A stretch of 64,000 nucleotides of DNA, taken from the NCBI RefSeq assembly GCF_963675165.1, contig NC_087392.1, positions 513,001 through 577,000 on the forward strand, in the 5' to 3' direction. Shown here one piece after another: positions 1-64,000 of this stretch. The translations under genes and the position numbers were made by a program. This stretch comes from Halichondria panicea. Taxonomy: Eukaryota; Porifera; Demospongiae; Suberitida; Halichondriidae. The first letter of the stretch is position 1. Each line of letters starts with the position of its first letter. The notes under the pieces are model-generated. The model was not told the origin of the DNA and ran no database searches. It saw nothing but the letters and a program-made list of their open reading frames with translations.

Positions 1-434
1 CAACCAGCAGTTGAAGGACTGTTGGCCTTATCAGTGAAGTAGGGGACATTCTTAACTATCCAATCATAGATCTCAGACAGGGTTAGTCGCTTCTCTGGCG
101 AAGACAGCACAGCTTGAGTGATTAGTTCAGCATAGGACATATTCCCCCAGGCGTTTCTCATCTTTGCAGGTTTGGGCTCCGACTTCGAGTGGTGAGGGAT
201 AGGGGACTCGCATTCTGGCGTCTCAGCTTTGATCTCCATACCAGTGCCTGGACGAGGTGACTCGTAGCCTAGCTGCTCGTTGTCAGAGTCCACTCCAGCG
301 GCAGCGCTTAACAACGCAGGGTCTCGTAGCGGCCAGGTACTTGACCTCGTTCTTGGGTCCAGATCCAGGTCCAATCCTCCAAGGTGGTGGTAGTCAGCGA
401 TATGGTGGTGGTAATCAGAGCCTGGATAGTCCAT
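1..434 (-). CDS. FOXO: FOXO forkhead transcription factor, N-terminal part
   Basis: Forkhead transcription factor acting in the nucleus downstream of insulin/PI3K-Akt signalling. The frame opens at an ATG at 434 and stays open to the window edge, giving about 144 residues with the rest outside. Residues 28-36 read RTRSSTWPL, which matches the first Akt/PKB site of FOXO proteins (RxRxxT followed by WPL), with T33 the expected phospho-acceptor. An acidic/Pro linker follows. From about residue 95 the start of the forkhead domain is visible: NAWGNMSYAELITQAVL, then SPEKRLTLSEIYDWIVKNVP and YFTDKANSPSTAG. The NAWGN entry and the small insert before the SxAG segment separate FOXO from other FOX classes. 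DNA-recognition helix 3 lies beyond the edge. It is divergent with the PARP gene, 314 bp start to start. Confidence 0.93.
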   Translation of the reverse strand, partial: MDYPGSDYHHHIADYHHLGGLDLDLDPRTRSSTWPLRDPALLSAAAGVDSDNEQLGYESPRPGTGMEIKAETPECESPIPHHSKSEPKPAKMRNAWGNMSYAELITQAVLSSPEKRLTLSEIYDWIVKNVPYFTDKANSPSTAG

Positions 435-748
435 TTTGGGTAGCCGATTCTTTGGATTTTTCTAGGCAAATATAAATAGTTGCACAATTTTCACTTGACA
501 AAGCTAAACAAGGAATTCTGGTTGTTGCACACGGCCTAATAGTATAGATGGTTGTTTCTTAGTGTAGAACAACAACGAATAATCCAGCTATATACTGTAT
601 AGTATTCTCTGTGTCTTGTCCTACTGTATACTGTACAAGACTTAATTCTGCACACAAAGCTATAAATTGATTGTTTAATAATCACGTCATCAGCTCAATA
701 ATTACAATCTTGATGGGACACCCCCTAAAAGCGCAAGCAAGTTAAAAT
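435..748. promoter_or_regulatory. Divergent spacer between FOXO and PARP
   Basis: A 314-bp gap lies between two oppositely directed start codons, so it must hold both core promoters. It is AT-rich. I see no convincing TATA box at a consistent distance from either start. Confidence 0.5.
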
Positions 749-3700
749 ATGGCAACCAGAAGATCAGCAAGAACTAGAAAAAGAGGTATATACAGGCATT
801 AAAAATAGTTTCACATGAAGCTGTATCTAGGACTGTAATGTTAATAATAGTGTTTTTTCCCATGTTTATTTCCCCTTCTATCGATGATCTATCGAACGTA
901 GTTTTCTTGTTTAATATTAATGTTATTGTTGACAGGATGTGATTATGGATGGTCATTCCCTTATTTCACACATCAAAAGTAATCTACTGGGTTTTAAATT
1001 AAATAACCTTTTATCGGATTATCTATGACTTGTTCGTCTTATTATACATACTGCGTATTCATCCGCCCACTTTTTCCTGCTTCAAAGATCCTCCTCCAGA
1101 TGATGTTGAGGATGAAGGGTCAAAGGTTATCTGCTGGGAGTGGGAGGGTGACAAAGGACAGTGGACGTCATATGACCACCCACATGCAGCCGAGATCACC
1201 AAAGCTCTAACTGGAGGAGAGGATACTGTGACACTGCAAGTGGCCTCCACTGTCAAGCTGAACATTAGCCTGAGCTCCATGACACAAACGAACGTGGCAA
1301 CAGGATGGCAGAGAAATGTACGCTGTCACAGCAGTGGGTGTGGTCAGTGGGAGTGGCAAAACGAGCACGGAGTGTGGAATGCTTATTCTCCGAATTTGCA
1401 ACAACTGTTAGTGGCGTGTACCGAGTGTGGTGTGAGTGAGAGAGAGATAAAGTGCGGGGGACGCAGCTACAAGCTGGATCTGACGGCTAAGAAACAGATC
1501 AACGTGGAGACAAAGGTTGAGAGGAAGATTAGAGTCAATGGAGAGGTTGAAGGTGAGCAAGAGTGGGCGTTCATAGGAATGCACTGTATGCTTTATTCAA
1601 TTGTGCTCTAATTTATTGTACTGTTCCCGGAAGTTAAGGGTCCTAACATCATTACATATCTTGGCTGCCCTGGAAACTAGCCATCGGCTTATTCGCCCAT
1701 CAGAGAGAGAGGGGGAGTGGCCTGCACTGCCATCAGAGAGAGGGGGGGAGTGGGGTGGCCTACCATCAGAGAGAGGGGGAGAGTGGCCTGCACTGCCATC
1801 AGAGAGAGGGGGGGGAGTGGGGTGGCCTAGCTGCACATGATGTATTAGGTTGCCTAGGGATTGCCCAATAGATTAGTGCACTTGATAGCCACAAGATATC
1901 CACAACAAAGCCACTTAGTCTCACATGTATAAACTTGATGTTGGAAGGCCAAATTTCAATATATTGGGGGACTGTTACAGTACGTGCTAGATCCGACAAT
2001 TAAAAGGCTGCTTTGTGAACTTTATTTAGTGTTGATGTAGTACTAGGACTTTATGATGATGGACTTCCTTACTGGAGCCTTTATTGTGGTGTGTGACCAG
2101 GTTGGGCTTGGCAGACTTTCACAGGAGGCCTTATTTATCCGCTGGCATTTCCTGTTCTCTTCATTATTGAGTTTGCATAGGAGAAGTCTTTTGATGGTCT
2201 GTTCACTCTTGTCTCAGTGCCAAGGAGTATCACATGCGCAGTATTGTGTGTGTTTAGTAAGCACAGCTGGAAGTTTAAACAACAGGCATTCCCTAACTTA
2301 CAACGTGTGCAAAGCAAAATTAACTTACCGTTACCTGGGTATGTGAAATGTATTTCCTCCAATACCCCATCTTGTTTTCTTCATACAGAGCCTTCTGCTA
2401 TTAAGAAGAAGTCCAATATAGAGACTGAGGAAGCTGCTGTAAAACCCACGCCCAAAGCTAGGAAAGCATCATCTAGTAAATCTTCAGCTAGCAAGTCATC
2501 TGGTGCAAAATCATCCGGTAAAGCAAAAGAAGAGGACTCTAATGGTAAGTTTCTCCCTTTCTTCCCCACTCCCCCTCGTGTGCTAGTTACAATAGTGCCG
2601 CTTCATTATGTGTATTTGTTGTAAATTATCTCTCTTGAGATCTTGCAAAGTTTACACAAAGCAGTTGGTGTGTGGTAATCAGTGTGTACAGTACAATATG
2701 TTGATATTAAATGCAGTGAACATTCCTGCTTTGTAAGGTGTGTGTGTGCCTTTATCAGACGATCTATTGCAGTCCATTGTCCCACGTACCGGGCAATCAG
2801 TAATTGCTATAGGTTCACCCACAAATTACAGGTCGTGTTATCGTGGCAACTAAAGGGGAAGTCCCTGTGGACTACGCCTGTACGACAAAGGTTGGAAAGG
2901 TTAGTATATTCTACGTAATATCTAGTGAACCTAGTAATGACCTAGTAATCTTCTGTATACTAGGCCAGTGTGTACAGTGAGGGAGGAGTGCATTGGGACG
3001 CCATGCTCAACCAGACCAACCTCAAAAACAATAACAACAAGTTTTACATAATGCAGTTGCTGCAAGAGAGCGGGACACGTGGTGCTCAGTACAGTGTGTG
3101 GTTCAGGTGGGGCCGAGGTAAGTACACATACTGTATGCAATGATAATATGTCTCCCATTTAATATTGCCTGTACACACACATAGTGGGTAAAACTGGCCA
3201 GAACAGTTTGCAACCTTGTGGAGGCGATTTGGAGCAAGCTAAAGACTTGTTCCGTAAAAAGTGAGTCTTCATGATCAATGGTAGCCTTGTATGACGGAAG
3301 TTTAATGTGCAGAGTTTTCTGTTTAGTGAAGCCAGTCACTGTAAAGTGGTTTGGGGTATTATTTTGTTTCTCATGGCCCCAGGCTGTGTCAGACTGGAAG
3401 CCTTGTAGGCTGGAACACAGGATATTAGCTTAATTGATAGCTATGCTGGTCACTGTTGTATGGTGCATATAATGCTTTCAAGATTAGCCATAAATGGCAG
3501 TGCAGGTCAATTCTTTCTAACCTCATATCCTCCAATTACTGTGTCGTGCAGTTAATCTCTATTGACTCCACTATTTTCAGGTTTGCGGACAAGACCAATA
3601 ACAGTTGGGAGGACAGAGATAGCTTCGTGAAAGTGACTGGAAAGTATGACCTCTTGAAGATTGACTACGAGGCAAAGGTAAGGCAATTGTGAGGGTGGAA

Positions 3701-4619
3701 GCATTTGATTGGTCGGCAGAATCCTGTGATTGACGTGTATATAGGAAGGATGTATTAGTATGACAAGATCCTTAGCAAGCAGCATATTTTACTTTTCCTG
3801 TTACCTGTTTAATAGTCGGTTTGTTTACATACATATGCAGTTGTTCTCAGAATGAATCCTTACAAGGATAGTTGCATATGTGGGTAGAGAGATAGGAAGG
3901 AAGTGAGTAGGGAAACGACCCTTCAATCACATAGCTCATATATCCCCTTGGTTTGTTATTGTTATTATTAACCTGAGCAGCTGCCCACAAAGGAAATGAT
4001 TGCATGAGCTGAGTAGGAAGGTGAAAGCATTGGCTAGGAAGAAGCCGTACCGAGCTAGCACTAATGTAGTTAGTTCACGCTATTTTTAGCAGTGCTTGTA
4101 ATTCTTTGTTCACACACAGGATGAGGTTGATGGTGGGGAAGAGGTGGACGGAGTGTCAGGAGAAGGTAGCAGTGAGGACTTGAAGCCAGTAGAGTCAAAG
4201 CTAGACCCTAAAGTGCAGGTAAGAGTTATTTTTATTTTTTGGTCGCAAAAATATTTTGTAAACTGAGTAAATTTAGCGATAATAAGGATTCTACTTCTAG
4301 TCTTGGACACTAATAAAACTATTATGTAACTTAGCAGGTGCTTATTATTTCTAACGAGACACGTTTTGCTCACTGACAACTTTCCCACTGCCCACAAATA
4401 CTGCACCTGACTTTATCAGCAATTACTGCTAATTAGTCTATTATCAGATCCAGCCAGCCACAACTCCCCCACACACACACACCCAGCTATTACAGTATAG
4501 ACCCCAGGCCACCATACAGGCTTCATACAAGTTTGTATAATTATGTACAATACTTGCATCAAAACTAGATATTGGTCGACTAAGCCCCCCCTCCACACAC
4601 ACACACTCCACACACTCCA

Positions 4620-4705
<86 letters not shown>

Positions 4706-7069
4706 CTCTGGTCCAGCTGATCTGCAACGTGAAGGCAATGGAGGATATAGTGGTGGAGATGAAGTACGATGCAGAGAAGGCCCCTCTCGGCAAACTAACA
4801 ACCAATCAGATCCGTTTAGGTTACGCTGCTCTCAAGAAGATCGAGGACTGCATCAATAAGAGTGACTTTGGGGACCGCCTCTACAAGGCTTGCGACGAGT
4901 TCTACACTAGGATTCCTCACTGCTTTGGGTGAGCTTTCAGACAGCTAAGCAATTTTTTGTGTCTATAATTAAGACATGCAGTGCATAAAGATATGTTTTT
5001 GGCAACAGCAAAATTTGACTGCTGCTTGCTTTACAGTGGCACCTTAGGAGATTGTTTCTTTAAATGTATTGTATCCATGTGTTTTAATTTATGAGATGAT
5101 ATGGATACAGCAATTCAGTTGTGTACTAGTGTGTGTGTGTGTCTGTGTGTTGTGCAGAATGCAGCGACCTCCTGTTATCAAGACAAAGGAGATGGTCAAG
5201 GAGAAGATAGCTCTACTGGAGGTGAGGTGTGCGGGATACCAACAGCAGCTGTATTATACAGGTGTTGGCATTTGCTGAATTAGAATCCCTATAGTCTGTT
5301 ATTCTTGCGTGTTGATCCTTTACCAGAATCCCAACTGCTGCCATTTATCATATTCTTGTATGTTGATCCTTTACCAGGATTTCCATAAAATGACACGGTC
5401 ATCTTTACTCATCCTTTCAGGCTCTGGGAGACATCCAGATTGCCATGAAAGTGTTGAGTAGTGGAGATGCCTCTAAGGAACATCCTGTCGACCGCCATTA
5501 CAGTGAGCTCAAGTGCCAGCTGGCACCAGTCGACACAGAAGACTCGGTTTTTGCTCTTGTGGAAAAGTACATGCGACAGACACACGCTGGGACGCATAAC
5601 CAGTATACTATGCAGCTGCTTGATCTGTTCTCCGTGGAGAGGGAAGGAGAAGCAGAGCAGTTCACAGACAAGGGAAATAGGTGAGGGGTGTGTGTGTGGG
5701 CCCCACTCCCCCACTCTCAGTGAGTGTCGTGGGTGTGTGTGTGTGGGTACCACACCCACGATAAAAATGCCTGTATTGTATCAGGAGTGCGTTGAATGAA
5801 TTGTGTGTATGATAGCTAGTAGCTCTGTGAGAGAGTGTACACTATAATGTGTGTTAGTGATGACACTGTCCACGCAGGAAGCTGCTGTGGCATGGCTCCA
5901 GAATCACTAACTGGGTGGGTATTCTGAGTCAAGGGCTGAGGATAGCTCCTCCAGAGGCACCTGTGACTGGCTACATGGTGAGCACTGCATGGTTGCCATG
6001 AGCAAACACTCACTGTATTCAATTGATACCTTGCAAAGTAAAGGACTGAGGATTTCGATACTTCTTGACTGTCCATAACAGTTGGAGGATCCATTTTCAA
6101 GTGTAAAATATGTATTATGTTGTTCTTTGATAGGTCTGTCCTTATACATTGTGAGATCAAAGATCTATAGGAGGGTCAAAATTTAAAAGGCATAATTATA
6201 AGCCTTTTACATTTTTCTGAAATTGAGGTGTTTCTTTAGCTGTTCATTACTTGAGTTACGAGCATCCAATTTCTTATCTAAAAAAGATACTTTCTGTAGC
6301 TCTTTGATAGGCTTATTGTGGAGTATTTTTTTTGAGAGTTGATTTCACAGTAGCATATACCTACTCGTGTGTCATGATTTGACAGCGTGCTTGAGTGTAT
6401 TTCTTGTATGTGCAGTTTGGCAAAGGCCTCTACTTTGCTGACATGTCCTCGAAGAGTGCCAACTACTGCTTTGCCTCCAAGGCCAAGAACGAAGGGTTCA
6501 TACTTCTTTGTGATGTAAGCTTGTTGGAGAGTGTTGGTTAATTATTTATTGAGAAAGTTTATAGCTGTATGGTTGTTTAGGGACTATGAATTTACGAGTG
6601 CCTATGGAAAGTTAAGAGTTGTTATGAATTAACTGGTTAGGGGGTCAATGTTAATTATGCTCTTTATTATTTGTAGGTGTCTCTAGGCAACACTCACGAC
6701 CTCCTTGCCGCAGAGTACAATGCTGATGAGCTAGTGAAAGGGAGGAGAGCACACAGTGTGATGGGCCTAGGCAGAATCGCCCCCAATCCCTCCATGGACC
6801 ACACCCTGTGAGCCACTGAGCATACTCAGACATGCTACCAACTACTCCCTTTGCTGCAGGTCCGACGGTTGTGTGGTGCCCCTCGGGACTAGTGTTGACA
6901 CTGGAGTGAGCAATCCTCGAGGCTATACACTCAACTACAATGGTAGCCGGTCTCAACATGTGTGTGTGTGTGTGTTTTATCTCTCTTCTCTGCTCCAGAA
7001 TACATAGTGTACGATGTCAAGCAAGTCAAGATGAGATATCTGGCAAAAGTAAAGTTTAACTTCAAGTGA
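749..7069 (+). CDS. Poly(ADP-ribose) polymerase with two WWE domains, WGR, PRD and ART domains
   Basis: Predicted NAD+-dependent poly(ADP-ribosyl)transferase of the DNA-damage PARP1/2/3 clade, 727 residues. Sixteen exons in phase: 749-785, 1088-1552, 2389-2544, 2832-2899, 2964-3117, 3185-3260, 3581-3677, 4120-4218, 4705-4928, 5158-5221, 5421-5680, 5878-5977, 6416-6514, 6677-6807, 6860-6942, 6999-7069. Order: two WWE modules (about 28-97, with [11 protein letters not shown], and about 95-166, with [11 protein letters not shown]), a Ser/Lys linker (168-219), a WGR domain (220-350), an acidic linker, the helical regulatory domain (385-565) and the ART domain (567-727). The catalytic triad is intact: H572 in LLWHGSR, Y606 in [12 protein letters not shown]705 in NYNEYIVYD; this H-Y-E set predicts chain-forming activity. 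PARP1 zinc fingers and BRCT are absent. WWE modules, which bind ADP-ribose chains, are unusual next to WGR. Confidence 0.93.
1692..1830. repeat. Minisatellite in PARP intron 2
   Basis: Four imperfect units of about 32-35 bp, each starting CATCAGAGAGAGGGGG and alternating between endings GTGGCCTGCACTGC and GTGGGGTGGCCTA. It is therefore best read as a two-fold repeat of a roughly 67-bp dimer. The tract is strongly purine-rich on the + strand. Confidence 0.85.
4597..4703. repeat. (CA)n microsatellite abutting a PARP 3' splice site
   Basis: An almost uninterrupted AC dinucleotide run of about 85 bp (4621-4703), preceded by CA-rich imperfect units, ends directly in the acceptor AG at 4703-4704 of PARP exon 9. 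The usual pyrimidine tract is replaced by alternating CA. Confidence 0.95.
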
Positions 7070-7735
7070 CACTAGTAACTGTCTTTAGGAGTAAGCATCA
7101 TTGGTGATTTTGTGTTGAGTTTTAATTATTGAAGTTGTGTTTCTTGACGCTTCTCGTGTTCTGTTCCTCCATTGATGTTTTTTATTTTCGCGAAGTGTTG
7201 AAATGTAGACATGGGGGAGAGGGTGGGGTGGAAAGGTCTTCAATAATTATTATTATAATTACAAGGGACCGATGAATGCCTATTGCTGCACATGTACATG
7301 CATGTATACACCTGTCATTTTCACCTCATGTGTTCCTGAGGGTTACATGTGATTAGGTAATGACATTCTTTGAGTCTCTGGGTCAGTGGTATTCATACAG
7401 ATATATCAATTAAAAGGATAATGGAGTGACCTTCAGACCTTTCAAGAATGCAATGGTTCTAATTGGGTCTAATTAGGATATTTCCATGCACATGATATAC
7501 TTCAAAGGCTAGACACCACCCCACCTGATTCATCTCATATTGCGAATGACCTTACAAAAATTATTTTGATTCAACAGTAGATTGTATTGTATATAATGAT
7601 GGTGTACATAGGTGGCTATAATTGGATGCATGACAAAATTATTGACACAATAATATTATTGTTTGCTATGTGGTGACATGATGCAGCAACCAACTATGAA
7701 CTGAGTGGCAGTTGAAGTGACTTTTGTTTAATTAC
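7070..7735. other. Tail-to-tail spacer between PARP and the GTPase-like gene
   Basis: A 666-bp AT-rich stretch between two convergent genes, expected to hold both 3' untranslated regions. I see no further exon, RNA gene or repeat in it. Confidence 0.5.
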
Positions 7736-8670
7736 TCAATGTTCAGATACAGGGTATGGTTTAGGGTAGCATTTCTCTGTCAGTTTTCGCAGTAGCTGAT
7801 TGACAGCCATATACACACTTCCCTCTCCACTAGCTGGTCGAACAGTGCACCTACAATAAAGGTGATGGCACAATCAACATTATTCATACTCAGGGGAGAT
7901 AATGGGTGCAAATTGACACTGTTCCAGGACATAAGATTCTGCTGTAGCTATTTTTATACACACAGAGGATATTCATAGCTAGCAGGTGACACCATGGGAC
8001 CTCACCACCCATCCTGTCCAGTCCCGTGCCAATATTCCCCTACTGTCTCTGGGATGTCACTGAAATGGTTGATTAACATCAGGACAGGGACACCCCCTTC
8101 CCCCAGGTCGTCTTGTACCTTCTGTTACCACAGTAACATTGTAGCACGAAGGTCTTCGTCCAAGCTCTTCACCACCACTGCAAACCACAATGGTCGATTT
8201 AATATGCTAACCAAATTCACAATCGACCCTTACCTATAACAGCATTACAGTTTTGGTACTGCTCTCTTTTTATCAAGTTGTGGGGGGTGGTTGCTAGCTC
8301 ACAGAAGACCACACACACTGCACCGTGAGGGGAGACGGTGACTGTGTGAGGAGTTAACTCCGTCAGTGGTAGATCATCAGCAGGTGGGGTATCGGCAAAC
8401 TGGTTGATTAAATAGCGACAAATAACTGTACTCTTTCCACATTCTCTCTCTCCTGTGAGAAGGTACAAAATTAGTACATACATGAACAAGTTGCAACTAC
8501 AGTAGATTCTCACCAATTACGAGGATTTTGAAGGAAGTGGGCGTATCTAGTTGTTGACGCTCTACACAGGGATTATGAGATACCTTGTTGAGATCACCAA
8601 CCATCTGGTCTACTAGCTTACCATGGTAGTTTCCATGACTCCCACCCATTCTATTGTCTACCAAATTCAT
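7736..8670 (-). pseudogene. Degenerate P-loop GTPase-like gene with an in-frame stop
   Basis: Four exons with matching splice phases: 8514-8670, 8234-8452, 8006-8177, 7736-7850. The start is the only ATG after an upstream in-frame stop. The protein begins with about 45 residues of leader, then SFKILVIG and a Walker A loop GERECGKST split by an intron after its first glycine. Further on are hydrophobic strands AVCVVFCEL and AVIVVVKSL and the segment VPVLMLINHFSD, placed like the late strands of Ras-like GTPases. DxxG and NKxD motifs are not recognisable. A TAA stop lies in frame at 8127-8125 within exon 3, yet GTPase-like sequence and correct phases continue to a normal TGA. It could be a decaying gene, a null allele, a base error, or a protein truncated at that stop. 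Family not identified. Confidence 0.5.
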
Positions 8671-8804
8671 GAAAGCCTTCAAAGGTGTGAATCTTCTGAT
8701 CTAATTTAATGTTATTCATTACTGTTCAAAGGGGGCGTACGAATCACTACAAGTGCAGCCTGCAAAGCTCTATTTTTATTTGCAACATTTACAGCTTACA
8801 AACA
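8671..8804. promoter_or_regulatory. Divergent 134-bp spacer, GTPase-like gene and 212-residue gene
   Basis: Two opposite start codons are only 134 bp apart, so the 5' leaders and promoters of both genes must share this segment. Confidence 0.5.
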
Positions 8805-9611
8805 ATGACTGCTGTAGCCATGGAATTCAGCACAGGTGAGTGTATTGCATGCATGCATATAGGCTTATCATAGTTTGTTGCTAATGGCACATCTAGTTTG
8901 TAGTTTAGATAAAGATCTAGCTTGCTTGTGTGAACAAGCTACATGCATATGGGATACCTCAATGTCATTAGCTGCAAGCATTACTACATTTCCTCCCTTA
9001 CAGTGGAAAAATTTATGGTTGACCAGCAAGTGAGGAGACATAGCTACCCAATGAGACCACCTGGCGAGTTACCAGAAAGCGACCATCCAAAAGCTATCAG
9101 ATCAGCTTCTCTCGAACCATCACCGACCATCGGTATTCGCTTGGGCTCCAAAGTGGCCAAACAAGCAGCCAAGTCTTTTTGGAACATGGACATGCTGCAT
9201 GAGAGCTTGCAGAAGATAGCACAGTTTGCAGCCATTGAGTCTTCCAGCCTAGGCAGTAGTATCCAGTCAGTGGATGAGGAACAAGAAGACCCATTGGTTT
9301 CCTCCACTGAAGAATGCATGTGTTTCTCCCCCATTGCCCCCCACCTCATGTACCTCCCCTTCTCTCTAACTTCTCGCTCAGCACCCTCCACTCCCACACA
9401 GTCGCCACTCCTTGCTCTAAAGAGGCCTAAAAGTGCATGTACAGAAAGAAAAATGGAGAGAAAAGATTCCACGATTCCGAGAAAGATAACCCCAGCTTCC
9501 CTCACCCCTAGAACTGCAGCAAAAGTTCGATTCCACTTGTCTGGGTCTCAGTTATCACTTCAAGGAGAACAGGAACACAATCCTTATGACGATGGGTTTT
9601 ATGAGCCTTAA
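8805..9611 (+). CDS. Uncharacterised 212-residue phospho-motif-rich protein
   Basis: Not recognised. Two exons, 8805-8835 and 9004-9611, joined in phase (S-T-V at the junction). A predicted helix lies around residues 65-90, with FWNMDMLHESLQKIAQF; the rest looks largely disordered. Ser/Thr-Pro clusters stand out (SAPSTPTQSP near residue 155, ITPASLTPR near 180), as does a basic stretch KRPKSACTERKMERK. The C-terminus is acidic and aromatic (NPYDDGFYEP). No signal peptide or membrane segment is visible. Cytosolic or nuclear location and regulation by proline-directed kinases are guesses from composition only. It is divergent with the GTPase-like gene and convergent with PEX7. Confidence 0.75.
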
Positions 9612-9989
9612 AACGATTTTGTATTGTGTTGATTGCTATCATTTCATCCTACCCTCATAATCTGTGTATTCTTTCTACATACTGTCTTTAATTAACTCTT
9701 GATTCTGAAAGCTATATGTGGGGTCACATGTACAATGTAGTAGGTACGTATGCAATTAAAACAAAATTCATGAAGTGTAACGTGATGCTAACTACATAAA
9801 TCACACAAAGTTCTATGAAGACCACCTTGAAAACAAGCATGAGAATGAAATAAGCATTCCATATAAAATATAAATCTGATTCATGGAGCTATGAATGTTC
9901 TACACAATTCAGAGTTCAATCCTTGTTTGTTCTCCTCTGGTAGTTTTACCCCACACACACACGCTCTCAGGGCCACGGAGACATCAGGG
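9612..9989. other. Tail-to-tail spacer before PEX7
   Basis: 378 bp of AT-rich sequence between convergent genes. Nothing beyond presumed 3' untranslated regions is seen. Confidence 0.45.
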
Positions 9990-11722
9990 TCAATGGAGCT
10001 TGGCCAACGGATCAGAAGGAGCAAGACAAGCAGGAGAGTACACCTTGATACTGCCATCCCAGGAACAATCTGCAACCTAAGCAAACAAGCACACACGCAG
10101 ATGAATGGATTGTGAGTGTGTGCTTGCCATGAATATACTTAGATCATTTTGTGTGGCCTAGTCATTCAATAGCTTACGAAACACTGCCACCCATGTCATC
10201 ATTCCTAAAGCAACAATAAAAAAATGTCTCATGCATGATGGAACCAGAAGGCAATGAGAACTTAGTTACATAATAACGATGTATACCTACGCACTGACTC
10301 TCTTACCTTGCCTTGCTCCAGAGCGCTCAAGTCCAGACCAAAAGTGAACTCCCTGTGATGACCTATAGTATCCAAAAGGGGAGTGGCAGGCCGCCCAACA
10401 TCCCAGACACGAACAGTGAAATCATAGGAGCACGATAACACAATGTTCCCACGGAAAGGATCACATTTGATGCGACGCACGGCTTGTGTATGACCCCCCA
10501 TGACAAGTACGGGGGAAGTGAGGTTCCGTATGTCCCACATTCGCACTGCAGTGTCAACACCTCCCGTAAACAAGACGTTAGGATCGTACTTGCTCCAATC
10601 ACATGACAGGAGCTCTCCAGAGTGGGCGTGGTATATGGTCGTGGGGTTGGGTTGACTCAGGTCCCATAGACAGATCTGCTCATCACCTGCACAGTGGTAG
10701 AGTATAAAATGACTGTTAGAGTAATGATTATATTATTTGTCGTCTGTTTCCAACACAACCGCTCCTCCAAACAATTGGTTGCCAGGCTACAGACAGAGAA
10801 TAACAAGCCAGCTGTCAACACACAAGTGATGCAGAGCACCTATTTAGGTGGGAGTCAACAAGACTAGGAGTTCAAATACAACTAATGAATATCATACAAA
10901 CAGCTTATACTGAATATCATCAGGATCATCCTGATATATCATTATTAGGTACTTGGCCTCAGGTGATGATAGTAAGAACAATGTACCAAGAGTGATGATG
11001 TTCACCTACCGGAGACAGAGGCAAATGTGCGGGGGAGGTGGGGGGCCCAGCTGGCAGAGTAGACGATCCCCTGGTGGTGGGTGAACACAGAGACACAGCT
11101 GCGGCTCTGAGGATCCCATACTCGCACACTGCCATCCCACGATGAGCTCAGGACCAGCTGTTCCTGACGAGTCACACTCCACTGAACACTGGATACCTAA
11201 CAAAATAATAATTTACCTGCCGTTAATCCCTTGAAATTCTATTCTATTTTGTACTAAGTAAAGTCACTAGGACTTCAAGAGAGTGATGTTCACCAGTCTC
11301 ATTGTTTACTTACCTCGGCTGTATGACCGGACAGTACAGCGACAGGATCACGGGATACCTTCTGATCAAAGACGAGTACACTAGCGTCCCCACCACCCAC
11401 AACTAGCACGTCCTCACTCAGCTCACTCCACGTCACATCAAATAGCCCGTCTTTCCACAGATAGCGACGAACTTCCACAAAACCACGGCCTTCTATCTTT
11501 TCATACAACACTAGACATCCGTTTCCTGGGGCCGGCCGGGGAGAGAAAGTGGGTGGACAGTGTCAGAGTGTACTGTATGAGTCTATGTATTGTCAATTCG
11601 TGTGACTCACCTGTGATACCATAGTTCTGTGCACCAGTGAAGGCGAGTCTGTGTGGAGAGTAGGGCGAGAAGAGAACCTGGTAGCCGTGTAAAGGAGCAG
11701 TAGGAATGCTGAGCAGTGCCAT
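9990..11722 (-). CDS. PEX7: Peroxisomal targeting signal 2 receptor PEX7
   Basis: Soluble WD40 receptor that carries PTS2-bearing enzymes from cytosol to the peroxisomal docking complex. 325 residues, close to the usual ~320. Five exons in phase: 11611-11722, 11314-11525, 11010-11196, 10307-10686, 9990-10076. WD repeats are visible throughout: LFDVTWSE with DASVLVFD, VSSVQWSV with WDGSVRVWDP, the SGDEQICLWDL repeat, SCDWSKYDPNVLFTGGVDTA with RMWDIRN, and VRRIKCDPFRGNIVLSCSYD with FTVRVWDV. The end, HREFTFGLDLS then VADCSWDGSIKVYSP, is the PEX7 C-terminal signature and rules out a generic WD protein. The N-terminus starts straight into the first blade with no targeting signal. Confidence 0.95.
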
Positions 11723-11853
11723 GAGACTTTACTAGTGAAAGTAGGGGAAAGGTCGTCTGTAGGAAGAAGTGTTTTTCTAGTGAAAGTAGAAACCTCCCAG
11801 CAGCCCCACCCACTATTGTGGTTTAATTGTGGTTTAGCTGGCTAGCTCCAAAC
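11723..11853. promoter_or_regulatory. Divergent 131-bp spacer, PEX7 and 203-residue gene
   Basis: 131 bp separate the two opposite start codons, so a single compact bidirectional promoter is the simplest reading. Confidence 0.5.
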
Positions 11854-12320
11854 ATGAGTCGAGCTCATATGCTTTACGATGACCAGGCTCTGTCACAGGA
11901 GGGAGTGAGGGTTAGCAAATGGACGGGAGCATGGACTCCACAGGACCTTCAAAGGTGAGCCCTACAAAAACATTGATGGTGAGCTGAATATAAAACAAGA
12001 TATAATAATATGTACTGGTAAAAATGCATGTCAGGTACAGGTATGAATAATAGTCATAATAAAGTTTTGACAACAAAAAATTTCCCTAACACCAGTATAC
12101 ATAATTATAATCTTTGCGTTTCGGAGAACCCAACCATAATTTAGTTCCACTTCAATAACGTTACTTTCTAGAGTGTGTGTGATAGGATATTTCTGAACTG
12201 CAGTGGAGTTGGTGTGCTGATGGAAGGTGTCTACAAGAAAAGCATTCGTCATGTAATTCAAGACTCCTCTGGGAAGAAAGTGAGATCACTCTCAGCGTGT
12301 ATCATGTCCAGTGGATGAAT

Positions 12321-12372
<52 letters not shown>

Positions 12373-13359
12373 CAGGTTTGTTGTGTTCCACATTGAGTTC
12401 CTTCATGGCTGTCAGCGCAAGTTTGATTCTCAAGGCAAGGAGGTGGAGCCTAACTTCGGAGCCACACAGCTGGTCAGGACGGGATACCTTCAATCCACTT
12501 ACAGTGAGTAGGAAACCAGTGGGGAACCCTCAGGCCTTTAATATAAGGACATCTACAAAGTTTTAGCCATTATACAGAGGTGGCCTTTGTTTAATGTTTG
12601 TACACAAACTGTTTATTTGTAGCCGTGTATGCCTGCCCTTAAATACAAAATTTAGTAGTTGTCAAGAGTTAACATATGTAGCTACAAGAGTTACCATGTA
12701 GCTCCATCCATAACTCTCCCCCCCCCCCTCTAGAGACTGAGGCCAAGGGTACTCCGGACACATTGGATTACTCTACACTAGTTCAGAGGCTCCAGTCTCG
12801 TCCACTGACAGAGCTGGTGATCTCCTCACATGCCCAGACCCTGTGTTTCTGGGGGGAGGAGTCAGTGTACGACCATGTTGAACTGTTCTTTGGACAAAAA
12901 GTTCGACTAAAGACCAAAGGAGATTCACCATTCCTGGGTGAGAAGGCTATAGTTATTGTGGATGTTGTTGATGATATTATTATCGTTTATCCTATAATAA
13001 TACAGCTGCTTATTTTCCTGTCTGCTTGTTTGCTATATACTTATATTAGAGGGCAAACTAAAGGCTTCAATTTTGTGTTCAAGGTTTACCTTCTAGACCA
13101 TTTGCAATTCCTCTATATTCCCCAGAGTCATTGACGGGCCTAGACAGTGAGCAGAAGCAACGCTCGAGTAACTACACTGGTGGTGAGAAGGCAGGCCAGA
13201 GCTGGACAGACAGGGTCATGGGAGTTAAAGGGACGCAAGACACGCCCACTCAACTGCCACAGGACGCCAACGAGGGGGTGGATGATGATGAATGGGTATG
13301 TAGTGTTGTACAAATACATAGTAATGGTACTGTATTGTTCCCACATGCAGGATGACTGA
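11854..13359 (+). CDS. Uncharacterised 203-residue protein with acidic C-terminus
   Basis: Not recognised. Five exons: 11854-11954, 12376-12503, 12734-12937, 13126-13295, 13351-13359, all in phase. The last coding exon is only 9 bases (Asp-Asp-stop). The sequence looks like a folded domain (RFVVFHIEFLHGCQRKFD, TELVISSHAQTLCFWGEES and YDHVELFFGQKVRLK) followed by a hydrophilic tail ending EGVDDDEWDD. There is no signal peptide or membrane span. For exon 2 the acceptor TACAG at 12371-12375 is required by frame; the alternative AG five bases upstream leads to a stop in the next exon. A short acidic-aromatic tail of this kind often mediates protein-protein contacts, but no role can be assigned. 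Confidence 0.8.
12321..12370. repeat. (CA)n microsatellite next to a 3' splice site
   Basis: AC dinucleotide run of about 45 bp ending in CACAG, immediately before TACAG at the acceptor of exon 2 of the 203-residue gene. This is the second case in the window where CA repeats take the place of the pyrimidine tract. Confidence 0.9.
12557..12600. repeat. Short interspersed repeat, copy A
   Basis: The segment AGCCATTATACAGAGGTGGC followed by CTTTGTT recurs near-identically at about 16373-16402 (GGCCATTATACACAGAGGTA then GCCTTTGTT). Both copies are intronic, in different genes. Confidence 0.65.
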
Positions 13360-13483
13360 GTGGGCGGGCACTTCAATTCGGTTTCATATTTTCAAGTTAA
13401 TTAATAGAACACTCAGAACTATTTTATATACAAAACTAAATTGTATAATTAGTTGTACAACACAATCATGAATTTAATGAATT

Positions 13484-13506
13484 AATAAAAAATGAACTAC
13501 TTTATT
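13484..13506. terminator. Facing polyadenylation signals of convergent genes
   Basis: AATAAA on the + strand at 13484-13489 suits the 203-residue gene. On the - strand AATAAA occupies 13506-13501 and overlaps the CLPB stop codon TAA (13504-13502). The two genes are only 142 bp apart, so their transcripts probably overlap. Confidence 0.45.
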
Positions 13507-16500
13507 TTTTGTTAGTCAGTGAGTAAACTTGTAGCTTGATAGATGCTGGTCCTCCCTCCTCTCCATTGATGACCAGTGTCACATGACTGCTCCGTCCAAT
13601 CACACCCTCCTCGTAGGCAGCTGCCAACTTGTTTACCACACTCCGTTCCACCTGCACAGAAATAAAGAGGCTGGGCTAAATATCGGAGGACAATTTATGT
13701 TCTATATAGGGGTATAATGAGATATACAGATTGTAGAAACACGGACTGTACTAGTTAGTAATAAGCTCTCAAAGTGAAGAAGTTAAGTAAGTAATGGCAC
13801 TGAGCAGTTCTACACCTAACACTGTACAAGTACACTCTAAACATTTGAGAAGCCAGATTACCTCGTGCTGAATGGACCTTGCCCCATACTTGACATTGTA
13901 GCCATCAGCCAGTACGTCCAACACCTCCTTATCCCAGCTCAACTGAATGTCATGTCTCTGGAGGGCCTGAAAAGGTAAACACTGACTAAAAACACCGCAC
14001 AACACATGACTGCAAGGCAGAAATTGAATACACGAGTTATGGCAGCTGAAAGAGTCCCTACACCATAAACAATTGATTCATTGGAGGGGGGGGGTTGCAA
14101 TTGAATATCTTTCAACAGCCATAACTTTAGTATCATTGATCCAATTTAAAAAATTTTATGATTTTCTGAAAGCTTAGAAAGAAACCTTTCAAATGATGTG
14201 TTTCGATCCAAAATTTTGTTGGGGCCATAATTTGTCATTTTTCGGCCTTGGACCATGGGCTATTATCCATGGTGTGGCCAAATTGGGAAATAGTTTTATC
14301 GCTCAAATACAAACGTTGATGACACCATTTGAAAGGTCGCTTTCTAAGCTTTTGGAAAATCAAATAATCGTTGAAATTGAGTACACGGAATTCAAGTTAT
14401 GGCAGCTGAAAGAGTCCCCGAAACCGTTGATGAGAAGGGTGCAATTGAATACCTTGCAGCAGCCATAAATTGATCCAATTTTAGATTTTCTGAAAGCTTA
14501 CATGAAGAAAGAGACTTTTCAAATGATGTTTAATGCACACAAGCAGTGTACTGACAGTGTGTTGTAGTTAGCTCACCCTCTCCTGCCAAGTGCAGAGTTC
14601 CCTCTCCACCAGCTGATTGAGCTCAGAGCGAGAGAAGGGCAGAAAGTAGAGCATCTCTGTGATGCGACCCAAGAACTCGTCTCTCTTGAAGTGGAACTGA
14701 GCAGAGAGAAAAATGAATCTCAGCAATATGAATCTCAGTCATATTGATCATTAATAGTACGTAATAATTATTTCAAATCCTACAATTCAATATGAATGAA
14801 GATGACTATTCATGGGCCCATTTCCACAAATTCACACCTTTAGTATCGGCTCCACAACTTGCTCTTTGAACTCTCTAGATATCTCAATGTGACCCTCAGG
14901 CTCTGTACAGTGTCACGGTAACAAGTGTGCTCTCTTACACAAGCTGTGTCTTACCGTCCTCAGAGTGGCGATATTTCTTTGCTGCTTTGCTGGCCTCTTT
15001 TCGTAGTTGGAGGGCATGGCTTGCAATCTCGTCACTGGCAAGGTTAGAGGTCATCACAAAAATGGCGTCCTTGCAAGAAATGGTTTTCCCCTGACCATCT
15101 GTTAGACGACCCTGGAGTAATACAATCAGGAGGGGTGAAAGTTAGCTATATATATCAAAACAGGCTATTTCGGAAAAATCCCCAAGGCTATATCTATATA
15201 GCTCATGCTTTAAATCAAGCAATGTCCAACATCCACAGTTTATGAGTGAGGGTAACAGACCTCATCGAACAGCTGCAGGAGTACAGTGAGCACGTCAGGG
15301 TGAGCCTTGTCCACCTCATCAAACAACACCACTGCATCGGGGCAGTCGCTCAGCTGTGAGGTCAGCTGACCCCCCTGGTCATAACCAACGTAGCCAGGGG
15401 GAGCCCCTATTAGTTTGGCTACCTGCAAATAATATTATGCGCTTAATAATATAAGAGCAGTGGATATACACATTGTGAACATTACCTCGTGTTTTTCTTG
15501 GAATTCAGACATATCCAATCGAATGAATCGCTGTATACTTATAAGTTATCCACTATACATGTACATGTAGCTGCTAACCTTCTTCTTGTCTTTGTGTATG
15601 TACTTGGCAATCTGTTTGGCCAGTTCTGTCTTCCCTACAAGTGGCAGAATAGAAGATGGATGCTTTTCTTATCATGCGCCAGTAAACAAGTTAGAAAATG
15701 CACAATTCTAACTGATGAGCACTCACTGATTGCTACACTAACCCGTCGCTCACCAATTCCGGACGAACCGAGGAACAAAAAGACGAGCGGATGCTCATCG
15801 TCCCCCCAGCCATTCTCCCTCCTCCGTATGGCTGCAGCAGCTGCCGTGATGGGTCCCTCCTGTCCCACCATTGCCTCCCTCAATCTATCCTCCAGGGGGA
15901 ACTGTCTCCTTTCTTCTAGTCTTCTCCTGGCCTCCATCTCCTCTATCTGTGGGAGAACATCACCATGGTAGTTAGTGGTATAGGATCACATGATGTTGAT
16001 AAGAGACCCCAATTACAATTTCTAAAAAAGTTGAGATCAGTTTGCAATTGATGATAGTTACCATGACAGTGTGTTGTTGTAGCAGAGTTAGAATCTCCTG
16101 GTTGGTACAGTAGTCTGAAGGAGCGAGTCCTCTGTGGTTCTCAATGGTGGGGTCAGCCCCACTCTCCAGTAGACACTCGACCACCTCTCTATTGTCAATG
16201 ACAATGGCATAATGGAGGGCAGTGAAACCAGAGCAGCTGACATGGTGGTTGATGAGCGAGCAGAACTCACGGTCGCGAATGAGGGCAACTGCAAGACAAT
16301 AATATAGTTTGTAAGTAGGTACACATGGTATTCAGAAACGTTCTCAAGCAAAACAGGGGAACAAGGTTTTTTGGCCATTATACACAGAGGTAGCCTTTGT
16401 TGAGGGGTTGTTTTGGGACCTGGCCTTTATATTGCAGATGGCCTTTCTTTAGGGGTGGCCATTAAGAAGGGTTCACTGTAAGTTAATAGTCACCTCTGTC

Positions 16501-17125
16501 TGACCCCATTCCCAGCTGTTGAGCTACTCTCCTAGCAGTTGAGAAATCGTCTCTCATGTTCACGTCAGCACCTCTCTCCAGTAGCAGCTGTATCTCTTGC
16601 AGGTTGCCGTTGACGACAGCAGTGTGTAGGGGGGTCCATCCCAAGGGGTGTCTTGAATTTACGTCAGCTCCCGAGTTGAGTAGCTGAGTCACTTGAGACA
16701 CGTTGTCTTGCTTGACTGCCAACATTAGCTGTCTGTCCTTACCTGTAGTACAACATAATGAGGATATAATGTACAGTATATTTGTTTAGAGTAAGGCCTG
16801 GGGGAATTATTTATTTACTATGTTGGTCAGCTCCACAAAGAATCAATGCAGTGCCCAAAAGTGCTCCAACACGACTTAGCCTCCAGCTTTGAGACTGATG
16901 GTTTTCATGTCCATCTTTCTCCTCTGAATGTTTCACAGGTTTAAATGGTGGGTGGACATGTCTGATTCTTGGGGAGTTGATAGAGCGAGTGATATAATGC
17001 TGCCTGATGTGGTGATCTTGATCATCTAGCAAGGGTACAGGGACAGAGGTTTGGTGCAATCTCCTATACAACTGTGAAGAGCATTTCCGGCTCAGAACTC
17101 TAGAAATGCATAGAAATCTGGACAT
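13502..17125 (-). CDS. CLPB: Mitochondrial AAA+ disaggregase CLPB (SKD3) with ankyrin repeats
   Basis: ATP-driven protein disaggregase of the mitochondrial intermembrane space. Twelve exons in phase, 611 residues: 16819-17125, 16494-16742, 16062-16288, 15754-15946, 15579-15634, 15486-15530, 15261-15422, 14955-15111, 14838-14902, 14577-14696, 13862-13966, 13502-13651. An Arg-rich N-terminus ([15 protein letters not shown]) suits mitochondrial import. A hydrophobic [13 protein letters not shown] at about 86-98 matches the segment that PARL removes in the mammalian protein. Ankyrin repeats fill about 105-260 ([40 protein letters not shown]). The single AAA+ domain has Walker A GSSGIGKTE, pore loop [11 protein letters not shown], Walker [14 protein letters not shown], sensor MTSNLASDE and a ClpB-type C-terminal domain with [10 protein letters not shown]. 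It is about 100 residues shorter than human CLPB, mostly in linkers and tail. Confidence 0.96.
14030..14540. repeat. Palindromic intronic element, copy 1 (CLPB intron)
   Basis: An inverted-repeat element. The left arm has GCCATAACTTTAGTATC with CTGAAAGCTTAGAAAG and CCTTTCAAATGATGT. The right arm holds the reverse complements (ACCATTTGAAAGGTCG, CTTTCTAAGCTTTTGG, AAGTTATGGCAGCTG). The core at 14252-14273 reads ACCATGGGCTAT then TATCCATGGT. The flank GTTATGGCAGCTGAAAGAGT occurs directly twice (about 14036 and 14397), and a further partial left arm follows near 14445. It takes up most of the intron between 13967 and 14576. Confidence 0.85.
16368..16490. repeat. Short interspersed repeat, copy B
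   Basis: Intronic segment in CLPB sharing the CATTATACACAGAGG core and GCCTTTGTT with 12557-12600. It continues with further GGCCTTT-type motifs (CTGGCCTTTATATTGC, GATGGCCTTTCTTTAGG) and ends GGGTTCACTGTA. Confidence 0.6.
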
Positions 17126-17273
17126 CTCAGATCAATGCCACGTGGGTGGGCTACAGATAGAACAATAAACAACTTGCCAAGAGTGCAAAGTGCATTAGGG
17201 TAGGAATTGGGAAGGGCGTGGCCAGACTATAGGGAGTGTACAGTATCTATTATACGTACATAGGTAATTAATT
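17126..17273. promoter_or_regulatory. Divergent 148-bp spacer, CLPB and NUDCD2
   Basis: 148 bp separate opposite start codons, another head-to-head pair. Confidence 0.5.
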
Positions 17274-17917
17274 ATGTCCAACTTCGATGAGAAGTCTGGT
17301 CTGGTGTACAGCAGCACTCCATGGGGGCAGTGGGCACAGACCATTGAAGAGGTGTTCATTGAAGTGAACGTGGCTGATGGCACCAGAGCCAAAGACATTG
17401 TGTGCACCATCCGCCCCAACTCTATTGATCTGACAGTACACAACCAGGGAATCAGCATAAAAGTCAGTAAGTGGCCACTGAGTTAGGTCTATAAATATGT
17501 CATGACGGCTTTTGTTGTTTTATATACCTGTAGGGGAGATGGTTCAAGACTGTTCTGGCCGATGAATGCATATGGACGTTAGGTAGGAAAACGTCGGGAA
17601 CAAAAATTTCATCAGCTCTAAATTTCTGTTAATTAACAGAAGACAATAAGATGGTTCGCATTCTGCTGGTCAAGTCTGACAGAACCCCTGCCAACTGCTG
17701 GATGTCTCTACTGGAGAATGAGTTCGAGTGTGACCCCTTTGTGTTCGATAAGATGGAGAAGAAAATGACACTGGAAAGATTTCAAAACGAGGTAAGGAAA
17801 ATGCATGCATGCAAGTGAGCTTTTTTACAATGCCTGCTTTCCCCTCAGAACCCAGGGTTTGACTTCAGTGGAGCTGAGATCACTGGAAACACATCTGGAG
17901 GGGGACCACAATGGTAG
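17274..17917 (+). CDS. NUDCD2: NudC domain-containing protein 2
   Basis: Small p23/CS-fold co-chaperone that works with Hsp90 and helps stabilise LIS1 of the dynein pathway. 152 residues from four exons: 17274-17462, 17534-17582, 17640-17791, 17849-17917. The family length is about 157. The start FDEKSGLVYSSTPWGQWAQT and TIEEVFIEVNV open a CS domain (about 14-105), with WTLEDNKMVRILL as the characteristic last strands. The C-terminal block LERFQNENPGFDFSGAEITG is the NUDCD2 hallmark and excludes NUDC itself, which carries a coiled coil. Cytosolic; no targeting signal. Confidence 0.96.
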
Positions 17918-18152
17918 CCATGCCAGAACTTTACATTTTGATTTCATTTATGCCTTCTTTTGGATTGAATCACTATAATTATATTATATTGAATACTACT
18001 TACATGTGTTTCATTTTATACAACCTACACATGCATGCTTCAAATACTAAGTATTAGATTAATCATTATAATTATAAAATAACAATATAATAATTATACA
18101 TGATGACGACATGATATATACTATACTTGGTATCTAAGACAGTTCTCAGTTT

Positions 18153-21100
18153 TTAAGACGATGTTGTAAAGGGAGTTGCCCCAGTGTTAGGTGTTGTAGC
18201 AGGTGGGGGGACTTCCTCTGGCTGCGTTTGTGGATGCAGCAGATTCCTGGAGAGGCTCGTCAGATTTGGCAGACCAGTCGACACGGGCGGCCTTGGGAGG
18301 GGGAGGGTCCCCGGTGACACGGTTTGGGGAGGAGTGTTTGAGAAAGAACTGAGTTGTGGCATTCCAGGCGGCAGTGTTGTAGCTGTACTGAGCTGGTTCA
18401 ATGGTGGCCGCACTCTGTATGGAGAGAGTAACGGCGGGTAGATGCCAGAGAAAGATCTTTGAGCAGAGGAGAGATGCTGAGTTTGTGCTTGAAGGAGTTG
18501 CACACACTGGAGCATGGTGGCTGTAGAGATGGGGGGTCCAGTTTGTTGCTGGTGCTGCTGAATTTGGACCAAATGCTGCTGTATTTGTTGGTGGTAGGCG
18601 GCTGATAACTGGGTCAGCTGGGCGATTGTGAAAGATGAAGCATTCTGATTGGACACCAGTTCAGGAGTGGAGTTAAATCGAGGAATACTTGGTTCGCTAG
18701 CCAGAGTGGGAGCGGCCGCAGTTTGTGCGAGAAAGTGTGAAGAGGCCATGAGTGTATTTGCACTTGTGGACTTGACCAGACTCGATGTAGAGGGAGGCGG
18801 GGTAATTGGTGACAATGCTATGGCAACGGTGGGGGTTACGGTAGTGAGAACGGGCTGTGATCGAGGGATGCTAATGGAGAGAGTTAGACCTTCTTTATCG
18901 TCATCTTCGTCAGGTTGGGTATCTGTAAAGAAGTAGCAAGCATTGGTTAATCCCACAATATCAACAATACATGTACATTTACATAACTATACGAGCTAAG
19001 CTCAATCCACACACCATACAAGCATCGTTCTTAGTAGGCAAGCAAATTGACAGTACACACATGCACACTCACAACTATTCTCCTCAGAAGGTAACTCCTT
19101 AGCGTGCCCCTTCATGGTCTTAGACTGCCTCGCGGTCCTATCAGTTTCCATCGCAGACTCATCCTCAGAGTCGAACTCCTCAACGTCCGATGCCCCCCGC
19201 AGGAGATCCCCCATAGGGGTAGTGGTTATAGGGACCGTGTCCATTTTCTCAGTAGGGCCTCCGGACAATAATTGATGGCTATGTGAAGATTCAGAATCCG
19301 AAGAACTTGAAGAATTTGATTCCGAATCGGACGAGTCGCTGTCTGAATTCTCAGAGACCACATCGCGACGTCTCAGGCCACGAATTTGCCCAAAATTGCT
19401 GGTGGGCTGAAGTGAAGATGAGCGTTGAAACAGTCGAGGAGTTTCCTTGAACGTGGCCGTAGGTGAGAGTGATTTGACTTTGCCAATCTCCTCGAAAGTT
19501 GATGGAAGTCTCTCCACATCTTCACCGTGTGGTAAGCCGCCTTCAGCGCTCGAGGTTGACGTCATAAACTTGCTGCTCTTTCGTCGCAAAGACTCATAGT
19601 TGCTGATGCCTAAATTGAATAGCTTGCCTCTTTCGACATGAACAATGTTCTGTGATCGTGTGCGAGTGGAAACGGGATCAATGTAGTCCTCTGGCCTCCG
19701 CCCAGTAGCATCGAGATCAGGTGGTGGGAGGTCAAGGTCTTGCTGTGTCACATACTCTGAGCCAAACACCTGCAGTTGAGAAAACTAAGGAATTTTAATA
19801 ATGTGTATTCTGCACATGTACATACATAAACAACACTGCATAAGAGAGGTAAACAAATCTCTTGACATCATTATAAATACGTTTTATGCATAACTTTGTA
19901 CTGTACATATAAGTTAGATTGCTTACTCACTCGATTACCACCGCGTCTCTTCTTCTTGGATGACCACGTTTGTTTGCCTCTTCTCTTTCTCGTCGACCGT
20001 CTGAGTGGGGTGTCAGCATTCACCTCCCTCCTATGTCTAGTGCGAATCCGAGTGCCCTCAACGATGGTGGCAGCTGCCTTGTGTTGACCCTCAGTGGTCG
20101 TTGTGGTCCCTTTAGTGGGCCTGGGGTGTTCTCCCTCTATATTCACTTCTGACTCCTCCCCCGTATCGGTACCAGGCCTTGGGACATTGTGGACGAGGGG
20201 GGACCAGTGAAGGGCATCTGGGTCGAGAGAAATTCGGACTTTGTGTCTCACTTTGTCCATGTGTGCTTCAAGCATTGTCATGTCCTTCACAAAAACAACA
20301 CGTCCATCGTCTTTCAGTTTCAACATTCCGAGCATCTGGAGGGTGGAGGCAATGTCGTGAGGATCCATTCCTGTGTCTATGCTGATCTTGCGAATACTGA
20401 GTTTGCCGTTCCCATAGTTATACAGGTACTCCATAATGGTGCTCTTCCAGTAGCTATGGTAGCTAATTCGACCCAGATCCGATAGAGGTTTCTCTGGTGA
20501 TCCAGATTGGCCTTCAACACGAGAGAGCAGATAACTGAAATCAATTAAAAATCGACCGAAACCCTGGCGTTGGTACTGTGGCATTGTCATGATACACGAG
20601 ACGTTGTACTTCTGCTGACACGATTTTTCCTTTGAGAAGTATCCTACAAGATGGCAACCTTTGCGATCGTACTGCGTCATTGCATAAAACAAGAACGGTT
20701 CGACGTCGTAATAGAGAGTCTTGTGATCCAGGAACAGCTTGGCAAGCAGACACAGATTTTGACAATAAATCTTGCTAGTCATGCCATCGACTTCGAAAAT
20801 CGATATGTCCCCCTTTCGGTATATTTCGTTGGCTGGGGGATGGAACCAGTTGCACTTGGCCCGATGGCGTTTCAGGATGGACTGGCTCTTCATGTACTTG
20901 AGGCAGAACTCGCAGAGGTAGAGGATCGGCTGCATGGCGTACTCCTGGGGGTAGGGAGAAGAGTACCACGTCTTGATCTCAAATTTTCCAAACCTGCCGA
21001 GTGGGAAATGAGGGGAACGATCAATCGAAGCGTCAGAAATACAAATTGCAAACTTTCAGTACATACATATACGTGCTTCAAAATGCTCGGCTGAACTCCA

Positions 21101-22853
21101 TAAAGTTTTACTACATATAATTATACCGACCTGATCATTGGTGGTGATCGAGCGTTAGGATTGGTCGACTTGCCCTTGAGAGAGGTGGCCATACTCTCCA
21201 GAGCCATCTGCTGAGCCTTCTTGAACAATTCGAGGTCGCTCTCGGTAACCCCAGCGGGCAGCTGTGACATTTCATCTTGCGTTTCGTCCATCATAAACAG
21301 ACCATCAGAAGTATCACCGTCCTCTCGTCTGATGCCACTCTTCTTCTTCTGTCTTCGTATGCCAGTGGTAGTGACTTCATAGTTGCTGAAATAGCTGGTA
21401 GATTTCCTCACTCGCTTGTGATTGATACAGAGGTCAGCTGGGGGCGTGTCGATGGGAGTGGAGACTGTTGATCGCCCCGCCCCCCTCTTCCTATTTGGAG
21501 CAGGCACACAGATGGGGCAAATCCAACGTCCTGTGAAAGATCACAATGTACACTGTAAGCACATACACTAGCAATACAGGCCATACATGTACATGTACAT
21601 GTACATGCATGGCTGCGTAATCTTAGGGGGTGAAAAATAGAGATCTGGTGATCAAATTTCAACAATTTTCTGATTTTCTGATAACTTAGAAGGAGCCCGT
21701 TCAGATGGTATGCTCAATTCTCAAATTTGGAACGGACGATAATTTCCAATTTTCGGAAAAATACCATGGGTTATAGCCCATGGTATTTTGTCAAAAACAG
21801 CCCCAAAAACAGACTTTTGATTTTAAGACACAATCTTAACAAGCTCATTGTAAGCTTTCAAAAAATCATAAAATTAACGTTATTGGACCACCGAAACTAA
21901 AGTTATGGCCGCTCAAAGATGCTTTATTTAGCAATAATTGGATAGTTGAGGTCAAGCAATACCATACCTTCAGGTAGGCCACTCAGAGGAGGCTCCAGAC
22001 ACTCCATGTGGAATCCCTTGTCACAAGCGTCACAGAAAAGCACATCATCAGAAGTCGCTCCCTGCTCACAGAAAAAACAACGTTTGCACTCCAGACACAA
22101 CCAAGGTTCGGCCTTGATACGCTCGAGGAAGGAAGGTGAGTATTTGAGGCAAGATGGATGAGCACTGTTTCCACACTCATGACACGATATCAACTCTTCC
22201 AGCTTCTTCTGGCGGTTGTGCTCGGAAGTTCCTAGGCAGAAGCTGCACACATCGCTTGGTTTCACTTTGGGATCAGGGAACGGGCTCAGCCTCTGAACAG
22301 GGACTTTGACTAGTTTGCCGTGCTTGATCAACTTCCCCTGGGACATTTGTCGCTCAACGGTGGTCTTTATCTGCTCGTACATCTCCGGAGATTCCAATAG
22401 TCCATGGCTCTGGCATATACTGTCTTGGATCTGACGAATGGTGGCCCCTTCGAGGCTCACAGTGAGGATGGCTTTGTTGACCATACGAATGAGATCAGGA
22501 AACAGGATAGCTTTGGATGAGGTGAGGCTCTCAGGGTCCCGATACGAAGGCATCCCTTTGTTGATGATCTTTACCACTCGACCTTCTTGTACAGCTCTAT
22601 TCAAATAACGAATTGTGGTCTTAAACGACACGCCAAACTTAATGCTCATGGTAGACGTGATTCGCTCCTCTCCAGGGCGTTGTTTTTGACCCTTGATTCG
22701 ACGAATTGCCGCAAGGAGATGGTCGAATATTATCTCTTTGTACTGGCCGTCCTCCTCTTCTTCGTCAGAGCTACTGAGTTGAGGGGAGGGGACTTCCATG
22801 GCACCTTTGATACTCCTGACTGGGGTACGGTGCTTGCGTGAGATACGACGCAT
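18153..22853 (-). CDS. KAT6: KAT6-type (MOZ/MORF) MYST histone acetyltransferase
   Basis: Nuclear histone H3 lysine acetyltransferase. Five exons in phase: 21968-22853, 21131-21530, 19931-20993, 19073-19769, 18153-18922, giving 1,271 residues. Order: winged-helix region ([20 protein letters not shown], about 45-85); two adjacent PHD fingers (about 200-305: [20 protein letters not shown] with [12 protein letters not shown], and [18 protein letters not shown] with GRWICPIC); Lys-rich linker; MYST domain from about 429 with C2HC finger [17 protein letters not shown], core [20 protein letters not shown] and [10 protein letters not shown]; basic stretch, acidic/Ser region, Gln-rich C-terminus. Winged helix plus double PHD plus MYST identifies KAT6 rather than KAT5, 7 or 8. 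The exon may start at a splice acceptor (22861), so an extra upstream exon is possible. The tail is much shorter than the ~2,000 residues of vertebrate KAT6. Confidence 0.94.
21600..21925. repeat. Palindromic intronic element, copy 2 (KAT6 intron)
   Basis: Same family as the copy at 32360-32680 but inverted relative to it. Shared blocks are AGGAGCCCGTTCAGATGG, a core AAATACCATGGGTTATAG with its mirror CCCATGGTATTTTG, and an outer arm ACTAAAGTTATGGCCGCTC. It fills about three quarters of the intron (21531-21967). Confidence 0.85.
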
Positions 22854-22861
22854 GTTCACAT

Positions 22862-23280
22862 CTGCACACGTACACATAAATTTAATAATTATAGGAATGA
22901 AAATAATTCATGGTAATTACAGGTATCGATAGTATTGTGTTGTTTTAGAATTTACGTAAATGCAAAATCGTCAGTGATGTAAGTTAGGTGGGCATTATTA
23001 TAGTGTACCCAATAATAATAAGAAAATGTTTGTATCAATACAAAATCGTGTATTAATTTTGTTTTAATATTGAACACTTTTGAAGCAAAACACAGGCTTA
23101 CATGCATGTGTATCTTGACCGTACTCTAGCTCCACTTATTCTAGCCAGGAGAGGAGGATAGAGATGACTTTTCCTAGCTGTGATATTTGTATGCTTTTTA
23201 TACAGGGTCAAAGGTCATTTTCTGCCATTTCGGCGCATGCTTATTAGGTGCCTACCCTCGTGGTTGTCTTTCTTTCCATT
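22862..23280. promoter_or_regulatory. Divergent spacer between KAT6 and RPS3
   Basis: About 420 bp between opposite starts, the longest of the divergent spacers. A pyrimidine-rich stretch TCTTTCTTTCC at 23267-23277 lies directly before the RPS3 ATG, resembling a terminal oligopyrimidine start of ribosomal protein mRNAs; if so, the RPS3 leader is only about 10-15 bases. Confidence 0.5.
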
Positions 23281-24743
<1,463 letters not shown>

Positions 24744-25220
24744 ATGGACTGCAATATGCACAGTTCTATAGTGTACGTGTGTTTTGATGTTTATACGATG
24801 TTTTTTGATGATGTGATCTGAATTTTGGCTGCAATATTTATGCTCTTGGTAATAAAATTCTAATTAACAGTTTCTGAAGCTCCGCCCCTATATATAAGGG
24901 CTTCTAAGGAACTGCAGAATGATACAGGATACTATTCTTTGTTTGGCATTGACCAGTGTTTTCAAACTTGAATATGATATTATAATTATACACACAAACG
25001 TGCAAAGTACATAATTATAGTGTGAGACACAAAACAATATGAAGAGAATATAATTATGATCCAAACGATCGATGTACACTTAGAATAACATGTACAGGCA
25101 GGCGTGTTCCTGTACACAAAATGAGTGTAAAAAATGCACATGATTGATGATATGCATAGGATGGCGGTGATGCGTACATAAATAAATACAAATTACAAAA
25201 GAGACTATAAACTAGTCAGT
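24744..25220. other. Tail-to-tail spacer after RPS3
   Basis: Presumed 3' untranslated regions of two convergent genes, 477 bp, AT-rich. An AATAAA at 24851-24856, 108 bases after the RPS3 stop, is the likely RPS3 polyadenylation signal. Nothing else is recognised. Confidence 0.55.
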
Positions 25221-28200
25221 TCACAAATCATTGTTCCTTCCAGAGATTACCGAGTCGAAGGAGTAGACGCTGCCAGCTCTTGCCGACCGTATGCTAGTGG
25301 AACTTGTGCTGCGGGGCTGTAGAAAAACGGGGCACAAGTAATAGCATTTTCATACACATTAAATTTGCAACAGGGAAACTTAAGATTGAGAAAACCAAAC
25401 CTGAACACAAGTTGCTACTGTATATACTATTAAATTGTGCAAACAGAAGCTCTACATGTGTGGCTCTAATTAACCTTTAACCCTTACCATTTCTCCAGTG
25501 TCAGGAGAGTCCTCCTTCTCAGAACTGGTTGACCCTCTCCGTTTAGAGCTCTTCACAGAAGTCTTCTTGGAACCCTCAGACTTCGATGATTTCTTTCCTT
25601 TGTCGCCTTCTTTTTGCGATGACGTCTTTTTCTGCTTATCGGCTTTGTCCTTAGAGGAACTTCGTGAGAACAGCGCTGTAGCTAGTCTGCTCTTGGACGA
25701 GTGGGGGCTGGACAGCAATTTGAATTTACCATCACCATCTTTGGAAGCTGAAGATGAGGCTGATGAGGAATGTTTGTCTCGTGAGCTGCTACGATGTCTA
25801 TCAGAGGAGCTGTGACGATGCCTATCAGATGAGCTGTGACGATGGGAGGAGGAGTGTCTCTCTGCAGATTGACTGGAGGATCGATCACCTGATCGGCTCC
25901 TGTGATGGTGGCTATCGGATGAATGCCTACGCTCAGATCGTTCAGCTGAGTGGCTCCGATGTTCTGAACGGTGACGTTCATGTCTTTCCTTCTCTCTTGA
26001 TCGTGACTGGCGTGTTTCTTTGTCCTTTGATCGAGATTCCCTTGATGACTTGTCTCTTGAAGACTCCTTTGATTTGCTGCTGTGAGATTCTTTGGATCTA
26101 TCGTGTCGTTCTTTACTGCTTTCTCGCGATTCTTTGTCTCTTCTAGATTCACGAGTAGATGAAGAGTGCCTCTCACTGCCACGTCTCTGTAAGGCTCTAT
26201 CACTAGGAGGTTTCGTTATTGTGTCTGCCGATGCTGTTCTCTGGAGTGCCAGGTTGTTTCTTGGAGGTAGGCGGGGTGAGGGTTCAACAGAAGAGGCCTC
26301 GTGGCGTGCAATCCTCTCATGCAGATAAACAGGTACAGTGCGTTTTGGCTGAAGTGTGTCATACAGTCCAGTAGTAACGTCCAACGTAGGGTCTCTGTCC
26401 CACAAATTATCGCCATTTTCCTCGATATCTTGCGATGGTGGAGGGTCAGATTGTGGATCGCTGTGGACTCGTGTCTTGCGTGGAGGGGGTGTGTAGACAA
26501 CCACGGGGGAATCGGAAGTGTTGTGGGTGGATGATGTGCTACTGCTTGACCGTCGTCTCTGCAGGAATAAACAAAAACAGTCATCACTGAGCGAGTAACA
26601 AAACAGAACACATGCAGCATAGAAGTGAATACATGTAAATGTTCACTATAATAAGCAGATGTTGGTACTCCATAATTACTGGTAAGATTAATTTTAGACT
26701 TCATTCCGAACTATGACCACTAATTAGTATAATTAGAGAATGTAATTCAATCATAGGTTATATAGGTGCACACCACACGAACTAACCAATACCATTTCTA
26801 TCCAGGGCGGCTGGTTACTCGGTATCTTCATCTTCTCAGTATCAGAGGAGGTTGAATCACGTCTGGAGGAACTCTCCCCTTCGACCTTTGACCCAGGCTC
26901 TGAAGAAGGTTCATCTACTTCGTCATCTTCTGGAGGACTCTGATTGGTCGGCCAGTTCGTAGACCCGGAAGTGAGTAGCTGTATCTGATCCGTTAGTTGT
27001 AGAGGAGGCAGAACACGTACACCACCTGGTGGCTTTACTCTGGGGGATTCCCCTTTTGGTGCCTCAATGCCGTCGTCGTCAGATTCTGAGCTGCTGGCGC
27101 CATCAAGGTCACCTTGGATAGTGTTATCTGATTGTTGATCAGTAGTGGGTGAATCCTGTAGTGATTATATATGGTAGTAGCGATTGCACACTGACAATGA
27201 GAGTGTGTGTGCACAACACATGCCGTGCACATGTCAGGCATGCCACAAAACAAGTGTACCGTAGGCAGGTAGCGACAAAACAGGAAATTAAGAGGCACTA
27301 TCATTGTAAATCACCTTGTTTTGGGGTTTTCTAGAGGGAGGTCTGGACTTTCTGGCATTGCCTAGTTGTCGTTTCTCATGGCCGACTTGTACTCCAAGTA
27401 ATGGGGTGGTCTTAGGTACACTCTCCAAGTCATTCTCTTGCACGCCAACACTCTCTGTTACAGTGACTGTCTTCTGGGTGATCTGTGTCTCCATAGACTC
27501 CACCATCTCCTGATCGGCATTGAGCCCGCTAGCTGCAGTGGTGAGGTTAGAGAGAGCTCTTGTGAGCTCATCTTCCAGTTGATTCATTCTGAGACTCTCT
27601 GAAGAAGCTGTGAGGTATTCAGGGCTCTCTGGCACAGGTGAGAGGCCGTCATAGTTGTACGAATGTCTCTCTGAAGAGTCTTCCAATTCTTCGTCATCAA
27701 CCGGGTCCATATATTCGTCAGAGCTGCTCACGATGCTGCTCGGATTAGTAGGTGTGTAACAGAGCTCCATAGAGCCAGAGCTGGGTGGCCTCTCGGTATC
27801 CAATGGCATGTGAGAGGGGGAGGGGTGTCCAGACAAAACCTGAACGGGGGGAAATAGCTGCGTGAGGTACAAAGTGTGTTATGGTTTCTCCTAGCTACGT
27901 ATGGCTGCCTAATGGGATGTACAATACATATCTGACAGTTAGTGGATTCCCAGAAATCATATGTATGGCCAGCGCAAAGTGGTTGAGTACTTTAAGAGTT
28001 TGCGGAAAACACACAAATCAAGTGGCTATGGGTCAAGTAGGAATTTTGGTTGCACATGTGTCAATGTGTAAGGTCAGTGGTTTCGAGATAAGGCCACCAT
28101 CTCAGATTACCAATGATTAAACTTTTGTTCCAACTGTAAAAATAGAGGTCACCCCACACTGTTAATAATGTAAACACCATCAGCTGAGCCAAGAGGTCAA

Positions 28201-30210
28201 CAAAAGCATCCACCAACTTACCCCATTCTTTCTGGCTGGGTCCACATCTATAGCCAACTGGTCCAACTCTGTGATAAGTGCTTGTAGGTGTTCTCTGTCC
28301 TTGGCTTGACTAAGTCTGCAACAACATAACAATAGTAGGAGAGTAAATATAACGAGAGTCTACATACAGAGAGAGAGAGAGAGAGAGAGAGGGTATGGCT
28401 GTGTCTGTTGACTTACATTGCTTCCAGTTCCCCTGACTTCAGAGCGGGGGCAAGTCTTGAACGGTCTCTTGCCTGTGGTGGGAAAAACAAGAGATCAAAG
28501 TGATAATTGAGGGCCGGGTTGGCCACATGCACACACACCAGCGCCCTTAGAGTGAGAGCAAAAAAGCGGGCACTCTAAAAATACTATAGCAAGAATGATA
28601 ATTAGACCACATGACTGTAATGAGAACACTAATCAAGTAGCATTCCATAACAGGAGCATGCCAGGTGACACCGTAATAACCGGCAAACAAACACGGGCAT
28701 ACACGTAGCTACTGTACTCACTGTGGAATCACACTTTGAGAGCTTGACAAGGTCCAGAATGAGATTGAGTGCTTTCTCTGCCTCATCATGCTCAGCAGGC
28801 CTGTGTAAAAGGGACACCCGGGGTAATCACTTGTGTACAAAACACTGTATTCAGTCCAGTCAGTGTTAGGGTATATGCAGGCAAGGCAACTGTTACAAGT
28901 TACAAGTTACTTCAGTATAGAAAGTAAACATACAATGTCAACATAGATGTGAACTAGAGATCAGATGGTATTGATGTCAAAGCCAGCAGTAATTACTAGG
29001 ATATGAAGCATTGTTTCACGTGGGGGAGTAGGATATTCACAATGTGTCAAGGGCATGTTTATCAGGAAATGGATATCAAATAACAAATAATACAGAAGCG
29101 GCTATTGATGAATGTATTCATACACAACAGACTGCTTGTCTACCTGTGACTCGAAGGGACATTGTTACAGTACACAAAACGCTACAATAGCTTTTGTGGC
29201 TAAGTACCTTCATAAAAAAGGACAGGTAAGTACCTTAGAGCAGACACACATTATAAGCTGGTCATGTATCACTGGCCAACACAAAGACACAGGAACACAA
29301 GGAAGCTTCAGTGGTTAAATTAGTTTACCAGAAACCTCGACACGCAATAAACATTATCACAGACACAAACACTCACTACAAGACACTACACAGACACAGT
29401 GTATCCATATGGTAGCATGTACAGAACATAATGGTACACAGAACATAATGGTACAACAACCACACACCTTGCGCTGATTGCTCTCTCAGTCTCATCATCT
29501 GACTCCACTGGTGAGGTGGGCTCCAGGAGCAGTCGCAGGAGGTGAGTTATCATGGCCCTGCGATCACGCTTGTTCCTCCGACCACCATGTCCGGGCCTCT
29601 TGTAGGGACCATAGGGGGAGCGCAGGTAAGGGTCGTCCTCTTCAGTGAGAGGATGACCATACGCAGCAGCAGCTGAACCTGGGACGGGCTCTGAGAGGTA
29701 GTCATTCGGGTGGAGGGTTTGCGTGCCATCAGTGATAGCTGTGAGTATCATGTGTGGAGAGTACAAGTGCATGGATCTCAATCACAAAACAAAGAAGGAA
29801 ATGTTATGTAAATCGATACATTAAATTTTAACAATTGCTTGGACTTACCAGGAGTTCTGCTGAGTCCTAGAGAGTGCCTCACGGATAGTTTTGTCCAGCC
29901 CCAAGTAAACACAAGGCGGTTATACACTTTCTTTGCATAAAACGCAGGAACTCTAAAAAGTACAAAACAAATCAACTTTCGGCACTCACTTGACAAGCAT
30001 AAAGCCACAACCATTCTCATTCACAATCCAACCATGCATGTCTTAACTTTCACCACTACAGCTATAAATAACTTGCCTTAAAATGGAGGCAAAGGCTGCA
30101 TAGAGACACAAGTATAGGAAATAGACGACTCTCCACACAAACACAAACGGTAGCTTCACAATATACACAGTTCCTCGCACGGGAATCATTGCTAAAGCCT
30201 GTAACTGCAT
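25221..30210 (-). CDS. Uncharacterised membrane-anchored Ser/Arg-rich protein, 936 residues
   Basis: Not recognised. Ten exons in phase: 30077-30210, 29849-29952, 29468-29738, 28722-28800, 28417-28472, 28222-28315, 27315-27857, 26793-27155, 25488-26558, 25221-25316. Residues 13-44 hold a strongly hydrophobic stretch with aromatic residues (VFVWRVVYFLYLCLYAAFA) like a membrane anchor or hairpin. Around 170-245 come short helical segments (HDEAEKALNLILDLVKLSKC, REHLQALITELDQLAIDVD). A long acidic Ser-rich region follows, then from about 630 a tract of Arg-Ser, His-Ser and Lys-Glu dipeptides like an RS domain, and a Lys/Ser-rich tail. Membrane anchor plus RS-like tail is an odd pair: RS tracts usually mark splicing or SRPK-phosphorylated proteins. 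The first intron uses a GC donor. Confidence 0.75.
28372..28391. repeat. (GA)n microsatellite
   Basis: Perfect GA dinucleotide run of about 20 bp in an intron of the 936-residue gene. Confidence 0.85.
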
Positions 30211-30398
30211 TATGGCTGCTGTAGGATGTATAGGTAGTGCTCTTGATAGTATTTTTATACAGACATAGCTAGCTAGCTAGCTTTTAATTATGTTGTTGTT
30301 CAGCTCCAGCTAGCTGTGTCTGTACATGTGGTTGGCTTCATATTGTCCTAACTTAACGAAAGGTCAACACAACAAAAGTAATTTCAAAACACTAAAAT
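30211..30398. promoter_or_regulatory. Divergent 188-bp spacer before SMARCD
   Basis: Spacer between the 936-residue gene and SMARCD. A GCTA-rich tract (AGCTAGCTAGCTAGC, about 30268-30282) lies in its middle. Confidence 0.5.
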
Positions 30399-33055
30399 AT
30401 GGCTACCAGAATTCCTCCATCTGCTGGTTCTTCTTATATGCAAGCGCATGGCTATCAGCCCGCTGCTGCACGATACATGCAGGGCCACCCAAGCGTGGTA
30501 AGTACTTACTGACCTAATTATTTGTATGTTCATATGAGTATACACTGCAGGCCCGTCATGGGACCCATAGCTCAAGATCTAGTGGTCATCAGGGTCGATC
30601 CGCCACTGAACTCAACAAGAAGAGGCTAGCTGAAGCTAAACTGAAGGCTGCCCATGCGCAGAAAATGTAAGATTATTATCGTTAACTTATTGTGGATTAC
30701 TTGTTTAATACAGGAAGAAAAGGCGAAATGGAGATCGGGTTTTGTCTCAACGAGTAAGTATAATTATGTTCATTATTATAATGAATTGTACTTTAATGTC
30801 ATCTGGTTACTTAGATACGAAACCTAGTACCCGAGTCCCAAGCGTACATGGACCTGCTGACGTTTGAGCACAAATTGGATGCAACCATTACGAGGAAGAG
30901 ACTTGAGATTCAAGAGGCCATTCGAAGACCAATGAAGCAGAAACGAAAACTCAGGGTCTTCATATCCCACCAATTTGTCCCTGGAGAAGCTGAGGTGAGT
31001 TTGGGCTGGTGTGATGTCTAAATACACACACTTTACTGCCGCTGTTTTTAGGTGGTACCCAAATGGGAGCTGAAAGTAGAAGGAAGGCTTTTGGACAAGG
31101 TAATTTCTTTACCTAACTTAAAAGTACAGTATGTGAATGATTTGTATTTAGAGTGGGACTGTGGCTGATGAGCTTACGAAGATGAAGTTGACATCATTCT
31201 TCAAGACGGTGATCATTGAACTGGACAAGGAGGCTTATGGTCCCGACAACCACGTCACTGAGTGGCACAGAGGCAATCCTGAGGAAGAATGTGATGGCTT
31301 CTCTGTGAGTTATATACCCATTCACAAAGAAAGGGCTCTTCAGCCTGGTGATTCTCTGTACCTGAGTGTGTATTAATGCTGCGGTTATATCTTGTGGAGA
31401 TTATTTTTTTACTCCCTTTCAGATCTCAAGACCTGGAGAAGAGACGGTGAAGTGTACCATCCTGCTCCTACTCAACCATCAAGTAAGACAGAAGCTCTCA
31501 CTCTGTCCTTGTATTGTTCACTCCTCCACCTCTGTGCATGCAGCCTGTACAGTACAAGCTGACCAGTAAGCTTGCACGTCTACTAGGCATACACACTGCC
31601 AAGCGACCTGATATCATCAATGCTGTGTGGCAGTACATTAAGGTGGGAGTAGTATCACATTCATTTGCAATTAAGCCAATTATTGTCTTTTTCTGTTGAT
31701 TAACGAGGCCTGTCACATTTGCTTGTTGTACCGTAACGATCGAGCATACCATTTATTACTCATAGCCTATAATTATACGTAATTATAACGATTCGTTTAT
31801 TTGTGCTGTAGAGTAACAAGCTCCAAGATCCACAAGAGAGAGAGTACATCAACAATGACAAGTATTTCCAGCAGGTAACCAATTATTATCCCTATTCACA
31901 CATTTGGGTTGATGTTGTGTGTTTGATAGATCTTTGAGGTTCCTCGAATGAAGTTCACTGAGATTCCTCGAAGGGTACAGCCGCTATTAGCTCCTCCTGA
32001 CCCCATTGTCATCCATCACCTCATAAAGTACGTTTATCTAGTCATACCCAATGTGCAGAACTGCTCTAAAGCAGCTGATATCAAACACAAATCAAATATG
32101 CTTTCTGTCCTCTCCAGTGCTGATGCCCCTGAAGGTCGACGTACAGCTTGCTACGATATAGAAGTGGAAATTGTAAGTGGCTCTTCACTTTCTATTCTCT
32201 TAATGACTGCTTTTGCTTTTATACTATGGACAGGATGATCCATTGAAGGGGTCGATGCAGTCCTTCCTGATGTCCAGCACTAACCAGCAGGAGATTGCAG
32301 TCTTGGACAACAAAGTAAGTCACTGTCAGTGGAGTACACGTACGTTGTACGTACCTAGCGTTAAATGGAGAACATCTTTAAACGGCCATAACTTTAGTTA
32401 CGTTGGTCCAATAACGTTAGTTTTATGATTTTTTAAACGCTTAGGGGGCCTTTCTTATGATGTGTTAAAAATCCAATGTTTATTTTCGGCCTGTTTTTGA
32501 CAAAATACCATGGGCTATATATAGCCCATGGTATTTTCCCGAAAATAGGGATAGTATGACCCGTTTCAAATCTGGGATTTGAGCATGCCATCTGAACGGG
32601 CTCCTTCTAAGCTTTCAAAAAATCATCAAATTGTTGAATTTGGACCATCAGAACTCTAGTTACAGAGCTGATTCTAATAATTCCAACATGAACAAAATTA
32701 CGTTTGACTGCTCTCTCTTAGATTCATGACACAGTGGAGCAAGTGAACGCTATCAAACTTCAGCGAGAGTTCTACCTCGGTTTTGCGGACAACCCACAGA
32801 AGTTTATCAATGATTGGCTGGCCTCACAGAGCAGAGACCTCAAGGTCAGTAGCTTATTCTTACATTGCTGTAATAATTTAATAACATTACTCTATGCAGG
32901 CAATGAAGAACAAGATGGGGAACCCCGAGGCTGAGAGAAAGGCATCCCACTTTGAGAAGTCGTGGTGTCAGGAGACAGTGCCCAGATACTTCTATTCCAA
33001 AGTGAATCAGAGGAAGAGTGAGCTGGAGCAAGCACTTGGTATTCGTCATCCCTAA
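30399..33055 (+). CDS. SMARCD: SWI/SNF (BAF) complex subunit SMARCD/BAF60
   Basis: Accessory subunit of the BAF chromatin-remodelling complex that links the remodeller to transcription factors. 456 residues from fourteen exons in phase: 30399-30497, 30551-30666, 30714-30753, 30815-30994, 31052-31099, 31152-31304, 31423-31482, 31544-31642, 31812-31874, 31930-32027, 32118-32172, 32234-32314, 32722-32844, 32900-33055. Key blocks: basic N-terminal helix region with [50 protein letters not shown], then the SWIB domain at about 228-305 ([35 protein letters not shown]), and a C-terminal coiled region ending GIRHP. Vertebrates have three paralogues (SMARCD1-3); this looks like a single ancestral type. 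Confidence 0.96.
32360..32680. repeat. Palindromic intronic element, copy 3 (SMARCD intron)
   Basis: Same family as 21600-21925, opposite orientation. The core is a perfect 36-nt palindrome at 32502-32537, half-site AAAATACCATGGGCTATA. Outer arms carry GGCCATAACTTTAGTTACG on one side and TGGACCATCAGAACTCTAG on the other, with AACGGGCTCCTTCTAAGC between. It occupies most of the intron 32315-32721. Confidence 0.9.
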
Positions 33056-33188
33056 ACTGGACACTTTGAACCACTAAACATGCTAGTTATTATCTTGTTG
33101 TATGCTTATACATTCAATGTTTGGCCATAATTAATGTTGTCAAAATAATTATCATTGTGAACTGATTGAACATTCTGATACGGTAGTT

Positions 33189-34030
33189 CTAGCTAGGTGG
33201 TTTCCCAACCGCTTCCTGAGACCTGATGTGCTCTAGCTGAGTCAGAATTTTCTTCTTCTCATCTTCAGCCTTGTACCGACTCTGTATAGAAGTGTGTGGA
33301 GTATGGATATTTACTTTGACGTGGACTTATAACCTATCTAAAAATCATAAGCAGTATTATACCACTCACTGCAGCCTCCTGGTCCAGCCTCCACTCACAG
33401 TCCTTTAGTTGCCTCTCCACTGACTCTTTCTCCTTCTCAAGTTGTTTCAGCAACAGGCGCATTTTACTATCAGACATGTCATCATAGGCAGGCTCTGAGC
33501 TCTGACTGTTAGCTGTATAAATGGGGCATTACATTAGAGTAAATATTATGACCAACAGTGAACTGAAATGCTGAATTTCACCTTCAAACTGTGTTCTCAG
33601 CTCCTTGTACTTTTTTTCCAAAAGTGCTAACTCAGACTCTAGTTCTCTGTTGTACGTTTGTTGTTCCTCAACACGATCTTTCCATACATTGTCTGAATTA
33701 CAATGGAGTAAATCTGCAAAGGTAAGAGGAATATTATTATAATACCTTCTTTTGGAATGTCCTTGAGAATTAATTGAGACTCATAAACAGCTTTCTTCAT
33801 CCTCTCAGTTGTTGTAAGAAGATAGTCACTGTATAATAATTTTTATTAATAATTATAATTATATATAATTATAATTATATATAATTATAATAAGGTGTGA
33901 ACAAATGATTAGAGCCAAGAATTATGATCAGCCTGTAGTCCTATAATAATAGATGTATGTACCGTGTCTCCTTCTGCTTTTTTAGCTCTTGTCTGAGCTT
34001 CTGAACATTGTCCCAACTTGCTTCAGCCAT
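33189..34030 (-). CDS. Coiled-coil protein, CCDC169-like
   Basis: 172-residue, almost wholly coiled-coil protein from five exons in phase: 33963-34030, 33746-33828, 33582-33713, 33370-33512, 33189-33281. The region MRLLLKQLEKEKESVERQLK then DCEWRLDQEAASRYKAEDEK matches in spacing and composition the conserved core of CCDC169 (LLKQLEEEKKTLESQ-type), and the upstream VWKDRVEEQQTYNRELESEL fits the same family. Function of CCDC169 is unknown. Since coiled coils can look alike by composition, the assignment is tentative. There is no signal peptide. It is divergent with POLR1E, 130 bp between starts. Confidence 0.7.
33836..33894. repeat. AT-rich self-complementary tract
   Basis: Alternating TAATTATAATTATATATAAT-type sequence that can fold on itself, within an intron of the CCDC169-like gene. 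Simple sequence, no transposon ends. Confidence 0.6.
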
Positions 34031-34160
34031 TCTGCATTGATTTGTTTGCACATGCGCTTCAAGCATAGCAACAGAGCTTCACGAAATTTATCCTATTGAC
34101 AATAGTAGTTTGGTTGCATTAGTGCACTTACGGAAACCACGTGTTGATAAATAAAAAGCC
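34031..34160. promoter_or_regulatory. Divergent 130-bp spacer before POLR1E
   Basis: Start codons of the CCDC169-like gene and POLR1E are 130 bp apart, the shortest of the eight divergent spacers. Confidence 0.5.
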
Positions 34161-36069
34161 ATGGAGCTGGAAAGTGGAAAAGTGACTTTTCAGTTGCCAG
34201 AGAACGTCGAAGATGAGAAAGAATCCTGCTATGTGGGTATGTCTATAAATGCAACATGCTATTATAAAATTGTGAGCCTCTTATTTGGTCTGCAGTCAAT
34301 TTCTCCAATGGCCAATTGCGTCCATCGGCTCAAAGTAAGCCAAAGTTCACACTTTACCAGAAGGCTAAAGATCACAGCCGCAAGAAGCGTCTTGTTGTTG
34401 CTGAAACAGATCACATGACATACATTGGTACTAACTACGACCCTGACACATCAATAGGAGGACCGAGTGGAACAAAGTGAGTATTATTGAAAACTTTCTA
34501 AACTTATTTACCAAACTATAATTATACAGATATTGCATTGGAGAGTTTGACAGAGAGAAAAGAACAATCACTCTTCACAAGACCGAGTTGATTACCCTAA
34601 AACCTTTCATTCCCGGTAAGCCTGGTAAAGGGTGGTATACTTTAGTTATCACATTTGCACTGTGCAGGTAAAACAGATGCAAGTGAAGAGGTGAGTAATG
34701 AAGCCACTCCTCCACGGTCCAAGGTGTCTCTGGATCATGTAGTGAGCACGTTTGGAAGTGAGAAGCAGAAGAAGAGATACTCAGCAGCAAAACGGAACAG
34801 ACTGGAGACTGACGCCTTAGAAACGGCCCTAGCTACGGCCGTAGCTCATGTGCAGAATGAAGCAGACAAGGAAGAGGCTGGTTCGTGCACTGGCTATTGT
34901 GGTAATTGAGTTAATGTTTTCCTTTGCTATATAGCTCCCCTACAAAGCTCTGGTATCATGCCACTTCACAATCCTCTGGCAGAGAGACCACAAGATGTGT
35001 ACAATCTGGAGGACAGTATCCTATACACACTGACTCTTATGTCGTTAATGTTCATACGTGCATCACCTGCTGTTGTATGGCATCAATACTCTTACTGTCC
35101 GCTTTCATGTACTTTGCACTCTTTAACCTCAATGTCAGTCCTCTCTCTGACTACACTACATTCTCTCAAGAAAGCAGCGCATTTTCTCAAGGGAGCCACC
35201 CAATCTGAGATTGATTTCTGGAGAGAAGAGAAAAGGTAAGTAAATACTCCAGTAACATTACTAGTATCTAAACTGCCCCTTTGTTGCTAGATATCCAGAG
35301 TATGTTCTCGAGCACATCAGCTCTCTCCCGACTACGGAGCCACAGAGCAGTTTGAAGGCAGCCATTCTCCTTGGTCTTGCTTGCCTCATGAAGCTACACA
35401 ACACCACTGTCAGGGCATTCCAGAAAACAGGTTATTAATTAGAGTGTGTGTTAATGTACTTAACAGCATGATTGTGTTTTGTGTACAGTATGTTATCACC
35501 AATACAGTTATACAGTGTGTTATATACGGTATGTGCCTGTACAGGACTGGAATTGAAAGGAGTTGAACTACCTGACAATGTAAGAGAAGAGCTTCTGGAG
35601 AAGTTCACAGAGAGACAACAAACTCGTGGGAGAAAGTTTATCCAGTCCCTGTCTGCCAGAATGAAGGACAAGATTCGTTTGCACCTGTTTGTACTGGCTC
35701 TCATACTCGATGACTTCACAGTCCAGTGCTTGTCTCTGCAGCAGGACCTCACGTTGTCCTGTGCACGGTGAGGAAATTGGAGACATTTCTAGAGCAATTA
35801 AACAAAATGATTGGAAGATTCCTGTACACACATTCCTGTGTATTGGAATGCAGCTGTCTGTTTATCTTGCTCAAACTCAATGCAGGATAATGGACCATTT
35901 TAAAGCTCTCGGGTGTGCAGTCAGTAAAAGAGCTACCAAACGGAAGTCCCCCTCAGAAGAAGAGCAGTCGGAACTACAGGCTGTCAACACATGTACAGCT
36001 GTGCTTAAAATACCTCTGAACTTTCCAAAGCCGAGAAGCCAAAAAAAAGCAAAAAAAGTAACTTTTTGA
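34161..36069 (+). CDS. POLR1E: RNA polymerase I subunit RPA49 (PAF53)
   Basis: Pol I-specific subunit; with RPA34 it forms a TFIIF-like module and its C-terminus resembles TFIIE, supporting rRNA gene transcription in the nucleolus. 426 residues from nine exons in phase: 34161-34236, 34296-34476, 34530-34615, 34668-34880, 34935-35015, 35139-35235, 35291-35430, 35545-35767, 35886-36069. N-terminal dimerisation region: VVNFSNGQLRPSAQSKP, MTYIGTNYD, YCIGEFDREKRTITLHKTEL. The linker has KRYSAAKRNRLETDALE, then QDVYNLED. The C-terminal tandem winged-helix region includes FIQSLSARMKDKIRLHLFVL and LILDDFTVQCLSLQQDLTLS. A Lys-rich tail (SQKKAKKVTF) suits nucleolar localisation. The overall order matches human POLR1E. 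Confidence 0.93.
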
Positions 36070-37192
36070 GCGTTGTTTTGTAATTTCTGTGACTCGTTTG
36101 ACTTTTTTGTGGTGTGAATTTTGATTCTAAAATGCTGTGAAGAATTTCTTAATTCCTTTCTCCAATGAAATGATATTACGTGTGAACCTACATGCATGAG
36201 GTATGAACTCATGATAGTCATGCATTGACATTGTCATAGTACCCATGCAGACAGAACAGACCCCCTGTGTCCGTTTTGCGTAGGAGCGTGAGATAGTGTT
36301 CCTAACTTGTCTACATAGTGTACATTACTAATGATATTCATAGGCATGATTTGCGCTGGGGAGAATGTTGATCTAACCTTGTGATATTGTAGCATATTGA
36401 TATGTCAACAGTTGTTAGCCTTTGAGATCCATTCCCATGGCGTTATTGATCACGTACTGTCCCTACAGGCCCCCTCCGTTGGGTTAAGGTTTTTTCCAGG
36501 TTTAATTTTAACTTAATCTCACAAAACACATAGGCCTCTCAAACTGCAGTGTTCCCCTCAACACAGGCTCTTGTGTGTGGTGGGGTTATTGTGGGGGTGT
36601 TTTGTAATCAGATTAAAGCAGTTAAACATGGATGATATGCTTGAAAAGCTATTTGAACCGTATCTAGCGAAGTAAGTATCTAGTGTGTGCATGAATGATG
36701 CATGTAACTGCTTGTACACTGCGTCCCAAGTATATAGCTATTAACGGACAGGTGAGCCCACAAGGCACTCATGGAATGTGTTATGCGGTTGTAAATGTCA
36801 GAGTAAACATATTATTGCCCTCACTTATGGTAATGGACCATGCATGCATGTTACAGTATTAACATGTCTATGACTGTAATAGCTAATTGGAGGCGATACA
36901 TTAATTAGGCTGCAGGATTGCTGTACTTTACTCGTAAGTTTCATTCTTTGAATTATTCACAACTTTATAGTCACAAGTTAAGTATAGTTCACATAAATAG
37001 CACGTTAGTACAAGTAATATTGAGCCATTTGGTATAAAGAAAAGAATTGTAAGTGTATAAGAAATATTAATTAGTGATCGGTAGTTTGAATTCATGTATC
37101 TCTTTAGTAGGCACATTAACTGTTGATTAAAACATGCAGCAAATTGAATATAAAAAGTGAATGATATGATAAGTGCAAAATGGTGATTGTGT
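36070..37192. other. Longest intergenic stretch (tail-to-tail)
   Basis: 1.1 kb between convergent POLR1E and the cadherin. The only coding hint is an ATG-led stretch at 36628-36671 (MDDMLEKLFEPYLA) followed directly by a consensus donor GTAAGT. I found no partner exon downstream, so it is not annotated as a gene. Confidence 0.4.
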
Positions 37193-40100
37193 CTAAACAT
37201 CAAATTGGTGTTGTGAGGCTACTAGAGCAAACACGTTTGGAGTCTTTGGGGTAGAGCTGCCACTAGTGGACGATGAAGCAACCAGTGTTGCCGTGAAGGG
37301 GGAGGAGCAGTCAGCTGACGGGAATATCGGCATAGGGGGACCCAGGTCAGTCTCCGTGACAATCGTAGAATCGTCTTGTAGCTCAGAATCGCTCAGTTGA
37401 GGTACTACTATATCTGCAGGCCTCTCTCTTCCACCTTGACTGCAGAAGCTCTGGTGTTCTGGCCCGTCTTGTGTTATCTGGCTCTCATAAACACTGGGAT
37501 CCGTGCTTACATCCTCGAATTGGACGTAAGGCTCGGTGAGGAGATGGTACGGGTCCACTTGGTCCACAGTTGTTTTGTTCATTCTATCTTGCATCTCCCA
37601 GTACGATATCGGGTTAATAGTCGAGACAGACTTGAGGTCTTGAAATTGTGGCTGCTGCTCGGGTTCTCTTTTGTAATTGTTCTTCTCGTCGCTGCTGTAG
37701 CTTCTGGAGTACTGATAGTGGGCAGTGTGGTGTGGGATGCTGGAACCAGGTCCTGACACGCTGAAGTGTCTTGGGTAGTGTGGGACGACGATTGGGGGAG
37801 GGGACTGGGGGTAGGCCGATGCTAGCATGGCGTCTGCGTTGTGTCTCGGCCTACCACTGCTAGAGGAGGCAGAGGATAAGGCAACGGAGGGGTGGCCCTT
37901 GGGGAGACTGTACTCGTGCCTCAGGCGATGATTGTCATATTTCAATCGTGGGTCTTGCAATCGTGGGTGTTGGACTCGTGGGTCTTGGACTCGAGACTGC
38001 TCGTATGGGAATTGGTACGCCTCTCGTTTGCTGTTTCTGGACACGGGTGATTCGGCAATACTGATAGGCATTCTTGACCTCCTTTGGTTCGGATACAACT
38101 CAGTTTTTGGTTCAAATGTTGGAGGTGATAGGTACTCTGGTGGGATGGGGTACCTTCCAGGCTCGGAGCGTTGTGCGAAAAATGCTTTATTAGCTCGCGA
38201 TCTCTCTCTCTCCCTCTCGGTATCAGAGGCAGTGCTAGCCTTGTACCATTTCCCTCCACTGCAAGCAGATTCCACTCGAGACATCTCCCCACCATCGGAG
38301 CCATAGCGACCGCGACCACTATGTCGTGTGGAACTGTTACGGGAGAGTGAACTTGGAAGAGTGTGGTGGCTGTACGGGTATGCCATTTCCACGTCCGTGT
38401 CATCATCGTCGTGGTGATTGCCGTCTTCAAATTCGCTGGCACTGAGGGCAGTACTCGGTGGCCTTAGCGGTATGATCATTTTCCGCTCCTTGGGTGTGAG
38501 TGGGTGGGGGGATGATACAGTGCTGCCCATCGTCATAGAGTTGGCAGAGCTGACCAGTTGAAGCTGAATACCGATGGGAGACTGCACAAAACAGCTACTG
38601 AGATCATCCGATCCAGAGTCACTTTCAGAATAGTCGGTGTCTTTTTCGTTACCAGAGTCTTCCATTCGTGGTATGCTTCGCAGACTAATCTCTTGGTCTG
38701 TATCCGTTCGAATCCCACTCTCAGCACTACCAGTGGATTTGCGTCTTGAGAATCGTCGAGGAGTTTCTACTTCTGGATCTCCGTCTTCAGCATGTTCCTG
38801 AAATGTGCTGACACTGCTTCCCCTGTCGTGGCGAGGAGCTCCATTGACTGTGCCACTCAGTGTTGTCATAATCGAATTGTTATTGTCTCTAGGTTGCATG
38901 TGCACATACTGGTTTGGCTTAGAGCTGGTGACACTGCCTGCAATATCCATATTGCTCACTGAATACGTTCTCTTCTGTCTTTCCCTCTTCTTACAACATC
39001 TACAGAGTACAATGACCAATACAATCGCCATAATGAGCAATCCTGCACCCACTGATCCAGCGATGATGTAGGTAGTATTGTTAGACGTAGTAGTAGCAAG
39101 TCCGCCAGTTGGTACTTCAGTAGGAGATGGTACACATTGAGCATTGATAATCTCGTATCCTGTTTGGCAGGCACAAGTGGGTTCACCTATAGCAGCTCGG
39201 ACACATTCAGAGTTATTCAAGCATGACGTAAGGTCACAGAGTTCACAGTACATCTCGGGTGCCATTGTACTGGCCATAAAGCCACCATCTTCCGGAGAGA
39301 GAGCCAATAAACCAGTGAGAGGGATCTCAATTGTATCAATGGCAACACGGCGGATGCATCCCTCTAAATATCCTTGTCCATTCTCCGAATTGGACCCACC
39401 AATACTCAGTACAGTGGAGGGTTGCTCGACAAAAGCAGCGTAAATGTTATTTACCCAACTAGCAGCTCTAGTTATTTCGTCTTTGCCATTTTCTTTAACG
39501 GATACAAATGCGTTGTTTTTGGTGATGGTAACTGTGACATTATACAGAGTCATATTTTTTAGCTTCAACGGAACAGGTATGTAAATTTTGTTCATATTTG
39601 AACTTCGATCAGTTGCTGTGTAAATGATAGCATGTGTGTCTTCATTGACTCCATTGATCTGTAAAGAGAGACACAATAATTATGCGTAATGGTTTGTTAG
39701 TGCAATGCTATCTGTGTGTGGCCAGTTGTTATTCAATAGGAGTGATCATTTACTTTGTCACAGATCGTTACCGTGGTGTGTAGATAGGGTACAGTGCAAG
39801 ATTACATTGTGTAGCTATTGCTCAACATATTCACATGCATGATCCCTCATGCCTGAAATCTTAAGACAATTTTCCCGGGAATGCAGTCTCCTATTTCAAG
39901 GTCTTATATAACTATAGCTATATTATACTGACCTCAAGGATGTGTATGGTCGTTGCAGTCTTAGAGTAGAGCAGGACACTGCTGCGAACATCTACCAGCT
40001 TGAAACTGATTTGAATTACTTGGACAGTTCCATTGAGTTGAGCTGCTCTCTTGCTCCTCCGAGTATTTGTGTTAGTAGTGACCTCAGTGTTGGCAGCCTG

Positions 40101-43100
40101 TCTCCTTTGAGCCTCTAGATCAGAGAAGAAAGAGTAGTCCAGTTGAAGGTCTGCTCTGGCATCACCACGAAAACGAATAGGTGCATAGCCTGGAGAAATG
40201 AAATGTAATATTGTGTTAGAGAAAGAGTTTGTAAACAGATGTCGGTATACTTAAGTTATTGTTTATATATTCGCACTGGCAGACTGAGAGTCTGCATCGC
40301 CTGCACAAACTAATTATTGCAAGACATCTAAGCAACAGCCGATTGATATAGCTTAAACACTGCATGTACATGCAAGAAAAAGCATGGCTAGCTAGAAAGT
40401 GCCTTCCACTGCCACTGCCCTCATGTCTGCTATCATCATCTTTGAAGAGTTAACATGCACTGGCTAGCTAGAAAGTGCACTCCACTGCCCTCATGTCTGC
40501 TATTATCATCTTTGAAGGCCTTGTTAGCAGGCACTACTTGAACCACCCAGCATTCCAGCCTTAGTTAGTCAGCAAAATAGACAGCACAACGTTGTGTGTT
40601 TGTATTAGGTGCAGTGAGTTCAACAAAGTTGTTGGCCTCTATAACACCTACTCATCACAGACTTGATTACTCCCTTTAGCTTAAGCTTTAAACTTTAACT
40701 AGCTGTTGTTGCAATACTATAAACAGGCAATTAGTAAGAATGTAAACATTGTGGCTTGTAGCTATGCAGTAACTAAGACTTTCTCCCCTCCCCCCAAAAT
40801 GGATATTTCTGTTAGTCAAACTGCTTTGTTACCACTGTTTCAATACTTGTACAGCCCCCTGCATGTCTACACAAGCTCATGACAGCTGGATTTGTTGCAT
40901 CAACTAATAGCTGAGATATTATCAGAGCAACTTAATTCAGTTAACTGTCTTTGTAGACGAGCATGAAAGAATGAGAAATATGCATAGCTCCATTAATGTG
41001 GCAGAAACAATTTGTTGTGTAGCTATAAGCTCATGCAACTCACTGTCTTCTGATCCATCAATTGTTAGGTCAGGATTGGGGAGGGGCTGACATGACGCTG
41101 GGGGGAATCCTCCTATACACTTGCAATACGGCTGGGGGGCAAAGTCCACGCAGCCGGCAGTATGGTCGTTCTCGCACTGCTCAGTGTTGCAAGCATTGGA
41201 TCCAGAGTAGTGGAAACCTGCATGGAAAGATTGACAACATTCATGTTTGGGCTCTATCATGTGTATATGAAGTGCACTAGTACCTTCCATAATGTTGACT
41301 TTATCTGTTGGGCAGCCCAAGTCAATTTGCGTGCTGTTAATGAGGACACTTCTGATTGTACCCACAAACTCTGTGGCTCTGAGACGAACACTGTCGTCCA
41401 ATGAGAAGAGGTTAACTCCTCCGATAAAGAGACTACCAGCTGTTGATGGATTCTCCAGTGCCACCTCCTCACACCTGCATGGGACGAACAATGTGGTGTA
41501 ACTAATGAGATAACGAGCACAAGAATTGCATGGAGAAGATGAAAATATGAATGGAATGATGCTGGATAATTCAAATTAATAGTTTGTAGCAAAAATGATA
41601 ATGATTCATATTGCAGTTGGCTAGTTAAATATTTTTGCAGGTAGTGATAATAACAAAGGTATCGGTGCAATATGATACGTCTCCCTCTGTAAGCTTGAAC
41701 AGGCAAGTTGTCATTAACATCCATTTAGATAATGGAGTTGCCAGACTTTATCTAAAACGCAATCTCAAGGAATGGAGGTCTGCACATGTAGGAGTGCGGT
41801 AATTGCCCCGAGCAACAATCCCACTAAACCAACAACATGCACACCACATTGGTTCCCCATGAAGGGTCTAATGTAACCCACTATGGATCATTACCGGCAC
41901 ATTAGTCCGTGCACACACCATTGGGCAAATCCTGGACCAAAAAACAGAATCGAGGCGCCGTAAACAAGACAAGATCGGTATTTTCGAGCAAGCTTTGTGT
42001 GGATTTAAGGTAAAAAGGAAACGCAATTGAATTACACAGTTATTAGCTTTGTTTACTCAGAAGTGATTAAGTTCGGGTGTGTATTTTACTAAAAATATGT
42101 GTGTTCATAGGAAAGTCCCTGTGACTGTGTTGCTGCAGTCGGCAACTCCCACTGGTGTGGTTTTGACAGGTGCCTCTCAAGTGGAAATTGTCTAAACACC
42201 GAAAATTCCATCACCTGTTTATTAGGTGACTTCACGAGTCAACAATTGCAATGCAAGGAAATGAGCTCAAACTCTGGGAACCATAGACCTTAGACGGCCA
42301 GCCACGCGTGACTCCTCTACAGTCTCCGGCAGCTGCATTATATGGTTTCACTGGCACCTATCCATATACATGGCTCTCTCTCTCTCTCTAGAAAAATGCT
42401 GCTGTAAATTATTGCAAATGCTGTATAAGCTATTGTTCAAGCAATGTTTCCCATGCAGATGCATGCACGGACTGGATTGTGCAAGTGTGCATGTGGATAA
42501 CCGCATCCAGCCAAAGGGGTGGAAGCCACTTATTTCCTTCATACATCAGAGCTAGCCGCAGTGACAACATTGGGGACTAATATTAAGGTTTCCCAGGTTG
42601 CAGCCTTTAGCTCTGCAGCCACTAACAGCGTAGAGATGTTATCTTAATAGCAAATGACCACACACACAGAGATGGCTATAATCTATACACTTGGCAGCTG
42701 CTATGTAATGTTATTAGACGGCCTATGGTATGCCTCACGGGGGATTGCTATAGTCCATAGTCCAAACAGTTAACTCCCTTCCTTTTTACAGTATCACTCT
42801 CTAAATCACTGAGTTGTCAACACAGCCACAACAAAATTCACTGTTACTTTCAGGATTGGATTCATTGGGCGTTGTTGAAATTTGAGAACATAATTATACA
42901 TACATTGTTTCTTTGGTACAAATCTTCAAAAAGATCTGCACACACTTAATTCTCTCAATGTAAATAAATAAATACACTATAGCTCATATAATTATGTTTG
43001 CAAGAATACCCAACACAGAAGACATAAAGTGTCCATGAGTAGACTGGCTCAGTGGAGTTTACAAAACAATGGCTACTTTTATGGGAGCTTAACTTAGCCA

Positions 43101-46100
43101 AATAAACTTACCCAAACAGTGTTGCTCCAAATAGTGTCTCCTCCACCAGTTCAGTTTCAGCTTGTGTTTCCCAAACTTGCAATGAGACCTGCAAATAATG
43201 CATAATAAGTATGATATCACTATAATAATAATAATATACCCAAATATTTTACACACAATGGACTATTTATTACCTCAGGGGCAGTTAAATGTAATAGGGT
43301 TTAGTGTTTCAGAGAATTGGAGGGTATACACGCAACTACCCCCCTCAACATCTTGTGTTTACTACCCCCTCAACCTCGTGTGGGTACTACCCCCTCAACC
43401 TCTTGTGTTTACTACCCCCTCAACATCTTGTGATTACTACCCCCCTCAACCTCTTGTGTTTACTACCCCCCTCAACCTCTTGTGTTTACTACCCCCCTCA
43501 ACCTCTTGTGTTTACTACGAGGTGCTCAGAGATTACTATCACAACTGACAGGAAAGTCTAAAGTGCCTGTGGTCACCAAGTGGCCCCCACACACTGGTTG
43601 TCATGGCTGAGGCACTTGAGAGTTGAAACCTCAGACAAGGTGAATGGGTTAGCATATTCTACAAGTGGTAAAATTAGGGAGGAATGAATTTCAGTGGAAA
43701 CATGTGGCCATACCAGACTGACATTCATTGAACATGCCTCTTATGTGGGATATGCATTTCAGGGAATGAATTTTGTTAGTGAGCTTGGAAGTAGAGTCAT
43801 GCAGCTCTCCTAATAGTAAACATTGTGCTGTCTTTGCAAACAGTTAGTATGACACTTTATAAGTGCAATAATAATTTACTACTCTCAACTATGCAGTGTA
43901 CTTTAGTAGGTCACCCCCACCAGGGTCACTGCTTATAAAGTGATATCATAACTAGCAATTACTGAGAACGGGAAACGTCTCAAGCTACTGTCTGCAATTT
44001 ATTTACAAATTTGGCGTTGAAAAATAGAATCAACTGAGTAGACAATGCAACAATTAGCCTAGTTTGCCAAGTCTCTAATTTGCAACATTGGACATCGTTG
44101 GGAACTTGAATCCCTCCTCTTAAAGGAATGTTTGGTACCCACCCAGGGTATAAATTAGACATGGTGGTTTTCAAAATAAAACTACTTAGCTGTATGACTA
44201 AATATGGAAAGTTGCTCAAACATAGCTGGCTAAGGGTATGGCAATAATAAGCTTTATCCACTTACCTCATCTTGTCTTTGCAGTAGCACAGAGTACCATC
44301 GATCATCAGACACAAGTAGGTCACTAGTTTCATCCGTGCTTGATCCATGTTGGAATCGTAATCGTCCCTCCACTAACTCCAGTAGTACAACCTCTCCGGC
44401 CTCTCCTAGCTGAAAGAGAATCAAGCCTTCCGATCGCTTGGTCCGTAGCTCTAGATAAACTGAGTAGCTGTCACTGTTTACAATGTTAAAATGTTCGTAC
44501 TCGACATAAGAATTTGGTGAGAAAGTCAGAGTTGGTGATATGTCCACTATCACTTCAGCAAAAGCGGCCAGTCTTTCATCGCTATTATCAGTAGCTGAGA
44601 TGTTTAGTTGTACCCTTCCCCCCGAGACAGCAGTGTAGTCTATGGCAGATGAGGCGATACTGAGAGTTCCATTAGTTGGGGAAAGATGAAACCAGTCTTG
44701 TGCTGAGGGATGGTCTACGCTTTCGAGAGTGTATGTGATTGTGCCATTCCTTCCCTCATCTTCGTCGATGGCTTGCAGTATTGAAACTTCTTTGCCAACC
44801 GGAGCACCTTCTGCTATCCGTAGAGAGAAGCTGTCTTGAAGGAAGTGAGGACTGTTGTCATTAATGTCCAGTACTGTGACAGATATTGTGGCTGATCCGT
44901 TCAGAAATGGTTCAGCATCATTGAAAAATGTCAGTTCAATGGTGAAATTGGGTGTTTGTTCTCTGTCCAGTGGTGGAATCGTCAGTTTAATAAAACTTAA
45001 TGACGGAAAGGTAGGATTTGTAACAGTATAGTTAAACATGTTCTGCATATCTGAATCAGACGAGGATATGCGTACGTGTTGTTGAATACTTCTAAACTCA
45101 GAGGAATCGTCATTATCTTGAACAGCGATGATGGGGACTATAAAGATACTATTCTCCACAAAACTAAAAGTCTTGAAAGATTGACAGTTAATGCAATACG
45201 GATTATTATCATTGACATCTTCGATATTTAGAGTAACAAAAACGTTATCATTTGCATTGCTACTGGGATTTGTGGCAACGATTCTGAATTCAATTTGTTG
45301 TCGATCCTCATAATCCAACAACTGATTCAAATACATCTCCCCTGTCAAATTGTTCACCGATATAAACTTTCCTATATCAAAATCGCTATTTCCATCTGCT
45401 GTATCGACACTGTAGAATATGTCACCGTGCACTTGGTCCACATTACTGGCCGTTATGTTTGCGAAAGGGAACTGGCTACCCACCGGATGGTCCTCACGTT
45501 CATTGTACACAACACTAGTAACAGGAAATGTTGGTGGCTCGTCTGGCAAGTCAATAATGTCTAAAATGATCAGTTGATTGAAAATCTGAGGAATGTCTCC
45601 CATGTCCCTGATGGTTACAGTCAGGTTGAAGCGAGTGTTTGCGGCACCAGAAGTCAGGCTATTCTCAAGTACTAGAATCCTGGAAGGGGAGTTGGGAACT
45701 GAACCAAGGGGAACTTGAATGCTGAAATAACCTGCTTCGTTACCATTGGTTATTTCAAATGTCGTTGTACCGTTTTGATCACGATCTTCATCGACAGGTT
45801 CAAGTCTGAGAATTTCTTGGTTAGGTGCAGCATTCTCTGATAATGTCTGCATTTGTGGCTGCTGAAGTTCAAAGAATCGAGGTACATTGTCATTCACATC
45901 CAAAATTGTTATGATGATTGTTTCTGTTTGGGTATTGTAGGCTACAATGCACCGTAGAACATCGGACCCTGTCGTTTGTACAACAGCCTCTCTGTCGATG
46001 TCTTTTGTAGTTCTTATGCTCCCAGAGTCATCAATAGTGAAGAATAGATTGCAATGCTCTCCACTAGGGCCTTCAAAACTGTATGGACAGAGATAAATAG

Positions 46101-46299
46101 CTCAGCTTTATACTATTAAGATGATTAACAAATTAGATTTTTAGTAGCCTCTTTACCTGAAGTCAGTTGGATCTGCAGGTACTTGTATCTGACCAACCAA
46201 TTGATTGTTTCCAGTATTCTCCACAATGCTGAACTCATAGTCAACTGCTTGCACAAGCAGCAATAAACTTGCGCTTATTACTAATGCAACCCATGCCAT
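37193..46299 (-). CDS. Cadherin-LamG-EGF transmembrane receptor, 1,728 residues
   Basis: Predicted single-pass adhesion receptor. Six exons in phase: 46157-46299, 44266-46078, 43112-43188, 41044-41474, 39933-40189, 37193-39658. Signal peptide at 1-19 (VALVISASLLLLLVQA); five cadherin repeats to about 560, with linkers LDVNDNVPRF, IEDVNDNNPY and VLDINDNSPHF; LamG (about 565-735); Cys-rich EGF-like module (about 765-805); second LamG (about 822-1040) interrupted by a furin-type motif RRSKR at about 863; EGF (CELCDLTSCLNNSECV start); transmembrane helix IIAGSVGAGLLIMAIVLVIV at about 1105-1130; cytoplasmic tail of about 600 residues rich in Ser, Pro and Arg. No classical catenin-binding motif is obvious. 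It ends HQFDV, compatible with a class II PDZ ligand. Domain order recalls the C-terminal parts of FAT and CELSR cadherins, but the ectodomain is short. Confidence 0.9.
40047..40061 (-). other. Furin-type cleavage motif in the 1,728-residue cadherin
   Basis: Codons for Arg-Arg-Ser-Lys-Arg, followed by Ala-Ala-Gln, in a Thr/Asn-rich insertion inside the second LamG domain. It fits the R-x-K/R-R furin consensus and lies in the extracellular part. Confidence 0.55.
40384..40520. repeat. Direct duplication of about 62 bp in a cadherin intron
   Basis: Two adjacent copies share GGCTAGCTAGAAAGTGC, CCACTGCCCTCATGTCTGCT and ATCATCTTTGAAG; they differ by a few substitutions and a 6-base insertion. Confidence 0.85.
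41475..43111. other. 1.6-kb intron of the 1,728-residue cadherin
   Basis: No nested gene, RNA gene or recognisable transposon is seen. A short CT run (about 42374-42390) is the only simple repeat. Confidence 0.4.
43344..43518. repeat. Minisatellite, about 25-26 bp x 7, in a cadherin intron
   Basis: Seven head-to-tail units of consensus CTCAACCTCTTGTGTTTACT followed by ACCCC(C). Units 1 and 4 carry CTCAACATC and unit 2 CTCAACCTCGTGTGGG. The boundary phrase CAACTACCCCCCTCA also appears inside the intronic element near 47180. Confidence 0.92.
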
Positions 46300-46584
46300 C
46301 CTAAACTGTAGCTTGCATCCAACGGTCAATAATTGATAGTTGGCATTATAATTGTGGCTAACAGTATTTATAGTAATGTAAGTGGGTGGGGCTCACATAA
46401 TAGTTCTTCCTGCAGAGTAAGGGGCGGGGCTCAGAAGGTTTCTTCCTGCTTGCCAGCAGAGCTAGAGAGGACTGAAGTACGTATTTACTGTAGTCGGGAA
46501 GTCACTGTGCTGAGCTGAGTGCAACTTGGAATCTTTTCTCTTGAAATCACCATCACAAAGACGAAGTACTATTAAGGCTAAGCT
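46300..46584. promoter_or_regulatory. Divergent 285-bp spacer, cadherin and EXPERA gene
   Basis: Contains a GC-rich near-repeat (GTGGGTGGGGCTCAC and GGGGCGGGGCTCAGAAGG, about 46381-46440) that could bind GC-box (Sp/KLF-type) factors. This is inference from the motif only. Confidence 0.45.
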
Positions 46585-48171
46585 ATGGGTTCAAGGTTTG
46601 TTCAGGATGGTCCAATCGCATTGCATACATGTTTAATATTTAATATTTCATCCATCGGACCAACTTTTAAAAGGATAGGGCTTTTGGTTTTGCTTTAAAA
46701 TCGGAGGTGTGTTGTTGGGGGACGGTAAAATAATTATGGTAAAACTGGTTGTTTGGTAGTGCTTCGAACGCTTTTGGGCATAGATAGTAGAAACTAAGCT
46801 CTATCATCACAAAGTTGATCTCACCCAAATTAGTATGCTTAGCGCCTAAGGCTAAGCTGCAGTAAAGATAGTAAAAGCTGTATTAAAATGAGAAGCATTA
46901 ATAAATGAGTGTTTGTCTATTTCCTCCCATGCAGGCTGGCCATTACCTGGTTCTCCCTTAGCTCTCTGGTTGTCATCTGGGACGCCCTGTTTGTGTTTTT
47001 GCGCCCGCGGTCTTTGCCAGGGGGAGACCTGCACTTCTTGTTCAAGCCGTGTATGTTCTATACTTATACCTACCTATGATTAGTAAGGTCGAAAATTGAC
47101 AAATTAAGGCCCCCAAAAAATTTTGGCATAATCGTTTGAAATAAGCTTTCAATCATTGACATTGGATTAACGGTACTGTTCAACTACCCCCCTCAGAATA
47201 GTACTATCTTTGGTTTAATTATGGGCTCTTTCAGCTACCATAACTTAAATTTCGTGGATCCAATTTCAACGATTTTATGATTTTCTGAAAGCTTAGAAAG
47301 AGACCTTTCAAATGGTATCATCAAAGTTCATATTCGAGCTATAAAACTACTTCCCAATTTGGCCACACCATGGATAATAGCCCATGGTCCAAAGCCGAAA
47401 AATGACAAATTATGGTCCCGAATAAATGTTGGATTGAAACACATCATTTGAAAGGTCTCTTTCTAAGCTTTCAGAAAATCAAAAAATGTTTGACATTGGA
47501 TTAATGGTACTAAAGTTATGGCCGTTGAAAGATGTCAACTACCCCGCCCCCCCACAGCAATAGTACATGTTCGGAGACTTTTTTAGCTGCTATAACTTGA
47601 ATTCCGTGGATTCCCATGCAGATGGTCTCTACATCACAGTGGATACAAACTATGGGGACATGGAGCATTCATTCACCATTTGTCAAAGCTGGTAAGTTTG
47701 TGGAATGGCATGTAATGGTTTCTCTAAAAAGTTTCAAACAGAAGTATTTCCCCTGCAGGATGAATGTGGCTGAAGTGTGCCTGCAGCTGTACACTGTAGT
47801 ACTGGTAAGTTGCTGCTTTGTAATGATTGCATGCATTGTTAAATTAGCAACTCAAAATTTGTTTCCCTATTTGAGGTGAAAAATTCTTCTACATAATTAT
47901 AACCCTGCAGTTGCTGAAGGGCCAAAAAAGTGCCTCCTTTTGGGCCTTTTTGGTGAGTTCTCTCACTCTATGGAAGACCCTCATCTACATGCTCCAGTAC
48001 ACTTCCCTCTGCAATGGAAGCCATCTTGTCCAACACCTTGACTGGTCTACGTTCCTGTGTCTGTTCATCGTACCCAATGGAGTCTGGATTGTTGTGCCAT
48101 CAATTTTCTTGTTTTCTTATGGAGCTGAAATTCTAAACATTGTGGCTACTCACAAGGAGAAGAAGCGCTAG
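46585..48171 (+). CDS. EXPERA-like four-pass membrane protein
   Basis: 167 residues from five exons in phase: 46585-46595, 46935-47050, 47622-47691, 47759-47804, 47911-48171. The first exon codes only M-G-S plus two bases. Four hydrophobic segments are visible: SLSSLVVIWDALFVFL (about 10-27), NVAEVCLQLYTVVLLL (about 67-83), SFWAFLVSSLTLWKTLIYML (about 88-110) and TFLCLFIVPNGVWIVVPSIF (about 130-152). The arrangement and the late N-G-x-W-x-x-x-P motif resemble the EXPERA fold shared by emopamil-binding protein, TM6SF and TMEM97. A Lys-rich end (THKEKKR) could be an ER-retrieval-like signal. A sterol-related role at the ER is plausible from the fold, not shown. It lies between two cadherin genes on the opposite strand. 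Confidence 0.75.
47100..47612. repeat. Palindromic intronic element, copy 4 (EXPERA gene intron)
   Basis: Inverted relative to the copy at 14030-14540 and of the same subtype. Arms include CTGAAAGCTTAGAAAGAGAC, TTTCAAATGG and the mirrored ATCATTTGAAAGGTCTC, CTTTCTAAGCTTTCAG; the core is at 47367-47388 (ACCATGGATAAT then AGCCCATGGT). Outer phrases CAACTACCCC occur on both sides. A third arm piece, AGCTGCTATAACTTGAATTC, reaches to about 10 bp from the 3' splice site at 47621. The element fills nearly the whole 571-bp intron. Confidence 0.88.
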
Positions 48172-48342
48172 ACATTAACTGTTAGCAAACTCCTCTTATG
48201 AAAAACTGATTTAAAACTATATAAATATACAAGGTTACCATATATGGTCGTCGTTTTCTTTTTAAATTTATAATTATTGCTGGCATTAATTAAGTTTGCC
48301 AATGAGAATTAAAAACATTATGTATAAAAATCTACATTATTC

Positions 48343-48348
48343 AATAAA
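48343..48348 (+). terminator. Likely polyadenylation signal of the EXPERA gene
   Basis: AATAAA 172 bases after the stop codon and only about 30 bases before the stop codon of the opposing cadherin gene, so the two 3' ends probably overlap. Confidence 0.5.
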
Positions 48349-48379
48349 AATTGATGCTTAAGAATTCTGTTTGCATGAC

Positions 48380-51300
48380 CTATACTAGCCTTCCTTCATC
48401 TGGTATGTGCCCAGCTGCTATATTGTGAAATCGTTCTAAAATACTCTCCATTCTATTTGGGTGAGATTCTCGACCCGAGCTCCGAGTTGTTTTCCTCTGT
48501 CTCCCCCTCTCCATCTTTGCTGCCTTGGGCTCTTGAACTTTGTCTTCAGGGACATCTTTAAATCTCTGGCCAGTAAGTGGGCTAGGTTTCTCCATCTTAT
48601 TCGAAACATCTTCTTTAGTTTGGGTTCGAGGTGGCAGCTGGTACACAATGGGGACATGGCTAGCTGCAGGGTTGTGGGAGTTGGCTAAAGTACCCTCACG
48701 CGATGCAGCAGGTGTGTCAGCGGGAAATTGATACATCTCTTTTCTCTCCCGTCTGTAATTAGGATCTAGCTCGTTGACAAAATCCATGAGTGATTCGACA
48801 GATCCCAACGGTAGATAGGGACCCTCCTCTTTGTAGTGTCGTATTTCGTCTAAATTGAGCTCAACAATTTCACTGTTGGCTATGCCTAGTCTTTTCCCCA
48901 AGTAGTTGGTGACCTCAGTATCATCTTGGAGACTAGATGGTGCTAGAGTGCTTGCCGATAGTATAGATTGCTGGCCTGATAAAGATCGCAGGTGTGTGGG
49001 CTCTACATTTGCAGCAGATTGTCCCAGGTCAATGTCGTCACGGTAGCCTAGATTGGGTTGACTGAATGCAAAACCCTCTTGCGGCTGAGGTATTCTAGCC
49101 TGTTGCTGACTTCTGGTTGAGGCCCGTTGACTAGGTGCGTTGAAGCCTGTCTCGGCCACACTAGTGGTGGGAAAATTATGTGCAGGACTCGTGTTCCGAT
49201 TGTTCATATTAAAATTGTTAGCTGTATCAGGGATATGTTCCGGTGTACTCCTGTAGACACCTGGTGGTTCAGCCATGTCATGCTTGTATGTCGGAGCTGG
49301 TTGCCATTGAAACCCTTCTTGCAAGGGTGAGGTAGTCCTCTCTCTGAAATTCCAGCTCCTCCGTGTTGAATTTCTCCTCAGGTTCACTGTGTGTTCGCCA
49401 GTCCTTCTATTTTTGCACCACCGACCGACCATACAGACGATGACAAATGTAGCTGAGATGATTAAGAGTCCTATTACTATAGCGGCAATGATAGGGAACA
49501 CATTTTGGTCTGGCTGGGGGTTCTCAAAGAGGGTCCCAATCGGACAACCTCCAACAATCCCCTCTGAGGTTGTCAAGACGGAGAAATCGGTCGAGTCTAT
49601 ACCAAATGGTACGTCTTTACGATCGAGCGAGAAGCCAGACACACAACCTGTGAACCCGTTGGTAACTGTTCCGTTAAAACCGGCCCCCAAGTACATGGCA
49701 TCCACAGTTATATCCAGAGCAGCTTCTAAACCAGGTGATGTTGTGCGGTTGACGTACAAGCCATCAATGATCACTTCTAATACTCTCTCTGTTCTTGTGA
49801 TGGTTACGTTGTGGCTTTGTCGGTCATCCAGTCGGACTGTGTTTTGCTGTAACAGTGCCTCTCCACTCCCAAGGTTGTAACGAAGCTGCAGTTTACCGTT
49901 CATCACCTGAAAAATTAAGAATGATTGTGCGGAGATATTCTGATAAATGTGTGTCTGGGGGATAAGTGAGTGTGGGGTTGTGTGAGGGAGTGGAGTGTTG
50001 AATGGTGTGGGTAGCATGTACATGTTTTGTTTGAATGCGGTCCAGCTAATGAGTATACACATAATTATATATACATACCTCTAGTACAATGTATTCCTGT
50101 GAGATGGATGGATCTCCAAGTTGCAGTATTATTCCAGATGGCATAGTAGTAGCTAGTGACAGTCTAATCTCGTTCTGAGCAGTAGTGTACATCATGGTAG
50201 AGGCCTGGCGCAATGGCCGGACAGAAGTGGTCACGATCTCATACTGGATGTAGTTGCTACCAGTGAAAGAAGCCGTTTCAGAAACTGCAGAAATTAAATG
50301 CGTGCATGATTATTACCGTAGTCATTATCGTAATCTGGCCTGTGTGAATAAAATGTATGCATGCCGCTAATTGTATTGCAGGAGTACTTTGCAATGCCAG
50401 CTGACCTTGTGTGCAATCAGTCCCTGCAAACGAGCTGCTGCAAATGCAATCAAAGTTGGTCATGGTCCCCAAACATTGTCCACTATTTTTGCATGTGGTC
50501 TCAGAGCATCGGTTAGATTGACAGCCGCTCCCGACATTGGATTCAAACAGTGGCTCGCTGAAGTCAACCAGTTCAGTGTTCAGTCTCACATTTCTAATGC
50601 ATCCTTCAAATGGTGTTGCAAATGATGTCACGCCATATTGAAAACTCTGCGGCAAATGACCGAAAATCAATGGACCCCCTAAGTCCAGAATCCTGCAGTG
50701 GCAGAGTATGAAGTCCATTGATGGATGGATGGCAAAGTGCACAATAATACAATAATAATTATATAGGTACATTCTTGCCCACAGGCAACAACCAACTAGG
50801 AACGTGCATATAGTGGATTAGTAGTGGTTTAGCTAGTGGGCTAGTGTACTAAACCAGTGAAATCAGCACACAGGATAATGGAGTGCATGCATGCATGTGG
50901 AGGATCTGAATAGAAGTACTCACCTGAAGTCGCTGATGGAAACAGATCGCTGTTCAACAGTGAATGGGTTGTACATCGTCACGGTGAGTGTCACACCCTA
51001 TGCAAGGAAGAACAAATTAGAGACTTGCAAGCCTAATTAAAAATATTAACTAACAGAAGTTAAGTACACTATACAGGACTTACAGTGGGATTATAATCAA
51101 CAGTGAGCTGATGCCAAGAGCCATCGTTCACCAATAGCCCAATGTCCGGTGTCCTCACGTCCCCTCGAGCTCCATAAGAAGCAACAACTGATGGCCGCCC
51201 ACTAACCAACTCCAGAGCAATGAAATCAGCGTACTCCGAATCAAACCTTCCTATGTAGAATAGCAGACCATTGTTGCTCAGAGTAGAAATTTCCATTGAA

Positions 51301-54300
51301 ATACTTCCACTTTGACGTCTTGGTATAGATTGGAAAATGGCATAAGAGTCAGACTCTCCAGTGAATGTTGCCCCAGTGAGTTCGCAGTTTCTTCCCTCAA
51401 AACCAGCTGGACAAACACAATAGTAGCCAGGTAACTGAGGCTGACAGGTGCCTCCATTCTTGCAGGGATTGGTACTGCAGCTGTCTTGACAAATAGCTTC
51501 ATTCTCTGACCTCTCAAAACAGTACGCTGGCTCGACACAGCCTGTGAATAGCTCACAAGATGTTGGCTGTACTGGTTTGCAAGATGTTGTGTGCTCAGTA
51601 GCTATGCCCAAGTATGTGGTGGACTGTGAACCGTATGATGTAGGGCTAATGGAATAGCTGAAGCTGTTTGAGCAGATATCTCCTGGATTGCAACTCTCAG
51701 ACGAGCATAGATCAACAAATTCTGTCCTAATATTAACTCTCAGTTCTGTTTCAAGACTACCTCGATTAATGTGCAGTAGATGCTGCACAAGAGTAGGATG
51801 CACAAACTCTCCATTTTCAGAGTCCTCCACTAATATGAAAATGTCTAGGTTATCGGGTAAAGTTGTGGACTCTTGGACACTGAAAACATTCACATTCAGT
51901 TCTCTAGAGAGACTCTCTCCGAGGATAGAGGTAGTCATGGAGATGAAGCCACTTAGTACATTGTCGACAAAATCCTGTGGAGTGATGGACATGAGTTGCA
52001 TACTGAAGCTGTTCACCAGAGATGCTGATGTAATGTTCCGAATGACCGACGCTATAGTAGTCATTGCCTGTCCATTGGCACCGTCGGCAATAAAAACTGT
52101 GATCATGGTCGACTCTGGAGTCTCCGTTCTTATCTCTATGGTACCATCTGCGTTAACACGTATTGATTCACCAATGTTTCCACTCACAGTATAACTGTGC
52201 TCGTTAATAATATCAGAGTCATTCACAAATACTTTCCCAAGCGATATCATTGGAGCGCGACCATCCAGTAGGTACAAGTAGATATCTTGATGACCTCCAG
52301 TGGGGGAATTATCGTTGACGTCTCGCACAACAACGGTGATGCTTGTAAAGGCAGTTAAAGATGGTACGCCATTATCAGTAGCTGAAATTGTGACAGGGTA
52401 GCTTGATATCTTCTCTCGATCAAGAATTGTTTTTACGCTAAAAATCCCCATTACCGGGTCTAACTCAAACACATTAGTGTCACCTGACTCGATAGCGAAA
52501 CTGATTTGGTTCTGATTACTGACACTGTCTACATCGTCTGCTTCAAATCGGATCAGGAACATATTGGGAGGATTATTCTCTGTGATATTTAGGACACTAG
52601 TGTCGCCATGTAGAAATGCGGGTGGGTTGTCATTCACGTCCAATACATTGATGGTGACATCAACAATCGCTGATCTCGGTTGACTGGTTTGATCTCGTGC
52701 AGCTATGGGCAGGATATACGCTTGAGTGCTCTCGTAGTCAAGCGACCTAGCAATGTAGACATCTCCAGAGGTGGAGTTAATAGCAAAGTCAGGAAATGTG
52801 TTTCCGTTACGAGCCTCTATAGAGTAGGACAGCACATCAGAGACATCTCTGTCTGTAGCAAACACTGAGAGTACGACTGAGCCAATGTCTGTATCTTCAG
52901 CAAAACTCACTTCATTATCAAAATCACTAAACACTGGGTCATTGTCATTTTCGTCCAGGACTATTACTGTTAGTTGGACCGCTTCCTCCCTCGCTGGGAA
53001 GCCACCATCAATGGCTCGCACTGAGAGGTTGTACATATTCACTCTCTCGTAGTTAAGTTGATTGGCCAGTAACAGAGAAGCACTTCCGTCGGCGTTCTCT
53101 CGCAGCTGAAAGTCGGTGAAACCCACTCCTGATAGTGTGTAGCTGATCATTGCATTCGAACCCTCGTCGTCGTCCGAGGCTCTAATTGTCAAGAAGGATG
53201 CACCGTCAGCAGGATCGTCAAATTCTGAGATACGTGCGGTGTACACAATACTGTCAAACACGGGAGTTTCATCGTTCTCGTCCAGGATGGTGACAACTAC
53301 GCTAGCATTGCTGCTCTGTCTCGGTACACCGGCATCCATTGCCATAACAATTATCTCATAGGTGGACTCTACCTCTCGATCAAATGACACCCTAGTTGTA
53401 ATCACGCCATTGCTGATACTAAAAATGTCTTCACCACCACCGATAATTTCGTACGAGACTAGGCCATTTTCCTCTGAGTCATCATCAATGGCCTCAACTC
53501 GAACAACACTAGTACTTGCATCCAGATTCTCCAGAACATTTTCAGAATATATTTCTTGCGAAAATACCGGGCGATTATCATTCACATCTTCGAGGGCGAT
53601 GGCAACAGTAACCACATCAAAGAGATTGACGTCCCCCACATCAGTGGCTCTCACTTGAATTTCAAGTTGTGGGGAAAATTCGTAGTCAGGTGACGTGAGA
53701 AAACTAATTTCTCCTGTTGTGTTGTCAATGGTGACGATATTATCAGGTTGTTCTTCGATTGAGTACACGGCTTGTGCATTATCTCCTTCATCTGCATCCG
53801 TGGTGAACACTTGTATGAAGACGATCCCAGCTGGGTAGTTTTCAGTAAGGGGGATAAGGTATTGGGTCTCATTGAAGACAGGTGGTTGGTCGTTTACATC
53901 CGTTACCACGATAGGTAGAGTGACTATATCACTACCAAAACCGCCTCCAATATTGCCTTGACTATCAGCACCTCTAGCTATTACTGTGAGGTTATAAGCA
54001 GCTGTTGTCTCCCTATCCAGCGATTCTGCAGTAGATATTTCTCCAGTTTGGTGATCGATTACAAAAGGTCCCCCAGTTATTTCATATCTTATAAATTTGT
54101 TTTCTGGAGCAGAATCACCGTCAGTTGCTTGAACAGTATAAAAGACCACTTCCGGTTGTGTATTCTCGGGTACCTCTACCGTGGTAACAGGTTCAAACAC
54201 TGGCGGCAAGTCGTTGGCGTCCTGTACAGTTACAACAATTCTCACTGAAGCAGAGAGAGGGGGAGTCCCTCCGTCCACCACCATGACAAGGAAGCCATAC

Positions 54301-57300
54301 ACTCGAGCTTGAGGGTCAAAATCGTAGTCCAAGTTTGAAATAACAGTTATCTGTCCAACATCGGGATCAATTCTGAACAGCTGATTATCAGTCTCTCCAT
54401 CTTCGTCTCCTAGCGAGAATGTAAATGTTCCGTTCACACCTCCGTCCAAATCTTGAGCTCTCACCACAGAATCTGATACTGGTATCCCAAATCTGTTAAT
54501 AGCTGTGATGGACAATGGAGAATTGGGTGATGTGTTCTCAACTATGTTCACCTCGTAGCTAATCACACGATCAGAGGCAGCTGTTACGAACATTGGTGGA
54601 CTGTTGATGTCCACTACATTGATAGTTAAAAACCGAAAAAAGTTCTGGCTTAAACATCGAATGGTAACACTAAATGGGTATGTTCCCACAGTAAGCGAGT
54701 TAGACCTCACAGTAATCGCTCCGCTATCAGACAAATCAAACTGTTCGTTATCTGATTGGAGAAAAAAGAGAGGGTTCGGATCGTTGTTGAGATCAGGGTC
54801 TACACAGCTGGTGTTTGTTAGCGTAAGCTGCACCACTAAAGAGCCGCTCTGTGCATCCTCCGGTATGCTCACTGATAGAGGGTTGGTTAGCACCGGTGAG
54901 CTGCCAATAGATTCGGCTACATTGATGGTGACGTTTGCCATTACTGAGGCCGTTCTCGGTGAGTCACCATTGTCACGGGCCGACACAAGAACAGAGTACA
55001 GACTTTGGGTATTAAAACTAGGCGGAATTATCACAGATATCACTCCATTTTCATCCAGTACAAACGGAAACTGACTATCAATTCCTATAAAGGAATAAGT
55101 AATTTGTCCATTTTCTCCGGTGTCTGCATCTGTAGCAGAGAGGCTGACCACAACGGTGCCCTCAGGGGAACCCTCCACCACATACCCTGTGTACGAGGTC
55201 ACTGTGAACTCTGGGCTGTTATCGTTCTGATCTTCGACAGTCACTCTGACTTCAGCCAATCCGGTTCTACCTCCTCCGTCCCTAGCAACTACATTGAATG
55301 TGAGCGAGGGATCAGTCTCACGATCAACAATTGCGGTGGTAGTTATCATGCCGGTATTGACATTGATTTGAAACACTGTTGTAGTTGAAGAAATGCTGTA
55401 CGTTATTTCCCCGTTGGTACCTTGATCGTCGTCCGTTGCCAACACTTGTACGACAAATTGACTGTCCGTGTTCTCGATGATGGATGTCAAATATATGGAT
55501 TGGTTGAAAATGGGAGCGTTATCATTGTTCACCTGTACTTGTGCGACTACTGTTGCGTAGCCGTAAAACAAACCATCAAATGCGGACACATTTAACTGAT
55601 ACGATGCTTCCGTTAAAGTTACTCCCAGATTGAGAGTTATCAGGCCGTTGGATGATATTCCAAAGTTGTTGCTATCGGTCGAGTCTGGAACAATATCGTA
55701 CACTAGTGTAGTTAGATCATCAGCGTCTGTGGCCGTCACGAACAGAAGAATAGGGTCATTCTGAGATATAGATGCAGTGTAGGAGGGCGCATCAAATACT
55801 GGCGGGCTGTCGTTAATATTCTCGATTCCAATACGTACTGTCGCCGTTCCAGTTTGTGGTGAGGATCCGCTGTCAGTGGCCAGGACATCAAACTCGTAAA
55901 CTATGAACTGCTCATAGTCTAGACTAACTCTTGTGAAAATGGCACCAGACAAAGAGTCAATCCTGAATGTATCAGCGAATAAATCATTACTGATGGAGTA
56001 GGTAATACCAGCGTTGGACGGTGAATCAAGATCAGTAGCCGAGACTTGTAACACCATAAAGGGAGCAGAGACATCTTCTCTCACTCGGGTCGTGTAGAAA
56101 CTTCCCTCTTCCTCAAACACAGGAACATTATCATTGATGTCCAGCACAGTAATATCCAGTCTAGCCCTTCCTTGCAGCAGGTTGGCAGTTGAAGAATCCT
56201 CCGCAACTAAAGTCAAAGTGTATAGCGTCCTTGTTTCGTAATCCAACCCAGGATCTCTCACTCGCACAACACCGTCTCTGCGGCCAATTTCAAATGGTAA
56301 GGTATCATCATCGAATCTGTAAGTAATGTCAGGTGTGGTTGAGAATGCATTCACCGTAGTTACAGGGACGCCGATTTCAAAGTCTTCACTGATGCTTGCA
56401 TTATACACATCCATTGAGAATCTAGGAGCGTTCGAATCCACAATATGGACGGAGATTGAAGCAGTGCTGTTGAGGGGAGGGGTACCACGGTCGATCACTT
56501 GCACCACAATTGTTATAAACGTGTCGAGTTGTAGATCACCCAGGGAAACAATCAACGATATCACACCAGTAACTGCATCAATTGTGAATGCATTTGAAGG
56601 GTTTTCCAATATAGAGTAGGTGAGGTCACCATTAGCCCCGCTGTCTTGGTCTATGGCTCTCACTCTAAATACTTGATTACCAACTGTTTCGTTGTCCCGC
56701 AAAAAAGCCACGTATGGAGACTCTGGAGTCGATAATGGATCAAATGTTGGTATGACGTCATTTACATCAAGTAAAGTAACTTCAATTTCAGCCTGTGCAA
56801 TTCTGTCCGAGTTAGACAAATCGGTTACTTGCAGGACAAGTTGGTATGAGTCTCTAGTCTCTCTGTCCAACGGTTCTCTCACATACACACTCCCGCTATC
56901 GTCCACACTGAATGATGATGATGTAATGGAATATTCGTAAGATGACGGACGATTAAAATCCAGCAGATAAAAATCTTCCGGTCGTACGATAATTGAGTTG
57001 ACGGGAAAGTCTTCCATTATGCTTATACTAATTATATCGGTTGAATTTCTCGGAATCAACTGCAGCTGTCGGAATCCGCACTCTCTGATGAGGACCTCCA
57101 CACTGACTCGACTGAGCAGCCCACCCCCATCGGTGGCCGTTGCTGTCAGCTGATAGGACGGCTCCAGCCCGAAATTATCACTCAAACTAATCTCACCAGT
57201 GCTGGAACTGATAGTAAACTTGTTAGAGCCGCTCAGCGAATATTGTACTAGACCAGATGCTCCAAGATCTTTATCTGTTGCCCTGACGCTGAACAAGGGG

Positions 57301-60300
57301 GTGTTGATGACTGCAGGGGTGCTTAACGTGAATGTATAGCTTGGCTGTTCAAACCTCGGCAAGTTGTTGTTCACATCCAATACGTTCACCTGTATCTGTG
57401 CGCTCGAGTAACGAACTGGAACTCCAGAATCGAAACTGAAAACAGTGAACACAACGTACTCGAAATCGTCTCTGTTCAGAGGTCTTGTGAGCTGTAGGTA
57501 TCCAGACATGTCCACTGTAAAGAAATCTGCAGCAAAACTATCGGCAATGAGAAACAAACTGAACACAGCATTAGTGCCTTCATCTGGGTCCGTCACATTA
57601 AGAGAAATTCTCGGTGCAAGAGTATTCTCAGGTATATCCAGCTGCAGAAACTCTGCCGGGAACTGTGGTGAGTTGTCATTTTCGTCTAACACGAGCACTT
57701 GCACGGCCTGGATAGTGTCCAGGCCACCCCCAAAGCTGGCTCGGATTGTGAGAGTGTACTCGGCCTGTTGCTCTCTATCGAGGGGGCGTGATGTTCTCAA
57801 CACACCTGTGAGAGGTTCTATGAAGAATCGTCCGAGCTCATTTCCACTAGCAACGCTGTAATACACCGGGTGAGTATTCGACGAATCATAGAAAGACGCC
57901 ACTCGAGTGTAAGGGGGAGCATTTTCTTGTACAGATACTGTATTCAATTGTGTTAATACTGGGCCAGAGTTGAGTACTTCCAGTACATTGACAGTGAGCG
58001 TTATTTGATTGGTAACAACTTCCGGAGCAGCGATATTTTCGGCTTCAATAACGAGAGTGTACTGTGATTGGACTTGAGCGTCCAGAGTGCTTGTGACTTG
58101 TAGTTCACCTGTTTGCGATAAAATCTGAAATGGTACATTGTTTGTCAGAAGACTGTATGAGTTTCTTGCATTGTCACCAACGTCAGGATCAAACACTGCA
58201 ACTGTATGTATGGTGGAATCAGTTTTAACATCCTCTGGAATGAAAATTTCAGAAATTGGGAATGGAAAATCGGGAGCGTGATTGTTAGCATCCAACACAG
58301 TAATTACCAATCTTGCATAGTTGGTCAGAGCTGGAGTTCCATTATCTGTTACAGCAACGGTCAGTAAATGAACTGGAATTTGCTCTCGATTGATATCTCC
58401 ACTGACTTCAAGAGCACCCCCTGTTGTCAAAGAGAATTGAGAGAGAGACTCTGCATGCAGTGCATCAACGATGGAGAAGCTGAGCATTGAGTTCATTGCA
58501 GAGTCAGCATCTGTAGTGTCCAAGTTGGCCACGGGGGTTCCAACAGAACTGTGTTCAAGGACACTACTAGTGATTACATCATCAGACGTGAACTGCGGCC
58601 GGTTATCATTTTCATCAGTGACACTAACTTGAACGGTGGTAGTAACGGTGTGTCCAGAAAAACCATCCCATACATCCACAGTAAGAGAGTAAGTTGGCGT
58701 ATTTTCACGGTCCAATGGAGCCGTCAGATAAATCTCACCGCTGTTAGGGGTGATTGCAAACTCCACTGGTGCATTACGAATACTATACATTAAAGTGTGT
58801 GGGATTGTGCTCGTGGGGGTTAAGGTTCTGAGAGCATTGAAATCAGTTACAGCTGCCTCGCTCACTTGTAACAAGCCTTGATTTTGATAGGTCGGTAGTG
58901 GAGATGCAGAAACACCTGCAGGTACAATAGTGATGGTGAACATGGTTGTTCTTTGCAGCATTGGTGATCCATTATCTTGTGCTCGAACAGATACCATGTA
59001 GCTTGCTGTTGCGGCTCTGTCTAAAGAGCTTGTTAAGTACATATCGCCAGTAGTTACTGAGATTGCGAAGGGAAGAGAGATCTCGTTCTCCAGTGTGTAA
59101 GAAACTCTTCCATTCTCTCCAAGATTATCATCTCTTGCAAAGACTCGTACAAAGGGCATATCTGCACCAGTTGGGTAGGTCTCCACCAGTGACATATCGT
59201 AGCCTGACTGTCTAAAATCCGGAATAAATGAATTTGAAGTAATGAAATTCATTAACACAAGCGCAGTTGACATTTCCGGGATGCCTTGCTTCGAGGCAGT
59301 CACAATTAGATCGTACGTTCTTCCTTCTTCGTATGCTCCGGGTCCAGAATTGGATGAAATAGAGCCTGTAGCATTGTTGATGGAGAATAGGTTTTCAGTG
59401 TTGGAAATGCTCGATATGGAATAGCAAATCTCAGGATCGTAGTATCCACCCACTTCTGCTCTCACAGTGGTAATGATGTAGTTCATGTCTACTGGCTCTG
59501 TGAGGTCTACCATAAACACAGGGCTTGCAAACAAAGGAGCAGTATCTCTTGCAGTAGCCAGTTCAATAGTTAGCAACATCTTTGTGCTCAGAGGGTAAGG
59601 TCCGCCATCACTTGCCAACACCTCCAGTACTAACGAGTTCTCTGTAACTCCACGCAGGGAAAAGGCTGTCGTTACAATTCCAGTGTTGATATCAATCTTG
59701 AAGTAGCCATATCCAGTACCCCCCATAGTGTGGTAAGTGATGGATGGAGCTCCAACATCCTCAGCTATCAGAGTGGTAATTGGTGTGTCCACAGGTGTAT
59801 CTCTGGTAACTCTGACAACCAAGGAATTATTCGCTTCTTGGAATACCGGTGGAAAGATATTCTCATTGCTATCGACAACATTTATTGTGTACGTAAACAC
59901 TCGCTGTGATGATGACGGAGTTGATGCAACCACCTGTAAACTGTGAGTAGTTTCCGTTTCGTAATCTAAATTTCCATTGAGAAACATGGCACCAGTAGTA
60001 GCATGAACTCGGAACAGGCCATTGCCATTCAGTAATGAGTACGAGATATTTAAGAACTGAGAATCACCATTGTTATTTCTTACACGAGCGAAGAAGAGCA
60101 GTGAATTGAAGGGGAGGTTTTCTGAGACGAATACAGAATCAGGAGAATCCAAAACTGAGAGCGTGTCATCAACATCAAGAATTGTAATCTGTACCAGAGC
60201 TATGGCTGATTTCTGAGGGGATCCCGAGTCTTGAGCACGAACTTTCAGTACAAACTGACTGATGGTTTCTCTATCAATAGACGAGGCTCTGCTGACGATG

Positions 60301-63300
60301 CCAGTATTTTGATCGATACTGAACGGAGTAGTTGCTTCCAATAGTGAGTATTCAACGATATTCATGATTGCATCGTTGTCGACTGCAGACACTTGACAGG
60401 GGGTGATGAACTGGGTGGCCCCTCCCTCTGCGATTGAACATTCGTACACTTGAGAGGTAAAGATGGGATAGTTATCGTTGACATTCTGCACACTGAAATC
60501 GACAGAAATACTTGTACCAACTGATATTAGTGGAATTCCTAAGTCTAGAACTTGAAACACGACTTGGTGCATTCTTCTGGCCTCATCTTCGTAGTCCACT
60601 TCTTTGGCAAGCATCACATCGCCAGTCCAGGGGTTTAGTTGAAACACAAAATCTTCATTACCACTTAGAATTTGATAGACCACCTGCCCATTAGCTCCAG
60701 TATCATTGTCGGTAGATTGCAAAGAGAGAATCACTGAACCAATACTTGTATCTTCAGGAAACGACACTGGTGAACTAGGCATGATGAATTGTGGAGAATT
60801 ATCGTTTACATCCAGAAGTGTTATCTCAACCATAGCGTTTCTGGAGAGTGGTTGGTTTCCCTGGTCAGTAGCGGTAACCACCAGAGTGTACGTGGGAGAG
60901 AATTCCCTGTCAAGTGTGGTTAATAATGTGATCCATCCAGTAGTAGCATCAATTGAGAACAGGGACGATTGTAAAGAGTATTGTACATTGCCATTCACAC
61001 CAGCATCTCTGTCGTCAGCATGCACCAGGAGAACAGGAGAGTTGACAGCTGCATCCTCTGGAATGAAAGCTCGGTATATTTGAGCAGTGAAGACGGGAGC
61101 TTGGTCGTTCACATCCGTAACATTGATTGACACTGGTATTGTTTGGAACGTGGGGTTGGCAGTTGTATCGTAGGCCATTAGTACAAGGTTGAATATAGAC
61201 GCATGTGACTCAAAGTCCAAACCTTCTCGTACATTAAGATCTCCACTCTGGGCAATGGAGAAAATATTTTGTTCGTTACCAGAAGCGATACAGAGTCTGT
61301 TAATTGCAAACCTCCCAATGTCAGTCGAATCTGTGACCTCTAAACGAGAACCAGTGATTCTTCCCGACATATTCTCGGGGATAGTGAAACGGGTTTCTCC
61401 AGTGATTGTTGTCAGACTAGGAGGACGGTTTGTTTTTTCCACGACAGTAACCTGTACAGTAGTTGTGGCTGTCTTAACGTTATTTGGCGGGAATGAAGTA
61501 TCGTCCACAGCTTCAACGATGAAGGTGTAAGTAGTTTGACTTAGAGAATTGCTAACTCTGATATCACCAGTATTTGAGTCAATACTGAATGGTACTGACT
61601 CAGAAGACGATGAAATTCGATACAATTGTGGCTCAGAAAGTGACCCAAAATCCTCATCTGTTGCAGTGAGTTGAAATACTGAAGATCCGATTGGTGTTTC
61701 GTCGTACACTTCAAACGAGTAACTTGATTCGGTAAACTGTGGAGCGTGATCGTTAATGTCGTCAATTATAACGGTAAGCGAACATCGATGAAAATTTGTA
61801 CCATACACGACTTGCATTTGGAGAAATACTGCTTCACGGCTTTGCAGGATTCCCGGGCCTTTCCCACCAACAAGTGATAAAACAGCAATATTTACATTTT
61901 CAAAGTATTCAATGATAAAGGTTCCATTGATTGAGTCGAGTAAAGTAACCATGGTTGCTCCTATTGTGATTGGAATTTCAGGAATAATACCAAAATTGTC
62001 TGAATTTGGGATTGTGATCTCTTGAATGGTTCCACTGAAATGGCATGGTAACACGGCTGAGTTATATGAGAGTCCTGATTGGTCTGATGCGTACACTGAT
62101 ATGAGTATTTCTTGGTATGCAGTATAAACCGGAGCTCCGTCATCGCTTGCGGATACAGTAAGAGAGTAAACATTTCCCTCCATTTCCCTCAAGCTTTGTG
62201 CACTCGTAATAGCCCCTGAGGGGGACACAGTGAACAGGTCAGAATGGTTGCCAAGGCCCTCAAAGAGATTGTATGTTAATACAGAACCAGGGTCATCAGT
62301 TGCTGTAACAATTGCAACAACTCTTCCTATCATCAGATCAGATGCTACTGTGTAGTGGTCCCTCGATAGTCGGAAAATAGGTGGATTATTTTTTAAGCCA
62401 GAGACTGAAATTACCACCTGCGTAGAAGATTGTTGGCCGCCAATAATTGCTGTAGCTATTACAAAGAAAGAGTAGTTATCGGTTTGAGACAGAGTTCGTT
62501 TTGCAAAAAGGTCCCCTGAGAGTGGATCAAGTCTGAATGCATCCAATGCAAGTTGAGGTGTTGATGAATCGAACTGGTGGTCGATAAGTGCATTAAAGCC
62601 TGCGTCACCATCACTGGCAGCTACAGAGCCGACTAGATCCCCTATTTCCAAATTTTCTGGTGCTTGAATATTAATTGTTCCTGTATAGAGTGGATTATTG
62701 TCGTTTACGTCCAAAATCATAATATTCAACATTTGTGGTTCAGAAGAGAAAGTTCCATCAGATACTTCAATCTCTAAACTGTAACTAGCTCCAGATTGAT
62801 CCTCACGATCTATAGAAACTGTAGATCGTACAACGCCAGTGGCGGAATTAATAGCGAATCGGTTCAGTTCATTTCCAGATACAATCCTGAATTGTAGATT
62901 AGCACTGTCAGCATCAGAAGCGGTCAGTGGAGGACACGTTTGTCCTGCAGGGAGGTTCTCCTGTATAAAGCAAGGACAGTTTATCGGGTCAATATTTGGG
63001 GCTTTGGTATTGGCTTGATTTATTGAGATGTACAGTGTGGCCTCGGCAGAGTTTCTCCACCTATCTCCCAAGTCAGTGGCTCTAACCACGACAACAGCAC
63101 TCCTGTAGGCATTATAGTTTAAAGGATTATTATCGAGATACAAATAACCGGAGAACGAGTCAATTCTGAAGACATTTTCTGGTGCTGAGTAAAGTATTGT
63201 GTATTCTACTGCACCATTGCAGCCTGAGTCTAGGTCATTCGCTGAGAACAAATGGAGGAACACATTCAGATCATGAGACTCGGATACTGATACGTTTTCC

Positions 63301-64000
63301 GAGGGTACAGGGAACGTGGGAGCGTTATCATTCTCATCAACAATATTCACGGTCAAGGTAGCAGAGTCGGAGTTAGCGTTATCGGAGACAGTTACTTCAA
63401 ACACAAAAGATGTTGTTGTGAGCGTTTCATAGTCAATTTCACGAGTGCTGTATATACTTCCACTCTCCCCGTTCACTTCAAACAAAGATGGCTGTGTTCC
63501 AACTATCGAGTATGTCAGAATACCAAAAGTTCCCGTATCTGGATCGATAGATGACAGCTGGTATACGACACTCCCAACAGGTATACCTTCTCTCACACTC
63601 ACTTCGTATGCATTCTCTTGAAACAACGGTGGCTCATTTTCGTCAACGACAGCAATAACAAGTTCTAATGAACTTGAAAGTCCGCCATCATCTGTAGCAG
63701 TTAGTATGACTTTATACACACCATTGGGAGAAGTTTCAAAGTTTATGGATGGATTCTGCACAGTAATGCGATACTGCGTTGCTGTGTCTGCCTCCAAAGA
63801 GAAGTAATTTTCTGGTGCAATATTGACAATAGTAACCGTAGCAACAGTTGAGTCTGGGTCGGTCACAATGAAAGTAGTAATATTAGTGCCTGTGGGAGCA
63901 TTCTCAAATACATTCAATTGTTGCATATTTAGGACATTAATCACAGGTGGGAGTTCGTTGTCATCGCTCGTGAATATAGTTACGTTGGAATGTGCAGTTA
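48380..64000 (-). CDS. Giant FAT-like cadherin, C-terminal ~5,000 residues
   Basis: Predicted giant cell-adhesion receptor whose N-terminus lies past the right edge. Exons in phase: 51084 to beyond 64000, 50924-50997, 50406-50692, 50079-50284, 48380-49906. The first of these is one uninterrupted coding exon of at least 12.9 kb, with about 37 cadherin repeats of ~105 residues (linkers VLDENDNSPQF, VTDVNDQPPVF, VLDVNDNPPAF and others) and frequent DREx motifs. Then come a region like the membrane-proximal part of FAT, an EGF module (CSTNPCKNGGTCQPQLPGYY start), LamG, a second EGF (CSETTCKNSGQCLGTMTNFD start), a second LamG, a transmembrane helix (FPIIAAIVIGLLIISATFVI) and a tail of about 330 residues ending EGRLV. 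The order matches FAT-type cadherins, which act in planar polarity and growth control, but Hedgling-type or lineage-specific cadherins cannot be excluded without the N-terminus. Confidence 0.92.

Follow-up and report, generated by a model that had tools for sequence, protein, structure and literature searches.

Introduction

Among the systems closest to the repeat family described here, Tetris of Drosophila virilis is a foldback transposon that has been a source of satellite DNA, and the accessible part of its description reports ~220-bp tandem repeats inside the arms and 8-10 bp target-site duplications (TSDs), and gives its autonomous partner as unidentified (PMC4079207). In the Pacific oyster the Cg_HINE elements are non-autonomous Helentrons with satellite-like repeats, characterized in the portion of that report available to us by two modules, a 3' palindrome and a T-rich insertion site (PMC7492417). 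Introners, as outlined in the accessible part of PMC9860276, are non-autonomous repeats found in introns, some of them with inverted repeats, and they supply the intron itself. With respect to chromosomal position, the available part of a study of Caenorhabditis elegans describes repeat classes that are enriched on the autosome arms, where there are fewer essential and conserved genes (PMC9071541).

Here we analyse a 64-kb stretch of DNA from the sponge Halichondria panicea (hereafter the window) that carries four copies of a hairpin repeat, together with further copies elsewhere in the genome. Similar to Tetris as described in that excerpt (PMC4079207), the repeat is a non-coding foldback with long inverted repeats and satellite-like tandem arrays, but unlike Tetris its repeat unit is the whole ~350-bp hairpin and no TSD was seen. 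It shares with Cg_HINE, as far as the accessible description goes (PMC7492417), a lack of TSDs, subterminal inverted repeats and dispersed satellite-like units, whereas the two modules, 3' palindrome and T-rich insertion site were not seen in this repeat. Like the introners covered in the available text (PMC9860276) it is a non-autonomous repeat with inverted repeats that sits in introns, and unlike them it leaves the splice sites outside the element in 48/50 host introns, which without it would mostly be of normal size. Finally, similar to the repeats of the C. elegans arms (PMC9071541, in part) its consensus-like copies gather in the outer zones of chromosomes, although in our samples these zones are more coding-dense than the interior. 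We consider it likely that these copies represent a dispersed, non-coding foldback (MITE-like) family of ~350-bp units that forms satellite-like arrays and was inserted into existing short introns.

Structure of the repeat unit

A preliminary description of this DNA had proposed four related inverted-repeat elements in two subtypes (copies 1 and 4; copies 2 and 3), the members of each subtype being mutually inverted, and our alignments bear this out with ends shifted by up to ~35 nt (Table 1). Copy 1 matches the reverse complement of copy 4 over 331 nt at 87%, and copy 2 that of copy 3 over 113 nt at 81% and a further 71 nt at 90%; within a single copy the arms pair along ~90 nt, with 77% in copy 1 and 84% in copy 4. 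Scanning the window for either subfamily (blastn, word 7, E 1e-4) gave no fifth copy at this threshold. The arm motif TTTCTGAAAGCTTAGAAAGNNNCC, allowing up to 3 mismatches, occurs at 6 sites in the window versus 0.02 expected from shuffles, and all 6 fall within copies 1-4.

Table 1. Positions of the four repeat copies, their central palindromes and their host introns in the window
Feature	Position	Strand	Remarks
Copy 1	14020..14529	+	subfamily A, ~1.5 head-to-tail units
Copy 1, full unit	about 14093-14440		part-units on both sides
Copy 1, central palindrome region (CCATGG pair)	14251..14273	+	read by eye
Copy 2	21635..21930	-	subfamily B, 0.87 unit
Copy 3	32353..32692	+	subfamily B, one unit (0.99)
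Copy 3, central palindrome	32490..32549	+	two 30-nt arms, 87%
Copy 4	47085..47611	-	subfamily A, ~1.6 head-to-tail units
Host intron of copy 1 (CLPB-like gene)	13967..14576	-	610 bp, 84% element
Host intron of copy 2 (KAT6/MOZ-like gene, within double PHD finger)	21531..21967	-	437 bp, 68% element
Host intron of copy 3 (SMARCD/BAF60-like gene)	32315..32721	+	407 bp, 84% element
Host intron of copy 4 (membrane-protein-like gene)	47051..47621	+	571 bp, 92% element

A repeat unit of ~350 bp, defined from 22 A-type and 28 B-type sequences, consists of a single long imperfect inverted repeat centred on CCATGG palindromes; the central palindrome noted at the outset is found in both subfamilies, as ACCATGGGCTATTATCCATGGT in A and as ACCATGGGCTATATATAGCCCATGGT in B (copy 3). 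The inverted repeat is flanked by two tails of unequal length, which in tandem copies join as a G-run linker (...GATTAAACGGAGGGGGG / TGTAGTTGAACATC... in subfamily A and ...AATGAAGGGGACC / TAGCGTTAAATAGAGC... in subfamily B). The two subfamilies can be aligned along most of their length, with 66-69% in long matches. Copy 3 has a predicted fold of -111.3 kcal/mol (z -7.6 versus 100 shuffles) and a second window copy one of -115 kcal/mol (z -6.7, again versus 100 shuffles), both being predicted as one long hairpin whose stem covers almost the entire unit. A kept two-sided change was seen in 5/42 predicted pairs of subfamily B and 1/40 of subfamily A, the predicted A stem being almost without variation and hence uninformative for or against pairing. 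This scarcity of covariation fits decaying copies of mobile or array-derived DNA.

Copy number, arrays and ends

Queried genome-wide with a consensus and an arm motif, as the preliminary description had suggested, the family extends well beyond the window. Across the 131.5-Mb genome a 24-nt arm motif is found 1,635 times when at most one mismatch is allowed, compared with 0 times for its reversed control. First-look searches yielded 1,593 and 1,820 A candidates and 1,133 and 1,731 B candidates (40 scored per search), and the 40 best-scoring matches agree with their consensus at 90-95% in A (40 scored of 1,820) and 87-94% in B (40 scored of 1,731). We estimate the family to be of the order of a thousand copies or more, a figure that is approximate rather than exact. 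The longest array that we encountered has ~7 head-to-tail units (C11:727984-730391) and several others have 2-3 units, while 23/29 B loci, picked as best hits, hold about one unit or less. The arm motif had no exact match outside the H. panicea genome in the genome and viral contig collections searched, and a literature search with most subscription journals outside its coverage found no earlier description of the repeat family.

The ends of the units are ragged. No TSD was found in 31 single copies (mean best direct repeat 4.87 versus 4.92 for mismatched flanks), a search that could overlook a 2-bp duplication, and sharp terminal repeats are absent, as the inverted repeat starts inside the unequal tails and the ends vary over ~30 nt. 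Visual inspection of 29 B copies likewise showed no fixed termini and no constant T-rich site of insertion. Starts are nevertheless not random: in the motif-selected loci L039-L058, counted without four members of one gene family, 14/19 A placements begin no more than 26 nt from the start of a unit, that is in the linker, versus ~15% expected if random, as do 12 of the 14 placements with a length of 0.8 unit or more. We found no empty site among the paralogues of an amplified gene (all four that were fetched carry the element) or among the collected sequences.

The foldback or MITE-type transposon suggested earlier is supported by the structure, copy number, two subfamilies and occurrence in both orientations, while no TSD and no sharp terminal repeats were found. 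As in MITEs, the element is short, non-coding, built on inverted repeats and present in high copy number, with the sharp terminal inverted repeats and TSD of that class missing; as in foldback elements, long inverted repeats form most of it, its arrays being of whole units, with the ~8-10 bp TSD seen in Tetris missing. Without TSDs or sharp terminal repeats we assign the repeat to no cut-and-paste family, nor to any other named superfamily, and call it MITE-like by structure. Given the same lack of TSDs and the ends that are ragged within the linker, our guess is that capture of array-derived or hairpin DNA at breaks, or a rolling-circle type of copying, has a slight edge over cut-and-paste with subsequently eroded ends.

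Host introns and the intron background

All four window copies had been placed in introns, with three or more occupying most of their intron, and both points hold, the element making up 68-92% of each (Table 1). With splice sites located by hand, removal of the intron from the host of copy 1 leaves a protein that aligns gap-free to CLPB (phmmer, 7us2, 2.2e-30). The spliced host of copy 2 aligns to KAT6A (5b75, 6.1e-36) with a continuous junction and one 1-residue gap elsewhere, and that of copy 3 to SMARCD (6lth, 7.4e-24) with no gap at the junction. The host protein of copy 4 has no Pfam match and the gene finder misplaced its gene, so this intron is called from splice signals (GT..AG) and kept frame only, with 10 nt between the end of the element and the exon.

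A location 'all in introns' requires a background rate before it can be called special. We therefore used a home-made HMM gene finder trained on the 64-kb window, which labels 59% of it as coding, 32% as intron and 9% as other; intron thus makes up 79% of the non-coding DNA in the window, and the chance that 4/4 copies are intronic is 0.39. Elsewhere in the genome we fetched loci as best hits (L002-L038), as motif hits on contigs C1-C3 (L039-L058) or as random distal stretches (L061, L064), and predicted introns hold 52 of their 57 element placements and N the other 5, leaving 0 in exons. Once 7 near-duplicates are taken out (L021, L033, L041, L042, L055, L058 and the second piece in L064), 47/50 placements are in predicted introns and 3 in N. 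With this finder, introns account for 0.88 of the non-coding DNA in ten distal 5-kb samples and 0.94 in ten interior samples, where one of the ten interior stretches contains 2,501 N and has lowered apparent values, and where the 'intron' label may take in intergenic DNA between same-strand genes. Exons make up 45% of the distal samples, yet 0/57 copies lie in predicted exons. The share of elements in introns is thus close to background, with no clear preference for introns within non-coding DNA and with exons avoided: of the earlier proposal that the element is tolerated only in introns, the avoidance of exons survives (0/57), and the intron share (52/57) is about what the background (79%, 88%, 94%) already provides.

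The gene finder labels 8-13% of simulated DNA as coding. It reproduces three of the hand-found introns exactly, which is no independent test since the interiors of all four host introns served as non-coding seeds and the neighbouring KAT6 exons as coding seeds. Independent support for the introns is provided by the protein alignments and by Pfam matches: among 20 of the 46 junction-spanning predicted proteins, 14/20 have a match and in 11/20 the domain runs through the junction.

Alternative origins of the elements and their introns

The preliminary description also raised the possibility of introner-like elements, in which insertion into coding sequence would have given rise to the host intron itself. 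We regard this as highly improbable for the family, since in 50 host introns (46 loci plus the four window copies) both donor and acceptor lie outside the element in 48/50, at variable distances; over all 50 introns the medians are 50 nt to the donor (5-95% range 6-208 nt) and 84 nt to the acceptor (23-366 nt). The exceptions, which would favour an introner, are L024 and L026, both predicted introns, where the alignment of the element reaches over the predicted donor (overlaps of 27 and 4 nt). In the other 48 the element neither supplies the splice sites nor coincides with the intron, and of the 50 elements 20 lie sense and 30 antisense to their gene. Subtraction of the element leaves a median of 158 nt, mostly a normal short intron. 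An origin as introner would account for the observation that most of the intron is element and that 6/50 introns have less than 46 nt left, where the 5th percentile of element-free introns (those below 40 nt excluded) is 46-59. Against it, no direct repeat flanking the intron was seen by eye in 5 of the 6 shortest cases. An introner origin would also agree with a residual length that does not scale with intron length, contrary to random insertion: simulated length-proportional insertion gives mean medians of 231-818 depending on the intron set versus the 158 observed, a length argument that is weakened by the gene finder overcalling long introns. Insertion into old introns alone does not explain the short residuals. 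Several of the hosts with short residuals appear to be METAP1-, MCM-, NCAPH- and RyR-like, and Pfam finds a zf-C6H2 domain in the METAP1-like and an MCM domain in the MCM-like protein.

Satellite DNA with dispersed monomers, spread for instance through extrachromosomal circles and with an incidental hairpin, is a possible but doubtful source of the copies. Arrays reach ~7 units head to tail, copies 1 and 4 are part-arrays, the 31 copies searched have no TSD, and molluscs have short dispersed satDNA arrays according to the accessible parts of two reports (PMC5139131, PMC7492417). Head-to-tail monomer arrays are indeed a feature of satellites, yet the 23/29 B loci (best hits) with about one unit or less are single, and the starts are not randomly permuted (14/19 A placements, motif-selected loci). 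Satellite monomers permuted at random around a circle find no support as such, since most units begin in the linker. A non-autonomous Helentron or HINE-type rolling-circle element appears unlikely: it would share the lack of TSDs, the inverted repeats inset from the ends with their unequal tails, and the tandem copies, but neither fixed termini nor a constant T-rich site was seen by eye in the 29 B copies, and the entire element is a hairpin rather than two modules flanking tandem repeats. Least credible of all is an intronic RNA hairpin with a conserved function, such as a small-RNA precursor or an editing substrate. Strong predicted folds would be expected of it (z -7.6 and -6.7), and the near-invariant predicted A stem, which by itself is neutral on pairing, could be accommodated, but two-sided changes are kept in so few of the predicted pairs (5/42 in B, 1/40 in A) and the elements are present in genes in both sense and antisense orientation. 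An RNA function was accordingly set aside, as folds and covariation lend it no support and the stem pairs of subfamily A vary too little to tell.

The family is best read as a non-coding repeat of a familiar kind and not as a maker of introns. Copy number, structure, arrays, predicted intron context, avoidance of exons and the end enrichment of consensus-like copies are established directly; we infer in addition that the repeat would move as DNA by borrowed machinery and that the introns predate the elements. The unit is a long imperfect hairpin with two short unequal tails, which form the G-rich linker when units lie head to tail, and it occurs in two or more subfamilies, both singly and in short tandem arrays. 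Copies would have inserted in either orientation into short introns already present, and insertions into exons would not have survived; consensus-like copies are gathered in the outer ~1 Mb of chromosomes, in DNA that is apparently gene-dense. Hairpin repeats of this kind may influence how long introns are in a compact genome, a single insertion taking a short intron to 350-600 bp.

Distribution along the chromosomes

The concentration of consensus-like copies at chromosome ends is a more interesting fact than their location in introns. The 17 largest contigs, which hold nearly all of the DNA, range from C1 (18.1 Mb) down to C17 (5.7 Mb), the sizes of C6, C9 and C11 being interpolated from size order. 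Exact arm patterns, which report every site, place 28/35 sites of subfamily A and 19/24 of subfamily B in the outermost 1 Mb at either end, where 26% would be expected (p 4e-11 and 8e-8); the A figure omits an amplified block of ten sites on C3 and becomes 38/45 if these are kept. Because exact-match and best-hit searches favour consensus-like copies, the end enrichment holds for such copies only. On C2, 25/27 arm-motif sites are within 1 Mb of an end, and among the matches listed by the consensus searches for A and B (40 scored each) all are within 1.5 Mb of a contig end. Moreover, the element is present in 2/10 random stretches 400 kb from an end versus 0/10 interior ones. Coding density is also higher in the outer samples than in the interior (0.45 versus 0.19, p 0.002, n=10 each), so that part of the end enrichment may track gene density; the density ratio for A is about elevenfold (28 in 26% of the DNA versus 7 in 74%), which exceeds the 2.4-fold difference in coding.

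This gathering of consensus-like copies at the ends, in apparently gene-dense DNA, may link the spread of a repeat to chromosome-scale features such as recombination. It is a long shot that the family marks the outer zones because its hairpin units are captured at frequent breaks there, the smallest introns (23-45 nt left) then being a subset made or rescued by the insertion. Copies away from the ends are found on C6 at 2.2-2.8 Mb, on C11 at 3.6 Mb, on C3 at 6.7 Mb and on C1 at 4.8 and 10.1 Mb. The window (C16:513001-577000) itself lies inside the outer chromosome zone that is rich in consensus-like copies.

Element copies and their surroundings

Duplicate introns (loci L010 and L021), whose flanks are 94% and 87% similar, hold elements of 1.0 and 1.3 units respectively, showing that the number of element units has been altered in place. 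A few consensus-like copies lie at 2.2-2.8 Mb of the large contig C6, distant from the contig ends, and these non-terminal copies might be the remnant of an old chromosome fusion or rearrangement. We also found that in our small set of 5-kb samples (L059-L078) the predicted coding share of the outer ones is about 2.4 times that of the interior ones, and chromosome ends may be gene-dense in the compact H. panicea genome.

We additionally observed an amplified gene family on two other large contigs, at C3 0.07-0.77 Mb and C1 15.5-17.2 Mb (loci L041-L043, L055, L058 and L079-L082), with 84 candidates, 40 of which were scored. The family appears to be a fusion, in which a differing 5' part is joined to exons that, in our reading, resemble the terminal portion of a phenylalanyl-tRNA synthetase beta gene. 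The switch point lies within an intron, immediately adjoining an A-type element.

Other features of the window

The sequence GGGGGGTAGT is present both in the reverse complement of the minisatellite and in the A-type linker, a sharing from which we suggest that the two may have a common origin. The long open reading frame carries cadherin-type motifs (11 LD[RYF]E and 12 DxND[NHY]), and apparently encodes a giant cadherin-like protein in one exon.

Coordinates of the two features within the window
Feature	Position	Strand	Description
Minisatellite	43335-43518		26-bp repeat
Open reading frame	51084-64000	minus	uninterrupted for 4,305 codons
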